From: Mycolicibacterium sp. MU0053
GTDB lineage: Bacteria > Actinomycetota > Actinomycetes > Mycobacteriales > Mycobacteriaceae
Direction of reading: 5' to 3'
Assembly: GCF_963378095.1 (NCBI RefSeq)
Contig: NZ_OY726397.1
Location: 1,302,001 to 1,366,000 of the forward strand
DNA length: 64,000 bases
Part shown: positions 1 through 64,000 of the stretch, one piece after another
How positions within the stretch are numbered: position 1 is the first letter of the stretch
How the letters are laid out: each line of letters opens with the position of its first letter
Translations under genes and position numbers: made by a program
Notes under the pieces: generated by a model
The model's database searches: none
What the model saw: the letters and a program-made list of their open reading frames with translations, nothing else
Told to the model about the DNA's origin: nothing

Positions 1-214
1 GCGTGCGCACCTGCGCCGCTATATGAACTGGATTCCCGCGGAGTTCGTCGATGCGATCGCCCCGACCACCGGATGGTCGGGAGACGAGGACGAGCTGGCA
101 GCGGTGTTGCGGGCTTTCGAAGCGGTGGGCACCGACGAGGTGCATCTCATTCCCACCAGCTCCGACGTGGAGCAACTGCGGCGTGTTGCCGAGGTGGCGC
201 GCGACTTCAATTAA
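1..214 (+). CDS. LLM-class flavin/F420-dependent oxidoreductase, C-terminal end (partial)
   Basis: Frame 2 is open from the window edge to the TAA at 212-214, giving about 70 residues that end ...VAEVARDFN. The tail (a short helix, then TDEVHLIPTSSD and a final helix) matches the C-terminus of luciferase-like (LLM) oxidoreductases common in mycobacteria. The start and the active site lie outside the window, so cofactor (FMN or F420) and substrate cannot be judged. An internal ATG at 23 is unlikely to be the true start because the frame stays open upstream of it. Confidence 0.65.
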   Translation, partial: RAHLRRYMNWIPAEFVDAIAPTTGWSGDEDELAAVLRAFEAVGTDEVHLIPTSSDVEQLRRVAEVARDFN

Positions 215-639
215 GCCGCCGAATGCGATTGCCCGCCAAGCGGTCTGGACCCGACGGGTCAGGTGGTGGGCGAGGCGGTGCGGTTCTTCTCGGGTGATTC
301 TCGCCGCGGGCGGTCCGAAAAGACAAGCGCGGCAACGTCATTATCGCGTGACGTGTTCTTCGGTGCCGCGGTCGGCTGATGCGGGTGCGAGAAGAGAAGC
401 TCTGGTTCCATGGTGGTGTCCTAGCGTTTAGGGGTCACGCATGCGGGGCGTTACAAAGATGTACACTGCGCCACAAACGCGTGAATGTCGCCGTCTCGGC
501 GCTCTAGTGCCCAGTGCTTGCGGCATCTGATGCCCACTGTACACGGTGCGGCCGAATCCGGGCCGGAGTTGGGCGGCGATGTCGACCGATTTCGAGCACG
601 TCCGGCGGTGGGTGCCCCGATCCGCGGTTATGGTGAGAC
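215..639. other. Intergenic stretch without a convincing gene
   Basis: About 425 bases between the LLM gene and the next operon. The short frames here overlap on both strands and resemble no family I know. Two TGTACAC-type words (near 460 and 538) and a TACACT hexamer could belong to a promoter for the gene at 640, but no clear -35/-10 pair can be fixed. Confidence 0.4.
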
Positions 640-1074
640 ATGGGTAACCGCCGCTCACTGTCCTGGTTCTATCAGCTCGATCGCGCTGATCAGGCCGTTC
701 TTTTGGCCCGGCCGCATGGGTACCTACCCGACGGCGTGGCAGCCAAAATCGAAGGCCACACGGTGCCCGCCGGGCGCGACGGCACCCCCGACGCGACCCC
801 GCGTTGGCAGCTGCGGTCGGCGGAGGCGAATCTTCTCGAAGACGAGCGATTGCGGCTCGACGCCATGTGGCGCGGCTTGTCGCCCGGCACGCGTGCGGAA
901 CTGGTGGCCTCGCGCGGCGGGCCGGTGCCGGCGCACTGCCGAGAGGCCATCCTCGATCTGCTACCCGGCGGTGTGCCCCCGGGTACCGACCTGGACGTCG
1001 CCTTCGACCTCACGGGCATCGTCGCCGCGTACGTGGAGATGGCCGCCGGTGACGGCCGGGGGATTGCCGTATGA
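640..1074 (+). CDS. Hypothetical protein, first gene of the lactate monooxygenase run
   Basis: A 144-residue, mostly helical, soluble protein that I do not recognise. It has no signal peptide or membrane segment. The start is the ATG at 640, in a sensible place for a gene whose last codon overlaps the next ATG (ATGA at 1071-1074). That overlap implies translational coupling to the flavoenzyme downstream, so a helper or regulatory role in the same pathway is possible but unproven. Confidence 0.7.
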
Positions 1075-2237
1075 ACGCCTTTGGCAACTACCAATACGAG
1101 ATCTACTTTCAGGGCCTCACCGGCGTGCTGCCCACCTTGCCGATGTCGTATGCCGAACTCGAGGAACGGGCCCGCCACGCGCTATCGCCGTCGGTGTGGT
1201 CCTACGTCGCCGGGGGCGCCGGCGATGAGCACACCCAGGACGGCAACGTCACCGCCTTCCGGGACTGGGGTCTGATGCCCCGGATGCTGGTGGGAGCGAC
1301 CGAACGGGACCTCTCGGTCGAATTGTGGGGGAAGCGTTGGCCGGCACCAATTTTCCTGGCACCGATCGGCGTCATCGGCCTGTGTGCCCAGGACGGTCAC
1401 GGCGACATCGCCACCGCCAAGGCGGCCGCCGCCACCGGGGTTCCGATGGTCGCCTCGACCTTGGTGGAAGACCCGATGGAGGACATCGCCGCGCAATTCG
1501 GGGACACCCCAGGGTTTTTCCAGCTTTACTGTCCCAACGACCGCGACATTGCCGAGAGCCTCGTCCGCCGCGCTGACGCCGCCGGCTACGACGGGATCGT
1601 CGTCACGCTGGACACCTGGATCCCGGGCTGGCGCCCGCGGGACCTGGCGATGTCGAACTTTCCGCAGTTGCGCGGCAAGTGTCTGGCCAACTACACCAGC
1701 GACCCGGTGTTCCGGGAGAAGGCCGGGCTTGCCGAGGGCGGTGATCCCCGCGATGCGGTCATGTACTTCGCGAGCGTCTTCGGCAAGTCGCTGACCTGGG
1801 AGGACCTGACCTGGCTGCGTTCGCTGACCACGTTGCCGCTGATCCTCAAGGGCATCTGTCACCCCGACGATGCCCGGCGCGCAGCCGATTTCGGTGTCGA
1901 CGGGATCTACTGTTCCAACCACGGCGGTCGGCAGGCCAACGGCGGGCTGCCCGCCATCGACTGTCTCCCGGATGTCGTCGAGGCCGCGGGGGACCTGCCG
2001 GTGCTGTTCGACTCGGGGGTGCGATCCGGTGCCGATGTCATCAAGGCGCTGGCGCTCGGAGCCAGTGCGGTGGGCATCGGCCGACCCTACGCCTACGGTC
2101 TGGCGCTCGGCGGCGTCGACGGGATCGTGCATGTGGTGCGCTCACTGCTGGCCGAGGCCGATCTGATCATGGCGGTCGACGGATACCCGACGCTGGCCGA
2201 TCTGACCCCGGATGCGTTGCGCCGCGTAGGACGGTGA
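1071..2237 (+). CDS. Lactate 2-monooxygenase (FMN-dependent alpha-hydroxy acid oxidase family)
   Basis: A 388-residue protein close throughout to mycobacterial lactate 2-monooxygenase, which turns L-lactate and O2 into acetate, CO2 and water on FMN. Visible landmarks are the N-terminal YxxEIYxQG block, SYVAGGxGDEHT near residue 45, [16 protein letters not shown] in the FMN barrel, ITLDTW-type strand [22 protein letters not shown] with the flavin-contacting Lys, and SNHGGRQ near residue 283 carrying the catalytic His. The [18 protein letters not shown] phosphate-binding segment follows. A mycofactocin-linked paralogue (MftD) is the main alternative, but no mft genes are nearby. It sits between two overlapping genes in one transcript. 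Confidence 0.9.
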
Positions 2238-3844
2238 CTCCTGTGCAGTGGTGGGAGACCGCGGTGGTCTACCAGGTCTACATCCGTAGTTTCGCCGACG
2301 GTGACGGCGACGGGATCGGCGACCTCACCGGACTGCGCGCGCGGTTGTCGTATCTGGCCGCGTTGGGAATCGACGCGGTGTGGATCAACCCGTGGTATCC
2401 CTCGCCGATGGCCGACGCCGGATACGACGTCGCCGATTACCGCGAGATCGAGCCCGCCTACGGCACTTTGGCGCAGGCCCGCGAATTCATCGACAAGGCC
2501 CACGGCGCCGGCATCAAGGTGCTGCTGGACATCGTGCCCAACCACACCTCCGATCAACACCGGTGGTTCCAGCCCGCGCTGCGCGACGAACCCGGGGCGC
2601 GGGAACGCTACCTGTTCCGGCCCGGCCGCGGCGCGAACGGCGAACTGCCGCCGAACGACTGGCAGAGCATCTTCGGTGGTCCGGCGTGGACCCGGACGGC
2701 CGACGGGACGTGGTATCTGCACCTGTTTGCGCCCGGGCAGCCCGATCTCAACTGGGACCACCCCGAGGTGCGGGCCGAGTTCGAGCAGGTGCTGGCGTTC
2801 TGGTTCGACCTGGGTGTCGACGGATTCCGCATCGACGTGGCACACGGACTGGTGAAGGCGGCGGGGTTGCCGGATCGCGGTGGGGTGGGCAATCCGCATC
2901 CAGCGTTCGACCAGGACGGTGTGCACCAGATCTACCGCAGCTGGCGTGCGGTCGCCGATCGCTATGAGCCGCAACGGATCTTCATCGCCGAAGCGTGGGT
3001 GCCCAGCAACGAGCGGCTGGCGCGTTATCTGCGGCCCGACGAACTGCACACGGCCTTCCAGTTCGACTTCCTGCGTGCACCGTGGCGCGCGTCGAATCTA
3101 CGGGCGGTCATCGACGAGGCGATTTCCAGCGCGGCGTCGGTGGGGGCACCGCCGACCTGGGTGTTGTCCAATCACGATGTGCCACGGACCGTGACCCGCT
3201 ACGCGCGCTCACAACCGGACGGCATGGTCGAGTCCGAATGGGAACGGGCGCGCTGGGCCGAGGAGGAGGCCGACCACGGCCTGGGCCGGCGACGGGCGCG
3301 CGCGTGTGCGCTGCTGCAACTGTCGTTGCCCGGCACGGCCTATGTCTACCAGGGCGAGGAGCTGGGTTTGGAGGAGATCGAGAACCTGCCCGACGAGGTG
3401 CGACAGGACCCGACCTGGGTGCAGTCCGGGTTCACCGACGTCGGCCGTGATGGCTGCCGGATCCCGCTGCCGTGGTCGGATCTGCAACCGTCCTACGGGT
3501 TTTCGCCGCCCGATGCGGCACCCACCTGGCTGCCGCAGCCCGCGCACTGGGGCGGCCATTCGGTGGCGGTACAGGAGCAGGACCGCGACTCCGTCCTGAA
3601 CCTCTACCGGTCTGCGCTGGCGCTGCGCCCCCGGTTGTGGGTCGGCGCCGGCGAGGTGCAGTGGCTGGCAAGCGGCGACGGGGTCCTGGGCTTTGCCCGC
3701 GGCGCCGCGCAGTGCTGGGTCAACACCGGCGACACCGGTGTGCCGCTGCCTCGAAACTCGGCGGTGGTACTGGCCTCGGGGCCGGGGGTGGGCACGGTGT
3801 TGCCGCCGGATACCGCGGTGTGGCTGAGGCCGGCGTCGTCCTGA
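2234..3844 (+). CDS. aglA: GH13 alpha-glucosidase (oligo-1,6-/alpha-glucosidase type)
   Basis: A 536-residue glycoside hydrolase family 13 enzyme with GTG start at 2234 overlapping the preceding TGA. The (beta/alpha)8 barrel is intact: [22 protein letters not shown] at the N-terminus, [17 protein letters not shown] with the nucleophile Asp near residue 200, FIAEAWV with the acid/base Glu near 253, and SNHD near 312. No signal peptide, so it acts on cytoplasmic oligosaccharides such as maltose, isomaltose or trehalose-derived sugars. Closest in type to mycobacterial AglA. Trehalose synthase is less likely because the family-specific long C-terminal part is absent. Confidence 0.88.
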
Positions 3845-3993
3845 CGAACGCTGCGCTCGATTCCGGCCGCGCACAACAAACTTCCCGTAGGGTGGAGGTA
3901 CTGGCGGCTTATCTTCCGCGGCTCCGATCGGACCCGACGTCATCGCCGGTTTTCGCAAGTTGGCCGAATCCGGCCAGAGAACGGAGCGTCCTC

Positions 3994-4557
3994 ATGACGC
4001 TGGTTGAGAAGGTTGTTCATCGAGGCCCGACTGGTTCGGGCCCCATACAGACTCCGCGGCTGCGGCTGAAGCCCCTGGCCCCCGAGACCGGGATCGTCGA
4101 CGGTGCGTGGTGGCCTCGCAGCGACGACCTCGCCGGCGAGTTGCCGGACTTGTTGGCGGTGCTGACCGTCCGGCTGGGTGGCATCGAACGCGTGCAGTAT
4201 GGACTGAACGAGTGGAAAGACGTCCCCAAGACGGTGGATGTGGCCGGCAGGACGGTGAAACTCGATGGTTACTGGCGCCAGCCGCCCGGCACCATCGGCG
4301 TTCTCGGCCTGACACACGACGCACTGACCCTGCTGGTGGTTCCGGTGCTCATGGACGCCGAGGACGCGCACACCTCGATGATGACCGCGGCCCACCCCGA
4401 CGACCGCGGTACTCCCGATGCCCTGCTGGGTGTCGGAACCGATGAGCGCATTGCCCGCGACTTGTCCACGATCGCGGTACAGCGTTGGGAATCGGAGGGG
4501 GGAGCGGCGGCCAAGTCGGCGCAGTACGCGCGCAACGACATGGCGCTTGCCGAGTAA
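3994..4557 (+). CDS. DUF5994 family protein
   Basis: 187 residues from the ATG at 3994. The motif TPRLRLKP followed by GxVDGAWWPRSDDLxxELPDLLAVL is the signature of the actinobacterial DUF5994 family, small cytoplasmic proteins of unknown function that are frequent and often multicopy in mycobacteria. The longer open frame upstream was rejected because it overlaps the GH13 gene and lacks family similarity. It stands alone with about 150 bp upstream and 218 bp downstream. Confidence 0.8.
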   Translation: MTLVEKVVHRGPTGSGPIQTPRLRLKPLAPETGIVDGAWWPRSDDLAGELPDLLAVLTVRLGGIERVQYGLNEWKDVPKTVDVAGRTVKLDGYWRQPPGTIGVLGLTHDALTLLVVPVLMDAEDAHTSMMTAAHPDDRGTPDALLGVGTDERIARDLSTIAVQRWESEGGAAAKSAQYARNDMALAE

Positions 4558-4775
4558 TCGCACACGCAAAGAGTTCGTCGCGTGACCGCCGCTGACCTCC
4601 GTGTTTAGCAGAATCGGGACCGATGTGGTCCGCGTTCTGCACTGCGGACTGGCTAACACCCGCCGACGGTGGAACGATATCCATAGTGGATTAGCGCTGA
4701 GTTGCGGTCGTGTCGCTATGGCACCCACGTCATACCCGCCGGATGCGACTGAAGCCAGCGGTGAGGAGTGCACAG

Positions 4776-5006
4776 ATGAGATTGAAGAACATCGCGGCCG
4801 GAGCGGCCGTGACCGCGGCGCTGGGATTCGGCGCGATCGGACTGGCCGGCCAGGCTGGTGCCGACGACAATTGGCGCCCGTGGTTTGACCCGATCCCACC
4901 GCCCGGACACGTCGGCCACATTGTCGGCATTCCACCCGGCCATATCGGCCACGCCGTGGGCGTCCCGCCGGGGCACTGGGACAAGCCGTGGAAGTGGTTC
5001 CACTAA
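4776..5006 (+). CDS. Small secreted PGH-repeat protein
   Basis: 76 residues preceded by a GAGGAG ribosome site at 4763-4768. An N-terminal Sec signal peptide (MRLKNIAAG then a hydrophobic Ala/Gly-rich core ending AGQAGA) is followed by a short mature part rich in Pro, Gly, His and Trp, with three PPGH-type repeats (PPGHVGHI, PPGHIGHA, PPGHWDK). Mycobacteria encode many such tiny exported proteins of unknown role. The His-rich repeats suggest metal binding, which is only inference. Confidence 0.75.
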   Translation: MRLKNIAAGAAVTAALGFGAIGLAGQAGADDNWRPWFDPIPPPGHVGHIVGIPPGHIGHAVGVPPGHWDKPWKWFH

Positions 5007-5023
5007 GGACGACGACTGCTCGA

Positions 5024-5062
5024 CACGAGGGCCGTCCCGCGATCAGCGGGGCGGCCTTCGTG
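5024..5062 (+). terminator. Hairpin terminator after the small secreted protein
   Basis: CACGAGGGCCG-CCCGC pairs with GCGGG-CGGCCTTCGTG around a GATCA loop, 17 bp past the stop codon. No clear T run follows, as is usual for mycobacterial terminators. Confidence 0.6.
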
Positions 5063-5104
5063 CTGTCGCGGGGCTTCTCCGCTGGCAGTGGTCTCCGCTG
5101 GCAT

Positions 5105-5200
5105 CGAGATTGCTGCCCTGGTCTCGAGGTTGTCCTGAGGGCGGAAATTCGACGACATTTCCGCCGTGAGCTCACTCTCGAAACCAAGAATGCAATCTCG
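5105..5200. repeat. Long-palindrome interspersed repeat, copy 1
   Basis: A 96-bp imperfect inverted repeat. The left arm starts CGAGATTGC and carries TGGTCTCGAG and GGCGGAAATTCG. The right arm is its complement and ends GCAATCTCG. It lies in the 475-bp gap between the secreted protein and the isochorismatase gene. A diverged copy is at 8768-8851. The rest of the gap (5063-5104 and 5201-5481) shows no gene I would support. Confidence 0.7.
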
Positions 5201-5481
5201 ACCCCTGCCCGTCGAGCCCGGGTGGGGCGCGTGAAGGAACGTCCGTTGGCCGGGCAGGCTCCAAAGAATCCCGCCGATTCGAATGCTTCCGGCACGCGAC
5301 CGGCGCTGCCAACATCATGAGCGTGTTCTGTTAATCGACGCGATCCCGTCGCCTCGCTGTGCAATCTGCACATTCGAAGTCCGCCGGCACGACCGGCTGG
5401 TAAAGCCCCCGGATGCAGCCATCTGCTGTCCACCTCTTGTCGCAATCGCTCTGCCGCAGGCAGTTTCAGGAAAGGAATACC

Positions 5482-6237
5482 GTGACCGTCACCATCGACA
5501 GCCCGTTCCGTATCACCCCGCTCGAACCGGTCGAACTCGATCCGAACGCACTTGGTCACCCCGCCAGCAATGTGGATTCGATTCCGCCGCTGGCCCCGCA
5601 CTGGCAAACGCTCGACTTTCGCGAAATCCTCTCGCGGCCGGCCGCATTCCTCTCGGTGAGCCAGTCGAATTCGCTCTATCGCCCGGGCGGCGTCCAGTAT
5701 GCCGAGGGCCATGCCTTCCGCGGTAGCCTGGCGGCCACCGTCAGGGCCGTGCAGGCCGCGCGCAACGCCCCGAACTTCGCGTCCTTCAACTGGATCGGCT
5801 TCTCGGTGTTCCGCGATGACTATCCGCAGACCGATTTCGACCGGGCGCAGTATCAGAGTTGGACGGGGGACATCGACGCCACCGCGGAGCAGATCGCTTG
5901 GGACAACGAACTTGTCGGGGAACTGCGCGAGCTGGTGCGACCGGGAGACAATGAGCTCTATGAGAAGGCGCTGCAGACGGCGTTCGTTGGCACCGATCTG
6001 CCCGGCACGCTGATCCGGCAGAAGGTGGAAGTGGTGGTCATCACCGGAATCCACCTCGACTGGTGCATCGAGGGCAATGCGCGAGCGGCCCGCGACCACG
6101 GCCTGCTGCCGATCGTGATCGGTGATGCCACGGGTGCGGCGCACCCGGATTCGGAGCGCGCCTCCTTTGAGCGGATCAACAATTTCTTTGCCCCGGTGAT
6201 CACGTCCGAGCAGTTCGTGAATTGGGTGAACCGCTGA
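5482..6237 (+). CDS. Isochorismatase-fold cysteine hydrolase
   Basis: 251 residues from GTG at 5482, behind a good AGGAAAGGA ribosome site. The core strand-turn VVVITGIHLDWCIEGNARAARDHG, with the nucleophile Cys near residue 194, is characteristic of isochorismatase-like amidohydrolases. YEKALQTAF likely supplies the catalytic Lys. The usual first-strand VVDMQ motif is altered to FLSVSQSN, so the catalytic Asp appears replaced, which is odd. It overlaps the AmiS/UreI channel gene by one base, suggesting uptake and hydrolysis of a small amide. Confidence 0.75.
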   Translation: MTVTIDSPFRITPLEPVELDPNALGHPASNVDSIPPLAPHWQTLDFREILSRPAAFLSVSQSNSLYRPGGVQYAEGHAFRGSLAATVRAVQAARNAPNFASFNWIGFSVFRDDYPQTDFDRAQYQSWTGDIDATAEQIAWDNELVGELRELVRPGDNELYEKALQTAFVGTDLPGTLIRQKVEVVVITGIHLDWCIEGNARAARDHGLLPIVIGDATGAAHPDSERASFERINNFFAPVITSEQFVNWVNR

Positions 6238-6929
6238 TGGGAAACGTGGGATTGCTGCTCGTCGGGGTCGTGCTGTTCCTCAACGGGCTGGTGTCGGTGG
6301 GTGTGGTCAGCCCCCGCAGCGCGGCGCCGTTGAACCTCCTCGTCGGTGCTGCGCAGGTGGTCTTGCCGACGCTGGTCCTCGTGCAGGCCGGCGGTGACTT
6401 GGCGGTCATCAACGCGACCTGGCCCAGCTACCTGTTCGGCTTCACCTACCTGTGGTTCGGACTCATTCAGATCACCGATCTCGACCCGCGTGGATTCGGT
6501 TGGTACAGCTCGTTCGTCGCGGTGATCGTCGGGTTTTATGCGGTCAAGGCCATCGGAACCGACCCGGTGTTCGCCGTCCTGTGGGCCACCTGGGCCGTCA
6601 TGTGGTCGCTGTTCTTCGTGCTGCTGGGCCTCGGTGTGACCAAGGTGGGCAGGCTGGATCTCGGGCATTTCACCGGCTGGGTGCTGGTGTTGCTGGGAAT
6701 CCCGACGTGCACCATCCCGGCCCTCCTGCTGCTGAACGGTGTCTGGCCCACCTCCGGTGCCGCGGGCCTGGCGGCGCTGGCCGCGCTGGCCGCGCTGGCC
6801 GCGCTGGTGGCCGCCCTCGCGTTGTCGGTGATCTTGGCCGGTCGCACCGCGGACTCTCAACGCGACACCCCGGATCTCGTGCAGGCGCCGAAACGCGAGT
6901 TGCGGGAAGAGGTCCCGCAGCTGGTGTGA
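6237..6929 (+). CDS. AmiS/UreI family amide/urea channel
   Basis: 230 residues from the ATG at 6237, which shares its A with the upstream TGA. It shows about six hydrophobic segments and the family pattern MGNVGLLLVGxVLFLNG, WPSYLFGFTYLWFG, GWYSxFV and WxxWxxxWxxFFxLLGL of AmiS/UreI proton-gated or facilitated amide and urea channels. A stretch of 9-bp GCGCTGGCC repeats at about 6769-6811 encodes AALAALAAL in the last membrane segment. The charged tail ends at 6929. The pairing with a cysteine hydrolase points to amide import. Confidence 0.82.
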   Translation: MGNVGLLLVGVVLFLNGLVSVGVVSPRSAAPLNLLVGAAQVVLPTLVLVQAGGDLAVINATWPSYLFGFTYLWFGLIQITDLDPRGFGWYSSFVAVIVGFYAVKAIGTDPVFAVLWATWAVMWSLFFVLLGLGVTKVGRLDLGHFTGWVLVLLGIPTCTIPALLLLNGVWPTSGAAGLAALAALAALAALVAALALSVILAGRTADSQRDTPDLVQAPKRELREEVPQLV

Positions 6930-6950
6930 ATGCTGCGTATCGCGGGTGAA

Positions 6951-6980
6951 CTGGGGGCGGGATCGGATTCCCGCCCCCAG
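6951..6980. terminator. Perfect bidirectional hairpin terminator
   Basis: CTGGGGGCGGGA and TCCCGCCCCCAG pair perfectly around a 6-base loop, exactly between the convergent AmiS gene (ends 6929) and MFS gene (ends 6982). Confidence 0.8.
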
Positions 6981-6981
6981 C

Positions 6982-8151
6982 TCATTGCTCGAACGCGTCG
7001 ACCGCGGATTCGCGTTGCGTCGGTGCGGAGCGACGCGAGGCGGGTTTCAGCAACACCGATACGCAGCCGACGGTGGCCATTACCGCCAATGCTGTTGTAT
7101 GGCCTAATGATTCAGCCAGGAATCCGGTGAGCGGTGCGCCAAGGGCCTGGCCGGCCGCGAGGGCGAAGAAGGCCAGGCCCACCCCGAAGGATGCCGATTC
7201 CGGGTAGGTGCGGGTGCCCCAGATGAGCAGCAGACCGGTCATGCCGATGTAGGCCGCACCGAAGACGGTGACCGCCAGCAGGACAATCGCGGTGTGCTGC
7301 GTGGCAACTGCCAATAGGACGGTCGCGGCCGACATGGCGCTGATGACCGCGATCCACGCGGGTCGAAATCCCAGGTGTCGGACCAGGTCGCCGCCCAGGG
7401 CCCCGACAATGCCGGCGGCTCCGAGAAGCACCCACGATGCCGTCGCAAACCCGTCGACATGAAACTGGCTGATCACGTCTCGGCCGAAGTTCCAGACCGC
7501 GATGCTGCCCAGGCCACCCAGCAGTGACGCGCTCAACAGCGCGCCCGTGCCGGGCCGGTACCACCGACCGAAGCCCCGGCGCCGGAGGCGGCCTCGCGTT
7601 TCGCCGCGCAGCGCGATCGCTATCCATCCGGTGACCAATGCGGCAACCAGGGCATACACCCCCCACGCCACTCGCCATTGATCGGTGAGCAGATAGGCGA
7701 TCGGTCCCGAGACGACCACACCGACGCCGGTGCCGGCGTTGACGAAGGTTTGCGCGCGGTCGGCCGCATCGCCGGTCAGTCGTTGCGCGACGGCGGCTGC
7801 CAGCGGTGGGGAGGCGAGCCCGGTGCTGCTACCGGCGATCAGAATGCCCACGGCCAACACCGTCGCGGTGGGCGCCACCGCCACCAAGGCCAGGCCCGCG
7901 GTCGCGACGACGCCGGCGGCGAGCGCTGTCCGGCGCGCCCCGAGCCGATCGGTCAGCACCAACGCGGCCACGATCGCCACGCAGTAGCCGACGTAGCTGC
8001 CGGCCCCGATCACCCCGATGGCGCTCGGGGTGAGGGCGAACTGCTCGGTGAACGCGGGCACGAACAAGCCGTAGGCAAACCGCGCGAAGCCGTAACAACA
8101 CCCGATCAGCGCGGCGCCCGCCGCGACCAATGAATAGAACGTTCGTTGCAC
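6982..8151 (-). CDS. MFS transporter
   Basis: A 389-residue membrane protein with about 12 hydrophobic segments and the loop 2-3 motif LTDRLGARRTALAAG typical of major facilitator permeases. GTG start at 8151. It diverges from a TetR gene with only 17 bp between the two start codons, the usual arrangement in which the TetR protein represses the pump. The substrate is unknown, most likely a xenobiotic. Confidence 0.85.
   Translation of the reverse strand: MQRTFYSLVAAGAALIGCCYGFARFAYGLFVPAFTEQFALTPSAIGVIGAGSYVGYCVAIVAALVLTDRLGARRTALAAGVVATAGLALVAVAPTATVLAVGILIAGSSTGLASPPLAAAVAQRLTGDAADRAQTFVNAGTGVGVVVSGPIAYLLTDQWRVAWGVYALVAALVTGWIAIALRGETRGRLRRRGFGRWYRPGTGALLSASLLGGLGSIAVWNFGRDVISQFHVDGFATASWVLLGAAGIVGALGGDLVRHLGFRPAWIAVISAMSAATVLLAVATQHTAIVLLAVTVFGAAYIGMTGLLLIWGTRTYPESASFGVGLAFFALAAGQALGAPLTGFLAESLGHTTALAVMATVGCVSVLLKPASRRSAPTQRESAVDAFEQ
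8137..8144. promoter_or_regulatory. Candidate TetR operator
   Basis: The palindrome GAACGTTC (extended AGAACGTTCG) lies at the head of the MFS gene, 25 bp from the TetR start. TAGAACGTTCTA-like words are common TetR operators. The short spacer forces control sites to overlap coding DNA. Confidence 0.35.
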
Positions 8152-8168
8152 CTGGCTAGAATGGCAGC

Positions 8169-8744
8169 ATGCCGCGAAGCACGCAACCCGCCCGCGACCG
8201 ACTCCTGCGCGCGGCCGACGAACTCTTCTACGCGCACGGCATCGCCGGCACCGGGGTCGACGCCGTAATCGAGAAGGCCGGCGTCGCGACCGGCTCGCTG
8301 TACAAGAACTTCGGCGGCAAAGCCGCCCTGGTGGCCGCGTACCTGGCCGACCGCGACCGCCGCTTCCGCGAGCTGTGGGAGACGCACATCGAATCCGCCG
8401 GCGATGCGCGCGCCCGGCTGCTCGCTCTGTTCGCCGCGCATGCGGACTGGGCCCAGCAGACCGGTGGGCGGCGCGGCTGCGCGCACGTCGCCGCTGCCAC
8501 CCAGCTTCCCGCCGACCACGTCGGGGTCGCAGCGGCCGTCGAACACAAGCGACGGCTGGTCGCGCGCCTCATCGAACTCGCCGAGTCGGCCGGGGCGTCG
8601 GAGCCGCGCGAACTGGCCCACGAGCTGGCACTGATCTACGACGGGATGCTCAGCGCGCAGGCCATCGGAATCGACCCGGACCCCCTCGCACGGGCACGCA
8701 GGTTGGCAGCGCGGGTCGTCGAGGCTGGCCTCGGTACCCGCTGA
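8169..8744 (+). CDS. TetR family transcriptional regulator of the adjacent MFS gene
   Basis: 191 residues. The N-terminal helix-turn-helix (residues about 8-55) reads RLLRAADELFYAHG...GVDAVIEKAGVATGSLYKNFGGKAALVAAYL, a textbook TetR DNA-binding domain. The C-terminal half is a helical ligand domain of the TetR_C type seen in efflux regulators. The divergent, nearly abutting MFS gene is the probable target. Confidence 0.88.
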   Translation: MPRSTQPARDRLLRAADELFYAHGIAGTGVDAVIEKAGVATGSLYKNFGGKAALVAAYLADRDRRFRELWETHIESAGDARARLLALFAAHADWAQQTGGRRGCAHVAAATQLPADHVGVAAAVEHKRRLVARLIELAESAGASEPRELAHELALIYDGMLSAQAIGIDPDPLARARRLAARVVEAGLGTR

Positions 8745-8767
8745 CCGCGGTGGCGTACGAGCCGTTC

Positions 8768-8851
8768 GGTCTCACCCAAGTTGTACTGGCGGCGAGAATT
8801 CGGCGGTGTTTGCGCCGTCAGCTCAATCTCGACGCCACGGCTGCAATCTCG
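8768..8851. repeat. Interspersed repeat, copy 2
   Basis: Aligns over its length with 5120-5200: GGTCTC, then GTTGT-CTG, GGCG--AATTCG, a CCGT-AGCTCA centre, TCTCGA and finally TGCAATCTCG. Most differences are substitutions. It lies between convergent tetR and VOC genes. Confidence 0.6.
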
Positions 8852-8871
8852 CAGCGCGGGCGAAAAGTGCG

Positions 8872-9264
8872 TTATGAGCCGCCGGATCCGTACGGCCGGG
8901 TGATGATCTCGAGATTGTGCCCGGACGGATCCTGGAAGTACACGCCGCGGCCGCCGTCGTTGTGGTTGATCTCGCCGGGGCGCTCAGCGCGGGGGTCGGC
9001 CCAATGTTGCAGTCCCCGTTGCTGAATGCGGCCGTAGATCTCGTCGAACTCGGCTTCGGAGACCAGGAACGCGTAGTGCTGCGGATGAATGTCCGCCCCC
9101 GCGGGGACCTGGGCGTAGTCGAGGCTCGCCCCGTGGTCGATGGTCACGGCCAGGAACGGTCCGAACTCCGTGGCAGCGGGCAGGCCGAACATCTCGGTGA
9201 AGAACGTCGCGGACTCCGCGCGATCCCGCGCCGCGACAATGGTGTGGTTGAACTCGATAGCCAT
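8872..9264 (-). CDS. VOC (glyoxalase/bleomycin-resistance fold) protein
   Basis: 130 residues starting MAIEFNHTIVAARD at 9264. A 48-bp longer frame lacks similarity and was not used. One VOC module is seen: the first metal His in FNHTIV, a central HPQHYAFLV, and the ending GRGVYFQDPSGHNLEIITRPYG with the typical terminal Glu ligand. Such proteins are metal-dependent isomerases, dioxygenases or resistance proteins, and the reaction here is not known. It is convergent with the TetR gene. Confidence 0.82.
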   Translation of the reverse strand: MAIEFNHTIVAARDRAESATFFTEMFGLPAATEFGPFLAVTIDHGASLDYAQVPAGADIHPQHYAFLVSEAEFDEIYGRIQQRGLQHWADPRAERPGEINHNDGGRGVYFQDPSGHNLEIITRPYGSGGS

Positions 9265-9411
9265 GTCAATCCAGTGAACCACCACGGGCCGACGGCTCGC
9301 AACGGTGCACAACCCTCGTCATCGGGGCCCGCCACTTTTCGCGAACTGTGGTCTGCGCGGCGGCGGCCTCGTTAGGGTCCACTCGAACGCTGGAATCGAG
9401 GGGGAGAAATC

Positions 9412-11244
9412 GTGGAGCGCTTGACGGTGTGGGTGGGCGGCGGCATCGTCGGCGCCGGGGTATCAGCGGCGGTGATCGCCGGTGCCGGAGCGGCGCACGC
9501 CGATACCGATGCGGCATCGGACTCGGGCCGCGCCGGCCCGTCGGCGCCGGCCAAGGCGGGCAAGTCCGGACAGTCGGGCGACGCCCCGAAGGCCGAGCAC
9601 AAACAGCGGCGGGACGTCGCATCGACGGCGAGCCGCTCCGGAGCGAAGCAGCCCGCAGCGCGGTTCGCCCGTTCGCTGGCCAAAAACGTCTCCAAGAACC
9701 TCCGCGAGGCGGTCTCCGTCAAGGCGAAACACGTTCTGGCCAAAGCGGAGTCACGCGTGGCTGATCGGCTGGAGCAGGCGCGAAACTCCCTTGAGTCGGC
9801 CCAGCCTGCCCAAGCGCCCACCAAGCGTGAGGCCCTGACCAAGGCCGTGGTGCTCCGGGTCACCCCGAAGTCGGTCGCAGCGGACCCCGGCGGTTCCGAC
9901 CGAGCGGTGGCCGACGCCCCGCTGCGCCGAGAACTGTCCCGCACCGTCGCGAAGCTGTTCCGGCATTCGACACCCGAACCGACCGCCGCCGCTTCGGCGG
10001 CCGAGTCACCGATTGCCAACGCTCCCGAGCCGGCCTTGCGGCTCGCGGCGACCAAGGCGTCCGACGCCGTCGCCGCGGCCACCACCGTCGCGGCCCCCGC
10101 TGCCGCGAAAAGCCCGTTCGCGGTGTTGGATCGGTTGCCGACGCCGATCAAGCGGATCGGGTCCCTGGCGCTCCGAGCGCTGGCGGTGGCCGAGCGAATT
10201 GTCGTGGGCCCGGCCCGGGTGCCGCCCGCCAGCACGGTCACCGTGCAAAGTTCCACGCTCGACCTCGGCAACGGGCAGACCGTCCCCGCCGACTGGTACT
10301 TCCCGGCGGGCGATACGCCACCGGAGCGGATGATCTACCTGCAACACGGATTCCTGGCCACCGGCCCGATGTACAGCTACACCGCGGCACACCTGGCGCA
10401 GAGCACCAACAGTGTTGTCGTGGCGCCGTCGCTGTCCTCGGACTTCTTCGGCGCCGACGACCGCTGGCTCGGCGGCGACGGCATGCACGACGTCATCGCC
10501 GCGCTGTTCGTCGGCGACCGGGACGCGCTGACTGCCAGCGCCGTCGCGGCCGGGTACGCCACCCATTACGGACTCGATGCCGCCGACGCCCAGCTGCCGC
10601 AGAAGTTCGCGCTGGTCGGGCATTCACTGGGCGGTGCGGCCGTCGCCGGGGCGGCGGGATACCTCGCCGAGAACGGCGGCGCGCAACATCTGGTCGGTGT
10701 CATCCTGCTCGACGGGGTGCCGACGGGAACCACGATGACCGATGCGCTGCGCAAGCTGCAGTACTACGAGGACCACGGCGGGGCGTTCATCCCGGTCCGG
10801 GAGATCGGGGCACCGAACAACCTTTGGAACTCGGTGAGCAACGTCAACCAGGCGTTGGCCGCCGAGCGACCCGACCACTACAACGGGGTGGTGCTGGTCG
10901 ACGGCGTGCACATGGATTCCATGCAGGGCGGCAACGTGCTGATCCAGTTCGCGGCCTATGTGGCCGCCGGCATCCCGCGACTGCAGAATCCGCCGGCCGT
11001 CCAGATCCTGGCCACCGAGTGGCTCAACGACTGGTTCGGCGGCGACACCGGCGAAAGCGACTGGCTCGAGCCCGGTTCGAGTTTCGACATCCCCACCGAC
11101 AGGGGCGTCGCCACCGCCATCGTCCTCGGCGGCGGTTCGGTACCGACGGTGTACGGCACGGTGTTCGATCCGGCCGCCATCCTGGCCGTGGTGCGGCCCG
11201 AGCTTCCGCGCGGAAATGGATTGCAGCTCAGTGTGTCTGCGTGA
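9412..11244 (+). CDS. Secreted alpha/beta hydrolase (lipase/esterase-like)
   Basis: 610 residues from GTG at 9412. A signal peptide ends at AHA (about residue 29). A long Ala/Lys-rich low-complexity linker follows (to about residue 270), then an alpha/beta hydrolase domain with MIYLQHGFLATGPMYSYTAAHLA (oxyanion HG), the nucleophile elbow GHSLGGAAVAG near residue 403-410, an acid in LLDGVP and a His in DGVHMDSMQGG. This layout is common in mycobacterial cell-envelope hydrolases. The substrate is probably a lipid or ester. Confidence 0.8.
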   Translation: MERLTVWVGGGIVGAGVSAAVIAGAGAAHADTDAASDSGRAGPSAPAKAGKSGQSGDAPKAEHKQRRDVASTASRSGAKQPAARFARSLAKNVSKNLREAVSVKAKHVLAKAESRVADRLEQARNSLESAQPAQAPTKREALTKAVVLRVTPKSVAADPGGSDRAVADAPLRRELSRTVAKLFRHSTPEPTAAASAAESPIANAPEPALRLAATKASDAVAAATTVAAPAAAKSPFAVLDRLPTPIKRIGSLALRALAVAERIVVGPARVPPASTVTVQSSTLDLGNGQTVPADWYFPAGDTPPERMIYLQHGFLATGPMYSYTAAHLAQSTNSVVVAPSLSSDFFGADDRWLGGDGMHDVIAALFVGDRDALTASAVAAGYATHYGLDAADAQLPQKFALVGHSLGGAAVAGAAGYLAENGGAQHLVGVILLDGVPTGTTMTDALRKLQYYEDHGGAFIPVREIGAPNNLWNSVSNVNQALAAERPDHYNGVVLVDGVHMDSMQGGNVLIQFAAYVAAGIPRLQNPPAVQILATEWLNDWFGGDTGESDWLEPGSSFDIPTDRGVATAIVLGGGSVPTVYGTVFDPAAILAVVRPELPRGNGLQLSVSA

Positions 11245-11262
11245 GGAATCGCTTGCCGGCGC

Positions 11263-11910
11263 TCAAGTGAGGCGAGACTGCAATAGGGGTACCCCGGGTC
11301 CGGCGAGTCGACCGAACGCGGCGGTGCGTCCGCATACCGCCACCATCACCGCCACTCCCGGACCGTGGATCGTTTCGCCACGGCCCCAAGTTTTTCCGGT
11401 GTCCTCGTCGTGCAACGCGATGCCGCGGAGTCGTCGGCGCGGGAAAAAGCCGATCTGAGTCGGGCTGGTCAGGAAATCGAGCACCCTGGCGACTTGTGCG
11501 GGATCCGGGTGATGCGGAATTCCAAGAGGGATGCGTATGTCGGCACCGTGCACCAACACGTCAGCGAGGCCTGATAGCGGACCGGTCACCGGCGGGCTCA
11601 GCCTATGGTCGGCGCGACTACGCAACGTCTCGGCGATCTCGGCGGCTGATGCTTGCGCCCGGCGACGGGCCAACGCGTCGATGCCCCGATCGATACTTGC
11701 GTGACGGATGCCGCTGGCCAGGAAGCCCCAGAACCCGTCGGCAAAATCACTGACCAAATGCGCGGCTACGGTTTTGACATCCCACCCGGCGCAGAGGCTT
11801 GCCGTGGCCAGCTGATCGGGGCTGAGGCTGTCGATCAGGGTGGCGATCGACCGACGCTCGTCCGCCACCGCCGCGAATACCCGCTCGCGTTCTGCTCGGC
11901 TCAGGCGCAC
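11263..11910 (-). CDS. Maleylpyruvate isomerase/DinB-fold (mycothiol-dependent type) protein
   Basis: 215 residues from GTG at 11910. The actinobacterial TIGR03083-like pattern is clear: ERxxxAxLxxxLSPDQLATASLCAGWDVKTVAAHLVSD near residues 20-55, including the metal-site His of the four-helix bundle, then LxDVLVHGADIRIPLG near residue 125. Members include mycothiol-dependent maleylpyruvate isomerases and many proteins of unknown role. It is the last host gene before the integrated elements. Confidence 0.75.
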   Translation of the reverse strand: MRLSRAERERVFAAVADERRSIATLIDSLSPDQLATASLCAGWDVKTVAAHLVSDFADGFWGFLASGIRHASIDRGIDALARRRAQASAAEIAETLRSRADHRLSPPVTGPLSGLADVLVHGADIRIPLGIPHHPDPAQVARVLDFLTSPTQIGFFPRRRLRGIALHDEDTGKTWGRGETIHGPGVAVMVAVCGRTAAFGRLAGPGVPLLQSRLT

Positions 11911-12107
11911 GGGCGCAGAATACCGGGATCAAGGCACAGTTTCGCCAGACCACCGATGTGCCGCACCGTTCGCAGGCGATCGCCTTGGTTAGCCGTTCGG
12001 CGTCGGCCACAGCGTCGTCAGTTTCGGGCTGCTGCCGGGGCGAGCCAGGTTCGTCTCGCGGCTTCCGCTCGATGCTCCGTCGGACCGCAGAACTGGCAGG
12101 TCAGACG

Positions 12108-12130
12108 TGGTGCCCCCGGCAGGATTCGAA
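12108..12130. other. attL of element 1 (copy of the tRNA-Arg 3' end)
   Basis: 23 bp starting TGGTGCCCCCGG and ending GATTCGAA, identical to 42382-42404 inside the tRNA-Arg gene and to 27502-27524. It corresponds to the T-loop, acceptor strand and CCA of the tRNA. Confidence 0.9.
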
Positions 12131-12240
12131 CTAGCCGGATGAGGCTCTAGCCCACCCGCCCTCGCGTGCGCTGATGCCGCTATTATTGCTGGCAGCAGAC
12201 TATTTCACCGATTGCTGGTGTTAGATTCTGTTCGGTTCTG

Positions 12241-12282
12241 TATAGGCCCGTTATAGCCCGCTTATAGCCCGCTTATAGCCCG
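12241..12282 (+). repeat. Four arm-type integrase sites, left end of element 1
   Basis: TATAGCCCG (the first copy is TATAGGCCCG) at 12241, 12252, 12263 and 12274, exactly 11 bp apart, one helical turn, in the same orientation. Two more copies are at the other end (27457 and 27468). Such spaced repeats are what the N-terminal domain of lambda/L5-type integrases binds. Confidence 0.7.
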
Positions 12283-12308
12283 AAACTCGCCCGTGAGGAG
12301 CAGCAGCG

Positions 12309-13487
12309 ATGCCGCAGAAGAAACCCGCCGCCGCCACCCGTAGCCGCCGGGGGTTCGGGCGGCTTCGCCAACGCGGGTCGGGCCGCTGGCAGGCGAGCTA
12401 CCTCCATCACGGCGCGCTGCATTACGCCCCGGCGACGTTTCCGACGAAGGACTCCGGTGCGTCGTGGTTGCAGAACGAGCGTGACCTGATCGACCTCGAC
12501 CGCCGCAAGCCGGGCACCTGGACCCCACCCGCCGAGCGGGTGACCAAGGCTGCGGCGCGCAAACTCACGCTGCGCGACTACGCGAAGCCGTGGCTGCAGC
12601 ACCGCAACCTCTCGCCACGCACCCGCGACAACTACGAGTACCACCTTGAGCGGAACATCTTGCCGACACTGGGGGATTCGGCGCTGGCCGAGATTACGGC
12701 CGAGGACGTGCGCGTGTGGTTCACCGGCCTGGGCACCGAGCACCGCACCCGCAACGCTCAGGCCTATGGCGTGCTGCAGGCGGTGCTGAACACCGCGACC
12801 GATGACGGTCTGATCGACCGCAGCCCGGCCCGCATCAAGGGCGCGGCGGCGGTGAAGCACACCAAGCGGTCGGTGGTGTTGTTGGAGCCCGACGAGTTGG
12901 CGGCGCTGGCCGACAAGATGCCCGAGACGCTGCGGCTGACAGTGCTGCTGGCCGGGTGGTGCGGGCTGCGGCGAGGGGAGTTGTTCGCGCTGACGCGGGC
13001 CGACGTCGCCGACGATGCGGCCACGGTGCGCGTCAGCAAGGCGGTGACGTTCCGGCACGGCAAGTTCGAGGCCGGGCCGACCAAGACCAAGGAGTCCAAC
13101 CGCACCGTCACCGTGCCGCCGCACCTGCGCCCGATCATCGCGGCGCACCTGCGCGCCTATGTCGGGGAGGCCAAGACGGCGCTGCTGTTCGCCGACCCGG
13201 CGACGGGTGGCTACTACGCCGAGGGCCGGTATCGCGCGCCGTTCTTCAACGCCCGGCAGGCCATCGGCAAGGACGAACTGCATTTCCACGATCTGCGGCA
13301 CTTCGGCGGCGTGATGGCGGCGGTGGCCGGAGGCACCACGAAGGAGGTCATGGCCCGGTTGGGTCACGTCACCAGCGGCACCGCCATGCGCTATCAGCAC
13401 GTCGCCGCCGGGCGGGCCGACATGCTCGCCGATCGCCTGTCGGAGCTGGCCGCTCCGGTGTCGGGCGACGCGCCAGCGGCGGGCTGA
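12309..13487 (+). CDS. int: Tyrosine site-specific integrase of element 1
   Basis: 392 residues with a GAGGAG ribosome site. The N-terminal part GFGRLRQRGSGRWQASYLHHG is the arm-binding domain, the SAM-like core-binding domain spans about 85-165, and the catalytic domain about 190-385. Catalytic residues seen: Arg in GLRRGE (~220), His-x-x-Arg in HDLRHF (~328), a second His region GHVTSG and the Tyr in MRYQH (~361). It should recombine attP with the tRNA-Arg 3' end. It lies 180 bp from attL. Confidence 0.93.
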   Translation: MPQKKPAAATRSRRGFGRLRQRGSGRWQASYLHHGALHYAPATFPTKDSGASWLQNERDLIDLDRRKPGTWTPPAERVTKAAARKLTLRDYAKPWLQHRNLSPRTRDNYEYHLERNILPTLGDSALAEITAEDVRVWFTGLGTEHRTRNAQAYGVLQAVLNTATDDGLIDRSPARIKGAAAVKHTKRSVVLLEPDELAALADKMPETLRLTVLLAGWCGLRRGELFALTRADVADDAATVRVSKAVTFRHGKFEAGPTKTKESNRTVTVPPHLRPIIAAHLRAYVGEAKTALLFADPATGGYYAEGRYRAPFFNARQAIGKDELHFHDLRHFGGVMAAVAGGTTKEVMARLGHVTSGTAMRYQHVAAGRADMLADRLSELAAPVSGDAPAAG

Positions 13488-13692
13488 ATCCCGCACTCAG
13501 GCAACGATTCTGAGATAGCAGTCGATAATATAACGGAACCACTCGCGCCCTAGGCTATTGTTAGCGAGCCGGTCACGTAGCCCCAGACCCGCACTCTCAG
13601 CCTCACTCTCCGTCTCAGGCACCACCCCTCCCGTCTCCGTCTCCCTCTCCCTTCTCAGCTGGGGATGATCACCAGACGACGGAGCAAATCCA

Positions 13693-13926
13693 GTGAGTGC
13701 CAAGACCACCACTCCGCATTTCATCTCCCTGCAGGACGCCGCGACCCGTACTGGGTTCTCGGTGTTCACCTTCCGCGAGAAGATCGCCAGCGGCGAGCTA
13801 CCCGCCTACCGGCTCTCGGACAAGCCCGGCAGCGCCATCCGCGTGAAGGTCGTCGACGTCGACGCGCTGATGAAGCCGTTCATCCCGGCGGAGATATACG
13901 CCGATCGCTCGGCGGTCGCTCCATGA
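13693..13926 (+). CDS. Small HTH protein, excisionase-like
   Basis: 77 residues from GTG at 13693. ISLQDAATRTGFSVFTFREKIASGELPAYRLSDKPGSAIRVKVVDVDALM is a winged helix-turn-helix of the MerR/Xis (excisionase, DNA-binding domain) type. Position directly after the integrase suggests the recombination directionality factor or a control protein. The 205 bp upstream hold a CT-rich tract and no gene. Confidence 0.7.
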   Translation: MSAKTTTPHFISLQDAATRTGFSVFTFREKIASGELPAYRLSDKPGSAIRVKVVDVDALMKPFIPAEIYADRSAVAP

Positions 13927-14067
13927 TCTCTGCTGTCACGTCACCGAAATCGACACCGCCACAAGCCCTCCGATGTCGGGGAACTCCGCCCCGGCTCGGC
14001 GGGTGTGTGCACGGTCGCCTCGTAACGTCCAGAGACACAACCACATCGGTAGAGAGGAGACCCACCG

Positions 14068-14289
14068 ATGACCGTCACCCTCGACAACCCCGACGCGCTG
14101 CTGCTGCCGCGTGACGTCGCCGCGCTGCGGTGCACCACCGAGAACGCCCTGGCGCAGGAGAGGTGGCGCGGTCGCGGCCCGCGCTATGTGCGCGACGGGC
14201 GGCGCGTGCTGTACCGGGCCGGTGACCTCACCGACTACATCGCCGCACACACGATTGAGCCGGGAGCGCCAGTGCCGCAACAGGAGTGA
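14068..14289 (+). CDS. Small HTH protein, AlpA/excisionase-like
   Basis: 73 residues: LLLPRDVAALRCTTENALAQERWRGRGPRYVRDGRRVLYRAGDLTDYI is the AlpA/Xis-type HTH with the typical RYVRxGRRVLY wing. Its stop overlaps the GTG at 14286 of the Rep gene, so it may be co-translated with it. Either this gene or the one at 13693 is the excisionase, and the other could activate element genes. Confidence 0.7.
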   Translation: MTVTLDNPDALLLPRDVAALRCTTENALAQERWRGRGPRYVRDGRRVLYRAGDLTDYIAAHTIEPGAPVPQQE

Positions 14290-16244
14290 GAAACAGCGAT
14301 GCCGCCCAGCGCGTCCGTTTGGCCTCGACGCATGTGCCGGGCGGCATCACCACCAACGACGACTCTACCGCAGAGTCACCCCGCACGATGTCCAACGAGA
14401 GGTACGGCCCGATGTCCAACGAGAGGGACAACATGGAGTTTAGCAACGATCCGCGCAGCGGTGCCGGATCACCAGAGGCCAACGGTCACAACGGCAACGG
14501 GCACGTCGTTCCGGCTGACCTCCCCGCCGACTTCGGTAAGCGCCCACGCAGGGTCAACGAGCGTCCGCCCGGCGACCACAGCCCGTACCCCGATCGGCCC
14601 GCCAACTTCGTGCCCGGTTCACCCGAGGCCGCGACGACCGTGGGCGGTCTCTATGCCGCTGAGCATGGTGTGGCGAGGGGCAAGCTGGCCAGGGGCACAC
14701 GGGGTTACGAGACGGTCGCGCAGCTGGGCAGCGTCACCCTGGCTCACGCCAGGGCGACCGGGCTGATCGACCGTGACCACAAGCCCTCGGTGGCCGAGGT
14801 GTCGCAGTGGTACGCCGGACTGGACGCGGCGCTGGGGTGGGAGTGGGAGCCGGAGACGCCCGCCACAGTCGCCACCGCCGCCGGGCTCAAGGCCGCGATC
14901 AAGGGGCTGGACCCCGACCGCAAGATCGCGCTGACGACGATCGACGCGCTCGCGGCCGAGGGTGTGCAGTGGGCGGCGGCGGTGGTTGAGGCGGCGCGTG
15001 CGGAGAACACCTACGCCGCGCTCATCGGCGACCGTAAGCAGCGCCCGCTGTCGCTCACCACGGCGCAGCTGTACGACCGGGGAGCACCGCCCGAGGACAT
15101 CGTCACGCTGCCCGCCGCGACAACCACGTCGCTCGGTGAGTCGGCTCGCGTCGTGCGCGCCTGGGACGCGGAAGATCGACTACGCGCCACTGAGCAGGCC
15201 CGCGCCACCGAGGCCGCGAAGCTGGTTGCCGCCGTGGAGATTCCCGGTCGGATCAACCTCGCGACATACACCCCTCCCGACACGGCCTGGCTGATCGACG
15301 GGCTGATACCGATGGACGGGAGCCTGGGCCTGTTCGCCGAGCGGAAGGCCGGCAAGACCACCACCGTGGTCGAGATGGTGCGCTCGATGCTAAGCGGCGA
15401 CGAGTTCCTGGGTCGGTTCGCCACCCACCTGCCCGCCGGGGCGCGAGTGGCGTTGCTGGACACCGAGATGACCCCGGCGATGCTGCACCATGAGTACACG
15501 AAAGTCGGGGTGCCCGTCGATGACCTCGACCGCATCGACCTGCACCCGCTGCGGGGTCGCAGCCGCCTGCTGGACTTGCGCGACGACGCCACTCGGGCGC
15601 GCTGGCAGAACTTGATCGCGCCGGGCGCGTTGATCGTCGTGGACTGCCTCTACACCGTGCTCGCGGCGGCTCAGGTGGACGAGAGTTCGGCGCAGGTGTC
15701 CGACATCATCGACGGCATCAAGGCGCTCGCGGTCCAGTGCGGTGCCGCCGGGCTGGTCATCGTGCACCACCTCGGCAAGGACCCCACCAAAGGCGCTCGC
15801 GGCCATAGCTCGATCGAGGGTGGCGTCGACACCCTGGCGACCATCTGGCTCGACGGCCCGCCCGCCGCCGACACGCCCCGGCTGTTCTCGGCGACCGGGC
15901 GCCTTGATGTCGACGTGCCTCCGGCGCTGCTAAACCGTGGTGACGACAACCGGCTGACACTCAGCGCCAGCACTCCGAAGGCCGACCGCGCCAGGGCGGC
16001 GGATCGCAGCGACGACGACACCGCCTGGAAGCTCATCAGCGACCACCCCGGCAAGTCGCTGCGGGGTCTCGAAGAACTCCCGACCGAGACCCGCAAGCTG
16101 TCGCGGAGCCGCCTGCGGCGGGCGCTCGATCGGCTCGACGGCCTCGGCTACATCGTCAATCGCGGCAGCGCCGAGCGGCCCGCGTGGCACGCCGCCGACC
16201 GGCCTGGCGACGCCTTCACGATCGCTGCCGAGCGCGCCGATTGA
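14286..16244 (+). CDS. RepA-like AAA/RecA-fold ATPase (replication protein of element 1)
   Basis: Up to 652 residues. A RecA/RepA-type ATPase lies at about 335-545: Walker A AERKAGKTTT (~353), RVALLDTEM, Walker B ALIVVDCLY (~447), VIVHHLGKD and RGHSSIEGGVD (~500-515). A winged helix closes the protein (~580-630). Known relatives are hexameric helicases of RSF1010 RepA type and satellite/prophage replication proteins. The start is ambiguous. GTG at 14286 overlaps the previous gene, but a 15-bp sequence repeated at 14388 and 14412 gives two ATGs, and the ATG at 14433 has the best ribosome site (GAGAGG). Confidence 0.82.
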   Translation: MRNSDAAQRVRLASTHVPGGITTNDDSTAESPRTMSNERYGPMSNERDNMEFSNDPRSGAGSPEANGHNGNGHVVPADLPADFGKRPRRVNERPPGDHSPYPDRPANFVPGSPEAATTVGGLYAAEHGVARGKLARGTRGYETVAQLGSVTLAHARATGLIDRDHKPSVAEVSQWYAGLDAALGWEWEPETPATVATAAGLKAAIKGLDPDRKIALTTIDALAAEGVQWAAAVVEAARAENTYAALIGDRKQRPLSLTTAQLYDRGAPPEDIVTLPAATTTSLGESARVVRAWDAEDRLRATEQARATEAAKLVAAVEIPGRINLATYTPPDTAWLIDGLIPMDGSLGLFAERKAGKTTTVVEMVRSMLSGDEFLGRFATHLPAGARVALLDTEMTPAMLHHEYTKVGVPVDDLDRIDLHPLRGRSRLLDLRDDATRARWQNLIAPGALIVVDCLYTVLAAAQVDESSAQVSDIIDGIKALAVQCGAAGLVIVHHLGKDPTKGARGHSSIEGGVDTLATIWLDGPPAADTPRLFSATGRLDVDVPPALLNRGDDNRLTLSASTPKADRARAADRSDDDTAWKLISDHPGKSLRGLEELPTETRKLSRSRLRRALDRLDGLGYIVNRGSAERPAWHAADRPGDAFTIAAERAD

Positions 16245-16729
16245 TGCGCGGCGCGGTCCGGCGCGGTTCGACTCGGCTCCGCAAAAGCCCAGGTGAACCG
16301 CGCCGATCAACACCCGGCGAGGTCCGTGAAAAGCCCAGGTCGGCGGCGAACCGCGCCGACGCGACCGGCGCGCTCCGAAACGCCCTCTGACCTGCGGGAA
16401 CGACCAGTATCCCGCCCTCGTCGGGGTTAAGCGCGCCGAACCGCCCGGAGCGCGCCAGTCCGGAACCCGCGCACTAATAACCGCAGTTCAGAGCATATTT
16501 TTGGTGAAAAATGCGCCGAAGTGCGCCGGTTCGCCGACTGGAACCGCGCCGAGCGCGCCCGGTCCTTATGGGACCGGCGCGGTTGGCCGGTCCGTGGGCG
16601 CGGTCGGTTCAGAGGGATGGATGGGAGGCGGGTGAGAGGCGGCGGGTGGCGGCGTCACGGACCCACAGCGCACCGCGAGGGAGGCGGCGGCTCCCCGACG
16701 TCTGCACGGTGCGAGAACAGAATGGGAAC
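16245..16729. other. Candidate replication origin of element 1 (iteron-like repeats plus AT-rich hairpin)
   Basis: A 485-bp gene-free stretch. Five copies of AACCGCGCCG lie at 16296, 16349, 16542 (direct) and 16259, 16575 (inverted). AAAAGCCCAGGT is repeated at 16283 and 16329. The only AT-rich patch (16471-16515) contains a hairpin GCAT-TTTTT/AAAAATGC at 16493-16514. Placement right after the Rep gene suits an origin. Placement just before terminase small suits a cos/pac site, so both are possible. Confidence 0.5.
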
Positions 16730-17218
16730 ATGCCTGGACCGACCATGACCCGAGAGGACAGCCGACGCCGCGCCGAGCGCGCCCACCGGCTGCGGGCACT
16801 CGGGCGCACCTGGCAGGAGATCGCCGACGCCGAGGGCTTCCAGTCCCGTGGAGCGGCGCGAACGGCTGTGGCGCGCTACACGTCCACCGAACCCGCCGAG
16901 AGCGCCGAGGAGGTGCGCCGGTCCGCGTCGGAGACGCTGCGCATCACCCGCTCGATCCTGTTGGGCCGCGTCGCCTCGGCCACTCAGCGCGGCGACGATC
17001 AGACGCTGGTGACCCTGACCCGCGAGGTGCACCGCAACATCGACCAATGGGCCAGGCTCGCTGGCGCTTACGCGCCGACCACTCAGCAGGTCGACGTCAC
17101 CGTGTGGACGTCGCCGCAGGAGATCATCGCCGACACCGAGCGCCGGTTGCTTGCGCTCGCCGCCGAACGGCAACAACAGTTGCCCGCCAACATCATCGAG
17201 GGAGAAGTGATCGCATGA
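16730..17218 (+). CDS. Probable terminase small subunit
   Basis: 162 residues from ATG at 16730 (ATG 16745 is an alternative). Residues about 5-45, REDSRRRAERAHRLRALGRTWQEIADAEGF then AARTAVARY, form an HTH for DNA recognition. A helical part ends RNIDQWARLAGAYAPTTQQVDV, the layout of phage small terminases. The large subunit is 6 kb downstream in the same element. A generic HTH regulator is the alternative. Its last codon overlaps the next ATG. Confidence 0.6.
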   Translation: MPGPTMTREDSRRRAERAHRLRALGRTWQEIADAEGFQSRGAARTAVARYTSTEPAESAEEVRRSASETLRITRSILLGRVASATQRGDDQTLVTLTREVHRNIDQWARLAGAYAPTTQQVDVTVWTSPQEIIADTERRLLALAAERQQQLPANIIEGEVIA

Positions 17219-17739
17219 CCACCGCCACGACGTCCGACGTCATCACCGCCGCGATGTCGATCGCCAGCGACGCCGCCGACGGCAAGCTGTCGCCGACCGA
17301 TCTGCAGACCACCGCCGTCGCCGAGTGCCGGGAGTTGTTCGGCACCGTCGTCGGTGAAGGCGATGCCCTGTGGACCCTGCACGCCGACGTCGCCCGGCAG
17401 GCGATCGCGCTCGGGGCGCTGAGCGCCGACGAACTCAGCGAGTGGACAGCGGTGATGCGCCGCCGCACCGGAGAAGCGTCGGAGGCACCCGCCCCACCCC
17501 TCGACCTGTTGCCGGCGAAATCGGCTGCGAGCGTTGACGAGAGCCAGCCGGAATCGACCGACGAACCTGAAGCCACTCCGGCGGGCGGCGTGGCCGGGGC
17601 GCTCGCCGTCCTCGCGGCGCTCGCGACTGCAGCCCGCTCCGCCGAGACCGAGGCTGCGCCGACTCCTGCACCGAAGCGCCCCACCGACGGGTACGACCCG
17701 CTGGCGGGGTGGGACGCCGGAAGTAGTCGCCGACCGTGA
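17215..17739 (+). CDS. Hypothetical element protein
   Basis: 174 residues, overlapping neighbours at both ends (ATGA at 17215, GTGA at 17736). The N-terminal 90 residues are helical and the C-terminal half is Ala/Pro-rich, with an Ala-rich stretch (about 120-145) too weak to call a membrane segment. No family recognised. The coupled layout suggests a role with the terminase small subunit or replication. Confidence 0.6.
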   Translation: MTTATTSDVITAAMSIASDAADGKLSPTDLQTTAVAECRELFGTVVGEGDALWTLHADVARQAIALGALSADELSEWTAVMRRRTGEASEAPAPPLDLLPAKSAASVDESQPESTDEPEATPAGGVAGALAVLAALATAARSAETEAAPTPAPKRPTDGYDPLAGWDAGSSRRP

Positions 17740-17894
17740 AGCGTGCCGACATTGCCGCCACGGCAGGGCAATTGCGACTGATCCTCGCCGCGATCGAGCG
17801 GGGCGAGTTGGACGCCAGCGCGACCGAGCGCAACCGGCTTGAGGGCGCGGTGGCTGCACTCGACGCGCTGGCTGGAGACGCGCCAATCGTTTAA
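17736..17894 (+). CDS. Small hypothetical protein (52 aa)
   Basis: GTG at 17736 overlaps the upstream TGA and the frame ends at the TAA at 17892-17894. The product VKRADIAATAGQLRLILAAI... is one helical hairpin, resembling small element proteins with a recurrent 'LxxIxxGELxAs' motif. Tight coupling and an intact frame support it as real. Function unknown. Confidence 0.55.
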   Translation: MKRADIAATAGQLRLILAAIERGELDASATERNRLEGAVAALDALAGDAPIV

Positions 17895-17925
17895 CCCAAA
17901 CGGTCGATTGCGTTATAAAATCGGG
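17888..17925 (+). promoter_or_regulatory. Promoter/operator before the serine recombinase
   Basis: Inverted repeat CGTTT-AACCC-AAACG at 17888-17902 is followed by a TATAAA box just before the ATG at 17928, which would give a short or absent leader. The repeat may be an autoregulatory site. Confidence 0.4.
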
Positions 17926-17927
17926 GT

Positions 17928-18617
17928 ATGACTGCGCCTCGCACCCGCCGCCGCCGCACTCAGTCTGCGCCCGCTGGCACCGTCGCCGCCTACATTCGCG
18001 TGTCCACCGAGGAGCAAGCCGCCAGTGGTGCGGGCCTCGACGCACAGCGCGCCGCCATCGCCGCCGAGTGCGAGCGCCGGGGCTGGACGGTGGTGGCCTG
18101 GCACGCCGATGAGGGCATCAGCGGCGGCAAGGCGCTCGACGCCCGGCCCGGCCTGACCGCCGCGCTGGGCGAGGTGCAGTCGGCCACGGCGGCGGTGCTG
18201 ATGGTCGCCAAGTCCGATCGGCTCGCACGGAGTCTGCCGACCCTGCTCGACGTCCTCGACCGGACTGAGCGTGCGGGCGGTGTAGTCGTCGCAGTCGATG
18301 GCACGGTCGACACGAGCACGGCGGCGGGCCGGTTCACGACCCAGATCATGGGCAGCGTCGCGGAGTTGGAACGCGGTCTGATCAGCGACCGGACTAAGGC
18401 CGCGTTGGCGGTCCGCAAGGCGCAGGGCGTTCGCCTCGGTCGCCCGACGACCGTGCCGCCCTCGGTGGTGGCCCGTATCGCCTCCGAGCGTGCTGCAGGC
18501 GCAACGTGGGCCGCTATCGCTGACGGGCTCAACACCGACGGCACACCGACCGGCCAGGGCGGCTCGAAGTGGTTCCCGAACACTGTTGCCCGCATCCATA
18601 AGCGAGCGGCGGTGTAA
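17928..18617 (+). CDS. Serine recombinase (resolvase/invertase family)
   Basis: 229 residues. The catalytic domain begins AAYIRVSTEEQAASGAGLDAQ with the nucleophile Ser near residue 27, then VAKSDRLARS and the long E-helix region SVAELERGLISDRTKAAL. A resolvase-type HTH follows (RLGRPTTVPPSVVARI...ATWAAIADGLN). The size fits a small resolvase/invertase and not a large serine integrase. In an element that already has a tyrosine integrase it may resolve dimers, invert DNA or have brought in the adjacent cargo. Confidence 0.88.
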   Translation: MTAPRTRRRRTQSAPAGTVAAYIRVSTEEQAASGAGLDAQRAAIAAECERRGWTVVAWHADEGISGGKALDARPGLTAALGEVQSATAAVLMVAKSDRLARSLPTLLDVLDRTERAGGVVVAVDGTVDTSTAAGRFTTQIMGSVAELERGLISDRTKAALAVRKAQGVRLGRPTTVPPSVVARIASERAAGATWAAIADGLNTDGTPTGQGGSKWFPNTVARIHKRAAV

Positions 18618-18626
18618 CCCGACTAG

Positions 18627-19205
18627 CTATGAGGGTGGCTGAGCTACCGAGTTCCCGTCGGCTGCGTAAGGCGGTCCGAGGAATCGACGCACCATCTCAT
18701 GCTCGGCATCGGCGTCTTGGAGGGGCCAGTACCACAGGGCTAGGAATGCTCGGATCAACCATTGTGCGGCAAGGGGATCGGGCGTGCTTAGCCCGACCAT
18801 TTCGTTGGCGAAGCGGGTGACCATGGGTGAGTCGCTGAGCCATTCGTCGGCGGGGACTGTGGCCATCGAGCGCATGATCTGTGCGAGCGGATCGGCTCGC
18901 AGGCGTCGCAACGCGACTGTGGTGGCGGTGACGATGCGCTCTGATCCGGTCAGCCCAGCGATGGCTTCGCGAACCGAGTCGAGGATGCGTTCGGCTTGCC
19001 GGCCTAGAACGGCGTCGCGGATTGCTGCCTTACCTCCGGTGTGGCGGTAGATGGTCGCTGGTGAACAGTGAACTGTGGCGGCCAAGGTGTCGATGCTGAA
19101 TGCGTCGTAGCCCTGACGCGACATCAGGTCGGCGGCGGCCGCGTAAATCCGTTCGGCAGCCTCGCTGTGGCGGTCGCGCCCAACCAGCCAGTCGTCAGTC
19201 GCCAT
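18627..19205 (-). CDS. TetR family regulator of the P450 cassette
   Basis: 192 residues. The HTH is RIYAAAADLMSRQGYDAFSIDTLAATVHCSPATIYRHTGGKAAIRDAVL (about 18-66), followed by a helical ligand domain. It diverges from the P450 gene. A perfect palindrome at 19245-19259 in the shared upstream region is the likely operator, so it probably senses the P450 substrate. Confidence 0.88.
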   Translation of the reverse strand: MATDDWLVGRDRHSEAAERIYAAAADLMSRQGYDAFSIDTLAATVHCSPATIYRHTGGKAAIRDAVLGRQAERILDSVREAIAGLTGSERIVTATTVALRRLRADPLAQIMRSMATVPADEWLSDSPMVTRFANEMVGLSTPDPLAAQWLIRAFLALWYWPLQDADAEHEMVRRFLGPPYAADGNSVAQPPS

Positions 19206-19244
19206 CGGTCAGTTGTCCCCTCGCCGCGAACCCATGAAGTCGTT

Positions 19245-19259
19245 TTATCACTGTGAGAA
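19245..19259. promoter_or_regulatory. Probable TetR operator of the P450 operon
   Basis: TTATCAC-T-GTGAGAA, a 15-bp palindrome (TTnTCAC/GTGAnAA), 40 bp upstream of the TetR start and about 77 bp before the preferred P450 ATG. Its presence argues against a P450 start at 19213. Confidence 0.55.
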
Positions 19260-19335
19260 GAATGGTGGCCGATTTCTCAGCGAAGGCGCTGGTCGGCTCA
19301 CCGGACTGAGAAAGCGCCTCGCAACACTTACTGAG

Positions 19336-20613
19336 ATGGGTTTTCACGTTCGCCGTGCACCGTTGACGCAGGTGTACACCGCGTTCAACCCTGAGCGCAT
19401 GACCCTCTTGGCGGACGCGAAAGACTTCTTCGGAACCGACGCCCTACAGGACCCCTACCCGCTCTATGACCGGATGCGCCACCAAGCACCGGTGCACCGC
19501 ATCGGTGACTCCGTCTTCTACGCCGTGTGCGGCTGGGACGCCGTGATGGAGGTCGTCAACCGCGTCGAGGACTTCTCGTCGAACCTGACCGCGACGATGG
19601 TGTATCACGACGATGGGACCGTTACCCCGTTCGACATGGGGCCTCTTGGTGGGCCTCAGAACGCGCTGGCCACAGCGGACGACCCGGTGCACGACGCGCA
19701 TCGCAAGCTGCTGTTGCCCCACCTGTCCGCCAGGCGAGTAAATGTCATCGAAGAGTTTGCTCAAGACACTGCTCGGCGGCTTTGGTCGGAGGGGTTGGCC
19801 GACGGGCAGATCGAATGGATGAGCGCCATGGCCAATCGGCTCCCGATGATGGTGGTCGCCCGCTTGCTGGGGTTACCAGACGAAGATGTCGACAAGCTGA
19901 TCCGACTGGGCTACGCCACCACCACCCTGCTCGACGGCGTCGTGAACCCGGCCCAACTCGAAGCCGCAGGCATGGCTGCAATGGAGCTGTCCGGGTACGT
20001 GATGGAGCACTTCGCGAAGGCCAGTGAAAGTCCTGGCCCGGGACTCATTGGCGACCTTGCTGCCCGCTACGCATCCGGTGAGTTGGAGCAACTCCCAGCG
20101 ATGGCGATCATGCTCACATTGTTCAGCGCAGCAGGCGAATCCACTGCCTCCTTGCTGGGTAGTGCCGCGTGGATTCTGGTGAGCCATAGCGACATTCAAG
20201 AACAGGTCCGTGCCCATCCCGAACTGCTGGGTGCGTTCATCGAGGAGACGTTGCGCTATGAGTCGCCGTTTCGCGGTCACTACCGCCACGTAGTCAGAGA
20301 CACCACGCTGGCCGGGGTCGATGTGCCCGCCGATTCCCGCCTGCTGTTGATGTGGGGAGCCGCAAACCGCGACCCCCAGCAGTTCGACAGACCCAACGAG
20401 TTTCGGCTCGACCGCAGCGGCGCAAAAGGGCACATCACCTTCGGCAAGGGTGCACACTTCTGCGTCGGGGCCGCACTGGCACGCCTGGAGGCTCAGATCG
20501 TATTGCGGATGCTGCTTGAGCAGACCGAGTGGATTCGCGCCGCCGACGTAGGGCAATGGCTGCCTAGCATCCTGGTCCGCCGACTCGAACGCCTGGAATT
20601 GGTGGTCTCATGA
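19336..20613 (+). CDS. Cytochrome P450 monooxygenase
   Basis: 425 residues from ATG at 19336. An open frame runs from 19213, but those extra 41 codons cover the operator and have no family similarity. Landmarks: DPYPLYDRMRHQAPVH near the N-terminus, I-helix LFSAAGESTASL, EETLRYESPFRGHYR (ExxR), and heme loop FGKGAHFCVGAALARLE with the Cys ligand. The I-helix has Glu-Ser where Asp/Glu-Thr is usual. It is a soluble bacterial class I P450 needing a separate ferredoxin and reductase, neither of which is encoded in the element. Co-transcribed with a SnoaL-like gene. Confidence 0.9.
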   Translation: MGFHVRRAPLTQVYTAFNPERMTLLADAKDFFGTDALQDPYPLYDRMRHQAPVHRIGDSVFYAVCGWDAVMEVVNRVEDFSSNLTATMVYHDDGTVTPFDMGPLGGPQNALATADDPVHDAHRKLLLPHLSARRVNVIEEFAQDTARRLWSEGLADGQIEWMSAMANRLPMMVVARLLGLPDEDVDKLIRLGYATTTLLDGVVNPAQLEAAGMAAMELSGYVMEHFAKASESPGPGLIGDLAARYASGELEQLPAMAIMLTLFSAAGESTASLLGSAAWILVSHSDIQEQVRAHPELLGAFIEETLRYESPFRGHYRHVVRDTTLAGVDVPADSRLLLMWGAANRDPQQFDRPNEFRLDRSGAKGHITFGKGAHFCVGAALARLEAQIVLRMLLEQTEWIRAADVGQWLPSILVRRLERLELVVS

Positions 20614-21041
20614 CCGATCAGGCAGAGATCATCGCGTATTGCGAACTGTCCCAAGCGAAGGCCAAGTACTGCCGCGCTCTCGACACCCTGGATTGGGCCG
20701 CGTTAGCCGCGCTGATGACCGAAGGCATCGAATTTGGCATGAGTGACAGTGAATCCGAGCCTCACATGACCCTCGGACGCGACGAAACGCTGACGATGCT
20801 GCGATCCCTGGTCGCGGGCGCAAGGACCGCTCACCAAGTCCACACACCCGAGATCGACCTCAACGGAGAAGAGGCGCGGGTGATTTGGGCAGTGCAAGAC
20901 CGGGCCGTGTTCGACAACGGCACGTCGGTCACCGGCTACGGGCACTACTACGAACGCTGGGTGCGCCAAGCGGGTGCATGGAGGATTGCGTCACTGACGC
21001 TGGTTCACCTCATCACCGACGTTCAGCACGCCAACACGTGA
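20610..21041 (+). CDS. SnoaL-like (NTF2 superfamily) protein
   Basis: 143 residues. The ATG overlaps the P450 stop (ATGA). The pattern AKYCRALDTLDWAALAALMTEGIEFGM ... GRDETLTMLRSLV ... AHQVHTPEIDLNGEEARVIWAVQDRAVF ... GYGHYYERWVRQAGAWRIASLTLVH is the SnoaL_4 cone-shaped fold used by hydratases, isomerases and cyclases. It likely processes the P450 product. Confidence 0.85.
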   Translation: MTDQAEIIAYCELSQAKAKYCRALDTLDWAALAALMTEGIEFGMSDSESEPHMTLGRDETLTMLRSLVAGARTAHQVHTPEIDLNGEEARVIWAVQDRAVFDNGTSVTGYGHYYERWVRQAGAWRIASLTLVHLITDVQHANT

Positions 21042-21183
21042 CCAGATGACCTGATCAGTTCAAGTACGTGCCCTGATTCGTCAGTACTTACCCGACAGTG
21101 ACGGGTTATCTGGCTATCCTGCAACAGATTTCGCCACCTTGGCCTCCTGCGTCGCTGCACCGCTGCCCTCTATTGTCGGTGCT

Positions 21184-21420
21184 ATGCAGAGCACGATCGT
21201 TCTCGCCGATCCGACCGCGCTGACCCCGGCGCAGTGGTCGGGGCGGCTGGCCGCGTACCTCGCTCGCGGTCGCGGCAACGATGACCCCGCCGTGACCGCT
21301 TGCCGTGCGGCGCTGAGCTATTGGCGGTGCCGCCGGGTGATCGACGCCGAGGTCGACGCGCTCAACCCTGCGCACGCCGACGCGCTCGCTGCCCGACTCC
21401 GCACGGCGGTGCCCGCATGA
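21184..21420 (+). CDS. Small hypothetical element protein
   Basis: 78 residues from ATG at 21184. Helical and Ala/Arg-rich with one motif, PAVTACRAALSYWRCRRVID. No family recognised. Its stop overlaps the next ATG (ATGA at 21417). It restarts the element's gene run after the P450 cassette, behind about 140 bp of intergenic sequence. Confidence 0.6.
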   Translation: MQSTIVLADPTALTPAQWSGRLAAYLARGRGNDDPAVTACRAALSYWRCRRVIDAEVDALNPAHADALAARLRTAVPA

Positions 21421-22154
21421 TCGCGATGCGCGGCAAGCCCTTGTCGACCCCCAAGACACCGACGCCGATCCGGCCCAGTCGGATGACGCCGCCCACTACT
21501 CCCAAGCCGCATCGCCCGTCGAGAGGACGACTCGCCATGAAGCAGGCCGATATTCGCCGCCGTCGCCGTGCCCACATGCCGACCGTGAACGATGGCGACT
21601 GGTCGCTACGCCGCGAGATCGCCGAGGTCGCCGCGCCTTTCGCCGCCCGCGCCGCCGCCCAGTCCATGCCGCTGCAGCTGCGGCGGCAGGTGCTGGCCTA
21701 CGCCGACGCGGCGCATGAGGCGGCGGGCACGGCGACCGGCTGGGTGGCGGAGCGCGATGCTCGCCGCCGCACCGCGCATCTTGCCCATGACGAGGGCAAG
21801 CGTCGGTACGCGATGACGACGTTGATCGACCTCGCCCCGCGCCCGGCCCTGCCGGAGATCACTGACGAGATGATCGCCGATGGCAGCTGGGCGGCGGCGC
21901 TCATCGAGATGGTCGAGCCGGTCGACGCGGCGCTGAGCGACCTGCTGGCCAAGGCCTTTCCACCCGGCGCTCCTCCGCTGGGCGGTCAGCCGTCGCGCTC
22001 CGACCGGCTGGACCGGCTGCTGCGCGAGACCGTCGACCGGGCCGCGCTGTCGCTGGAGCGTGCGCTCAATGCTGCCGCCGAGAAGCAGACGGCCGCACCA
22101 AGCGCCAAGTCCGATCCTCGCGACGAACTCGCCGCGCTAGGTGTCGAGGTTTGA
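21417..22154 (+). CDS. Hypothetical element protein
   Basis: 245 residues from the overlapping ATG at 21417. The first 40 residues are Pro/Arg-rich and probably disordered (MKQADIRRRRRAHMPTV at 21537 is an alternative start). The rest is helical with two Ala-rich coiled segments. Not recognised. It may be a DNA-binding or packaging-associated protein by context, but the sequence does not show this. Confidence 0.6.
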   Translation: MIAMRGKPLSTPKTPTPIRPSRMTPPTTPKPHRPSRGRLAMKQADIRRRRRAHMPTVNDGDWSLRREIAEVAAPFAARAAAQSMPLQLRRQVLAYADAAHEAAGTATGWVAERDARRRTAHLAHDEGKRRYAMTTLIDLAPRPALPEITDEMIADGSWAAALIEMVEPVDAALSDLLAKAFPPGAPPLGGQPSRSDRLDRLLRETVDRAALSLERALNAAAEKQTAAPSAKSDPRDELAALGVEV

Positions 22155-22186
22155 GACACCAATCCGTCAGAGAGACAGGACTTCTG

Positions 22187-22417
22187 ATGACCGACTATTA
22201 CAGCCCGCGTTGCCGGTCCTGCAACGGGCCGTGCTGGCTGTACAAGGGTGACGTCTGGGGTTACACCTGCTCGGCGTGCATCGACCGCCACCTGGAAGCG
22301 GCTGCAGCGCGTGCCGACGCCCGCGACCGCAAAGCCCGCGAACGACTGCTCTCGAAGCGGTTAAACCACAACGACTCTCCTCGCGTCTCGAAGGTGGGCG
22401 TCGGGGCGGTGATCTGA
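22187..22417 (+). CDS. Small zinc-ribbon protein
   Basis: 76 residues. CRSCNGPCWLYKGDVWGYTCSAC contains two CxxC knuckles about 17 residues apart, a probable zinc ribbon, followed by an Arg/Ala-rich helix. Comparable small ribbons occur in phage and satellite genomes without a known function. Confidence 0.6.
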   Translation: MTDYYSPRCRSCNGPCWLYKGDVWGYTCSACIDRHLEAAAARADARDRKARERLLSKRLNHNDSPRVSKVGVGAVI

Positions 22418-22463
22418 GCTATGTGCCGATCGCCCCGACGTCCCGCCAAAGAGATGAGAAGTA

Positions 22464-23072
22464 ATGGGAAGCAATGTGAAGGAAGGCCATCAGATGACTA
22501 AGTCCCGCCGCCCGCTGAGATGGGCGGACCTCACCGCACGCGAACAGATGGGCCTGCGCATCGCCGTGCACGAGAGTTCTCACGCCGTCGCCGGGGCTCT
22601 GCTCGGTGGCCGTATCCGGTCGGCGGTGCTAACCAACAGCCGGGTGTGGGGCGTCGATGGGTTGACGACGTTCGAGGAGGTACCGGCCAGCAGTTCGCCT
22701 GCGATCGCCTATGCGGGACCGTTTGGCGAGGCGCGGTGGCTCGACGGTCGTCATCCCACCCAGCGCACGCTGTTCGCCCTGATACGGGGCAGCGGCCATG
22801 GCGACCACCGGGCGATCTGTGCGGCTGCCGCGTCGGCGGACGTGTACAGCTACGGCAACACCTCGGCGGAGGCGCGGCGGACGGTGCCGCCCCTGCTGGA
22901 ACGCGCCTGGCCCGCCGTGATCAACCTCGCCAAGAAGATCCATGTCGACGGCGAGGCGACCCACGACGACGTGTGCAAGGCGTTGGGCATCACCGACAGC
23001 GGTGGACCCGGCAGCAGTCAACTCGCCAGCCTGCGTGCCGGATTGCGACGCGTGCCGCCGATCGCCGCCTGA
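22464..23072 (+). CDS. M41-like zinc metalloprotease domain protein
   Basis: 202 residues (ATG 22464; MTKSRRP at 22494 is an alternative). AVHESSHAVAGALLGG near residue 35 is the HExxH zinc motif in the exact context of FtsH/M41 peptidases, and IAYAGPFGEARWLDG ... SGHGDHRAI provides the AGxxAE-like turn and third-ligand Asp. There is no AAA domain or membrane segment. It may mature proteins of the element or of a helper phage, or cleave host regulators. The role is inferred only from the motif. Confidence 0.65.
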   Translation: MGSNVKEGHQMTKSRRPLRWADLTAREQMGLRIAVHESSHAVAGALLGGRIRSAVLTNSRVWGVDGLTTFEEVPASSSPAIAYAGPFGEARWLDGRHPTQRTLFALIRGSGHGDHRAICAAAASADVYSYGNTSAEARRTVPPLLERAWPAVINLAKKIHVDGEATHDDVCKALGITDSGGPGSSQLASLRAGLRRVPPIAA

Positions 23073-23159
23073 CTCCAACCGATCACCGCGCCGAGCCTCG
23101 GCGGCGTGGTGACCTGGCCACTCGATCGACCGACCAATGACACCACCGAGGAGACGACC

Positions 23160-23426
23160 GTGACCACCATCGAACGCCAGCCGGGCAGCCGCTGCATTGA
23201 CTTCCTGCCCGACTACTGCCCGCACTGCAACCCGCTCGGCGACCAGGCCAACAGCCGGGTTCGGCTGGCCGCGCTCACGGAGCCGACGTCGGTGACGTGG
23301 CATGGCGGTCGGCGGCTGATCTGTGAGTACCGCTGCGACCGCTGCGGGCACCCGTGGGTGCGCGCCGATCTCTGGACCGCCGAGCACGCCGGTCTCGACC
23401 CCAAGCAACGGAGGACCGCCGCATGA
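23160..23426 (+). CDS. Zinc-ribbon protein upstream of terminase large
   Basis: 88 residues from GTG at 23160 behind GAGGAG. Two knuckles are seen, CPHC near residue 20 and CDRCGHPW near residue 62. The stop overlaps the terminase ATG (23423). A DNA-binding accessory to packaging is possible but is context-based inference. Confidence 0.6.
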   Translation: MTTIERQPGSRCIDFLPDYCPHCNPLGDQANSRVRLAALTEPTSVTWHGGRRLICEYRCDRCGHPWVRADLWTAEHAGLDPKQRRTAA

Positions 23427-24937
23427 CCGCCGCGACCGCTGACCAGACCCGGCTCGCCGCCGTCCGCGTTCAGAGGGCCAGTCGAGGCCGGCAAAAGCCC
23501 AGCAGCCCTGCTGAACTGGCACGGCGCATCGTGCGCAACTACCGCATCACCCCCGCCATCGAGTTGATCTCCGACGTCATCAGCGACGCGATCGGCCAGC
23601 CGGGGCGGCGCTATGTAATCACCACCCCGCCGCGCACCGGCAAGAGCGTGCTGGTGTCGAGGGTGGGCGTGGTCGACGCGCTGCGGCACAACCCGAATGC
23701 TCAGATCATCCTCGCGTCCTACAGCGACGAACTGGCCCAGGATCACAGCCGCGAAGCGCGGGCGATGATCGCCGAGCACGCCGACCTGCTCGGTTACCGG
23801 CTGTCGGCGGACAAGACGGCGGTCGGTCGCTGGCGTGTCGACGGGCACGCCGGAGGCTTGCTGGCAGGCGGCATCAACTCCGGTGCAACAGGGTTCGGTG
23901 CAGACCTCCTGCTGGTGGATGACCCGGTGAAGGACGCCTCCGAGGCCGACTCCGCCGCCCACCGTCGCCGGGTGATCAACGAATTCCGGTCTACCTTGAT
24001 GTCTCGCGTGCATCCCGGTGGCTCCGTGGTGCTTGTGATGACCCGGTGGCATCCCGATGATCTCGCGGGCACTCTGCTGCGCGACGAACCCGACGTCTGG
24101 ACGCATGTGAACATTCCCGCCGTCGCGGAGGCGGGTATTCCCGACGCACTGGGCCGCGCTCCCGGCGTGGTGATGACCTCGGCGCTCGGGTACACCGCTG
24201 CAGAGTTCGCGGCGATTCGGCGCAGCGTCGGCGAGCGGGCGTGGTACTCCCTGTATCAGGGGGTGCCCGCCGCGCCCGAGGGCGGATTGATCAAGCGCGA
24301 CTGGCTCGATCAGTGGCGGCTGCCCGCAGCGCCGACCGCCCCGACCAAGACCGTCGTCGGCGTCGACCCGGCTGACTCCGGCTCCGGTGACGCCTGTGGC
24401 ATCGTAGCGGCGTCGCTGACCCGCGAGGGCGTGGTGGCGGTGATCGCCGACGTCTCCGCGCCGATGACGAGTGATCAATGGGCCAGGGCCGCTGTCGATT
24501 TGGCGGTCGACGTCGGGGCGTCGGAGATCGCCGTTGAAGGCTTTGCCGCCCGCGAGACCTACCAGCGCGTGGTGAAGGACGCCATTCGCCGGACCGCGAC
24601 GCCGCACCCGATCAGGGTCACCACCTGGCCTCCCAAGGGCAGCGGGCGCGGCGGCGGCGATGCACTGGCACGGTCGGCGGCGCTGCTGCAGGGCTTGGAG
24701 ACCGGCACCACCCGCATCGCGGGACACCTGCCCGACCTCGAACAGTCGGCGGTCACATGGCAGGCCGGACAGCACCAGCCCGACAGCCTCGCCGCACTCG
24801 TCGTGGCCCACGACGTGTTGGTCCACTCGATCGGTCAGCAGTGGGGCTTCTCGTCACCGCTCGACACCGAGCGGCGGATGCGCAACCAGTCGATCACGTC
24901 GATTCCCGAGTACCTGCGCCGCCGCGTCGGCGGGTAG
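23423..24937 (+). CDS. Terminase large subunit (packaging ATPase-nuclease)
   Basis: 504 residues. N-terminal ATPase: Walker A PPRTGKS (~70), ILASYSDELAQDHSREAR, Walker B LLLVDDPVKD (~163) and the coupling motif VVLVMTRWHPDDLAG. C-terminal RNase H-like nuclease: VGVDPADSGSGDACGI (~314), VEGFAARETY (~370) and the late Asp in PDSLAALVVAHD (~455). These are the Terminase_6/phage-type features. In phages this motor cuts and pumps DNA into proheads. Here it is carried without any capsid or portal gene. Confidence 0.88.
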   Translation: MTAATADQTRLAAVRVQRASRGRQKPSSPAELARRIVRNYRITPAIELISDVISDAIGQPGRRYVITTPPRTGKSVLVSRVGVVDALRHNPNAQIILASYSDELAQDHSREARAMIAEHADLLGYRLSADKTAVGRWRVDGHAGGLLAGGINSGATGFGADLLLVDDPVKDASEADSAAHRRRVINEFRSTLMSRVHPGGSVVLVMTRWHPDDLAGTLLRDEPDVWTHVNIPAVAEAGIPDALGRAPGVVMTSALGYTAAEFAAIRRSVGERAWYSLYQGVPAAPEGGLIKRDWLDQWRLPAAPTAPTKTVVGVDPADSGSGDACGIVAASLTREGVVAVIADVSAPMTSDQWARAAVDLAVDVGASEIAVEGFAARETYQRVVKDAIRRTATPHPIRVTTWPPKGSGRGGGDALARSAALLQGLETGTTRIAGHLPDLEQSAVTWQAGQHQPDSLAALVVAHDVLVHSIGQQWGFSSPLDTERRMRNQSITSIPEYLRRRVGG

Positions 24938-24982
24938 CTGACTCGCCCGTCGTTGTCGGGGGTCTCGGACATACTCGCGCTC

Positions 24983-25417
24983 ATGGCAGAAACCTGGGAG
25001 TCGCGAGACCTTCCCGTCCTTAAGGCAGCGGTCGAATTGTACGAGGAGAGTGGTCGACGCCTGCGCGCAAGCGCGATCGAGAAAGCCACCGGGTTCGATA
25101 AGGAGACCGTGCAGCGCGCCCTACGGGCGCTCTACCGCGAGCCGTACTTCGAGGAGGCGACCGGCAGCTTCGGGGGTGAGATCGTCTTCGTTGGCGAGCC
25201 GACCGGCGAGGCGTTGCGGGTCGCGGGGCAATGGCCGTCACCTGAGATGCAGTTACAGAGGTTGATCGAGGCGTTCGAGGCCGTTGCCGCCGACGAGTCG
25301 CGCCCCGAGGAGGAACGCAGCCGCGCCAAGAAGATCGGGCTGTGGCTCACCGGCGCACTCCAACAGGTGGCCATCGGCGCGCTCAGCGGCGCGGGCGGCA
25401 ACCTAATGACGGGATAG
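24983..25417 (+). CDS. Winged-helix-type hypothetical protein
   Basis: 144 residues from ATG at 24983. LPVLKAAVELYEESGRRLRASAIEKATGFDKETVQRALRALYREPYFEE looks like a winged helix, followed by a long helix pair and a C-terminal Gly/Ala-rich segment. Not assigned to a family. It opens the right-end cargo block of element 1, 12 bp before the DUF4238 gene. Confidence 0.6.
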   Translation: MAETWESRDLPVLKAAVELYEESGRRLRASAIEKATGFDKETVQRALRALYREPYFEEATGSFGGEIVFVGEPTGEALRVAGQWPSPEMQLQRLIEAFEAVAADESRPEEERSRAKKIGLWLTGALQQVAIGALSGAGGNLMTG

Positions 25418-25428
25418 ACCATTAGCGA

Positions 25429-26553
25429 ATGACCATCCAGGAAGAGTTGGGCGACATCAGCGGGTGGCGGGTGACGAAGGTCGTCCGAAATCCGTGGGGG
25501 CAGGTTCCGCACACGGGCGGTGGACGCTACCTGACCGATGCCGCCCGCGCCTACATGGACAGACTCTTGGCCCAGCAGCGGGTGCCTGACACGGAGAGCC
25601 GTCGACACCACTACGTCCCTCAGGCGTACCTGCGCAAATGGTCTTTCGACGGTCGGCGGGTGTGGACGCTCGACACGGTGACGGGATTGGTCAAGCCGCT
25701 CGGCACCAGGGATGTCTGCGTGAACGAGAACTTCTACAGGGTGATCGGACCGGATGGCGCGCCGCACAATCGAGTCGAGAAGCTGTTCGGTGTCGTAGAT
25801 GCGGAACTTGGGCGAGTTCAGCGGCTATTTGATGACCTCGAAGACCCGGAAACCCTGAATTTCGATGACCTCTTGGGCCTGGGCATCACAATGGCGGTGC
25901 AGCGGATGCGGACTCTTCAGCAGAGGCGCGTTCAAACCCAGTACAGCGTGTGGATGGCGGCTCAAAGCCCCGAGTTCCGGTCGATCGCCGACGACGATCA
26001 GAACCCGCATCAGGCAGCTGGCATCCATACCGAGATGCTGTTCAGGGCTATGTGGGGTGGCGCCGACGTCCTCATCAAACGGCAGATCGAGGTCTGGGAC
26101 GATCCGAAGGCGCGGTTTATGACGTGCGACGCGCCGGTGCTAATTCCCTTCGTGCGGAATGAGCGACCGGGAATCATGGACGCCGCGTACATCGTTTGGC
26201 CCGTGAGCCCGCGTCGCGTGGTAGCACTGAGCAGAAACGATGTCGGCGAAAAGGCTGTTATCCGCGAGGCCACCGGCGAACTCGTCGGAATCGTGCGAGA
26301 TGCCGTTGAGCAGGGCCGCGAGCGCATGATCTTCGCCAGCGAGGCGCAGCGCGACCGGCTACCGACTGGCAAGCTGTTCCGACGCCGCACCCAGGTCCGC
26401 CTCCGATGCTCTGATCGCAGTCCGCAGGGCGAGTACGTCGCTCCTCCTGGGTGTGTGGTGAAGATGTCGGAGGCCTATGCCGACAAGCCAGATGTCGCGT
26501 TGTGCGCTCAGGGCCTGCACTCTCCTGCTCCCGAGATATTCCCGCTCGCCTAG
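25429..26553 (+). CDS. DUF4238 family protein
   Basis: 374 residues. RRHHYVPQAYLRKWS near residue 60 is the signature opening of DUF4238. RDVCVNENFYRV and a conserved central helix bundle (VQRMRTLQQRR ... EMLFRAMWGGADVLIKRQIEVW) follow, then FMTCDAPVLIP. The family is widespread, scattered and often found in mobile or defence-rich loci, with unknown activity (possibly nuclease-related). It ends 4 bp into the opposing gene. Confidence 0.75.
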   Translation: MTIQEELGDISGWRVTKVVRNPWGQVPHTGGGRYLTDAARAYMDRLLAQQRVPDTESRRHHYVPQAYLRKWSFDGRRVWTLDTVTGLVKPLGTRDVCVNENFYRVIGPDGAPHNRVEKLFGVVDAELGRVQRLFDDLEDPETLNFDDLLGLGITMAVQRMRTLQQRRVQTQYSVWMAAQSPEFRSIADDDQNPHQAAGIHTEMLFRAMWGGADVLIKRQIEVWDDPKARFMTCDAPVLIPFVRNERPGIMDAAYIVWPVSPRRVVALSRNDVGEKAVIREATGELVGIVRDAVEQGRERMIFASEAQRDRLPTGKLFRRRTQVRLRCSDRSPQGEYVAPPGCVVKMSEAYADKPDVALCAQGLHSPAPEIFPLA

Positions 26554-27452
26554 CCGGGCGCAGCTGGCCCCTGCAGGTCGGCGAAGGTCTCAACGATCGC
26601 CGCCACGTGGTCGATCAGATCGCCCACGGCGAACAAGCTGATCTCGGAACCGTTATTGGCTCGGAAGGAGAAGTCCACATTGGGCGGAGCTGGCTGCTCG
26701 AAATTGATACCTGACGACCAGAGCATCACGGCGTCGTCGTGCGGCACTCCGTCGGGGTAGACGGACACTCGCGCCACCTTGACTGATGTACCGGGTTTGA
26801 TCGTGACGACTGGCCCTTTGTCGATGTCGCCAGGTGCTCGATCTAGCCAGATGTCAACGCCGATGCCCGTGCCCGAGGGCCAGACGGCGTTGGCCGAAAA
26901 CGCCGCAGCCGCACACAGGACTAGGTTGCGGTGCTTGTCGGTGCCGCCCAGACCTCGCAATGTCGGGAGAGCGTTGACATTCTCGCCCGTCTGGGAGAAA
27001 GGCTGCGCGGCCTTCATGAGATCGGCGGCCTCCGGCCAGACGCCGGGCACCTTCTTCTCGACCACCGAGTCCCAGGGGTCGGCAGTGTTGACGATGGGGA
27101 ACGCCACCCTCTCTGCCTGCTTGCCGTCAGGGGTGCCCCCTGCAGCCAGATAGCACTGAAAGGCAACGTATTCGAGCGCGGACCGGACGTTGTTGACGAT
27201 CTGCCCGGCCATCAGGGGGAGGTTCCTCGCAGGTTCGGAGGTGACTGCGACTTCCCAGAGGTACATCGCGAACTGCGGGTGGCGAACAGTCCGGACGCCG
27301 ATGCCGCCGTTCTCCATCCAACCCATGAACACGTTCATCAACTCGCCGCACTGGCCCTTGGCCTCAGTGATGCGAGCGCGGGAATCGGATAGGTCTAGGA
27401 CGCCGGTCATCGTAACGACCAGAGTAGGGCGACCGTCCGACGAGAGGACCAC
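26550..27452 (-). CDS. Hypothetical protein at the right end of element 1
   Basis: 300 residues (MTGVLDLSDS at about 27410 is a shorter start). IVNNVRSALEYVAFQCYL ... ERVAFPI ... GLGGTDKHRNLVL is a pattern I have seen in actinobacterial accessory proteins of unknown function, with a KHR motif reminiscent of HEPN-like helices. It is convergent with the DUF4238 gene and faces away from att. Its position suggests exchangeable cargo. Confidence 0.6.
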   Translation of the reverse strand: MVLSSDGRPTLVVTMTGVLDLSDSRARITEAKGQCGELMNVFMGWMENGGIGVRTVRHPQFAMYLWEVAVTSEPARNLPLMAGQIVNNVRSALEYVAFQCYLAAGGTPDGKQAERVAFPIVNTADPWDSVVEKKVPGVWPEAADLMKAAQPFSQTGENVNALPTLRGLGGTDKHRNLVLCAAAAFSANAVWPSGTGIGVDIWLDRAPGDIDKGPVVTIKPGTSVKVARVSVYPDGVPHDDAVMLWSSGINFEQPAPPNVDFSFRANNGSEISLFAVGDLIDHVAAIVETFADLQGPAAPG

Positions 27453-27456
27453 TTGC

Positions 27457-27476
27457 TATAGCCCGGATATAGCCCG
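27457..27476 (+). repeat. Two arm-type integrase sites, right end of element 1
   Basis: TATAGCCCG at 27457 and 27468, again 11 bp apart and in the same orientation as the four copies at 12241-12282, 26 bp from the middle att site. Confidence 0.7.
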
Positions 27477-27501
27477 GCTCACCCGGATACCTGCATCTAC
27501 A

Positions 27502-27524
27502 TGGTGCCCCCGGCAGGATTCGAA
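27502..27524. other. Middle att site between elements 1 and 2
   Basis: 23 bp identical to the tRNA-Arg 3' end at 42382-42404. It then diverges (AGTGCC instead of CCTGCG). It serves as attR of element 1 and attL of element 2. Confidence 0.9.
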
Positions 27525-27644
27525 AGTGCCGCCCGGTTTCTAGCAAATATGCCCCATGACCTGCGATAACGTTGCAGCCCAACGGATTTAACGGTCTCGA
27601 TGTTCGCTCACTTCGCGCATCAGGCGCGGGGTAGAATGGTCGGC

Positions 27645-27666
27645 ATCGTTGAACCATCGTTGGGTA
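27645..27666 (+). repeat. Candidate arm-type sites, left end of element 2
   Basis: ATCGTTGAACC at 27645 and ATCGTTGGGTA at 27656, 11 bp apart. A similar 11-bp pair lies near the other end (42302-42323). The sequence differs from element 1's sites, as expected for a different integrase. Confidence 0.5.
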
Positions 27667-27747
27667 GTCGCAAACATGCTGGCCAACTTGATGGGCCGCA
27701 GGATTCAAACGGATTTGCCTTGCGATTGCAGAGGGGATGGGCTGGTA

Positions 27748-28956
27748 ATGGCCGGTAAGAAAAACCCGCGCGAGTGGGGATCAATCCGCAAGCAGCCGAC
27801 GAAATCAGCGCGCTATCAGGCGTCGTACGTCGGTCCCGGTCTGCGGCGGCACTTCGCCCCGGTGACCTTCGAATCGAAAATGATGGCCGAACGTTGGCTC
27901 AACATAGAAAAGGACCGGATCGACCGCTGCGCGGCCAGCGACGAAGGGCTGGCGTCGTGGAAACCGCCAGAAGTAATCAGCGAGGAAACCAAAGCGGTAG
28001 CGCTCACGGTCGCGCAATACGCCAAGACGGTCATCGGTGAACGCAACCTCAAAGCCCGAACGCGAATCGGCTACGAAGCGTCGTTGACCAATTCCATCGA
28101 ACCCAAGCTTGGCCGATACGCCGTTCGGGATCTCATGCCCGCTTTGGTGCGTTCGTGGTTTTCTGGCCTTGGCAGCACCCACCCGACGCGCAACGCGCAC
28201 GCCTACGCGCTTCTGAACATGGTCTGCAATACCGCCGTGCGTGACGGGTTGATCGAGCGCAATCCGTGCATGATCGAACGGGCGATGAATCCGAAAACGA
28301 AGCGCCAGGCCGTCGTGCCCACGATTCCCGAACTTGAGGCCATCGCCGACAGGCTCGGCAGCGACACCAAAAATGCCCGCTTCCGTGCGCTGGTATTGCT
28401 TTCGGCCTGGTGCGGCCTGCGGTATGGCGAAGTGTCCGAATTGCGCCGCAAGGATTTCGATGCCGACTGCTCGGTGGTCACGGTAGCGCGTGCTGTGACA
28501 CATCGACGCGGCGATGATGGGCAATGGTGCCGAATCGACACGCCCAAAGACGGCAAGCCTGCCAAGGTGGTGATTCCTCCACATATTCGAGCCGACATTA
28601 AAGAGCACTTGGCGAAATATGTTGATAAGAGCGGGGATTCGTTGCTCTTTACTCCGGCGCGCGGTGGCTGCCATGTCAATGATCGCGTGTCTGCCAAAGA
28701 CGTATTCGAACCGGCGCTAGTTGCGACTGGCCGCGAAGATATGCGCGTGCACGATCTGCGACACTTCGCAGGCACGATGACGGCTCAGGTCGGCAACCTG
28801 GTCGAGACAATGGCTCGGTTGCGACACACGACGCACAAGGCCAGCCTGATCTATCAACAGCAGGTGTCGGGGCGTGACATTGCGGTTGCCGACGCTCTGT
28901 CGGCACTGAGAGCGGAAACCCTTTCTGCGGCCACTGTGGGGAGTGGGTCGGCCTGA
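27748..28956 (+). CDS. int: Tyrosine site-specific integrase of element 2
   Basis: 402 residues from ATG at 27748, preceded by GAGGGG. A frame open from 27649 was not used because it crosses the arm sites and lacks similarity. Same layout as the element 1 integrase but clearly diverged: arm-binding GSIRKQPTKSARYQASYVGPG, SAM-like domain, then catalytic GLRYGE (Arg ~225), HDLRHF (~334), and Tyr in LIYQQ (~368). It uses the same tRNA-Arg 3' end. It shares one base with the next gene's ATG. Confidence 0.93.
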   Translation: MAGKKNPREWGSIRKQPTKSARYQASYVGPGLRRHFAPVTFESKMMAERWLNIEKDRIDRCAASDEGLASWKPPEVISEETKAVALTVAQYAKTVIGERNLKARTRIGYEASLTNSIEPKLGRYAVRDLMPALVRSWFSGLGSTHPTRNAHAYALLNMVCNTAVRDGLIERNPCMIERAMNPKTKRQAVVPTIPELEAIADRLGSDTKNARFRALVLLSAWCGLRYGEVSELRRKDFDADCSVVTVARAVTHRRGDDGQWCRIDTPKDGKPAKVVIPPHIRADIKEHLAKYVDKSGDSLLFTPARGGCHVNDRVSAKDVFEPALVATGREDMRVHDLRHFAGTMTAQVGNLVETMARLRHTTHKASLIYQQQVSGRDIAVADALSALRAETLSAATVGSGSA

Positions 28957-29939
28957 TGAACCAACCCGACCCGATGGAATTTCTAGCAGCTCTGATGAAT
29001 CGAGCCCAGACCTTGGAGATAGTCAATCGCACCGAAGCGAAAGCGAAACGCGGCGCAGAGCTGCGACCGTGGGGGATGGGTGTCAAGCGATATCTGGTCG
29101 ATTCCGGTGGCAGTCTGGCCCTTGATGACGCGGGTTTCATGACCGACTACGCGGGCGACATGGTGAGCGGGACAGCGGTATTCCCGATCATGAACGCAAC
29201 TGACGGCATCACCGCGATTGGCGAATTAATCGCTGGCAGAATCGATTCCGAAGACAAGAAGGGCTCCGGTGATAGTCACGCATCGTCTCTGCTGACGCTG
29301 AGCCGCATGGCAACCGAATCGGCAGCGACCACCATATGGCTGGTGATGAGCACTGACCGGGAGATAAGACGAAGCCTCAGCGTGCGCTTCACCGCGTCGG
29401 AGCTCGACGAGCAAAGGAAGTATCAGAGCGCGGCGCGTAAGTGGCATGAACTCGGGCCCGGCAGGAATCAACCGGTGGAGTACCAGAAGTTGCTCGAACA
29501 CATTCGGCTGTTCGATGAGCGCGTGGCGATGTTGGAAAGAGGCAAGCAGGAGACTCCGACAGCCAAGGTGCTGGGTAAGAGCAATGTTGTTGCAGCGGCC
29601 GCCCGTTGGCTTGACCAGCACCCGCCGATTCATGACTCAGGCCCCTACGGTCGAGGGGCCTTCGGGTTCGAATACGTTGCGGCGTCGTTCTATAACGTGA
29701 GTTCGGCCATTGTTCACGGTCTCAAGTGGCCGCTGGACTACATGCCGAACGGCGAAGTTGACTTGTCTCGCATGATCGTGGAGGGCGTCAACGTCGCGGT
29801 TTCCATGGCTGAGTGCGCCGTGGCGCTGTTTGAGGCGCAGGCGCAGAACTGGCACGCCGAAACCGACAGGCCGCTTCTCTATCCGGACTCGCTGCAACCG
29901 ACAATCGAGCAATGGGCCACGCTTTACCCGGTGCAATGA
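28956..29939 (+). CDS. Hypothetical protein translationally coupled to the integrase
   Basis: 327 residues; the ATG shares its A with the integrase TGA. Mostly helical, with SSLLTLSRMATESAATTIWLVMSTDREIRRSLSVRFTASE (about 108-150), a pattern found in actinobacterial proteins of unknown function carrying a helical 'ALxRxxxExAxxxWxL' core. No catalytic motif is identified. It ends before a strong hairpin terminator. Confidence 0.65.
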   Translation: MNQPDPMEFLAALMNRAQTLEIVNRTEAKAKRGAELRPWGMGVKRYLVDSGGSLALDDAGFMTDYAGDMVSGTAVFPIMNATDGITAIGELIAGRIDSEDKKGSGDSHASSLLTLSRMATESAATTIWLVMSTDREIRRSLSVRFTASELDEQRKYQSAARKWHELGPGRNQPVEYQKLLEHIRLFDERVAMLERGKQETPTAKVLGKSNVVAAAARWLDQHPPIHDSGPYGRGAFGFEYVAASFYNVSSAIVHGLKWPLDYMPNGEVDLSRMIVEGVNVAVSMAECAVALFEAQAQNWHAETDRPLLYPDSLQPTIEQWATLYPVQ

Positions 29940-30045
29940 AAGACGTTGCTACACAGCCTTATTCGGTGCAGCCAAGTTTGGGTGATCGCTGAGGTATTGT
30001 TGTATATCCGTGTCAGAAGTCCCTGACCTGCAAAAACAGGCGATT

Positions 30046-30070
30046 CCCGGCAGTTTTTGACCCTGCCGGG
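30046..30070. terminator. Bidirectional hairpin terminator with T/A run in the loop
   Basis: CCCGGCAG and CTGCCGGG pair around TTTTTGACC, between the convergent gene ending 29939 and the leftward gene ending 30071. A smaller CCTG/CAGG hairpin precedes it. Confidence 0.65.
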
Positions 30071-31363
30071 TTACCGACCGGAGAGACCACGTGGCAACGC
30101 CCGCTGCGATCGGTGCAGTCTCGCATGCCCAGCGGTGCCCAGGTTATTTATGCGAGCGGCACGGATCACCGCCTCATCGAGCGGAAGCAAGCCGTCAGGC
30201 GGTGGGTCGCTCTCGCCGAACGGGTTCGGCTGATCGTCGTAGCCGTCGATTCCTGGCCCGGTGGCTTCGTCTGGCTGCCAATCGTCATCCTCTGGTGTCA
30301 GCGGGTGGGCGTCGCTCTGTTGATCGCTCTCAGAGACGATCTCGACGTCGACCGGCTCGTCAGTGTTGGCAGCCGCCAGGGCGGGTGGGGTTTTATCGGA
30401 ATCGTCTGCGATGCCGTGGGCGCGACGCCACTCGGCGCGGCTGCCGCCTTGCAACTTTGGCATGTTGTCCAAAAGCTGTTCGTACGGCTTGGCGCTGAGT
30501 TCGATTTCGGTCTTGGCTCCCAAACCACCCCGGTCGAGCGCATCCCGAATTGCCGCCAGCTTCACTGAGTCGGAAACATTGTCGTCGGTCGCCATGCGAA
30601 GCAATTCCTTCGCCATCCGGTCAGCAGCGTTGGCGAGCCTCACACGTGCTGCATTGCGAACAGCGGGTGCGCGTGCTCCGTGATGACCGCACACCACCGC
30701 GCCGGGATCATGCGGGGGCTGATCGTCGTAGCCGTCGATTCCTGGCCCGGTGGCTTCGTCTGGCTGCCAATCGTCATCCTCTGGTGTCAGCGGGTGGGCG
30801 TCGCTCTGTTGATCGCTCTCAGAGACGATCTCGACGTCGACCGGCTCGTCAGTGTTGGCAGCCGCCAGGGCGGGTGGGGTTTTATCGGAATCGTCTGCGA
30901 TGCCGTGGGCGCGACGCCACTCGGCGCGGCTGCCGCCTTGCAACTTTGGCATGTTGTCCAAAAGCTGTTCGTACGGCTTGGCGCTGAGTTCGATTTCGGT
31001 CTTGGCTCCCAAACCACCCCGGTCGAGCGCATCCCGAATTGCCGCCAGCTTCACTGAGTCGGAAACATTGTCGTCGGTCGCCATGCGAAGCAATTCCTTC
31101 GCCATCCGGTCAGCAGCGTTGGCGAGCCTCACACGTGCTGCATTGCGAACAGCGGGTGCGCGTGCTCCGTGATGACCGCACACCACCGCGCCGGGATCAT
31201 GCGGGCGCCTGCAACGGTCGCCATTCTTTCGGTGCGCCTTACAGCGCCCGACGTTGTTACGGGCCTCCCACCAGCCAAACGAGTACTTGACCGGCCGTGT
31301 TGAAGGGTTCGGATGCTCATAGGTCGCGTCGGTCTCATTCATCGCTGTTCCATCTCGGTTCAT
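30071..31363 (-). CDS. Terminase-small-like HGG-motif protein with exact internal duplication
   Basis: 430 residues (ATG 31342 is an alternative start). CKAHRKNGDRCRRP ... GAVVCGHHGARAPAVRNAARVRL is the Cys/His-plus-HG motif of a common phage protein linked to the small terminase. ADRMAKELLRMATDD..VKLAAIRDALDRGGLGAKTEIELSAKPYEQLL is its helical body. A 163-residue segment is present twice, identically and in frame, so the undoubled ancestor was about 267 residues. Lies directly after the Rep gene and its repeat cluster, as terminase small does in element 1. Confidence 0.65.
   Translation of the reverse strand: MNRDGTAMNETDATYEHPNPSTRPVKYSFGWWEARNNVGRCKAHRKNGDRCRRPHDPGAVVCGHHGARAPAVRNAARVRLANAADRMAKELLRMATDDNVSDSVKLAAIRDALDRGGLGAKTEIELSAKPYEQLLDNMPKLQGGSRAEWRRAHGIADDSDKTPPALAAANTDEPVDVEIVSESDQQSDAHPLTPEDDDWQPDEATGPGIDGYDDQPPHDPGAVVCGHHGARAPAVRNAARVRLANAADRMAKELLRMATDDNVSDSVKLAAIRDALDRGGLGAKTEIELSAKPYEQLLDNMPKLQGGSRAEWRRAHGIADDSDKTPPALAAANTDEPVDVEIVSESDQQSDAHPLTPEDDDWQPDEATGPGIDGYDDQPNPFGESDPPPDGLLPLDEAVIRAARINNLGTAGHARLHRSQRALPRGLSGR
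30228..31205. repeat. Perfect 489-bp tandem duplication
   Basis: 30228-30716 and 30717-31205 appear identical by eye and abut. The unit is 163 codons, so the reading frame is preserved. Confidence 0.9.
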
Positions 31364-31388
31364 ACACTCACTGTTGGGGGTTGATGCC

Positions 31389-31488
31389 TATGCGCGCGTG
31401 CGCGCATACCTCACATATCTACGGTCTCTAGTAGGTTCTAGTGATCTCTAGTAGTTCCTAGAGCGAGAGCCAGAAGACACTAGAGACC
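31389..31488. repeat. Repeat cluster between Rep and terminase-small of element 2 (origin or packaging-site candidate)
   Basis: A 20-bp palindrome (TATGCGCGC/GCGCGCATA, 31389-31408), CTCTAGTAG repeated at 31426 and 31446, further CTAG words, and GGTCTCTAGT at 31423-31432 with its exact complement at 31479-31488. The 214-bp gap (31364-31577) has no gene. Confidence 0.5.
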
Positions 31489-31577
31489 ACTAGTTGTCAG
31501 AGGCAGTAGCCATTGGTTTGTAGACTGGTCACACCCCTTTTCGGCGGTAGAGCGCCCGCAGCCTTGCGGACTGCGAT

Positions 31578-32288
31578 TCAGTGGGCATTTTGTTTCGATC
31601 CTCCTGTTGTGTTTGTCGGGATGACGGTGGGTGGAAGCCTCCACGTCCAGTGGTCGATTTTTCCGTTCGAGCCGTATACAGAGTCTTTGACGATTCCGAG
31701 CTTCTTCGCGGCCGATTTCGCGGTTGCTTTCGAGCATCCCGCTATACGCATCGTTTCGGCGACGGCCTCGGTCATTTTCATCGGCCCACCGGCAAGCACT
31801 TGTTGTAAAGCCGATTCGGCGTCATCGCGCATGGGCGCGTTCTTGCGTGCATCACTGACCTTGGCGCCATCGGCGCCGATGAGCTGATCGGCGGTCAACT
31901 CCGTTGTACCGCACCACTTCACCACTGACACCCGTAGTTCCTCATCTTCGGGTGTGGGCAGGCTCGGAAGCTCCGGCGCGTCGTCGAGCCGGTATGTGAT
32001 CGTTTCCGGCGGTTTGGATAGATTGCCAATGGCCCGTGCGATGGCGAACGTCGCACCGTCGGCAGTCGGCTCCATCAATTTTCCCGCTGACAGCACCGAA
32101 CGAACCAACGCGCTGTAAGCCACCGATCCCCCGCCGCGATGCTTGGCGCTCATCCCAGCGGCCTTGTTGAAGTGACGGATCAACACGATTGCCGAATCGG
32201 TTTCGCGAGCCAGATCGACTAGACACATCAGAATGCGCCGGATCGATGAATCGATGCCGTGCTTGGTGTTTTGAATCGCCCTGGATTT
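31578..32288 (-). pseudogene. 3' part of IS-split Prim-Pol/RepA-like replication gene
   Basis: Carries the end of the ATPase (LVDLARETDSAIVLIRHFNKAAGM, GGGSVAYSALVRSVL) and a C-terminal winged helix (GPMKMTEAVAETMRIAGCSKATAKSAAKKLG). Removing the IS3 element with one ATTT target copy joins it in frame to the 5' part (33602-35135), giving one 746-residue protein. It has lost its own start, so is inactive as a separate gene unless rescued by a start inside the IS. Confidence 0.8.
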
Positions 32289-33601
32289 GCTGGAGGCTCG
32301 AGCTATTGGATTCCGACCAGGGCTTGGTCGGTCCGTGATGCATCGTAGAACGCGGCTTCGAACTCCGTCGGAGGTAGGTCGTCGAGGTAGCTGTGGAGTC
32401 GGCTCGTGTTGTGCCAGTACACCCAGCTGAGGGTGGCAAGCTCGACATCCTCGACGGTCTTCCACGGCCCGGTGCGGGCCGGTCCGTAGATCAACTCGGC
32501 CTTGTAGTAGCCGTTCACCGTCTCCGCGAGGGCGTTATCGAAGCTATCGCCAACGGTTCCGATTGAGGGCACCGCGCCGATCTCTGCCAGACGCTCTCCA
32601 TAGCGAATGGACGTGAACTGAGACCCGGCATCGGAGTGACATACCAAGTGTGGCAGCGTGTTTCCGCGTGACCACCGCGCCATTTCGATTGCATCGAGCA
32701 CCGTCGAAGTGCGCATATGCGAGGCTACTCGCCAGCCCACGATCATCCGTGAGTAGGCATCGACGATGAAGCACACATACGCGACCCCGGCCCAGGTCGG
32801 CACGAACGTCAGATCGGTCACCCAGAGCTGATTCGGGGCGATCGCGGTGAACTTGCGCTTGACCAGATCCGGATGCCGGGCCGCCGTCGGATCAGGTTTG
32901 GTGGTGCGGATACGTTTGCCGCGCCGGACTCCTTCGATGCCTGCGGCCCGCATCAGCCGGGCCACCTGATCGCGGCCGACGTCGTGACCAGCACGCCGGG
33001 CGGTTTTCCAGAGTTTGTGGGCGCCGTAGACGCAGTAGTTGTCCTTCCAGAGTTGATGCAGCGCCGGCCCCAGGACCGCATCGCGCTGCGCTCGCGCCGA
33101 CAGGGGGCGGGTTTTGACGTCGTAATAGGTGCTCGGGGCCACCTGCAGACCTGCGCTACGCAGGACGGTGCAGATGGGCTCGACCCCGAACTCGCCCCGT
33201 TGGGCGTCGATGAAATCGACTATTTCTTGTGTTGGCGGTCGAGCTCCGCCCCGAAGAAACTCGCCGCTCGTTTCAGGATCTCGTTGGCACGCTTGAGTTC
33301 TCGAATCTCCTGCTCGAGATCCTTGACCCGCTGAGACTCGGAGGTAGATACCCCAGGTGCATGTCCGTCGTCGATGTCGGCCTGACGCACCCAAGATCGC
33401 ACCGACTCGATGCCGTACCCGAGCTGGCGAGCGACCCGCGCCACCGTGCCCTGCTCGGTCCCCAACTCTTCTCGCAGCGTGCGGACCATCCGCACCGCGG
33501 CAGCCTTCTCCTCAGCACTGTAACGGCGTGTCGTGGGCTTCCCAGGCGACTGTTCTTTCGGTATACCTGCATCCTCGTTTCCAAGGTCAGGAGCCTCCAG
33601 C
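32289..33601 (-). mobile_element. IS3-family insertion sequence (1313 bp)
   Basis: Terminal inverted repeats GCTGGAGGCTC at 32289-32299 and 33591-33601, flanked by a 4-bp ATTT duplication (32285-32288 and 33602-33605). It contains overlapping orfA and orfB in a -1 relation. Both look intact. It interrupts the Rep gene of element 2. Confidence 0.9.
32303..33247 (-). CDS. IS3-family transposase OrfB (DDE integrase)
   Basis: About 310 residues, read by a -1 shift from orfA. The frame is open up to 33394, and similarity starts near RPPTQEIVDFIDAQRGEFGVEPIC. HTH_21 region YGAHKLWKTARRAGHDVGRDQVARLMRAAGI, then the rve catalytic core: WVTDLTF (first Asp), CHSDAGSQFTS (second Asp) and NALAETVNGYYKAE (Glu). 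The exact slip site was not pinned down. The 5' boundary given is approximate. Confidence 0.85.
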   Translation of the reverse strand, partial: GARPPTQEIVDFIDAQRGEFGVEPICTVLRSAGLQVAPSTYYDVKTRPLSARAQRDAVLGPALHQLWKDNYCVYGAHKLWKTARRAGHDVGRDQVARLMRAAGIEGVRRGKRIRTTKPDPTAARHPDLVKRKFTAIAPNQLWVTDLTFVPTWAGVAYVCFIVDAYSRMIVGWRVASHMRTSTVLDAIEMARWSRGNTLPHLVCHSDAGSQFTSIRYGERLAEIGAVPSIGTVGDSFDNALAETVNGYYKAELIYGPARTGPWKTVEDVELATLSWVYWHNTSRLHSYLDDLPPTEFEAAFYDASRTDQALVGIQ

Positions 33602-33603
33602 AT
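33220..33603 (-). CDS. IS3-family transposase OrfA
   Basis: About 127 residues. RRYSAEEKAAAVRMVRTLREELGTEQGTVARVARQLGYGIESVRSWVRQADID is the HTH, followed by a leucine-zipper-like helix (VKDLEQEIRELKRANEILKRAASFFGAEL). The ATG at 33603 would straddle the IS end, so the real start may be slightly further in. Ends just after the region where OrfB begins. Confidence 0.85.
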   Translation of the reverse strand: MLEAPDLGNEDAGIPKEQSPGKPTTRRYSAEEKAAAVRMVRTLREELGTEQGTVARVARQLGYGIESVRSWVRQADIDDGHAPGVSTSESQRVKDLEQEIRELKRANEILKRAASFFGAELDRQHKK

Positions 33604-35135
33604 TTCCAGGGCGATTCATTTTCCGGCAGGCATGCGGTTATCGGATCAATAATGACAAGACGCGCCTCAACTTCAACGATGGCCCGGCGCAACCAATCGA
33701 TGTCGTCTGGGATCGTGAAGGGTTTCGGATTGCCGTCGTCATCGATAGGTCGATTCAACGCGTGAACCCGCCTCAGATCGGCGCCGGCTGCGATCAGTCG
33801 CGGCACTACCGTGTCGTCGTTTGCGTCTTCCACACCGACTAGCACAACGCCTGCCGGATCGTGCTGAGAAACAAGCGATTTACCATCGAACACCGTTACT
33901 GGCCAACGGGAGCCATTCGACACAATCGACGCCCACGCCAGCGTCACCGTCGACTTACCCACATCGGAATCACCTTCGAGAATCGACACTTTGCCCAGCG
34001 GCAGCCATGCTTTCCACAGCCACCGCAGCGGCGCCGGAGTCACATTGGCCAAACACACCGTGGCCGATGTCGCAGTCTCGTCGCCACGTTTCACCGGCTT
34101 CCCGTTCGAATCGTCCGACGCCTTTTGCCCGGTTTCCACGACGAACTCCAACCCGTCGAACACGCCAACATAATCGCGGTGATCGGTGCCGAAGTCGCGG
34201 TTTCCCCGGTTGCGCAGCTCATCTGAGTCGCAAGCTTGCGCCTGCGCGACAGCGGTGCGAACCATCGCCGGAAATTCGCCCGCTGGTGGGGTGCGATCGT
34301 TTTCACCGAAGCTTTGTGACCAATCGTCGTAGAGGTCATCGAATACCGTCGCAGCGATGAAACCGGCTTCGACTTCGCGCGCCGCCCAGAAAAGAACTTT
34401 CATCATGGCGTCGTGGTGACGTTCGCCGTGTGCAACGCATTTGGCGTAGGAGTCGCGCAGTGATCTTCGCCGCCAAGGCTGCGGTTCGCCGCGGTGCGCG
34501 GCCCAATACGCTTCAGCGTCGGCGTTGGATTGCAGCGCGACCCGCTCACTGCGACCGGCCTTGGCGGTCAGGTAGGCATAAGCCTCATCGGGCAGCTCTG
34601 GCACGACGCCCGTTGTGATCCAGCGGTATTCGCCGCCTTCATCGGCTTTGGCATGCGGTGAGGGTTGGGTGATGATGACCGTGTTGCCGGACCGGATTTC
34701 ACCGACTCGGGTGCCGTCTGCCGTGCGCAGCGCGCCGCTGGTGAACGTGTCGGAACTGGCGAACACGTAGTGCCCGCGCGCACCGCGACCGCCGCGCGTC
34801 GACTGAAATACTCCCGTCTTGAGCCATGTCAGCTCTTCGGCGATCACGTCCGCGTCGTGGTCGAAAACCACTAGGCCGCTTCGCCCGGTATGGATTGCGA
34901 TTCCCGAATCGGGGTTGGCCGCACACCACGCGGTGATTGTCTGGGGGTCGCATGTCGATTTGGCGGGCCAACCCTTCCCGGCGTGGCTGCCGGGGTGCTT
35001 GCCCGATTTGACCAACAACAAGTAGATACCCTCAGCGGCGAACGCCAGTGCCGCATCGACCAGCGACAGACCGCCAACGTCGGGGATGGTCGGCAAGTGT
35101 CGACCGCTTTTGTCGTTGGCGGCGAGTAGAGTCAT
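33602..35135 (-). pseudogene. 5' part of IS-split Prim-Pol/RepA-like replication gene
   Basis: N-terminal Prim-Pol domain: DAALAFAAEGIYLLLVKSGKHPGS, TITAWCAANPDSGIAI, VVFDHDAD (metal-binding Asp pair) and a later IITQPSPHAKADEGGEYRW. Then a RepA-type ATPase with Walker A EGDSDVGKST and Walker B RLVIIDPITA. The frame breaks into the IS after ENESPWK. Intact relatives combine primase-polymerase and helicase to start replication of prophage-like elements. Upstream neighbours are also leftward. Confidence 0.85.
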
Positions 35136-35216
35136 TGCTAGCTTGCTTTCGTCTGTGGCGGGCTACGCCCCGGTGATTCGACCCTTCGTCACCGGGGCTT
35201 CGCCGTTTGGTTCGAT

Positions 35217-36080
35217 TTAGGCTTGTTCTTCGACGTCGGTCTCGTAGATCGTTTCCTCAGGCGGTTCGGGCACCGTTTCGTCGACCCACTGTTGCCAGCA
35301 TTCGCGGCACACGTGAGCGATGACGATGAGGTCGCCGTGCGCAAATGGGAAGACGTTGAAGATCGTTGGCTTGTTTGTGCGCGTGCAGCATCCGTAGGCG
35401 AAATCGCAGTGCTTGTCGGCCTCAACGACGTCGATCACGTCTTGCAGCGTTTGCGCACCGCGCAGCGGCCATCGGTGTCCTGGGCGTGACGTTGAAATCA
35501 CCACAGCCGCATCGAGTTCGATGCCAGGGACAAGTAGCTCGCCGTAACGGCTGTGAGCGTCGTGGGTCTGCGGCAGATTGTCGGTCTCGAATCCACGACA
35601 CCGATCAGGCGCAGCGAAGCGGCGTTCGTATTCCTCAACGTCTCGCGGTAGCAACTCACCAACGTCGATACGCTCGCGATCAGGCGCGCTACCGAAATAC
35701 CAATCGTGGCTCGCAACGGCTTTCGCTACGATTGGCTCCCATGGTTCGCCTTCGGGTGCGTCCAAAGACTCGGCAGCCGACCAGGATGCCAGAATTTGTG
35801 AGACCGCTCGCTCGGTTTCGGGCGGCAGTTTCGTATCAACTGGTGAATTCAGCAGGCGCTCAAGTGATTCTGCTGCCTCCCACACCTGCCGAGTGGTTCT
35901 CGGTTTGCCGCCAATGGGCAGCGAATTGCCCTCGGAGTCGGCTGCACGCGGCGCGTTAGTCAGGCGCTCCGCGATTTCTTCGAGCGTGGGGCGCTTGCGG
36001 TTGCGCATCGCCGCGTTGCGTTCGCGGTCTGCTGCCGTCTCGGCAAGGTATTGCTCCCAAGTCATTCTGCGTGCGGTCAC
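35217..36080 (-). CDS. Hypothetical element protein with C-terminal Cys cluster
   Basis: 287 residues from GTG at 36080 overlapping the upstream stop. The first 90 residues are charged helices. The last 60 contain CDFAYGCCTRTNK and HVCRECWQQWVDE, a possible zinc knuckle. No family recognised. Lies in the leftward replication operon, 82 bp before the Rep gene. Confidence 0.65.
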   Translation of the reverse strand: MTARRMTWEQYLAETAADRERNAAMRNRKRPTLEEIAERLTNAPRAADSEGNSLPIGGKPRTTRQVWEAAESLERLLNSPVDTKLPPETERAVSQILASWSAAESLDAPEGEPWEPIVAKAVASHDWYFGSAPDRERIDVGELLPRDVEEYERRFAAPDRCRGFETDNLPQTHDAHSRYGELLVPGIELDAAVVISTSRPGHRWPLRGAQTLQDVIDVVEADKHCDFAYGCCTRTNKPTIFNVFPFAHGDLIVIAHVCRECWQQWVDETVPEPPEETIYETDVEEQA

Positions 36081-36295
36081 GGCGCTTCACTCCCAAACAG
36101 GTGAACCGGATGGTCGATGATCGTGTGTGCGATCCGAGCTTTGAATTCGTCACTCATGCCGGGTAAGTCGCGAATCGCACCGCAAACCCTCTCGATTCGT
36201 TCGGCGTCTTCGCGTGTTATCGCCGCAAGCTCACGACGAGCGCGCGACTGTCTCGCTCGCGCCTGCGAGTCGGTGACACCGCGAATCGTTGTCAT
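36077..36295 (-). CDS. Small hypothetical protein of the replication operon
   Basis: 72 residues, helical, rich in Arg and Glu (QARARQSRARRELAAITREDAERIERVCGAIRDLPGMSDEF). Overlaps both neighbours by 4 bp. No known family. Retention in a tightly coupled operon supports it as real. Confidence 0.6.
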   Translation of the reverse strand: MTTIRGVTDSQARARQSRARRELAAITREDAERIERVCGAIRDLPGMSDEFKARIAHTIIDHPVHLFGSEAP

Positions 36296-36573
36296 GCGCT
36301 GGCCGTGCGGTTGTCGATTCTCCGCACGAGCCTGTCAACGTCGTTCGGATCGAACTTGAGCAATCGCAACCCGACCTGGTGCGCGGGGATCAATCCGAGC
36401 GCAACATACTTGCGCAAAGTGTTCGGAGAGATTTTCAAACGATTCGCCGCCTGCTTCGTGGAAATCAATTCAGAAGCAGAATCAACACGCTCAGGCCGGG
36501 TAGTTGACCCAACCTGACTCCGTTGGGAATCGCTGCGCGGCAACGTGGGCGATGTGCGAGACATGCGGAGCAC
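36292..36573 (-). CDS. MerR/excisionase-type HTH protein
   Basis: 93 residues (ATG 36564 also possible). The N-terminal 35 residues are Ser/Thr-rich. ELISTKQAANRLKISPNTLRKYVALGLIPAHQVGLRLLKFDPNDVDRLV is a winged HTH of the HTH_17/Xis class. First gene of the leftward operon and divergent from the capsid gene, so it may be both excisionase and switch between replication and late genes. Confidence 0.72.
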   Translation of the reverse strand: MLRMSRTSPTLPRSDSQRSQVGSTTRPERVDSASELISTKQAANRLKISPNTLRKYVALGLIPAHQVGLRLLKFDPNDVDRLVRRIDNRTASA

Positions 36574-36630
36574 CTTTCATCAGTTGATTGAACACTGCTG
36601 ATGGAGTCCGACCAGACCCCGAGGTGCTTA

Positions 36631-36651
36631 GAAACCTCCGCTGTTGGTTTC
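36631..36651. promoter_or_regulatory. Candidate operator in the divergent control region of element 2
   Basis: GAAACC and GGTTTC separated by 9 bp, in the 216-bp space between the leftward HTH gene and the rightward capsid gene. A near-direct repeat TTGGCCGACA/TTGGCCCGACA lies further right (about 36691-36711). Confidence 0.4.
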
Positions 36652-36789
36652 CAGAATAGCACAATAACGGCCCTACGCTATGTGCGCGACTTGGCCGACA
36701 TTGGCCCGACATCCCGTCTACACCAACGTGATTCGTGCGTAACGGAGCGTAGAATCGAGCGCAAGGCAGCACCGAATTGAGGCAGAACG

Positions 36790-37953
36790 ATGACGGCACC
36801 GAACGGCCAATATGGCATCGTCACAACTGGCGAGATCGCGCCTGTTCTTTCCACGCTGCGCGACGGCACCGACCTCATGGCCGTCTGGACCGAATTCTCT
36901 GAGGTCCTTGATATTTGGAACAAGGACCGCAAGAAGCTCACGGACCTGTTGGCGTTCCGCACCACTAACGCTGGCGAAGCCGTGCCGCAGAACATCACCC
37001 CGGCGCTGTTCGAACAAGCCACAGAGATCGGCGTCCCGCAAGCTGCTGGTGCGCCTGGTGATTCGTTGATGCTCGGGTACCAGTTCACCGATTACGATAT
37101 TTCAACGCGGTTGACGCGTTTGTTCCTTCGCGGTGCCGACGTGCGTCAGGTACGCGCGATCATGGATAACATTTTGACCGGCGACACCACGCTTTGCACC
37201 GGCGAAATCCTCAAAGCGGTCTTCGGCAAGACTCGCCGAAAGAATCCCGAAGGGTTCACCGTCTATGACCTCTACGACGGTGTTGCGCCGGGTCCCCCGC
37301 CGTATCTGGGTCGTCAGTTCCCGACAGAAGAAACTCACTACGTCACTTCGGGAACCGAGCAGGTCGATGCAGGCGACGCCGAGCAGCTGATTCGATTGGT
37401 GACGCGCAAAGGTTTCAGTAAGGAGACCGGCGCGACGTTGCTTCTGCTGTGCAACCCCGACGAAGCAGAACACGTAATGAGCTGGCGAGCCAATCAGCCC
37501 AGCCGCCCGCCCGAAGGCGCGGAAACTCTCGATGATGTTCCGAAGGCCAAGTGGGATTTCATTCCGAGCGAGTCGCAGCCGCCTTACCTGAGTGGTGACG
37601 GCGGCGAGTTGATCGGTGAGCCGGTCGCCGGATCGATCTACGACATCCCCGTACTCGGTTCTTACGGCGAAGCTCTGGTGATTCAATCCGATTATGTGCC
37701 AAGCGGTTACATCGCCGTCGTAGCGACGTACGGGCCGAATTCTGACCGCAATGTCGTGGGATTCCGTGAGTGGCCCGACGGTTCGCAACAGGGTTTGCGG
37801 CTTATGCCGGGTAACTGGCAGGGCGTGCCCCTGGTTGAAAGCTTCGCCACGCGCGGATTCGGAACCGGCGTGCGTCGTCGTGGCGCTGCTGCGGTGTGTC
37901 AGGTCACCACGAACGCCAACTACACCGCCCCCACGTTCGTGACGCACCGATGA
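36790..37953 (+). CDS. Probable phage major capsid protein (HK97-like)
   Basis: 387 residues. Not assigned by one diagnostic motif. The order is capsid-like: an N-terminal helix, YQFTDYDISTRLTRLFLRGADVRQVRAIMDNILTGDTTLCTGEILKAVFG in the spine/axial region, a variable middle, and the end LVESFATRGFGTGVRRRGAAAVCQVTTNANYTAPT, the strand layout that closes many actinophage capsids. There is no prohead protease or portal beside it. It heads a rightward run with small basic proteins typical of head modules. A structural or encapsulin-like protein of another kind is the alternative. Confidence 0.55.
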   Translation: MTAPNGQYGIVTTGEIAPVLSTLRDGTDLMAVWTEFSEVLDIWNKDRKKLTDLLAFRTTNAGEAVPQNITPALFEQATEIGVPQAAGAPGDSLMLGYQFTDYDISTRLTRLFLRGADVRQVRAIMDNILTGDTTLCTGEILKAVFGKTRRKNPEGFTVYDLYDGVAPGPPPYLGRQFPTEETHYVTSGTEQVDAGDAEQLIRLVTRKGFSKETGATLLLLCNPDEAEHVMSWRANQPSRPPEGAETLDDVPKAKWDFIPSESQPPYLSGDGGELIGEPVAGSIYDIPVLGSYGEALVIQSDYVPSGYIAVVATYGPNSDRNVVGFREWPDGSQQGLRLMPGNWQGVPLVESFATRGFGTGVRRRGAAAVCQVTTNANYTAPTFVTHR

Positions 37954-38210
37954 CCGCGCTACCGCCATGGGTTGAATCAGCGATGGCTGACGCCGAGCGC
38001 GATCCCAGGCCCGTCGTGCCTGATGCGCTGGCGGTCGGCCTTGACGCGGCGATGCGCGGCGAGCCTCGGCGGGTTGGTCCCGGCGAGTTGAGCGGTGACG
38101 CAGGCCAGCCGCGCCACTACAACCCCATCACGACCGGCGAGGCTCGCGTCAAAGTCAACCGGGGGACCGTGGGCAGGCCAGACGGGCCGTCGATCAAGTT
38201 GGCCGACTGA
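37950..38210 (+). CDS. Small hypothetical protein after the capsid gene
   Basis: 86 residues. The ATG overlaps the capsid stop (ATGA). Polar and probably largely disordered, with Pro/Gly/Arg-rich blocks (RRVGPGELSGDAGQPRHYNPITTG). Not recognised. Coupling to the capsid gene suggests a head-associated role. Confidence 0.55.
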   Translation: MTALPPWVESAMADAERDPRPVVPDALAVGLDAAMRGEPRRVGPGELSGDAGQPRHYNPITTGEARVKVNRGTVGRPDGPSIKLAD

Positions 38211-38219
38211 GAGGCAACT

Positions 38220-38339
38220 ATGGCTACGAAAAACCAGAAGGCCGCAAGAGCGAAATTCGCCCGTCAGGCGAGGGCGAAAGGATCGAGCAAGGTCGGTAAG
38301 GCCGCAGCGAGCCGCACGCGGCGCAAGCGGAAGCACTGA
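38220..38339 (+). CDS. Very small Lys/Arg-rich protein (39 aa)
   Basis: ATG at 38220 and TGA at 38337-38339. The product MATKNQKAARAKFARQARAK... is about 40 percent Lys plus Arg and has no acidic residue. The gene lies 10 bp after one gene and 4 bp before the next. It resembles a nucleic-acid-condensing or scaffold-like peptide. No family can be named. Confidence 0.5.
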   Translation: MATKNQKAARAKFARQARAKGSSKVGKAAASRTRRKRKH

Positions 38340-38343
38340 GCGC

Positions 38344-38613
38344 ATGGCGAAACGACGCACTTACAAGCGTGACCGAAAAGGGCGGTTCGCTCCCACCGGC
38401 AGCTCGCGCGCCAAGCGCGTCGGGAAGAAGATCAACCGCCGTCGTCCTCGCTACGTGCGCGGGTCGGTGGGGACCACAGTGAAGCTCGGTCGCGTTGGTC
38501 CAGGCCGCGAGTATTACGGATTCTCGGCGGGTGCGAAGTTGCGCACACGCAAGCGCCGCGCTGAGTATTACGTCGGCATGACGGCGGGCAGACGCATCGC
38601 TAGCGCTTACTAG
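38344..38613 (+). CDS. Small basic protein with phage RDxxGRFA motif
   Basis: 89 residues, strongly basic. TYKRDRKGRFAPTGSS is the (R/K)DxxGRFA motif that recurs in actinophage head/MuF-associated proteins, and REYYGFSAGAKLRTRKRRAEYYVGMTAGRR follows. It supports reading this run as a reduced head module and may bind DNA or capsid. Confidence 0.55.
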   Translation: MAKRRTYKRDRKGRFAPTGSSRAKRVGKKINRRRPRYVRGSVGTTVKLGRVGPGREYYGFSAGAKLRTRKRRAEYYVGMTAGRRIASAY

Positions 38614-38649
38614 GTTCATCGCTGGCAACCTCGTCGTAGTGTTCGGCAC

Positions 38650-39132
38650 ATGGCGGATGTGCAGTTCAAGCAACCAAAGCTGACTAACCAACAAGTGGGC
38701 TATGCGGGTGAAAATTTCGTCGCAGCCGAGATACATCGGCGCGGCGGCTACGCGGTGACGTTCTCGGGGAACATGAAGGGCATCGACTTGCTTGCCAGCG
38801 ACGTCAACCACGAGCGGGTTATCAGCATTCAGGTGAAAACGAAAACGGCCGGCACGTGGCAGACCAGTACCAAGCACGGTAAAAAGCAGACGGAACCGAG
38901 CGACGTGACTCGATTCTGGATCTTCGTTGATCTGCGTAAGGCCGACCCCGAGTATTACGTCGTTCCCGGCTGGTGGATGGAAAACGACATCTTCACGAAC
39001 CACCAGAAGTATCTGGACCTGCACGGAGGGCACCGAGCGAAGACCGACAGCAGCACACACCACGCGATCCCGGTGAAGCGCATATCCCAGTGGAAAGACG
39101 ACTGGGACGGGTTGGGCATACTGCCGCAGTAG
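38650..39132 (+). CDS. PD-(D/E)xK nuclease-like protein
   Basis: 160 residues. GYAGENFVAAEIHRRGGYAVTFSGNMKGIDLLASD...VISIQVKTKTAG gives the restriction-endonuclease core: Glu in the first helix, Asp in GIDLLA and the Q-x-K of IQVKTK. Solitary proteins of this shape act in DNA repair, restriction or phage defence. No methylase is adjacent, so it is not a standard type II system. Confidence 0.75.
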   Translation: MADVQFKQPKLTNQQVGYAGENFVAAEIHRRGGYAVTFSGNMKGIDLLASDVNHERVISIQVKTKTAGTWQTSTKHGKKQTEPSDVTRFWIFVDLRKADPEYYVVPGWWMENDIFTNHQKYLDLHGGHRAKTDSSTHHAIPVKRISQWKDDWDGLGILPQ

Positions 39133-39194
39133 CCGCCAAGGGCGGTGGTGTGTCGTCGCGGGAACGTGTCGGCGCAAATGCCTACGATCGCCGC

Positions 39195-40508
39195 ATGGGC
39201 AAACTGAGCGCGTTTGCAACGCAATGGTGGCCGTTTGCAATCCTGCTCCTGCTGAGCTCTGTTGCCGTGTTGGACATGTCCGGCAAGCTCGGAGCGGTCT
39301 ACCGCTGGATGGTGCGCTACATGCCGCCCGAAGTCTGGTCAGCGCTGGCCGCATGGGTTGCCGTCGCAGTCGGAATCGTGACCGTTGTCGTCGCCGGTCG
39401 CTACGCAAAGCAACAAGTTGACAAAGCGCAGGAGCAGGTCCGTGAGGCGCGAGAAGCGCGGTTGGATCAAGAGCGTCACGCGCGAGAGGCAATCGAAACT
39501 CAGGTCAGGATCGCCGAAGAACAAGCACAACCAAACGTCGTCCTGTACACCGAACTCAATCCGTCGGCAAAACAGTTCGTCGAGATCGTCGTTAAGAACT
39601 TCGGAACTACCCCGGCCTACCATGTCAAAGCGGCATTTGACCCACCGCTGAAGGCGACACCAAATCTGCTTTCGAAAGGCAAGCTGGCCGACGTTCCAAT
39701 ACCAGAGTTCCCGATACTTGCACCGGGCCAAGAATGGCGGACCGGTTGGGATCACTCGGTCTCTCGGAAGCAACATCAGAAAGAATGGGCACCCGTTGCC
39801 GGAAAAAAAGAACCCGAGCTGACTGACGAGCAGAAACTTATGATTCAGGCGTACATGAGCTACACCGGCGAAGCCTATTCGTACGAGCAGGCCATCGCAG
39901 ACATGACGCTGCCACCTAGGCACACCGCAGTGGTGACTTACGAAGACAGTCATGGAAAACACTTTGAGACAAAGGCAGTCCTTGACTCCGAATTATTCAA
40001 GGGCACGACATGGGTTGACATCAAAACGGTGCACGATCTCGCCAAGACCCTAGAGCAGCAATTAAAAGAACAGAACAGGGGTCTCGGAGCTATCCACCGC
40101 CGTTTGGCCGAATTCGGCACCGAGCATGACGGTATCTGGATATACACCAGCAGCGACGACGAGGAACGCCAATATAGGCGCTCGATATCTAATGCGGAGG
40201 CGCAGGAATCTCGCGAATCGCACGATCACCTTGAATGGGCGATGTCGGGCCGAAAAGGCGACGACCCATGGAGGCGGCCGAACCCCAACGACGCGTCGCA
40301 AATTCCAATCGAGACAGTCAATATCGGTGACTGGTTCATTCCTGGCGATGACGAATCATTCCAAGTCGGCCAGGCTTGGCGGGTCGCTTTCATCAAAAAG
40401 CATGAATTCGAAGACTTCGGCGCTGTGTTTGAGCTATTCAGATCGGATGGCGATTCCATCCGAGAGCGCGAAGGTACGCAGATTTGGTGTATTAGGAGAC
40501 CATCGTGA
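39195..40508 (+). CDS. Membrane-anchored coiled-coil protein of unknown function
   Basis: 437 residues from ATG at 39195. Two N-terminal membrane helices (about 10-27 and 47-68), a charged coiled coil (QQVDKAQEQVREAREARLDQERHAREAIETQ, about 70-105), then a beta-rich cytoplasmic region (NVVLYTELNPSAKQFVEIVVKNFGTTPAYHVKAAF) and a C-terminal globular part. Overlaps the HNH-like gene by GTGA at 40505, so the two form an operon. No family recognised. The layout resembles membrane sensor components of defence pairs, which is inference. Confidence 0.7.
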   Translation: MGKLSAFATQWWPFAILLLLSSVAVLDMSGKLGAVYRWMVRYMPPEVWSALAAWVAVAVGIVTVVVAGRYAKQQVDKAQEQVREAREARLDQERHAREAIETQVRIAEEQAQPNVVLYTELNPSAKQFVEIVVKNFGTTPAYHVKAAFDPPLKATPNLLSKGKLADVPIPEFPILAPGQEWRTGWDHSVSRKQHQKEWAPVAGKKEPELTDEQKLMIQAYMSYTGEAYSYEQAIADMTLPPRHTAVVTYEDSHGKHFETKAVLDSELFKGTTWVDIKTVHDLAKTLEQQLKEQNRGLGAIHRRLAEFGTEHDGIWIYTSSDDEERQYRRSISNAEAQESRESHDHLEWAMSGRKGDDPWRRPNPNDASQIPIETVNIGDWFIPGDDESFQVGQAWRVAFIKKHEFEDFGAVFELFRSDGDSIREREGTQIWCIRRPS

Positions 40509-41359
40509 CGGACGAAGATCCCAAATTCCAACATCCAAAATGTTATGCTAATCTGCACGGCGGGTGTTCTACAAAAATCTCCGGTGAGCATTACATCTCG
40601 CATTCGTTGATCAAGCTCTACACGTTCAATGATTCGTCTGTGAGGGTCAAACACGACCACGGCTTCGGCGTTCGCCACGAAGTGCAGCCGAAGTACTTCG
40701 TCGTAAATGCGTTGTGCCGCAACCACAACACCTTGTTGGGCAAGGCCGACAAGGCCGCGTTTGAGTTCGCGTCTTTCGTGCGAGGCATTGCACTCAACTT
40801 TCTAGGCGGCGCTGGCGCATGGGGCGAACGCGAAGTAATCACGGTCTCGGGCGACGATCTAGAACGGTGGGCACTCAAACTACTATTGAATCATGCTGCG
40901 GGTAAAGCATTTTCGGCCAATCAAGGGCAAGTCAGCAGTCCGATCCCGCCGCAAGCGGTTGACTTCCTGCTCGGTCGCACGCAGTGGCCGTTCGGTATGG
41001 GTTTGTGCGTGGCGGGCGACCCGGACAACACAGATCTTGGCTATGATCCATTTACGAAAATAGAACACTCTACGACTAATTTCTGGGGCGTCCGGCCACT
41101 TCTATGGCACGAAGACCAGACACTCGGCGGCGGTTTGGTCGAATTGAACGGTGTCGGGTTTGGTCTCACTTTGTTTCCTATCAATCGGGGTTACACCGAA
41201 GTGAATGGCGTAAAGAACCCGTTCCGTGGCTCGTTGGAACGGCCCGATTACATGGAATGGAATTTAAACGGCGTCGGAAAGCGGGTTAACTTCACCTGGT
41301 CGAACCCGACCGAGCACAAGTACATCGTCTACACGATGACGATGCGCCCAAAGCCCTGA
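40505..41359 (+). CDS. HNH-like Cys/His protein partnered with the membrane protein
   Basis: 284 residues from overlapping GTG. CYANLHGGCSTKISGEHYISHSLIKLY and a later NALCRNHNTLLGKADKAAFEF give two Cys pairs around a GEHxIS and a CRxHN, the spacing of an HNH/treble-clef site. The C-terminal 180 residues are not recognised. A nuclease effector is plausible. The catalytic His order is not certain enough to call it active. Confidence 0.65.
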   Translation: MTDEDPKFQHPKCYANLHGGCSTKISGEHYISHSLIKLYTFNDSSVRVKHDHGFGVRHEVQPKYFVVNALCRNHNTLLGKADKAAFEFASFVRGIALNFLGGAGAWGEREVITVSGDDLERWALKLLLNHAAGKAFSANQGQVSSPIPPQAVDFLLGRTQWPFGMGLCVAGDPDNTDLGYDPFTKIEHSTTNFWGVRPLLWHEDQTLGGGLVELNGVGFGLTLFPINRGYTEVNGVKNPFRGSLERPDYMEWNLNGVGKRVNFTWSNPTEHKYIVYTMTMRPKP

Positions 41360-41394
41360 CGGTTGCGGCGTGGCCGCCTATGCCCACGACTTAC

Positions 41395-42201
41395 TTAATG
41401 GCCCCAGGGAGTTCGGCGCAGGATTTCGACCAGTTGGTCGGATATATCGACTGCTTTCTCGAGATCGCTGGCGGATATTGGGCGCGAATGCGCGACGGTA
41501 TTTCGGGCCGCCTGCACGATCTGTAATTCTTGCTCAAAGACGGTTCTAAATCGCCCAAGTTCTGTGGCGGGAAGAATCGTGTCGAACCTTTTGATTTTCT
41601 CCCAGTTCTCCAGAAGTTTGACAACCATCGTCGGGTCAGAACTGGATACTGGTGCCGGGGGCTCAGCGAAGGTCGGCGTGGATTCGCGACCGTGCACGAA
41701 CGCGTCGACCTTCGTCCGCATGTTCTCGTCCGCTTTGTCGATAGTCTCGCCTGAAATGATGTACATATTGCCGATTCCCTGTGCGCTGGCGTGCGCAAGG
41801 TTCTGGCTGAGGAGGTCGAGGCGCTGGGTCTGCGCTTGCAATTGAAGTTCTAGCCGTTCCGCCTTCTGCTCGGACGCAGCCGCCTTTGTCTCCGACGCGT
41901 CGGCCTTCTTTTCGGCAGCCTCCAAGCGACGTTTGAGTGATACGCCGAAGACGCCAACTTCGCTCATGTCGGGTACCAGCAACAGAATGACAAGCAATGC
42001 GACCGCAACCGTGCCTGCGTCTGTGATCGTGGGACCGGCGCAAGTTTTGGTGACAGTCGCCTCGCCCTTTTCAGTGACAGTTTCGACGTTGCACACCGTG
42101 AACCTGCTCGCCAGCAGACAGAAGACGCAAAAGGTCAAAATCGCGAACGCGAGCGCCAAACGCGGAATGCGGTACGAGTTGGCTTTGCAATCGATGGCCA
42201 A
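41395..42201 (-). CDS. Membrane-anchored protein with HEPN-like C-terminal motif
   Basis: 268 residues. Two membrane helices (about 14-32 and 61-80), a coiled coil (KRRLEAAEKKADASETKAAASEQKAERLELQLQAQTQRLDLLSQN, about 90-135), and a helical C-terminal domain containing VQAARNTVAHSRPISASDLEKAVDISDQLVEIL. RNTVAH near residue 237 fits the Rx4-6H motif of HEPN ribonucleases and is followed by the usual helix. It is leftward, convergent with the HNH-like gene and the last gene before att. Confidence 0.68.
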   Translation of the reverse strand: MAIDCKANSYRIPRLALAFAILTFCVFCLLASRFTVCNVETVTEKGEATVTKTCAGPTITDAGTVAVALLVILLLVPDMSEVGVFGVSLKRRLEAAEKKADASETKAAASEQKAERLELQLQAQTQRLDLLSQNLAHASAQGIGNMYIISGETIDKADENMRTKVDAFVHGRESTPTFAEPPAPVSSSDPTMVVKLLENWEKIKRFDTILPATELGRFRTVFEQELQIVQAARNTVAHSRPISASDLEKAVDISDQLVEILRRTPWGH

Positions 42202-42301
42202 GTCGCTTCCTCCCGTCGCGTTGGCCTACGCCGTTCGCGATACTAGCGGCACGGACTGCGCATCGATAGCTAACAGATATCAACTACCAGCGAAGACGAT
42301 G

Positions 42302-42323
42302 ATGGTTGGATCATCGTTGAGCC
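42302..42323 (+). repeat. Candidate arm-type sites, right end of element 2
   Basis: ATGGTTGGATC at 42302 and ATCGTTGAGCC at 42313, 11 bp apart, same orientation as the pair at 27645-27666, 58 bp from the att core. Confidence 0.5.
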
Positions 42324-42381
42324 CTGCCGGGCAGGTGAGTCGAATCGGCCTATACTAGCTGGTGAGAGCGGGTTTTCGGCT

Positions 42382-42457
42382 TGGTGCCCCCGGCAGGATT
42401 CGAACCTGCGGCCTTCTGCTCCGGAGGCAGACGCTCTATCCCCTGAGCTACGGGGGC
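42382..42457 (-). tRNA. tRNA-Arg (anticodon CCG), integration target
   Basis: A complete 76-nt cloverleaf on the minus strand: acceptor GCCCCCG/CGGGGGC, D arm GCTC/GAGC, anticodon stem TCTGC/GCAGA with loop CTCCGGA (anticodon CCG), T arm GCAGG/CCTGC with TTCGAAT, and encoded CCA at 42382-42384. Its last 23 nt (42382-42404) are the att core, so integration restored an intact gene. Confidence 0.95.
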
Positions 42458-42584
42458 GCAGTGTCTGGAACACGCCAGAACAAGCTGAGCCATTGGGCTT
42501 GCACAGACTAACGCATCATCGGGGCAGCGCCAGCATCGGAACGGATTCGGGGCCTCACCACCGGAGACCATAGGATGGACCCCC

Positions 42585-44237
42585 GTGACCCCCGCCGATC
42601 TGGCCGAGCTACTGAAGAGCACCGCTGCTGCGGTGCTGGCCGCCCACGACCTCGATTCCGCTGCGCTGCCCGCCACGGTGACCGTCGAGCGGCCGCGCAA
42701 CCCGGAACACGGGGATTACGCCACCAACGTGGCCCTGCAACTGGGCAAGAAGGTCGGCGTCAATCCGCGTGAATTGGCCGGCTGGCTGGTCGAGGCCCTG
42801 ACCTCCGCCGCCGGCATCGCCTCGGCCGAGGTCGCCGGGCCCGGGTTCGTCAATCTGCGCATCGAGGCCTCGGCCCAGGGCGTGATCCTCAACAACGTCC
42901 TCGAGGCCGGCGCGAAATACGGCCACGCCGACGAGCTCGCCGACCTGAAGGTCAACCTCGAGTTCGTCTCCGCCAACCCGACCGGACCCATCCACATCGG
43001 CGGCACCCGCTGGGCCGCGGTCGGCGACGCACTGGGCCGGCTGCTCGCTGCCCAGGGCGCCGAGGTGGTGCGCGAGTACTACTTCAATGACCACGGCGCG
43101 CAGATCGACCGCTTCGCCCGGTCGCTGGTGGCCGCCGCGAAGGGCGAGCCCGCGCCCGAGGACGGCTATGCCGGCACCTATATCGCCGACATCGCCGCGC
43201 AGGTCATCGCCAAGGCACCCGACGCGCTGAGCCAGCCCGCCGCGGAGCAGCAGGAGACTTTCCGCGCCATCGGTGTGGACCTGATGTTCGCCCACATCAA
43301 GAAGTCGCTGCACGACTTCGGCACCGACTTCGACATCTTCACCCACGAGGACTCGATGCACACCTCGGGCCGGGTCGACGAGGCGATCGCCCAGCTGCGC
43401 AAGACCGGCAACATCTATGACCACGACGGTGCGACGTGGCTGCGCACCACCGACTTCGGCGACGACAAGGACCGCGTCGTCATCAAGAGTGACGGCGAAC
43501 CCGCCTACATCGCCGGCGACCTGGCCTACTACCTGGACAAGCGGGCCCGCGGCTTCGACCTGTGCATCTACATGCTCGGCGCCGACCACCACGGCTACAT
43601 CGCCCGGCTCAAGGCCGCCGCGGCGGCCCTCGGTGACGACCCCGACACCGTCGAGGTGCTCATCGGCCAGATGGTCAACCTGGTCCGCGACGGCCAACCG
43701 GTCCGGATGAGCAAGCGCGCCGGCACCGTCATCACCCTCGACGACCTGGTCGAGGCCCTCGGCGTCGACGCCGCGCGCTACGCCCTGACCCGCTCCTCGG
43801 TGGACACCCCCATCGACATCGACCTGGAGCTGTGGTCCTCGGCGTCCAGCGAAAACCCGGTCTACTACGTGCAGTACGCCCACGCGCGGCTCTCGGCGTT
43901 GGCGCGCAATGCCGCCGAGTTGGGGCTCATCGCCGACACCGACCACCTCGAACTGCTCACCCACGACAAAGAGGGTGTGCTCATCCGCAACGTCGGCGAG
44001 TTCCCCCGGGTGCTGAAAACCGCTGCGTCCCTGCGGGAGCCGCACCGGGTGTGCCGTTACCTGGAGGACCTCGCCGGGGATTATCACCGGTTCTACGACA
44101 CCTGCCGGGTGTTGCCGCAGGGCGACGAGGTACCGGGCGATCTGCATCGGGCGCGGCTGGCCCTGTGCCAGGCCACCCGCCAGGTGATCGCCAACGGACT
44201 GCAGATCCTCGGCGTGACCGCACCGGAGCGGATGTGA
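42585..44237 (+). CDS. argS: Arginyl-tRNA synthetase
   Basis: 550 residues from GTG at 42585. N-terminal ArgRS additional domain ([22 protein letters not shown]), class I HIGH signature as [15 protein letters not shown] (~125-140), the [17 protein letters not shown] region, [19 protein letters not shown] (KMSK-like) and the C-terminal DALR anticodon-binding helices. It charges tRNA-Arg, including the isoacceptor gene just upstream. First gene of the argS-lysA-hom-thrC-thrB run, overlapping lysA by 4 bp. Confidence 0.97.
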
Positions 44238-45652
44238 ACGCGCACCCCGCCGGCCCCCGGCACGCCGAAGAGGTCCACCACGCCGGTGCGCCCCCCAAGC
44301 CGCAGAGCCCCCAGGAGGTGCTGCTGCTGGCTCCTAACGTCTGGCCGCGCAACCTGGTTCGCGGCGAGGGTGGCGAGGTGTCCATCGCCGGAGTGTCGGT
44401 GTCGGAACTCGCCCGCAAGTACGGCACCCCGCTGTTCATCATCGACGAGGACGATTTCCGCTCACGCTGCCGCGAGATCGCCGAGGCATTCGGTGGCGGC
44501 GCGCATGTGCACTATGCGTCGAAGGCCTTCCTGTGCAGCGAGATCGCGCGCTGGGTGGCCGAGGAGGGGCTCTCGTTGGATGTGTCGACCGGCGGTGAGC
44601 TGGCGGTGGCCCTGCACGCCGAATTCCCACCAAAGCGGATCGCGCTGCACGGCAACAACAAGTCGGTCGCCGAGTTGACCGCGGCCGTCGAGGCCGGCGT
44701 CGGGCACGTGGTGCTGGACTCGATGATCGAGATCGACCGCCTTGATGCCATCGCCGCTGCGGCCGGCGTGGTCCAGGACGTCTTCCTGCGGGTCACCGTC
44801 GGAGTCGAGGCCCACACCCACGAGTTCATCTCCACCGCGCACGAGGACCAGAAGTTCGGTTTATCGCTGGCCAGCGGCGCCGCCATGACCGGGGTGCGAC
44901 GGGTGTTCGAGACCGAGAACCTGCGGTTGGTCGGGCTGCACAGCCACATCGGTTCGCAGATCTTCGACGTGGCCGGCTTCGAGGTCGCCGCCCGCCGCGT
45001 CCTCGGGCTGCTGCGCGACGTGGTCGCCGAATTCGGTCTGGACAAGACCGCGCAGATATCCACGGTGGACCTCGGTGGGGGACTGGGCATTTCGTACCTC
45101 CCGACCGATGATCCGCCGCCGATGCAGGAGCTTGCCGACAAGCTGCTGTCGATCGTCGCCGACGAATCGGCCGCAGTCGGGCTGCCCGCGCCGAAGCTGG
45201 TCGTGGAACCCGGCCGCGCCATCGCCGGCCCGGGCACCGTCACCCTCTACGAGGTGGGCACCGTCAAGGACGTCGCGATCAGCGCGACGTCCCAGCGCCG
45301 CTACGTCAGCGTGGACGGCGGGATGAGCGACAACATCCGCACATCGCTGTACGGCGCCGAATACGACGCCAGGCTGGTGTCCCGGTTCAGCGACGGCGAA
45401 CCCGTGCTCGCCCGCATCGTCGGAAAGCATTGCGAGAGCGGCGACATCGTGGTCCGGGACACCTGGGTGTCCGACGATGTCGCCCCGGGTGACCTGATGG
45501 CCGTCGCGGCAACCGGTGCGTACTGCTATTCGATGTCGAGCCGGTACAACCTGTTGTGCCGGCCGGCCGTAGTGGCCGTTCGGGACGGCGCCGCACGACT
45601 TGTGCTGCGCCGGGAGACGATTGACGACCTGTTGAGTTTGGAAGTGAGGTGA
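44234..45652 (+). CDS. lysA: Diaminopimelate decarboxylase
   Basis: 472 residues from GTG at 44234 (GTGA overlap with argS). A PLP-dependent alanine-racemase fold: [10 protein letters not shown] holds the Schiff-base Lys, HSHIGSQI and [10 protein letters not shown] bind phosphate, EPGRAIAGP, and GKHCESGD with the partner-subunit Cys. It converts meso-diaminopimelate to lysine, the last step of lysine synthesis. Stop overlaps the upstream reading possibility of hom. Confidence 0.97.
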
Positions 45653-45657
45653 GCGCC

Positions 45658-46983
45658 ATGGCCGAAAGTCAGAAGCCGATCGGGGTCGCGGTACTGGGGC
45701 TGGGCAATGTCGGCAGTGAGGTCGTCCGGATTCTCGAGGCCGACGCCAAGGACCTCGCCGCCCGGGTCGGCGCACCGCTGGAGTTGCGCGGCATCGGGGT
45801 GCGGCGAGTGGCCGACGACCGTGGCGTGCCGGTCGAACTGCTCACCGACGACATCGACGCCCTGGTGGCGCGCGACGACGTCGACATCGTCGTCGAACTG
45901 ATGGGTCCGGTGAAGCCCGCCAGCAAGGCGATCCTCGCGGCCCTGGAGAACGGCAAATCGGTGGTGACCGCCAACAAGGCCCTGCTGGCCCAGTCGGCCG
46001 GAAAGCTGGCGGAGACCGCCGAAAAGGCGGGCGTCGACCTCTATTTCGAAGCCGCTGTCGCCGGCGCGATCCCGGTGATCCGTCCCCTGACGCAGTCACT
46101 GGCGGGCGACACCGTGTTGCGGGTCGCCGGAATCGTCAACGGCACCACCAACTACATCCTGTCGGCGATGAACGACACCGGCGCCGACTACGACAGTGCC
46201 CTGGCCGACGCCAGCGCCCTCGGGTACGCCGAGGCCGACCCGACCGCCGACGTCGAGGGCCACGACGCGGCCGCCAAGGCCGCGATCCTCGCCTCGATCG
46301 CGTTCCACACCCGGGTGACCGCCGACGACGTCTACTGCGAGGGCATCACCAAGGTCACCGCCGAGGACTTCGAGTCGGCAAAGGCCTTGGGCTGCACCAT
46401 CAAACTGCTGTCGATCTGCGAGCGGGTCAACGGCGCGGACGGTAACCAGAGTGTTTCGGCGCGGGTCTATCCGGCGTTGGTGCCCTTGGATCATCCGCTG
46501 GCAGCGGTGGGCGGGGCGTTCAACGCAGTGGTGGTCGAGGCCGCCGCGGCCGGCCGGTTGATGTTCTACGGGCAGGGCGCCGGCGGTGCTCCGACGGCCT
46601 CGGCGGTCCTGGGCGACCTGGTGATGGCCGCCCGCAACCGCGTGCACGGCGGCCGTGGTCCACGCGAGTCCAAGTACGCCAAGCTGCCCATCGCTCCAAT
46701 CGGTGTCATCCCGACCCGGTACTACGTGAGCCTCTATGTCAGCGACAAGCCCGGTGTGCTGTCCTCGGTCGCGGCGGAATTCGCCAAGCGCGAGGTCAGC
46801 ATTGCCGAGGTTCGGCAGGAAGGCGTGGTCAACGAGGGCGGCGAGCGGGTGGGGGCCCGGATCGCGGTGCTCACCCACCGTGCCACCGACGCCGCGCTCA
46901 GTGAGACCATTACTGCGCTCGAAAGTCATGACGCCGTGTCCAGTGTGGCCAGCGTGCTGCGTATGGAAGGAGCCGGCGAATGA
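45658..46983 (+). CDS. hom: Homoserine dehydrogenase
   Basis: 441 residues. ATG 45658 is preferred over GTG 45649, because GAGGTG precedes it at the right distance and the N-terminus then lines up with M. tuberculosis ThrA. Rossmann motif [14 protein letters not shown], catalytic region [10 protein letters not shown] and [19 protein letters not shown], and a C-terminal ACT domain ([28 protein letters not shown]) for threonine feedback. Makes homoserine for threonine and methionine. Also called thrA in mycobacteria. Confidence 0.96.
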
Positions 46984-47038
46984 AGGCAGCGAGTCGACGA
47001 TGCCGAGCGAGGCACGAGCCGGGCGAAGGAGCGAGCGA
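46984..47038 (+). repeat. MIRU-like spacer between hom and thrC
   Basis: 55 bp rich in GCGAG/GAGCGA words that begins at the hom TGA and ends GGAGCGAGCGA against the thrC ATG. It resembles mycobacterial interspersed repetitive units, which insert at overlapping stop/start junctions in operons. Confidence 0.45.
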
Positions 47039-48124
47039 ATGAATAACGCCGCCAAGACTCCGGTGCATCAGGTCTGGCCTGGCCTCATCGAGGCCTACCG
47101 CGACCGGTTGCCGGTGGCCGCGGACTGGACGCCGATCACCCTGCTCGAGGGTGGCACGCCGCTGATCCACGCCAAGCGGTTGAGCGAGTACACCGGTTGC
47201 ACCGTGCACCTCAAGGTGGAGGGGCTCAATCCGACGGGCTCGTTCAAGGACCGCGGTATGACGATGGCGGTCACCGACGCGGTGGCCCGCGGTCAGCAGG
47301 CGGTGCTGTGCGCCTCGACCGGCAACACCTCGGCCTCGGCGGCGGCCTACGCCGCCCGCGGCGGCATCACCTGCGCGGTGTTGATCCCGCAGGGCAAGAT
47401 CGCGATGGGCAAGCTCGCGCAGGCCGTCATGCACGGCGCGAAGATCATCCAGATCGACGGGAACTTCGACGACTGTCTGGAACTGGCGCGCAAGCTGACC
47501 GCCGATTACCCGACCATTGCACTGGTCAATAGTGTCAATCCGGTCCGGATCGAAGGGCAGAAGACCGCGGCGTTCGAAATCGTCGACGCGCTCGGGTATG
47601 CGCCGGATGTGCATTCGCTGCCGGTCGGCAACGCCGGCAACATCACGGCGTATTGGAAGGGCTACCGCGAATACCACCGCGACGGCCTGGTGGAAAAGCT
47701 GCCCCGGATGCTCGGAACGCAGGCCGCCGGGGCCGCCCCACTGGTGCACGGTGCGCCCGTGAAGGAGCCCGAGACCATCGCCACCGCGATCCGCATCGGC
47801 TCGCCGGCCTCGTGGTCGGCCGCCGTGGACGCCCAGCAGCAGTCCGACGGCCGGTTCATCGCGGCAACCGACGAGGAGATCCTGGCCGCCTATCACCTGG
47901 TGGCCCGCACCGAGGGCGTGTTCGTCGAACCCGCCTCGGCGGCCAGCATCGCAGGCCTGCTCCAGTCGGTGGAGGACGGCTGGATTGCCCGCGGTTCCAC
48001 CGTGGTCTGCACCGTCACCGGTAACGGGCTCAAGGATCCGGACACCGCCTTGAAGGGGATGCCGTCGGTCGAGGCGGTTCCCGTCGATCCCGCGGCAGTG
48101 GTCGCGAAGCTGGGCCTGGTTTAA
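47039..48124 (+). CDS. thrC: Threonine synthase
   Basis: 361 residues from ATG at 47039. The longer frame into hom is not used. PLP enzyme: [25 protein letters not shown] with the catalytic Lys near 68, [19 protein letters not shown] and [15 protein letters not shown]. Highly similar in pattern to M. tuberculosis ThrC. Converts O-phosphohomoserine to threonine, acting after ThrB encoded next. Confidence 0.96.
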
Positions 48125-49078
<954 letters not shown>

Positions 49079-49107
49079 GCCCCGAGACGCACTGAGGGTG
49101 GGTTTGC

Positions 49108-49136
49108 TTGCTTCCGGTAAAAATGCAGGCTATCCT
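49108..49136 (+). promoter_or_regulatory. Sigma-A-type promoter of rho
   Basis: TTGCTT, 17 bp, TATCCT. It predicts a leader of about 200 nt before the GTG at 49348, long enough for autoregulation of rho, which is known in other bacteria but not shown here. Confidence 0.55.
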
Positions 49137-49347
49137 CGTTGCCGTCCCGGCAATTCGCAGCGTCTTCTGCGCCGACACTAGGACTATCACTCAAATTCTC
49201 GTGTCTTACTCGTGCACCGACGGTTCGTCGTTTAGCCGCGAATCCCGGAGATCGCCGTTGCCAAGCTGACGGTGGCACTTCGTGTCCGGGGATAACCCGG
49301 CACACCGAACCCTTGCTGGACACACCGCGAGGGAAGAAAGGAAATCC

Positions 49348-51459
49348 GTGACTGATACGGACCTCATTACGGCTGGGGACGCCACCTCGAAGGCGGATCT
49401 GCCCCAGGCTGTGAACTCCGACCCTCCCGCCGCCGCCGCAAAGGCCCCGGCCAAGGAAGCAAACTCACTGGCCAGCATGGTGTTGCCGGAGCTACGTGCG
49501 CTGGCCGCCAAGGTAGGTGTCAAAGGCACCTCCGGAATGCGCAAGGGCGATTTGATCGCCGCGATCCGCGAACGCCAGTCGGCGGGCGACAGCGCCCCCT
49601 CCAACGACAGCCCTGAGCCCAAACAGGGCGCCAGCGCCGGCCAGGCCCGTAAGGCCGGCGACAAGGCCGCTGCCAAAGACGCCCAGGCTGCGGATGCGTC
49701 CACGCCTGCCGCCACCGAGCCGAAGGCCGAAGCCGCCCCGGCGGCGCCCGCCGAAGACGCCGGCCAGCGCAGCGAGACCCCGCGCCGTGAGCGCCGGGGC
49801 GCTTCCCGTGACTCCGGCGCTCCGGCCGCTGAGAAGCCCGCCAAGGCGGTGCAGACCGATTCCGCTGGTGCCGGTGCCGAAGACGGCGCAACCGCCGGCC
49901 GCGAGGACACCAGGCAGGACCGCGGGAGCGAGCAGCAGAACCGCCGCGGCGAGCAGAACCGTGGCGACCAGAACCGCAGTGACCAGCAGAACCGCGGTGG
50001 TGACCAGCAGAACCGTGGCGACCAGAACCGCGGCGAGCAGAACCGCGGTGGTGACCAGCAGAACCGTGGCGAGCAGAACCGCGGTGGTGACCAGCAGAAC
50101 CGCGGCAACCAGAACCGCGGGGATCAGCAGAACCGTGGGGATCAGCAAAGCCGCGGCGACCAGAACCGCGGCGGCAACGCCGACAACTCCGATGATGACG
50201 ACGACAGCCGGCACGGTCGGCGCGGACGTCGTTTCCGTGACCGTCGGCGCCGCGGCGAGCGTTCCGGTGAGGGCGGCGGCGAGACCGAACTGCGCGAGGA
50301 TGACGTCGTACAGCCGGTCGCGGGCATCCTCGACGTGCTGGACAACTACGCGTTCGTCCGGACCTCGGGCTACCTGGCCGGACCCAACGACGTCTACGTC
50401 TCGATGAACATGGTGCGCAAGAACGGTCTGCGCCGCGGCGACGCCGTCACCGGCGCGGTGCGGGTGCCCCGGGAGGGCGAGAGCAACGACAAGAATCCGC
50501 GCCAGAAGTTCAACCCGCTGGTCCGGTTGGACAGCGTCAACGGCGGACCCGTCGATGCGGCGAAGAACCGTCCCGAGTTCGGCAAGCTGACCCCGCTGTA
50601 CCCGAATCAGCGGCTGCGCCTCGAGACCGCCCCGGAGAAGCTGACCACTCGGGTCATCGACCTGATCATGCCGATCGGTAAGGGTCAGCGCGCCCTGATC
50701 GTGTCCCCGCCCAAGGCCGGTAAGACGACGATCATGCAGGACATCGCCAACGCGATCACCCGCAACAACCCCGAGTGCCATCTGATGGTCGTCCTTGTCG
50801 ACGAGCGGCCGGAAGAGGTCACCGACATGCAGCGCTCGGTCAAGGGCGAGGTCATTGCCTCGACCTTCGACCGTCCGCCGTCCGATCACACCCAGGCGGC
50901 CGAGCTGGCCATCGAGCGCGCCAAGCGCCTGGTGGAGCAGGGCAAAGACGTTGTGGTGCTGCTGGACTCCATCACGCGCCTCGGTCGTGCGTACAACAAC
51001 GCATCGCCGGCCTCGGGCCGAATCCTGTCCGGTGGCGTGGACTCCACCGCGCTCTACCCACCCAAGCGTTTCCTGGGTGCGGCCCGCAACATCGAAGAGG
51101 GTGGCTCGTTGACCATCGTCGCCACCGCGATGGTGGAGACCGGTTCGACCGGTGACACGGTCATCTTCGAGGAGTTCAAGGGCACCGGCAACGCGGAACT
51201 GAAGCTGGACCGCAAGATCGCCGAACGCCGGGTGTTCCCCGCGGTCGACGTCAATCCGTCCGGTACGCGTAAGGACGAATTGCTGCTCGGCGCCGACGAG
51301 TTCGCCATCGTGCACAAGTTGCGTCGGGTGCTGTCGGGGCTGGATTCGCATCAGGCGATCGACCTGTTGATGAGCCAGTTGCGCAAGACCAAGACCAACT
51401 ACGAGTTCCTGGTTCAGGTCTCCAAGACGGCTCCGAAGTCGCCGGAAGACATGGACTGA
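49348..51459 (+). CDS. rho: Transcription termination factor Rho
   Basis: 703 residues from GTG at 49348 with GAAAGGA upstream. Rho-N helix domain ([31 protein letters not shown], ~50-80), a long disordered insert (~85-310) with many R-G-D-Q-N-R repeats, the RNA-binding OSB fold ([27 protein letters not shown]), then the RecA-type ATPase: [11 protein letters not shown] (Walker A), [16 protein letters not shown] (Walker B) and the Q/R loops. The hexameric RNA helicase ends unstructured transcripts. The insert is typical of actinobacterial Rho and may help it act without NusG or form condensates. Confidence 0.96.
49930..50175 (+). repeat. In-frame repeats of the Rho disordered insert
   Basis: Imperfect 18-24-bp units (CAGAACCGCGGTGACCAG and variants) encode repeated [14 protein letters not shown]. 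Slippage between units would change protein length without a frameshift. Confidence 0.8.
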
Positions 51460-51466
51460 CCCGCAG

Positions 51467-51525
51467 CCGCAACAACCGGAGAATCCCTCGCCGCCGTCGC
51501 GCGTCGGGGGATTCTTCGGTTGCGG
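51467..51525. terminator. Hairpin terminator after rho
   Basis: CCGCAACAACCGGAGAATCCC pairs with GGGATTCTTCGGTTGCGG across a GC-rich loop, between rho and the convergent tetR gene. No T tract, so probably bidirectional. Confidence 0.7.
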
Positions 51526-51532
51526 ACCCGGT

Positions 51533-52147
51533 TCAGGTTCGAGGTGCCAGTGCGGGCATCAAATAGCGGTTGAGGAAGCGCGACACCGCGTCGTGATCGT
51601 CGACGTCGACGTGTTGGCCGGGCACGGTCGCCAGACTCAGCAGGTTCCGGGCCACCCACTCGGTGGCCTCGGACAGGTTCTCGACCTCGATTTCGTTGCG
51701 GTCCAGGGCGGCCGCCAGGTAGGGCTCCCAAAATGCGGTCAGGTCCGGGATCAGGCCCTGCACGCCCGCGCCGGCACACGCGGCGAACTCCTCGGGCTCA
51801 TCGACCCGGAGTTTCATCACCAGCGCTCCCGGTGAGTCGTAGGCGCTGCGCCCCAGTCGGATGCCCTCGGCGATCTGCGCTGCCAAGTTGTCGATCTCGG
51901 CCAGCACCGTATGGGCCTCACCCCAGAACGCATCATTGAGCCGCACGATCGCAGCACCGAGCAGGGCGGCCTTGTCCGGGAAATGGCGGTACAGCCAGCC
52001 GCGCGAGACGCCGGCCAGTTCTGCCACCTCGGAGACGGTGGTGGCGCGAATACCCTTGGTGCGCAGGCACTCCTCCGCAGCATCCATCAGGCGCTCACGC
52101 ACCGGCGGGACGGCCGCGGGGGCGTTGGTGTCGGAGCTGTCGATCAC
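51533..52147 (-). CDS. TetR family regulator of the FadD17-like gene
   Basis: 204 residues from GTG at 52147. HTH: ERLMDAAEECLRTKGIRATTVSEVAELAGVSRGWLYRHFPDKAALLGAAI (about 18-68). Divergent from the acyl-CoA ligase gene with 142 bp between, which is its probable target. Like the two genes beside it, it is inserted between rho and rpmE relative to M. tuberculosis. Confidence 0.87.
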   Translation of the reverse strand: MIDSSDTNAPAAVPPVRERLMDAAEECLRTKGIRATTVSEVAELAGVSRGWLYRHFPDKAALLGAAIVRLNDAFWGEAHTVLAEIDNLAAQIAEGIRLGRSAYDSPGALVMKLRVDEPEEFAACAGAGVQGLIPDLTAFWEPYLAAALDRNEIEVENLSEATEWVARNLLSLATVPGQHVDVDDHDAVSRFLNRYLMPALAPRT

Positions 52148-52289
52148 GGTGTCAGGTCCTCACGTCATACGGCCGTTTGGCATATCTTCGCAGAGCGGTG
52201 CCGCACCCACGGGGGGTGATGCGCCGACTATGGAGTAGACAAATCTAAGGTTCTGTTCACTGACACTCACGGATTGGGCGGTACGACCG

Positions 52290-53897
52290 GTGGCACAGGC
52301 TTCCCCGACATTCCAGACCATTCAGGAACTGTTGCGCGCTCGGCGGGCCGAGACCGCCCTCGCGGTGCGGTTCGACGACCGGCAATGGACCTGGCAGGAG
52401 CACCTCGACGAGGCGGCGGCGCAGGCCGCGGCGCTGCTGGGAGTCATGGACACCACCCGACCGGCGCACGTGGGCGCGCTGTTGGGCAACACTCCCGACA
52501 TGCTCGCCGCGATGGCCGCCGCGGGCCTCGGCGGCTATGTGTTGTGCGGCATCAACAACACCCGTCGCGGGCCTGCCCTGCAGCGCGACATCCGCCACGC
52601 CGACTGCCAGATCCTGCTCACCGATGCCGAGCACCGTGGCCTCATCGAGGGGCTGGACTTGCCGGGTGTGCAGGTCCTCGACACCAGCACGCCGCACTGG
52701 GCCACGCTGCTCGCCGAGGCCGGCCCGCTGGTACCGCTTCGCGAGGTCGGGCCCACCGACACCTTCATGATGATCTTCACCTCCGGGACCAGCGGCGACC
52801 CGAAGGCCGTCCAAATCGCCCACATGACGGTGCTGTTCGCCGGCTTGGCGCTGGTGGAACGGTTCGCCGTGACGCCGCAGGACGTCTGCTACCTGTCCAT
52901 GCCGTTGTTTCATTCCAACGCGCTGCTGGCCGGCTGGAGCGTTGCCGTGGGCGCCGGCGCCGCGATGGCGCCGGCGACGTTCTCGGCCTCGGGGCTGTTG
53001 CATGATGTGCGGCGCTACGGCGCCACCTACCTGAACTACGTCGGCAAGCCGCTGGCCTACGTGTTGGCCACACCGGAGCAACCCGACGATGCCGACAATC
53101 CGCTGCGGGTTGCCTTCGGCAACGAGGCCAGCGACCGCGACATCGCCGAGTTCGGTCGCCGTTTCGGCTGCACCGTATGGGACGGTTTCGGCTCCAGCGA
53201 GGGGGCGGTGATCGTCACCCGTGAGGACGACTGCCCGCCGGGTTCGGTAGGCAAGGGCTTCCCCGGCGTCGCGATCTACGATCCCGACACCGTCACCGAA
53301 TGCGCGGTGGCGGAGTTCACGTCGCACGGCGCACTGGCCAACGCGGACAAGGCGATCGGCGAACTGGTGAACACCACCGGGGCGGGACTGTTCCAGGGTT
53401 ACTACAACGACAGCGCCGCCACCGATGACCGGCTGCGGCACGGCATGTACTGGTCGGGAGACCTGGCCTACCGCGACGCCGACGGGTGGATCTACCTGGC
53501 CGGGCGTACCGCCGACTGGATGCGCGTGGACGGCGAGAACATGACCTCCGCGCCCATCGAGCGGATTCTTCTGCGCCACAACGGGATCAACCAGGTCGCC
53601 GTGTATCCGGTGCCGGATGAGCACGTCGGCGACCAAGTGATGGCCGCGATCGTGCCCTATCCGGATGCCGACCTGGTCGCCACGGAATTCGGGGATTTCC
53701 TGGCCGCGCAAGCGGACCTGTCACCGAAGGCGTGGCCGCGCCGGGTCTGGATCACCGACGCCCTACCGTCGACCGCCACCAACAAGGTGCTCAAGCGGTC
53801 GCTGGTGGCGTTGGGTCCGTCCCCCGACGGCGGCCGGCTCTGGGTCCGGCCCGCGCGCAGCGCGACCTTCACAGAACACGATCGCCGCACCACCTGA
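52290..53897 (+). CDS. Acyl-CoA synthetase, FadD17-like
   Basis: 535 residues from GTG at 52290. AMP-binding (ANL) enzyme: MMIFTSGTSGDPKAVQIAH (P-loop, ~160-178), YLSMPLFHSNALLAGW, DGFGSSEGAV, MYWSGDLAYRDADGWIYLAGRTADWMRVDGENM (hinge) and the C-terminal catalytic Lys in ATNKVLKR. Overall it follows mycobacterial FadD17, implicated in sterol/fatty-acid side-chain activation. FadD17 proper lies elsewhere in M. tuberculosis, so this is a paralogue or a relocated copy. Confidence 0.85.
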   Translation: MAQASPTFQTIQELLRARRAETALAVRFDDRQWTWQEHLDEAAAQAAALLGVMDTTRPAHVGALLGNTPDMLAAMAAAGLGGYVLCGINNTRRGPALQRDIRHADCQILLTDAEHRGLIEGLDLPGVQVLDTSTPHWATLLAEAGPLVPLREVGPTDTFMMIFTSGTSGDPKAVQIAHMTVLFAGLALVERFAVTPQDVCYLSMPLFHSNALLAGWSVAVGAGAAMAPATFSASGLLHDVRRYGATYLNYVGKPLAYVLATPEQPDDADNPLRVAFGNEASDRDIAEFGRRFGCTVWDGFGSSEGAVIVTREDDCPPGSVGKGFPGVAIYDPDTVTECAVAEFTSHGALANADKAIGELVNTTGAGLFQGYYNDSAATDDRLRHGMYWSGDLAYRDADGWIYLAGRTADWMRVDGENMTSAPIERILLRHNGINQVAVYPVPDEHVGDQVMAAIVPYPDADLVATEFGDFLAAQADLSPKAWPRRVWITDALPSTATNKVLKRSLVALGPSPDGGRLWVRPARSATFTEHDRRTT

Positions 53898-53936
53898 AGG
53901 TGATGCGGCGACCGTGATGCCGTAGCCGGGCTGGTG

Positions 53937-54293
53937 TCAGCCGACGCTGACGTTAGGCACCGGCGGGATGGCCGGCGGGGCCGGAATCGCCGGCGGAGCC
54001 GGGATGTTCACATCCGGCGGGGCCGGGATCGCCGGCAGGGCCGGCACGTTGACGTTCACATCCGGCGGCGGCGGGATCGCGGGCGGGGCCGGGATGGCCG
54101 GCGGCGGCGGAATCACGACATCGGGTGCGGGCGGTATGGCGGGCACCGGCGGTACGTCGACATCGACGCTGGGACCCGGGGGCGCCGGAGCCGGAGTGGT
54201 CTCCGCCTGGGCCAGTCCCGCGGTGAGGCCGAGTGCCGCCACCCCGATGCCAGCGGCAATCCCGCTAGGTACGAGTAGCTGCTTCAGTTTCAT
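53937..54293 (-). CDS. Secreted proline-rich repeat protein
   Basis: 118 residues. Signal peptide MKLKQLLVPSGIAAGIGVAALGLTAGLAQA, then a mature part made almost wholly of Pro-Ala-Ile-Pro and Pro-Asp-Val-Asn repeats (PPAIPAPPDVN and variants). Probably an extended cell-wall or secreted polypeptide. No enzymatic motif. Convergent with the FadD gene. Confidence 0.75.
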   Translation of the reverse strand: MKLKQLLVPSGIAAGIGVAALGLTAGLAQAETTPAPAPPGPSVDVDVPPVPAIPPAPDVVIPPPPAIPAPPAIPPPPDVNVNVPALPAIPAPPDVNIPAPPAIPAPPAIPPVPNVSVG

Positions 54294-54409
54294 CGCGCGT
54301 CTCCTCTTCGTGTGGATGGGATCATCGGCGGTGCTGCCGCTGTCCTGTCTTCAGGGCTACCCAGCGCGGCCGCGACCAACACATGAAATTCGGCCGGCCG
54401 TTCCAAAAT

Positions 54410-54503
54410 CTGGGAACGCACTGGTGGCGCCCGGGGGATTTCACCGCGGGAATCGGGCGGCGTTCCCAGGCGTTTAGGACTACGGCGGCTGAACTGGCAT
54501 AAT
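54410..54503 (+). promoter_or_regulatory. rpmE upstream region: inverted repeat and promoter
   Basis: CTGGGAACGC at 54410-54419 and its complement at 54460-54469, then TTAGGA (54474) and CATAAT (54498) 18 bp apart as a promoter for rpmE. The remainder of the 299-bp gap shows nothing else. Confidence 0.45.
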
Positions 54504-54592
54504 GGACCGCCGACCACCTCCGGTTCCGGTTCACGCCCTAACACACCAGTTCAGAGCGGGCGACCCGGCGGCCGACGATTGAAGAGGACACC

Positions 54593-54835
54593 ATGAAAAC
54601 GGGCATTCACCCTGACTACAAAGAGACCACCGTGGTCTGCGGCTGTGGCAACAGCTTCACCACCCGCAGCACCAAGAACAGCGGCCACATCGTGGTCGAG
54701 GTGTGCTCGCAGTGCCACCCGTTCTACACCGGCAAGCAGAAGATCCTCGACAGCGGCGGCCGCGTCGCCCGCTTCGAGAAGCGTTACGGCAAGCGCAAGG
54801 CTGCCGACGACGCCAAGGCTGCCGACGACAAATAG
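54593..54835 (+). CDS. rpmE: 50S ribosomal protein L31 (zinc-binding form)
   Basis: 80 residues. [27 protein letters not shown] and [15 protein letters not shown] give the four-Cys zinc site of the C+ form of bL31. Lysine/alanine-rich tail. Located in the large subunit central protuberance. Followed by a strong terminator. Confidence 0.97.
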
Positions 54836-54845
54836 CTGTGTGAAC

Positions 54846-54892
54846 GGCGCCCGATGCCCGCGTATGCGGTTGTCGGGCGCCGGTTCTTTTTG
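54846..54892 (+). terminator. Intrinsic terminator after rpmE
   Basis: GGCGCCCGA (54846-54854) pairs with TCGGGCGCC (54873-54881), followed by GGTTCTTTTTG. A classical hairpin-T-run signal. Confidence 0.85.
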
Positions 54893-54925
54893 CCACTTGG
54901 AAGCAGTCGGCGTTAGGAGGCTCGC

Positions 54926-55993
54926 GTGACCACCAGTGCCATCGACGCGCTGTTGGCCGAACACGCCGACCTCGAACGGCAACTCAGCGAACCGGAGTTG
55001 CATGCCGATGCGGGCAACGCGCGCCGGGTGGCCCGCCGCTTCTCGCAGGTCTCGCCGATTGTCGGGACCTATCGCAAGCTGGAGGCGGCGCGCGGTGACC
55101 TCGAAGCGGCGCGCGAACTCGCCGGCGAAGACGAATCGTTCGCCGCGGAGATACCCGAACTCGAGTCGCGGGTTGCCGAGTTGGACCAGCAACTGATGGA
55201 CCTGCTCGCCCCGCGCGATCCGCACGACGCCGACGACATCCTGCTCGAGGTGAAATCTGGTGAGGGCGGCGCGGAATCGGCCCTGTTCGCCGCCGACCTG
55301 GCGCGGATGTACATCCGCTATGCCGAACGGCACGGCTGGAGCGTGACGGTCCTCGACGAGACCACCTCGGACCTCGGCGGCTACAAGGACGCGACGCTGT
55401 CGATCACCAGCAAGGGCGATTCGCTCGACGGGGTCTGGTCGCGGCTGAAGTTCGAAGGCGGGGTTCATCGCGTCCAGCGGGTCCCGGTGACCGAATCCCA
55501 GGGCCGGGTGCACACCTCGGCCGCCGGCGTGCTCGTCTACCCCGAACCTGAGGAGATCGGCCAGATCCAGATCGACGAGTCGGACCTGCGGGTGGACGTC
55601 TATCGCAGCTCCGGCAAGGGTGGTCAGGGGGTCAACACCACCGACTCCGCGGTGCGCCTGACCCACCTGCCCACAGGCATCGTGGTGACCTGTCAGAACG
55701 AGCGTTCGCAGCTGCAGAACAAGGCCCGGGCGTTGCAGGTCCTCGCGGCGCGCCTGCAGGCGCTTGCCGAGGAGCAAGCCCAGGCCAGCGCCTCCGCCGA
55801 CCGGGCCAGCCAGATCCGCACGGTGGACCGCAGCGAACGCATCCGTACCTACAACTACCCCGAGAACCGGCTGACCGATCACCGCATCGGGTTCAAGGCC
55901 CACAATCTCGATCAGGTGCTCGACGGTGAACTCGACGCGCTTCTCGATGCGTTGGCCGCCGCCGATAAGCAAACCCGGCTTCAACAGAGCTGA
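54926..55993 (+). CDS. prfA: Peptide chain release factor 1
   Basis: 355 residues from GTG at 54926. [20 protein letters not shown], the codon-recognition region, [22 protein letters not shown], and [20 protein letters not shown] with the GGQ peptidyl-hydrolysis motif (~233-235). Terminates at UAA/UAG. Overlaps prmC by one base, the enzyme that methylates its GGQ Gln. Confidence 0.97.
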
Positions 55994-56889
55994 TGGCGCG
56001 CGTGGACACGCGGACGGCCGTCGCCAACGAGCTCATCGCGGCTACTCGGACGCTGTCGGCGGCCGGTGTCGACTCGGCCCGCGCCGATGCCGAGCAATTG
56101 GCCGCCCACGTGCTGGGCGTCGACCGCGGCAGGTTACTGCTCGCGGACCCGTCCGCAGACTTTGTCGACAGGTTCCGGAGTCTCGTCGCCGCCAGGTCGG
56201 AGCGGATCCCGCTGCAACACCTCGTCGGCACCGCGCCGTTCGGCCCGCTGACGCTGCGGGTGGGACCGGGGGTGTTCATCCCGCGACCAGAGACCGAGTC
56301 GATGCTCGAGTGGGCGATGCGCGAGGTGGGAACGCTTGCATCGCAGCCGAATCCGCTCATTGTCGACCTGTGCACGGGCAGCGGTGCCCTCGCCGTCGCG
56401 CTCGCCCGTCATCGACCGGACGCCACCGTCCTGGCCATCGACGACTCGGCCGCGGCCCTCGAGTACGCCCGACACAACGCCGAGGGCACCGGGGTGCGGG
56501 TGCTCCAGGCCGACGTCACCGAACCGGACCTGCTGCGCGAACTGGACGGCCAAGTGGACCTCGTGGTCTGCAACCCGCCCTACATTCCCGTTGGGGCGCC
56601 GCTGGAACCCGAAGTCGCCGAACACGATCCGCACCACGCCTTGTTCGGGGGAGCGGACGGGATGAGCGTCATCGGCCCGGTCACCGCGCTGGCCGGGCGG
56701 TGGCTGAAGGCAGGTGGCGGGTACGCCGTCGAGCATGACGACACCACCTCGGCCGCTACTGTCGATCTGATCCGCCGCACCGCGTTGTTCGACGAGATCC
56801 GACCGCGACCGGATCTCGCCGGGCGGCCGCGGTTCGTGACCGCCGTGCGTGGCCGCGGCCCCGCCACCCAGAGGAAGCAGCAGTCATGA
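55993..56889 (+). CDS. prmC: Peptide chain release factor N5-glutamine methyltransferase
   Basis: 298 residues. FIPRPETESMLEWA, the SAM motif VDLCTGSGALAVALARH (~122-138) and catalytic NPPYIP (~195) define HemK/PrmC. Methylates the GGQ glutamine of RF1/RF2. ATG shares the A of the prfA stop and the end overlaps tsaC. Confidence 0.96.
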   Translation: MARVDTRTAVANELIAATRTLSAAGVDSARADAEQLAAHVLGVDRGRLLLADPSADFVDRFRSLVAARSERIPLQHLVGTAPFGPLTLRVGPGVFIPRPETESMLEWAMREVGTLASQPNPLIVDLCTGSGALAVALARHRPDATVLAIDDSAAALEYARHNAEGTGVRVLQADVTEPDLLRELDGQVDLVVCNPPYIPVGAPLEPEVAEHDPHHALFGGADGMSVIGPVTALAGRWLKAGGGYAVEHDDTTSAATVDLIRRTALFDEIRPRPDLAGRPRFVTAVRGRGPATQRKQQS

Positions 56890-57539
56890 GCAGATTGTTC
56901 GATTGCGCCGACCCGGACCAGCGGCAGACCGGGATCGCCGCGGCGGTCAGCGCGGCCAGGGACGGGCGACTGGTGGTGCTGCCCACCGACACCGTCTACG
57001 GCCTGGGTGCCGACGCATTCGACAGCGACGCCGTGGCCGCTCTGCTGGCGGCCAAGGGACGCGGCCGGGACATGCCGGTCCCGGTCCTGGTCGGGTCCTG
57101 GCACACCATCGAAGGACTGGTGTACACGGTGCCGCAGGCGGCCCGCGAACTGATTCGGGCGTTCTGGCCGGGCGCGCTGAGCCTCGTCGTACGCCAGGCC
57201 CCATCGCTGCAGTGGGATCTCGGCGACGCGGACGGCACCGTGATGTTGCGGATGCCGCTGCACCCGGTGGCCATCGAGGTGTTGCGGGCCGTGGGCCCGA
57301 TGGCCGTCTCCAGCGCCAACATCTCCGGCTACCCGCCCGCGGTGACGGTCAACGAGGCGCGTGAGCAACTCGGCGACCAGATCCAGGTCTACCTCGACGG
57401 CGGCCCCGCCGAGCAGCGTGCGGCCTCGACGATCGTCGACCTCACCGGCCCGACACCCAGAATCCTGCGGGAGGGCCCCATCTCCGCCGAGTCCCTCGCG
57501 AGCGTGCTCGGCGTGGCGCCCGAGTCGCTGCAGGACTGA
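56886..57539 (+). CDS. L-threonylcarbamoyladenylate synthase (Sua5/YciO/YrdC family)
   Basis: 217 residues. VLPTDTVYGLGADAF, KGRGRDMPVPVLVGS, and MRMPLHPVAIEVLRAVGPMAVSSANISG are the YrdC-domain nucleotide and threonine pocket motifs. The enzyme makes TC-AMP for t6A37 modification of ANN-decoding tRNAs. Mycobacterial orthologue is Rv1301. Confidence 0.93.
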   Translation: MSRLFDCADPDQRQTGIAAAVSAARDGRLVVLPTDTVYGLGADAFDSDAVAALLAAKGRGRDMPVPVLVGSWHTIEGLVYTVPQAARELIRAFWPGALSLVVRQAPSLQWDLGDADGTVMLRMPLHPVAIEVLRAVGPMAVSSANISGYPPAVTVNEAREQLGDQIQVYLDGGPAEQRAASTIVDLTGPTPRILREGPISAESLASVLGVAPESLQD

Positions 57540-57558
57540 TTCCGCTGGGGTCTTGGCG

Positions 57559-58815
57559 ATGTCCAGTACGGTTTATGCGGTGGTGAGTGCAGGCAGTCCA
57601 GGCACGGTTCTGGCCGACGGTCTGTTCGCCCTCTCCGACCGCGGCGCCGGCGTCCCGCTGCGCGAGTTGGCCCTGGTGGGCCTGACCGCGGCGATCATCA
57701 CCTACTTCGCCACCACCCCGGTCCGCGTGCTGGCCACCAAGATTGGTGCGGTCGCCATACCCCGCGACCGGGACGTGCACGTCAAACCCACGCCCAGGAT
57801 GGGTGGGCTGGCGATGTACATCGGCGTCGTGGCGGCGGTCTTTCTGGCCTCCCAGTTGCCGGCGCTGACGCGTGGGTTCGTGTACTCCAGCGGGATGCCC
57901 GCCGTGGTGGTCGCCGGCGGGCTGATCATGGCGATCGGTCTGATCGACGACCGCTGGGGACTGGATGCGCTGACGAAATTCGCCGGCCAGATCACCGCGG
58001 CCAGCGTGCTGGTCACCATGGGGGTGGCCTGGAGCGTGCTGTACATCCCGATCGGCGGGGTGGGCACCATCGTGTTGGATCAGACGGCGTCGATCCTGCT
58101 GACGCTCGCGCTGACGGTGTCGGTGGTCAATGCCATGAACTTCGTCGACGGCCTGGACGGGTTGGCGGCCGGACTCGGCCTGATCACGGCGATGGCGATC
58201 TGCGTCTTCTCGGTGGGGCTGCTCGCGGACCACGGCGGGGACGTGCTGTTCTATCCGCCGGCAGTCATCTCGGTGGTGCTGGCCGGGGCCTGCCTGGGGT
58301 TCCTGCCCCACAACTTTCACCGGGCCAAGATCTTCATGGGCGACTCCGGATCGATGCTCATCGGTTTGATGCTGGCCGCCGCGTCCACGACGGCGGCCGG
58401 GCCCATCTCCCAGAACGCCTACGGCGCCCGCGACGTATTCGCGCTGTTGTCGCCGTTCCTGCTGGTGATCGCGGTGGTGTTCGTGCCGGCCCTGGACATG
58501 CTGCTGGCCATCGTCCGCCGCACCCGCGCCGGGCGCAGCCCGTTCAGCCCCGACAAGATGCACCTGCATCACCGACTGTTGCAGATCGGCCACTCGCACC
58601 GACGCGTCGTGTTGTTGATCTATCTATGGGTCGGCATCGTCGCGTTCGGCGCGGCCAGCACGATCTTTGTCGATCCGCGCTACACCGGCGCGGTGATGCT
58701 GGCGGCGATCGTCGTCGCCGTCGTCGTGACCCTGATTCCCTTGCTGCGGCGCTCGAACCGGGGCCTCGAAGACGGGTTCGAGGACTACTTCGAAGGCCGA
58801 TACGACGTTAAGTAG
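57559..58815 (+). CDS. wecA: Polyprenyl-phosphate GlcNAc-1-phosphate transferase (arabinogalactan linker synthesis)
   Basis: 418 residues from ATG at 57559. About 11 membrane helices. Family motifs are all present: IPRDRDVHVKPTPRMGGLAM, GLIDDRWGLDALTKF (Mg-binding DD), VVNAMNFVDGLDGLAAG, NFHRAKIFMGDSGSMLIG and the HLHHRL near the C-terminus. Transfers GlcNAc-1-P to decaprenyl phosphate, the first step of the galactan-linker unit. Also called rfe. Confidence 0.95.
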   Translation: MSSTVYAVVSAGSPGTVLADGLFALSDRGAGVPLRELALVGLTAAIITYFATTPVRVLATKIGAVAIPRDRDVHVKPTPRMGGLAMYIGVVAAVFLASQLPALTRGFVYSSGMPAVVVAGGLIMAIGLIDDRWGLDALTKFAGQITAASVLVTMGVAWSVLYIPIGGVGTIVLDQTASILLTLALTVSVVNAMNFVDGLDGLAAGLGLITAMAICVFSVGLLADHGGDVLFYPPAVISVVLAGACLGFLPHNFHRAKIFMGDSGSMLIGLMLAAASTTAAGPISQNAYGARDVFALLSPFLLVIAVVFVPALDMLLAIVRRTRAGRSPFSPDKMHLHHRLLQIGHSHRRVVLLIYLWVGIVAFGAASTIFVDPRYTGAVMLAAIVVAVVVTLIPLLRRSNRGLEDGFEDYFEGRYDVK

Positions 58816-59050
58816 TAGGCCCCCGATTCGGGCCTCTACCATGTGGTACCGTTCTGGCAGAACCCGAAAAACCTCGCGGGTTGCCGGCCCGGCCCACGGT
58901 CTGAAAAGTCCGATCGGCGCCACCAACGACCGGTAGTAGACCGACACTTATTTGACGTACAGGGAGTTACCCCTTGGGTGAGTCGAGGGCGCATGCGCGC
59001 CTCCGATACGCTCAGCGGGCACGCAACCGCCGCGAGATAGAGGAGAGGCC

Positions 59051-59536
59051 GTGACGACGCCAGCGCAGGACGCGCCGTTGGTGTTTCCGTCCGTTGCATT
59101 CAGGCCGGTGCGCCTGTTCGCGATGTGTGTCGTACTCGCCGGTCTCGTGACGGCCGCGGCGGCCTTCCTCGGTCATGCGATGTTCGGGGTGTTCTTCGGT
59201 ATCGGTTTGGGCCTCGGTCTGTTCAACGCGCTGATGGTGCGGCGAGCGGTCGAAGCGATCACCGCCAAGGATCATCCGCTCAAGAGCCAGATGGCGATGA
59301 ACTCGGCGACGCGCCTGCTGGTCGTCACCGTGATCGGTCTGGTCATCGCGTTCTACTTCCGCCCGACGGGTCTGGGAGTGCTGTTCGGCCTGGCGTTGTT
59401 CCAGGTTCTGCTGGTGGCGACGACCTCGCTGCCGGTCCTGAAGAAACTGCGCTCTGGTTCCGACGATGCCGCAGTGCCTGTTTCCGAGCCTGTTTCCAAG
59501 CCTGCCTCCAACGACGGATTTGCTTCGAAGGATTGA
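59051..59536 (+). CDS. atpI: ATP synthase accessory protein I
   Basis: 161 residues from GTG at 59051. Four membrane helices and the small ATP synthase I pattern ([45 protein letters not shown]), with a Ser/Pro-rich tail. Thought to help c-ring assembly or Mg uptake. The 235 bp upstream hold GC-rich partly self-complementary sequence, probably the atp promoter region. Confidence 0.85.
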
Positions 59537-59544
59537 ACCCGCAC

Positions 59545-60303
59545 ATGACTGAAAACGTCCTCGCTCTCCAGGTCGGACACCACGTTCAACAGCAGTGGTT
59601 TGGTATGACGGTCAACGTCGACACCGTGCTGTCGACCGCGATCGCCGCGGCGATCGTCATCGCCCTGGCGTTCTTCCTTCGCGCCAAGGTCACCTCGACC
59701 GGTGTGCCCGGCGGTGTGCAGTTGTTCTTCGAGACGGTGACGATTCAGTTCCGCCAGCAGGTCGAGAGTGCGATCGGCATGCGGATCGCCCCGTTCGTGC
59801 TGCCGCTGGCGGTCAGCCTGTTCACCTTCATCCTGATCTCCAACTGGATTGCGGTGCTGCCGCTGCAGTACACCAGCGGCGGGATGGAACACGAACTGCT
59901 CAAGGCGCCGGCCTCCGACGTCAACTTCGTCTTCGCGCTGGCAGGGTTCGTCTTCATCGCCTATCACGCGGCCGGCATCTGGCGCCGGGGCGTGATCGGC
60001 CACCCGGTCAAGCTGCTCAAGGGTCACGTGACATTCCTGGCCCCGATCAACCTCGTCGAGGAATTGGCCAAGCCGATCTCGCTGTCCCTGCGACTCTTCG
60101 GCAACATCTTCGCCGGCAGCATCATGGTCGGTTTGATCGCGATGTTCCCCGCGTACATCTTGTGGGCGCCGAACGCGATCTGGAAGGCTTTCGACTTGTT
60201 CATCGGCCTCATCCAGGCGTTTATCTTCGCGCTGCTGAGCATCCTGTACTTCGGGCAGGCGATGGAACTCGACCATGACGATGAACACGCGGAAGCGCAC
60301 TGA
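59545..60303 (+). CDS. atpB: ATP synthase F0 subunit a
   Basis: 252 residues from ATG at 59545, 8 bp after atp[45 protein letters not shown] with the essential Arg, and a final helix [27 protein letters not shown]. Forms the proton half-channels beside the c-ring. Confidence 0.96.
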
Positions 60304-60392
60304 CCCGACCGACTTGTAACAAGAAACAAGAGCCAGAACCAACAAAGAACCCCTGGTGGACAAACGGCTACCAGCTATCAAGGAGGATATGA

Positions 60393-60638
<246 letters not shown>

Positions 60639-60647
60639 TTCAGCGAT

Positions 60648-61160
60648 ATGGGTGAATTGACCGCAACCGTCCTGGCGGCGGAGGACGTGGGGGAGACAGG
60701 TAACTTCCTGCTTCCCAACGGCACGTTCTTCGTCGTGCTGTTCATCTTCCTGATCGTGCTCGGTGTGATCGGTAAATGGGTGGTGCCGCCGATCAGCAAG
60801 GTGCTCGCCGAACGTGAGGCCATGCTGGCCAAAACTGCCGCCGACAACAAGAAGGCCGCGGAGCAAATGGCCGCGGCTCGCGCCGACTATGAGCAGGCGA
60901 TTGCGGGTGCGCGGGGGGAAGCCTCCGCCATCCGTGACGAAGTACGAACAGAAGGTCGCAAGCAGATCGAGGAGTCGCGTGCCGGCGCCAGCGGTGAGGT
61001 CAGCGAGAAGCTCCAACGCACAAGCGAGCAGCTTTCTCAGACCGCGTCCGCTACCTCGAATGAATTGCAGCCATCGGTTGACGGTCTTTCGACCAAGCTC
61101 GCGAGCCGGATACTCGGGGTCGATGTTTCCGGGGCCGTTGCCTCGGACGGGAGGCGCTGA
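60648..61160 (+). CDS. atpF: ATP synthase F0 subunit b
   Basis: 170 residues. One membrane helix ([23 protein letters not shown], ~27-50) then a long charged coiled coil forming the peripheral stator stalk. Begins 9 bp after atpE and overlaps the next ATG. Confidence 0.95.
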
Positions 61161-62500
61161 TGTCCACATTTATCGGGAACCTCATCGGGTTCGCCCTCAT
61201 CGTTCTGCTCTTGCGGAAGTACGTCGTACCGCTGATTGCCAAGATGATGAAGGCGCAGCAGGACGCGGTCCGGGAGGCTCTGGACGAGAGCCAGTCGGCG
61301 TCGCAGAAGCTCGCGAGTGCCGACGAGGACCACGCCAAGGCGTTGGAAGACGCCAAGAAGGATGCGCAGCGGATCACCGAGGAGGCTCGCACCGATTCCG
61401 TGCGTATCGCCGAGCAACTCCGTGAGCAAGCGGCACTCGAGGCCGAGCGGGTTCGGAGTCTGGGTGAGCAGCAGGTGCATCTCCTGCAGCAGCAGACCAT
61501 CCGGGAACTGCGACAGGGCCTCGGCGCGGAATCGGTCGAGAAGGCCAGTGAAATAGTCCGCAACTATGTCGCCGACCCGGAAGCGCAAGCCGCCACGGTC
61601 GATCGGTTCCTCGACGAACTCGATGCGATGTCGCCGTCCGCGGCGGCATTCGACGCCGGCGCCTCGCTGAATCTGCGGGCTTCCAGTCGTGAGGCCCTCG
61701 CCGAGGTGGCCAAGAAGTTCGAGCAGGTCACCAAGGATCTTGACGCCGGTGCGCTGAGCACACTGGCCGACGAACTGGCCGCGGTGGCCGGGGTTCTGCT
61801 CAGTGAATCGGTAGTGCTGAAGCACCTCGCCGATCCGGCCGATGACTCTGAGCCCCGTATTCGGATGGCCAACACGCTGTTCGGTGGAAAGATCGGTGCA
61901 CCCGCGCTCGAGCTCGTGAGCACCGCGGTGGCCCAGCGTTGGTCGGTCGAAGCAAACCTGATCGATGCCATCGAGCATCTCGCCAGGTTGGCCCTGCTGG
62001 TGGGGGCGGACCGCGCCGGCGAGAGCGAGCAGGTCGAAGACCAACTGTTCCGATTCGGCCGGGTGCTCGACGAGCAGCCGCGATTGACGGCGCTGCTGTC
62101 TGACGACACCACGCCGGCGGAACGTCGAGTCGGCTTGCTGCACAAGATTCTTGGCGATGCGGTGGGGACGGCGAACCCGACCACTGCTGCATTGCTGAGC
62201 CAGACTGTCGAGCTGCTGCGGGGTGCACGCGCCGATCTGGCCGTCGCTGACCTGGCGGAACTCGCGGTCTCTCGGCGGGGCGAGATCGTGGCGCACGTGA
62301 CGGCCGCGGCCGATCTCCGCGATGCGCAGCGCAACCGTCTCACCGAGATCCTGGGCCGCATCTACAGCCATCCGGTTGCGGTGCAGCTGAGCATCGACCC
62401 GGCCCTGCTGGGTGGACTGCAAGTCGCGGTCGGCGACGAGGTCATCGACGGGGCTATTTCATCGCGGTTGGCGGCGGCCCGCGCCGGCCTGCCGGACTGA
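61160..62500 (+). CDS. atpH: ATP synthase b'-delta fusion subunit
   Basis: 446 residues. N-terminal membrane helix and b-type coiled coil ([19 protein letters not shown] ... to ~170), followed by a full delta (OSCP) domain whose ending [39 protein letters not shown] is diagnostic. The b-delta fusion is characteristic of mycobacteria. Also named atpFH/atpD. Confidence 0.95.
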
Positions 62501-62548
62501 CCAACTAGAACTCGAGCAGTAGACAAACGAAGGCAGGAACGAAAGACC

Positions 62549-64000
62549 ATGGCAGAGTTGACAATCTCCGCTGCTGATATCGAAGGTGCCATCGAGGATT
62601 ACGTATCCTCGTTTTCCGCCGACACAGGGCGTGAAGAGGTCGGTACCGTCATTGACGCTGGCGACGGTATTGCGCATGTCGAGGGCCTGCCCTCGGTCAT
62701 GACGCAGGAACTTCTCGAGTTTCCAGGTGGCGTGCTCGGTGTGGCGCTCAACCTCGACGAGCACAGCGTCGGTGTGGTGATCCTGGGCGACTTCGAGAAG
62801 ATCGAGCAGGGCCAGCAGGTCAAGCGGACCGGCGAGGTGCTTTCGGTGCCCGTCGGTGACGGCTTCCTCGGACGCGTCGTGAACCCGCTCGGTGAGCCCA
62901 TCGACGGTCAGGGCGACATCAAGGCCGACGCCCGTCGCGCCCTGGAACTGCAGGCGCCCTCGGTGGTGCAGCGGCAGGGAGTGTCCGAGCCGCTGCAGAC
63001 CGGCATCAAGGCGATCGACTCGCAGACCCCGATCGGTCGCGGTCAGCGTCAGCTCATCATCGGCGACCGCAAGACCGGTAAGACCGCGGTGTGCATCGAC
63101 ACCATCTTGAACCAGCGGGAGAACTGGGAGTCCGGCGATCCCAAGAAGCAGGTCCGCTGCGTGTACGTGGCCATCGGCCAGAAGGGCACCACCATCGCCA
63201 GCGTGAAGCGGGCGTTGGAAGAGGGCGGTGCGATGGAGTACACCACCATCGTCGCGGCCCCCGCCTCCGACGCCGCCGGCTTCAAATGGCTTGCGCCCTA
63301 CACGGGTTCGACCATCGGCCAGCAGTGGATGTACGACGGCAAGCATGTGCTGATCGTGTTCGACGACCTCTCCAAGCAGGCCGACGCCTACCGCGCGATC
63401 TCGCTGCTGCTGCGTCGTCCGCCGGGCCGCGAAGCCTTCCCGGGTGACGTCTTCTACCTGCACTCGCGCCTGCTCGAACGTTGCGCCAAGCTCTCCGACG
63501 AGCTCGGTGGTGGATCGATGACCGGGCTGCCGATCATCGAGACCAAGGCCAACGACATCTCGGCGTTCATCCCCACCAACGTCATCTCGATCACCGACGG
63601 CCAGTGCTTCCTGGAGTCCGACCTGTTCAACCAGGGCGTGCGGCCGGCCATCAACGTCGGTGTCTCGGTGTCTCGCGTCGGTGGCGCGGCCCAGATCAAG
63701 GCCATGAAAGAGGTCGCCGGCTCGCTGCGTTTGGATCTGTCGCAGTACCGCGAGCTGGAGGCGTTCGCCGCCTTCGCGTCCGACCTCGACGCCGCGTCGA
63801 AGGCGCAGCTGGAGCGCGGTGCCCGTCTGGTCGAGCTGCTCAAGCAGCCGCAGTACTCGCCGATGTCGGTCGAGGACCAGGTGGTCGCGATCTTCCTCGG
63901 CACCAAGGGCCATCTGGACTCGGTCCCGGTCGAGGACGTGCAGCGCTTCGAGACCGAGTTGCTCGAGCACGTGAAGGCCAGCCACGACGGGATCCTCACC
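62549..64000 (+). CDS. atpA: ATP synthase F1 subunit alpha (3' end beyond the window)
   Basis: 484 codons seen, open at the window edge. Beta-barrel N-terminus, [20 protein letters not shown] (P-loop, ~162-180), [27 protein letters not shown], and the alpha-signature [17 protein letters not shown]. It supplies the regulatory nucleotide sites of the catalytic head. About 60 residues are missing at the C-terminus. Confidence 0.96.

What the first reader, a model, noticed from the sequence alone, without database searches (positions are those of the whole stretch)
12108..27501. Element 1: packaging genes without a capsid - a possible phage satellite
It encodes integrase, Xis-like proteins, a Rep ATPase, probable small terminase and a complete large terminase, but no recognisable capsid, portal, tail or lysis gene. 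Carrying its own motor would let it direct packaging into proheads made by a helper phage. Known parallels are PICI-type satellites and phiRv1/phiRv2.
Basis: partly seen in the sequence, partly recalled or inferred. Interest (0 to 1): 0.7.

Follow-up and report, generated by a model that had tools for sequence, protein, structure and literature searches.

The report
Mycobacterial phage satellite with own terminase
This 15.4-kb stretch looks like a phage parasite that carries a DNA-packaging motor but no shell genes; relatives are widespread in mycobacteria, and most of them carry just one capsid gene, the corner (penton) piece, apparently exchanged with the phages they would exploit.

Summary
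Element 1 (12108-27501, 15,394 bp) is confirmed. It lies between copies of a 23-bp tRNA-Arg(CCG) end, in tandem with a second element (27502-42404). It encodes integrase, an excisionase-like protein, an AAA_25 Rep, an HTH protein (TerS candidate) and an intact-looking TerL; no capsid, portal, tail or lysis gene was recognised. It is not a lone prophage scrap: the gene set recurs in other mycobacterial genomes, 15 of 19 repeat-bounded elements span 14.6-16.3 kb, and their TerLs form lineages separate from phage TerLs. Most relatives carry one capsid gene that element 1 lacks, an HK97-fold protein homologous to the 'major capsid pentamer protein' of Dori-like phages. Of 297 same-genus genomes searched, 41 have this penton but only 9 have the matching hexon and portal. 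The other 32 have, beside it, one or both (30 both) of two satellite-only genes: an all-helical protein and an HExxH protein, neither with a hit in 50,697 phage records. TerL follows satellite ancestry; pentons are interleaved with phage pentons. Best reading: terminase- and mostly penton-bearing satellites of Dori-like phages that reshape helper heads, element 1 being a penton-less member. Packaging itself is inferred.

The parts
12108..12130 (.). left att core of element 1 (23 bp)
   Evidence: direct repeat
12309..13487 (+). tyrosine integrase
   Evidence: phrog_1 3e-54, PF00589; 92% identical integrase in G153 element L118
13693..13926 (+). xis1, HTH_17 excisionase-like protein
   Evidence: phrog_66/575 excisionase, HTH_17 just under its cut-off; 91% identical in L118
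14068..14289 (+). xis2, small putative DNA-binding protein
   Evidence: no family hit; similar proteins in several relatives
14286..16244 (+). Rep-like AAA_25 ATPase
   Evidence: PF13481 1e-22; dN/dS 0.15 (part of the gene) and 0.29 against two relatives
16727..17218 (+). HTH protein, small-terminase candidate
   Evidence: phrog_645; homologue in the same order in Dori, Sejanus, prophiT49-1
17215..17739 (+). g6, conserved gene following the HTH gene in satellites and phages
   Evidence: phrog_27872
17928..18617 (+). serine recombinase (resolvase/invertase)
   Evidence: PF00239; recombinase after g6 in many relatives and in three phages
18627..21041 (.). cargo block: TetR (-), cytochrome P450 (+), SnoaL-like (+)
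   Evidence: variable slot in relatives; P450 up to 87% identical to same-genus genes
21184..21420 (+). g11, small conserved protein
   Evidence: found with g12 in many relatives; no family
21537..22154 (+). g12, satellite-specific all-helical protein (a longer start at 21417 is possible)
   Evidence: AF2 pLDDT 92.8, no PDB/BFVD match at E 0.001; no hit in phages or plasmids
22187..22417 (+). g13, small Cys-rich protein; in many relatives a penton gene lies just before it
   Evidence: only a weak phrog_26056 hit
22464..23072 (+). satellite-specific HExxH protein (putative metallopeptidase; 22494 is another possible start)
   Evidence: HESSH motif, Peptidase_M50B under its cut-off, no hit in phages
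23106..23426 (+). small zinc-ribbon-like protein overlapping terL
   Evidence: weak hits only; conserved
23423..24937 (+). large terminase (TerL)
   Evidence: phrog_38 7e-87; Walker motifs; dN/dS 0.28-0.32 against five relatives
24953..25417 (+). protein with weak winged-helix-type hits, right-hand variable region
   Evidence: 94% identical in L116
25429..26553 (+). DUF4238 protein, accessory gene
   Evidence: PF14022 4e-27; 90% identical in L116
26550..27452 (-). accessory protein of unknown family
   Evidence: no hit; alone in its cluster among 52 related loci
27502..27524 (.). right att core of element 1 = left att core of element 2
42382..42457 (-). tRNA-Arg(ccg), the attB gene, now at the far end of element 2

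Best explanation
Element 1 is a member of a family of integrative phage satellites of Mycobacteriaceae. Int, with an excisionase-like partner, moves it in and out of tRNA-Arg, and Rep amplifies it. During infection by a Dori-like phage (about 60-72 kb, hexon and penton encoded by separate genes), the satellite's own TerL, probably with the HTH protein as recognition subunit, packages satellite DNA into heads built from helper hexon, portal and tail. g12, the HExxH protein and, in most relatives, a satellite-encoded penton act on head assembly so that a small head of about 15 kb capacity forms. Element 1 is a penton-less member that would use the helper's pentons. Shown by calls: anatomy, family, absence of recognised head genes, penton homology and predicted fold, distribution, selection, tree contrast. 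Inferred: excision, replication, packaging, small heads, and the roles of the HTH protein, g12 and the HExxH protein.
For: (1) att-bounded 15,394-bp unit. (2) TerL relatives in 61 of 297 same-genus genomes; the ordered set HTH-g6-recombinase-g11-g12-g13-HExxH-Zn-TerL recurs in whole or large part in many loci. (3) 19 distinct elements had flanking repeats (16 with one copy in a tRNA gene; L123, L127 and element 1 by the element 1 core): 15 are 14.6-16.3 kb, at several tRNA types; 4 are 6.9, 8.3, 8.7 and 13.0 kb. (4) On the same 297 genomes: penton 41, portal 9, hexon 9, the last two in the same 9. At the penton loci, 32 have g12 and/or the HExxH gene (30 both) and no portal or whole hexon, 9 have hexon and portal and neither satellite gene, 0 have both. 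(5) No hit in 50,697 phage records for g12 (two queries) or the HExxH protein (one query). (6) The penton model matches HK97-fold shells (best E 7e-7, prob 1.00; the 50 listed matches are phage heads or encapsulins, TM-scores modest, most 0.33-0.52). (7) In two related genomes the HExxH protein is fused to the N-terminal ~66 aa of the hexon (E 8e-13 and 4e-8; phrog_777 major head protein 2.5e-8 for one). (8) TerL tree: 3 satellite/phage label changes against 32.7 shuffled, 2 against 32.3 without a mislabelled and a stop-bearing row; penton tree: 16 against 29.4, 13 against 28. (9) Purifying selection on element 1's TerL, g12 and HExxH gene against penton-less relatives.
Against: No particle, excision or induction data. 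Element 1 lacks the penton that its typical relatives have, and no helper prophage of this type was found in its genome. TerL is not universal: 8 of the 32 satellite-type genomes and 5 of 8 satellite-type family genomes show none at the locus (one of the 8, G158, has TerL on other contigs). No pac or cos site was identified. The 'pentamer' name comes from GenBank annotation plus a predicted fold with modest TM-scores, not from a structure that I could read; no solved structure matched by sequence. The hexon N-terminus fusion is seen in one related pair only. g12 and the HExxH protein have no tested function. Some element 1 genes show dN/dS up to 0.78 against distant relatives (HTH gene).
Confidence: 0.75

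Rival explanations
1. Element 1 is a decayed Dori-type prophage that lost its structural genes.
For: TerL 61-65% identical to four M. abscessus prophages; the HTH-g6-recombinase-TerL order is shared with prophiT49-1, and with Dori and Sejanus once their linear ends are thought of as joined.
Against: Repeated decay predicts satellite TerLs scattered among phage TerLs; the tree needs 2-3 label changes against about 32 shuffled. g12 and the HExxH protein are in no phage record. Genes are open and selected. Sizes cluster near 15 kb at several tRNA sites.
Confidence: 0.07
2. The family are real satellites, but element 1 is a disabled member: loss of the penton and gain of P450 cargo left it able at most to excise.
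For: No penton in element 1 or its genome; a metabolic cargo block sits inside; a second TerL remnant in the same genome shows that decay happens.
Against: Penton-less elements recur (G004, G091, G057, G021, L033) and share an element-1-type g12 (68-79% identity; the others 26-56% except penton-bearing L034 at 78%; but penton-less G210 and G213 have other g12 types, 51 and 56%). TerL and g12 have dN/dS 0.24-0.39, and the HExxH gene 0.16-0.28 in the three closest pairs. Size 15.4 kb is typical.
Confidence: 0.13
3. An actinobacterial integrative conjugative or mobilisable element (AICE-like) that borrowed a terminase.
For: int-xis-Rep order at a tRNA gene resembles AICEs (recalled); element 2 has a Prim-Pol/AAA_25 Rep.
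Against: No FtsK/TraB-like translocase or relaxase hit among the element 1 proteins scanned; penton and hexon N-terminus in relatives point to phage heads.
Confidence: 0.03

Closest known systems
cos-type SaPIs such as SaPIbov5 (Ccm)
   Same: Satellite with one capsid-protein homologue; Ccm forms the pentamers while helper CP forms hexamers, giving small T=4 procapsids (PMC8569155, abstract and passages).
   Different: Here the helpers already encode the penton as a separate gene, the satellite penton is a homologue of that gene, the satellite usually brings its own TerL, and g12 and the HExxH gene have no counterpart that I found. Element 1 lacks the penton.
Capsid-forming PICIs, MulchRoom/MiniFlayer
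   Same: Own packaging genes; cf-PICIs depend on the helper for tails (PMC10690885 passages).
   Different: All of those encode a major capsid protein and portal (cf-PICIs also protease and connectors); none of these was found here.
Candidate mycobacterial PICIs and phiRv1/phiRv2 (Abad et al. 2023, PMC10654092)
   Same: Integrated satellite-like elements, several in mycobacterial tRNA genes.
   Different: Candidates are defined there by integration machinery plus a major capsid gene; element 1 has no capsid gene. 'Pentamer' does not occur in the main text.
Dori/Sejanus, prophiT49-1 and related penton-bearing mycobacteriophages
   Same: Closest TerL, same HTH-g6-recombinase-TerL order, penton homologous to that of the relatives.
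   Different: Full phages of about 60-72 kb with portal, hexon and tail; no g12 or HExxH homologue found.
P4, SaPI1 and PLE capsid hijackers
   Same: Reprogram helper heads (recalled; PMC10945586, PMC7552001 and PMC5644958 seen only as search listings with the start of the abstract).
   Different: They use other size-determining proteins and, as I recall, the helper's TerL; no sequence link was tested.

Membership tests
Phage satellite (general) | Integrated element bounded by att sites with integrase | tested here: met
Phage satellite (general) | Lacks genes for a complete virion | tested here: met
Phage satellite (general) | Conserved unit with satellite-only genes, not phage decay | tested here: met
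Phage satellite (general) | Mobilised in helper particles | not testable with these tools
   needs infection and particle sequencing
Capsid-forming PICI | Encodes major capsid protein, portal and protease | tested here: not met
   no such hit in Pfam/PHROGs; hexon and portal HMMs empty
Candidate mycobacterial PICI (Abad 2023) | Integration machinery plus major capsid gene | tested here: not met
   No hexon/penton in element 1; definition from PMC10654092 methods passage
SaPI/classical PICI | Stl/AlpA-type switch, Pri-Rep, TerS or cos redirection, helper TerL | tested here: inconclusive
   HTH_17 excisionase-like and AAA_25 Rep present, but own TerL; Stl and interference genes not specifically sought
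Ccm-type size redirection | Satellite capsid homologue forming pentons | tested here: inconclusive
   Penton homologue with predicted HK97 fold in relatives; absent from element 1; assembly not tested
AICE | FtsK/TraB-like double-strand DNA translocase | tested here: not met
   no such hit in Pfam
Intact or defective prophage | Structural gene module or its remnants | tested here: not met

The most novel reading that the evidence does not exclude
A widespread family of satellites hijacks helper heads by supplying only the corner capsomer: a swappable penton matched to the helper's hexon, together with g12 and an HExxH protein that enters the prohead (in one lineage through a borrowed hexon N-terminal domain), and packages itself with its own long-inherited terminase. 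Penton genes are exchanged with phages while TerL is not, so the penton acts as a helper-recognition cassette. Element 1 belongs to a branch in which a diverged g12 does without the penton.
Probability: 0.45. Interest if true: 0.85.

Novelty: new variant of a known kind. Interest (0 to 1): 0.68.

Why it matters
If true, mycobacteria commonly carry satellites in a form that searches based on a major capsid gene could miss, and a penton gene without its hexon, beside g12 and the HExxH gene, is a simple marker for them. The contrast between TerL inherited within satellites and pentons interleaved with phages lets one guess helpers from sequence and makes satellite-helper coevolution in mycobacteriophages testable. 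It also offers a system where hexon and penton are separate genes, so the question of how pentons set capsid size can be studied cleanly.

Tried and rejected
Cos site: I compared the linear ends of Dori, Sejanus and Megabear with sequence upstream of terL. All three records begin at an ATG (that of Sejanus lies inside what looks like a longer reading frame), as if base 1 had been chosen by convention; this hints at permuted (headful) genomes but does not show it. Ten-mers shared upstream of terL were not followed up. No cos or pac site was found.

g12 as hidden capsid or portal: rejected; confident all-helical model (pLDDT 92.8) with no PDB or BFVD match at E 0.001.

A hexon-like N-terminal domain in other HExxH proteins, element 1's included: none found; only L299 and L301, one related pair, have it. 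The second HMM contained those two rows, so the independent evidence is.

Defence role of element 1 accessory genes: no PADLOC hit among the three right-end proteins and the P450. Element 2 as helper: rejected, no terminase or head gene among ten ORFs scanned. Circular free form: no exact terminal repeat in ten whole viral contigs and one partial one (L190), of which four are satellite-type (L035, L037, L162, L167) (which then stopped on a script error and was redone). Of 78 penton-bearing viral loci, 69 have hexon or portal and 9 do not; 3 of these 9 show the penton alone. Two HExxH rows of the dN/dS table (L115, L033) were wrong because stops shifted codons; redone. Against distant relatives the HExxH and HTH genes have dN/dS 0.33-0.78. 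Tree labels were read from stretches of limited length: L047 (4.3 kb) and L227 (4.4 kb) are 'satellite' only because too short to show a portal; without them and without stop-bearing rows the result holds. Size caveat: loci were about 20 kb at most, so spans much above 17 kb could hardly have been seen. No penton match was found in solved structures by sequence. The Rosebush record that I asked for was not held; that Rosebush belongs to the penton-bearing group is recalled.
Full report
WHAT IS THERE. The window lies at C1:1302001-1366000 of a 5.45-Mb single-contig genome whose closest named relatives by this TerL are mycobacteria. Three identical 23-bp copies of a tRNA-Arg(CCG) 3' end lie at 12108, 27502 and 42382, so two elements sit in tandem in one attB. 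Element 1 spans 12108-27501 (15,394 bp). Its genes, left to right: integrase, xis1 (excisionase-like), a second small protein, an AAA_25 Rep, an HTH protein, g6, a serine recombinase, a cargo block (TetR, P450, SnoaL), g11, g12, g13, an HExxH protein, a zinc-ribbon-like protein, TerL, a protein with weak winged-helix hits, DUF4238 and an unknown. No head, tail or lysis gene was recognised. Element 2 has an integrase, a Prim-Pol/AAA_25 Rep and an IS3-like transposase and no terminase hit among ten ORFs scanned.

A FAMILY, NOT A SCRAP. TerL homologues at E 1e-20 or better occur in 61 of 297 same-genus genomes. I fetched 40 regions around the best hits and used 12 viral contigs (L033-L044). The order HTH-g6-recombinase-(cargo)-g11-g12-g13-HExxH-Zn-TerL recurs, whole or in large part, in many of them; a second order has TerL before g11 (for example L128, L131, L135, L142). 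Nineteen distinct elements had flanking repeats: 16 with one copy in a tRNA gene, and L123, L127 and element 1 by the element 1 core (L253 duplicates L133 and is not counted). Fifteen span 14,590-16,307 bp and four are smaller (6.9, 8.3, 8.7, 13.0 kb). They use tRNA-Arg, -Val, -Pro, -Asn, -Ala, -Leu and -Phe. Fetched stretches were about 20 kb at most, so the upper bound is partly imposed.

THE PENTON. Clustering the proteins of 52 related loci and elements 1 and 2 showed a family of mostly 250-285 aa between g12 and g13 that also sits right after the hexon gene in phages. Satellite members are 40-58% identical to Dori gp11, annotated 'major capsid pentamer protein'. The one that I scanned, Dori gp11 and its prophiT49-1 homologue all fall in phrog_779, and a satellite member hits 504 phage records; 33 of the 40 listed bear the pentamer name. 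An AlphaFold2 model (pLDDT 85.7) matches HK97-fold shells: HK97 itself is first (E 7e-7, prob 1.00) and the 50 matches listed are phage heads or encapsulins, with modest TM-scores, query-normalised 0.33-0.52. Element 1 has no such gene, and none was found in its genome.

MUTUAL EXCLUSION. On the same 297 genomes: penton in 41, portal in 9, hexon in 9, the last two being the same 9 genomes. Annotation of the 41 penton genomes with profile HMMs gives 32 with g12 and/or the HExxH gene (30 with both; G134 lacks g12, and G158, on short contigs, shows no HExxH gene there) and no portal or whole hexon, 9 with hexon and portal and neither satellite gene, and none with both. In a family-level draw of 201 genomes, 19 had a penton match; 18 were annotated (the short G406 match was not fetched): 8 satellite-type, 8 with hexon or portal (one of them with only a partial penton match), and 2 unclear (G312, G327). 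Of 42 satellite penton loci, g12 lies directly upstream on the same strand in 37 and the HExxH gene downstream in 37. g12 (two queries) and the HExxH protein (one) have no match in 50,697 phage records, and g12 none in 72,556 plasmids. Of 15 further loci or genomes without a penton there, element 1 included, 9 have both g12 and the HExxH gene, one the HExxH gene alone, and five neither.

HINTS OF MECHANISM. In two related genomes (L299, L301) the HExxH protein carries at its N-terminus the first ~66 residues of the phage hexon (hexon-only HMM, E 8e-13 and 4e-8; phrog_777 'major head protein', 2.5e-8 for L299). In HK97-type phages this region is the scaffold-like delta domain (general knowledge; discussed for phi12 in PMC8569155, passages). 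This ties the HExxH protein to head assembly, in one lineage. The HExxH motif is present in 73 of 76 rows; the exceptions are L133, its duplicate L253 and a mis-framed L144. g12 and the penton overlap by four bases in 12 of the 20 loci where both were called (coordinates). SaPIbov5 sets a precedent: its capsid homologue Ccm forms the pentamers and helper protein the hexamers. As for helper heads, Rosebush, which I place in the same phage group from memory, has a T=9 head (PMC7150772, section 18). By hand, scaling volume as T to the power 1.5 from about 65 kb at T=9 gives about 12.5 kb at T=3 and 19 kb at T=4, so a 15-kb element would fit a T=3-4 head; this is arithmetic, not a result.

TWO TREES, TWO HISTORIES. 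TerL (57 satellite and 43 phage rows): 3 label changes against 32.7 in shuffles; the 19 closest phages form one clade (SH-aLRT 99) inside satellite lineages (quick method, midpoint root, so direction is open). Penton (45 and 42 rows): 16 changes against 29.4, at least 6 forced by well-supported branches; examples are L138 with phages L186/L188, and L034/L118 with L179/L185/L194/L197. Without mislabelled short contigs and stop-bearing rows the figures are 2 against 32.3 (55 and 43 rows) and 13, at least 6 forced, against 28 (44 and 40 rows). So TerL is inherited within satellites while pentons appear to move between satellites and phages. Labels were read from stretches of limited length, which can hide a distant portal.

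ELEMENT 1. Against penton-less relatives its TerL has dN/dS 0.28-0.32, g12 0.24-0.39, and the HExxH gene 0.16-0.28 in the three closest pairs (0.46 and 0.34 in the more distant L115 and L116); its HTH gene has 0.35-0.78 against six relatives, penton-bearing ones included. Its g12 is 68-79% identical to that of the penton-less G004, G091, G057, G021 and L033 elements and of one penton-bearing one (L034), and 26-56% to the rest of the alignment, which includes the penton-less G210 and G213. The lack of the penton therefore looks like a lasting state rather than fresh damage, but element 1's activity is untested.

WHAT IS KNOWN. Abad et al. 2023 (PMC10654092; outline with abstract, section 9 and found passages seen) describe candidate mycobacterial PICIs by integration machinery plus major capsid gene; 'pentamer' does not occur in its main text. 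My searches for satellites with pentons or for mycobacterial satellites listed no paper that, by title and start of abstract, describes this family; the library lacks most subscription journals and preprints, and the main satellite survey (de Sousa 2023) was not held. Hence 'new variant of a known kind'.

Noticed in passing
27502-42404: Second element in the same tRNA-Arg site: integrase, Prim-Pol/AAA_25 Rep, IS3-like transposase, and at its right end genes with weak LeoBC, LmuB and HEPN_Swt1 matches.
   Followed up: partly
30228-31016: Two identical 300-bp direct repeats 489 bp apart inside a 430-aa minus-strand ORF of element 2.
   Followed up: no
18627-21041: TetR/P450/SnoaL metabolic cargo in a phage satellite; the P450 is up to 87% identical to genes in same-genus genomes and has a 74% paralogue in the same genome (98 genomes searched).
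   Followed up: partly
G000:C1:3134755-3135147 and beside it (L314:8756-9294): Remnant of a second TerL (pieces of 124 and 55 aa, 91 and 84% identical) elsewhere in the same genome.
   Followed up: partly
L305 (G002), 9262-12749: An inversion appears to split the penton gene: most of it on one strand, its N-terminal end on the other beside g12.
   Followed up: no
L309 (G153), 5676-11916: g11-g12-penton block present twice in one satellite, the first g12 in two pieces; the same genome holds another satellite (L118).
   Followed up: no
L298-L304, L318-L322: Penton-bearing satellites with no TerL of this family at the locus; whether they bear an unrelated TerL or use the helper's is unknown.
   Followed up: partly
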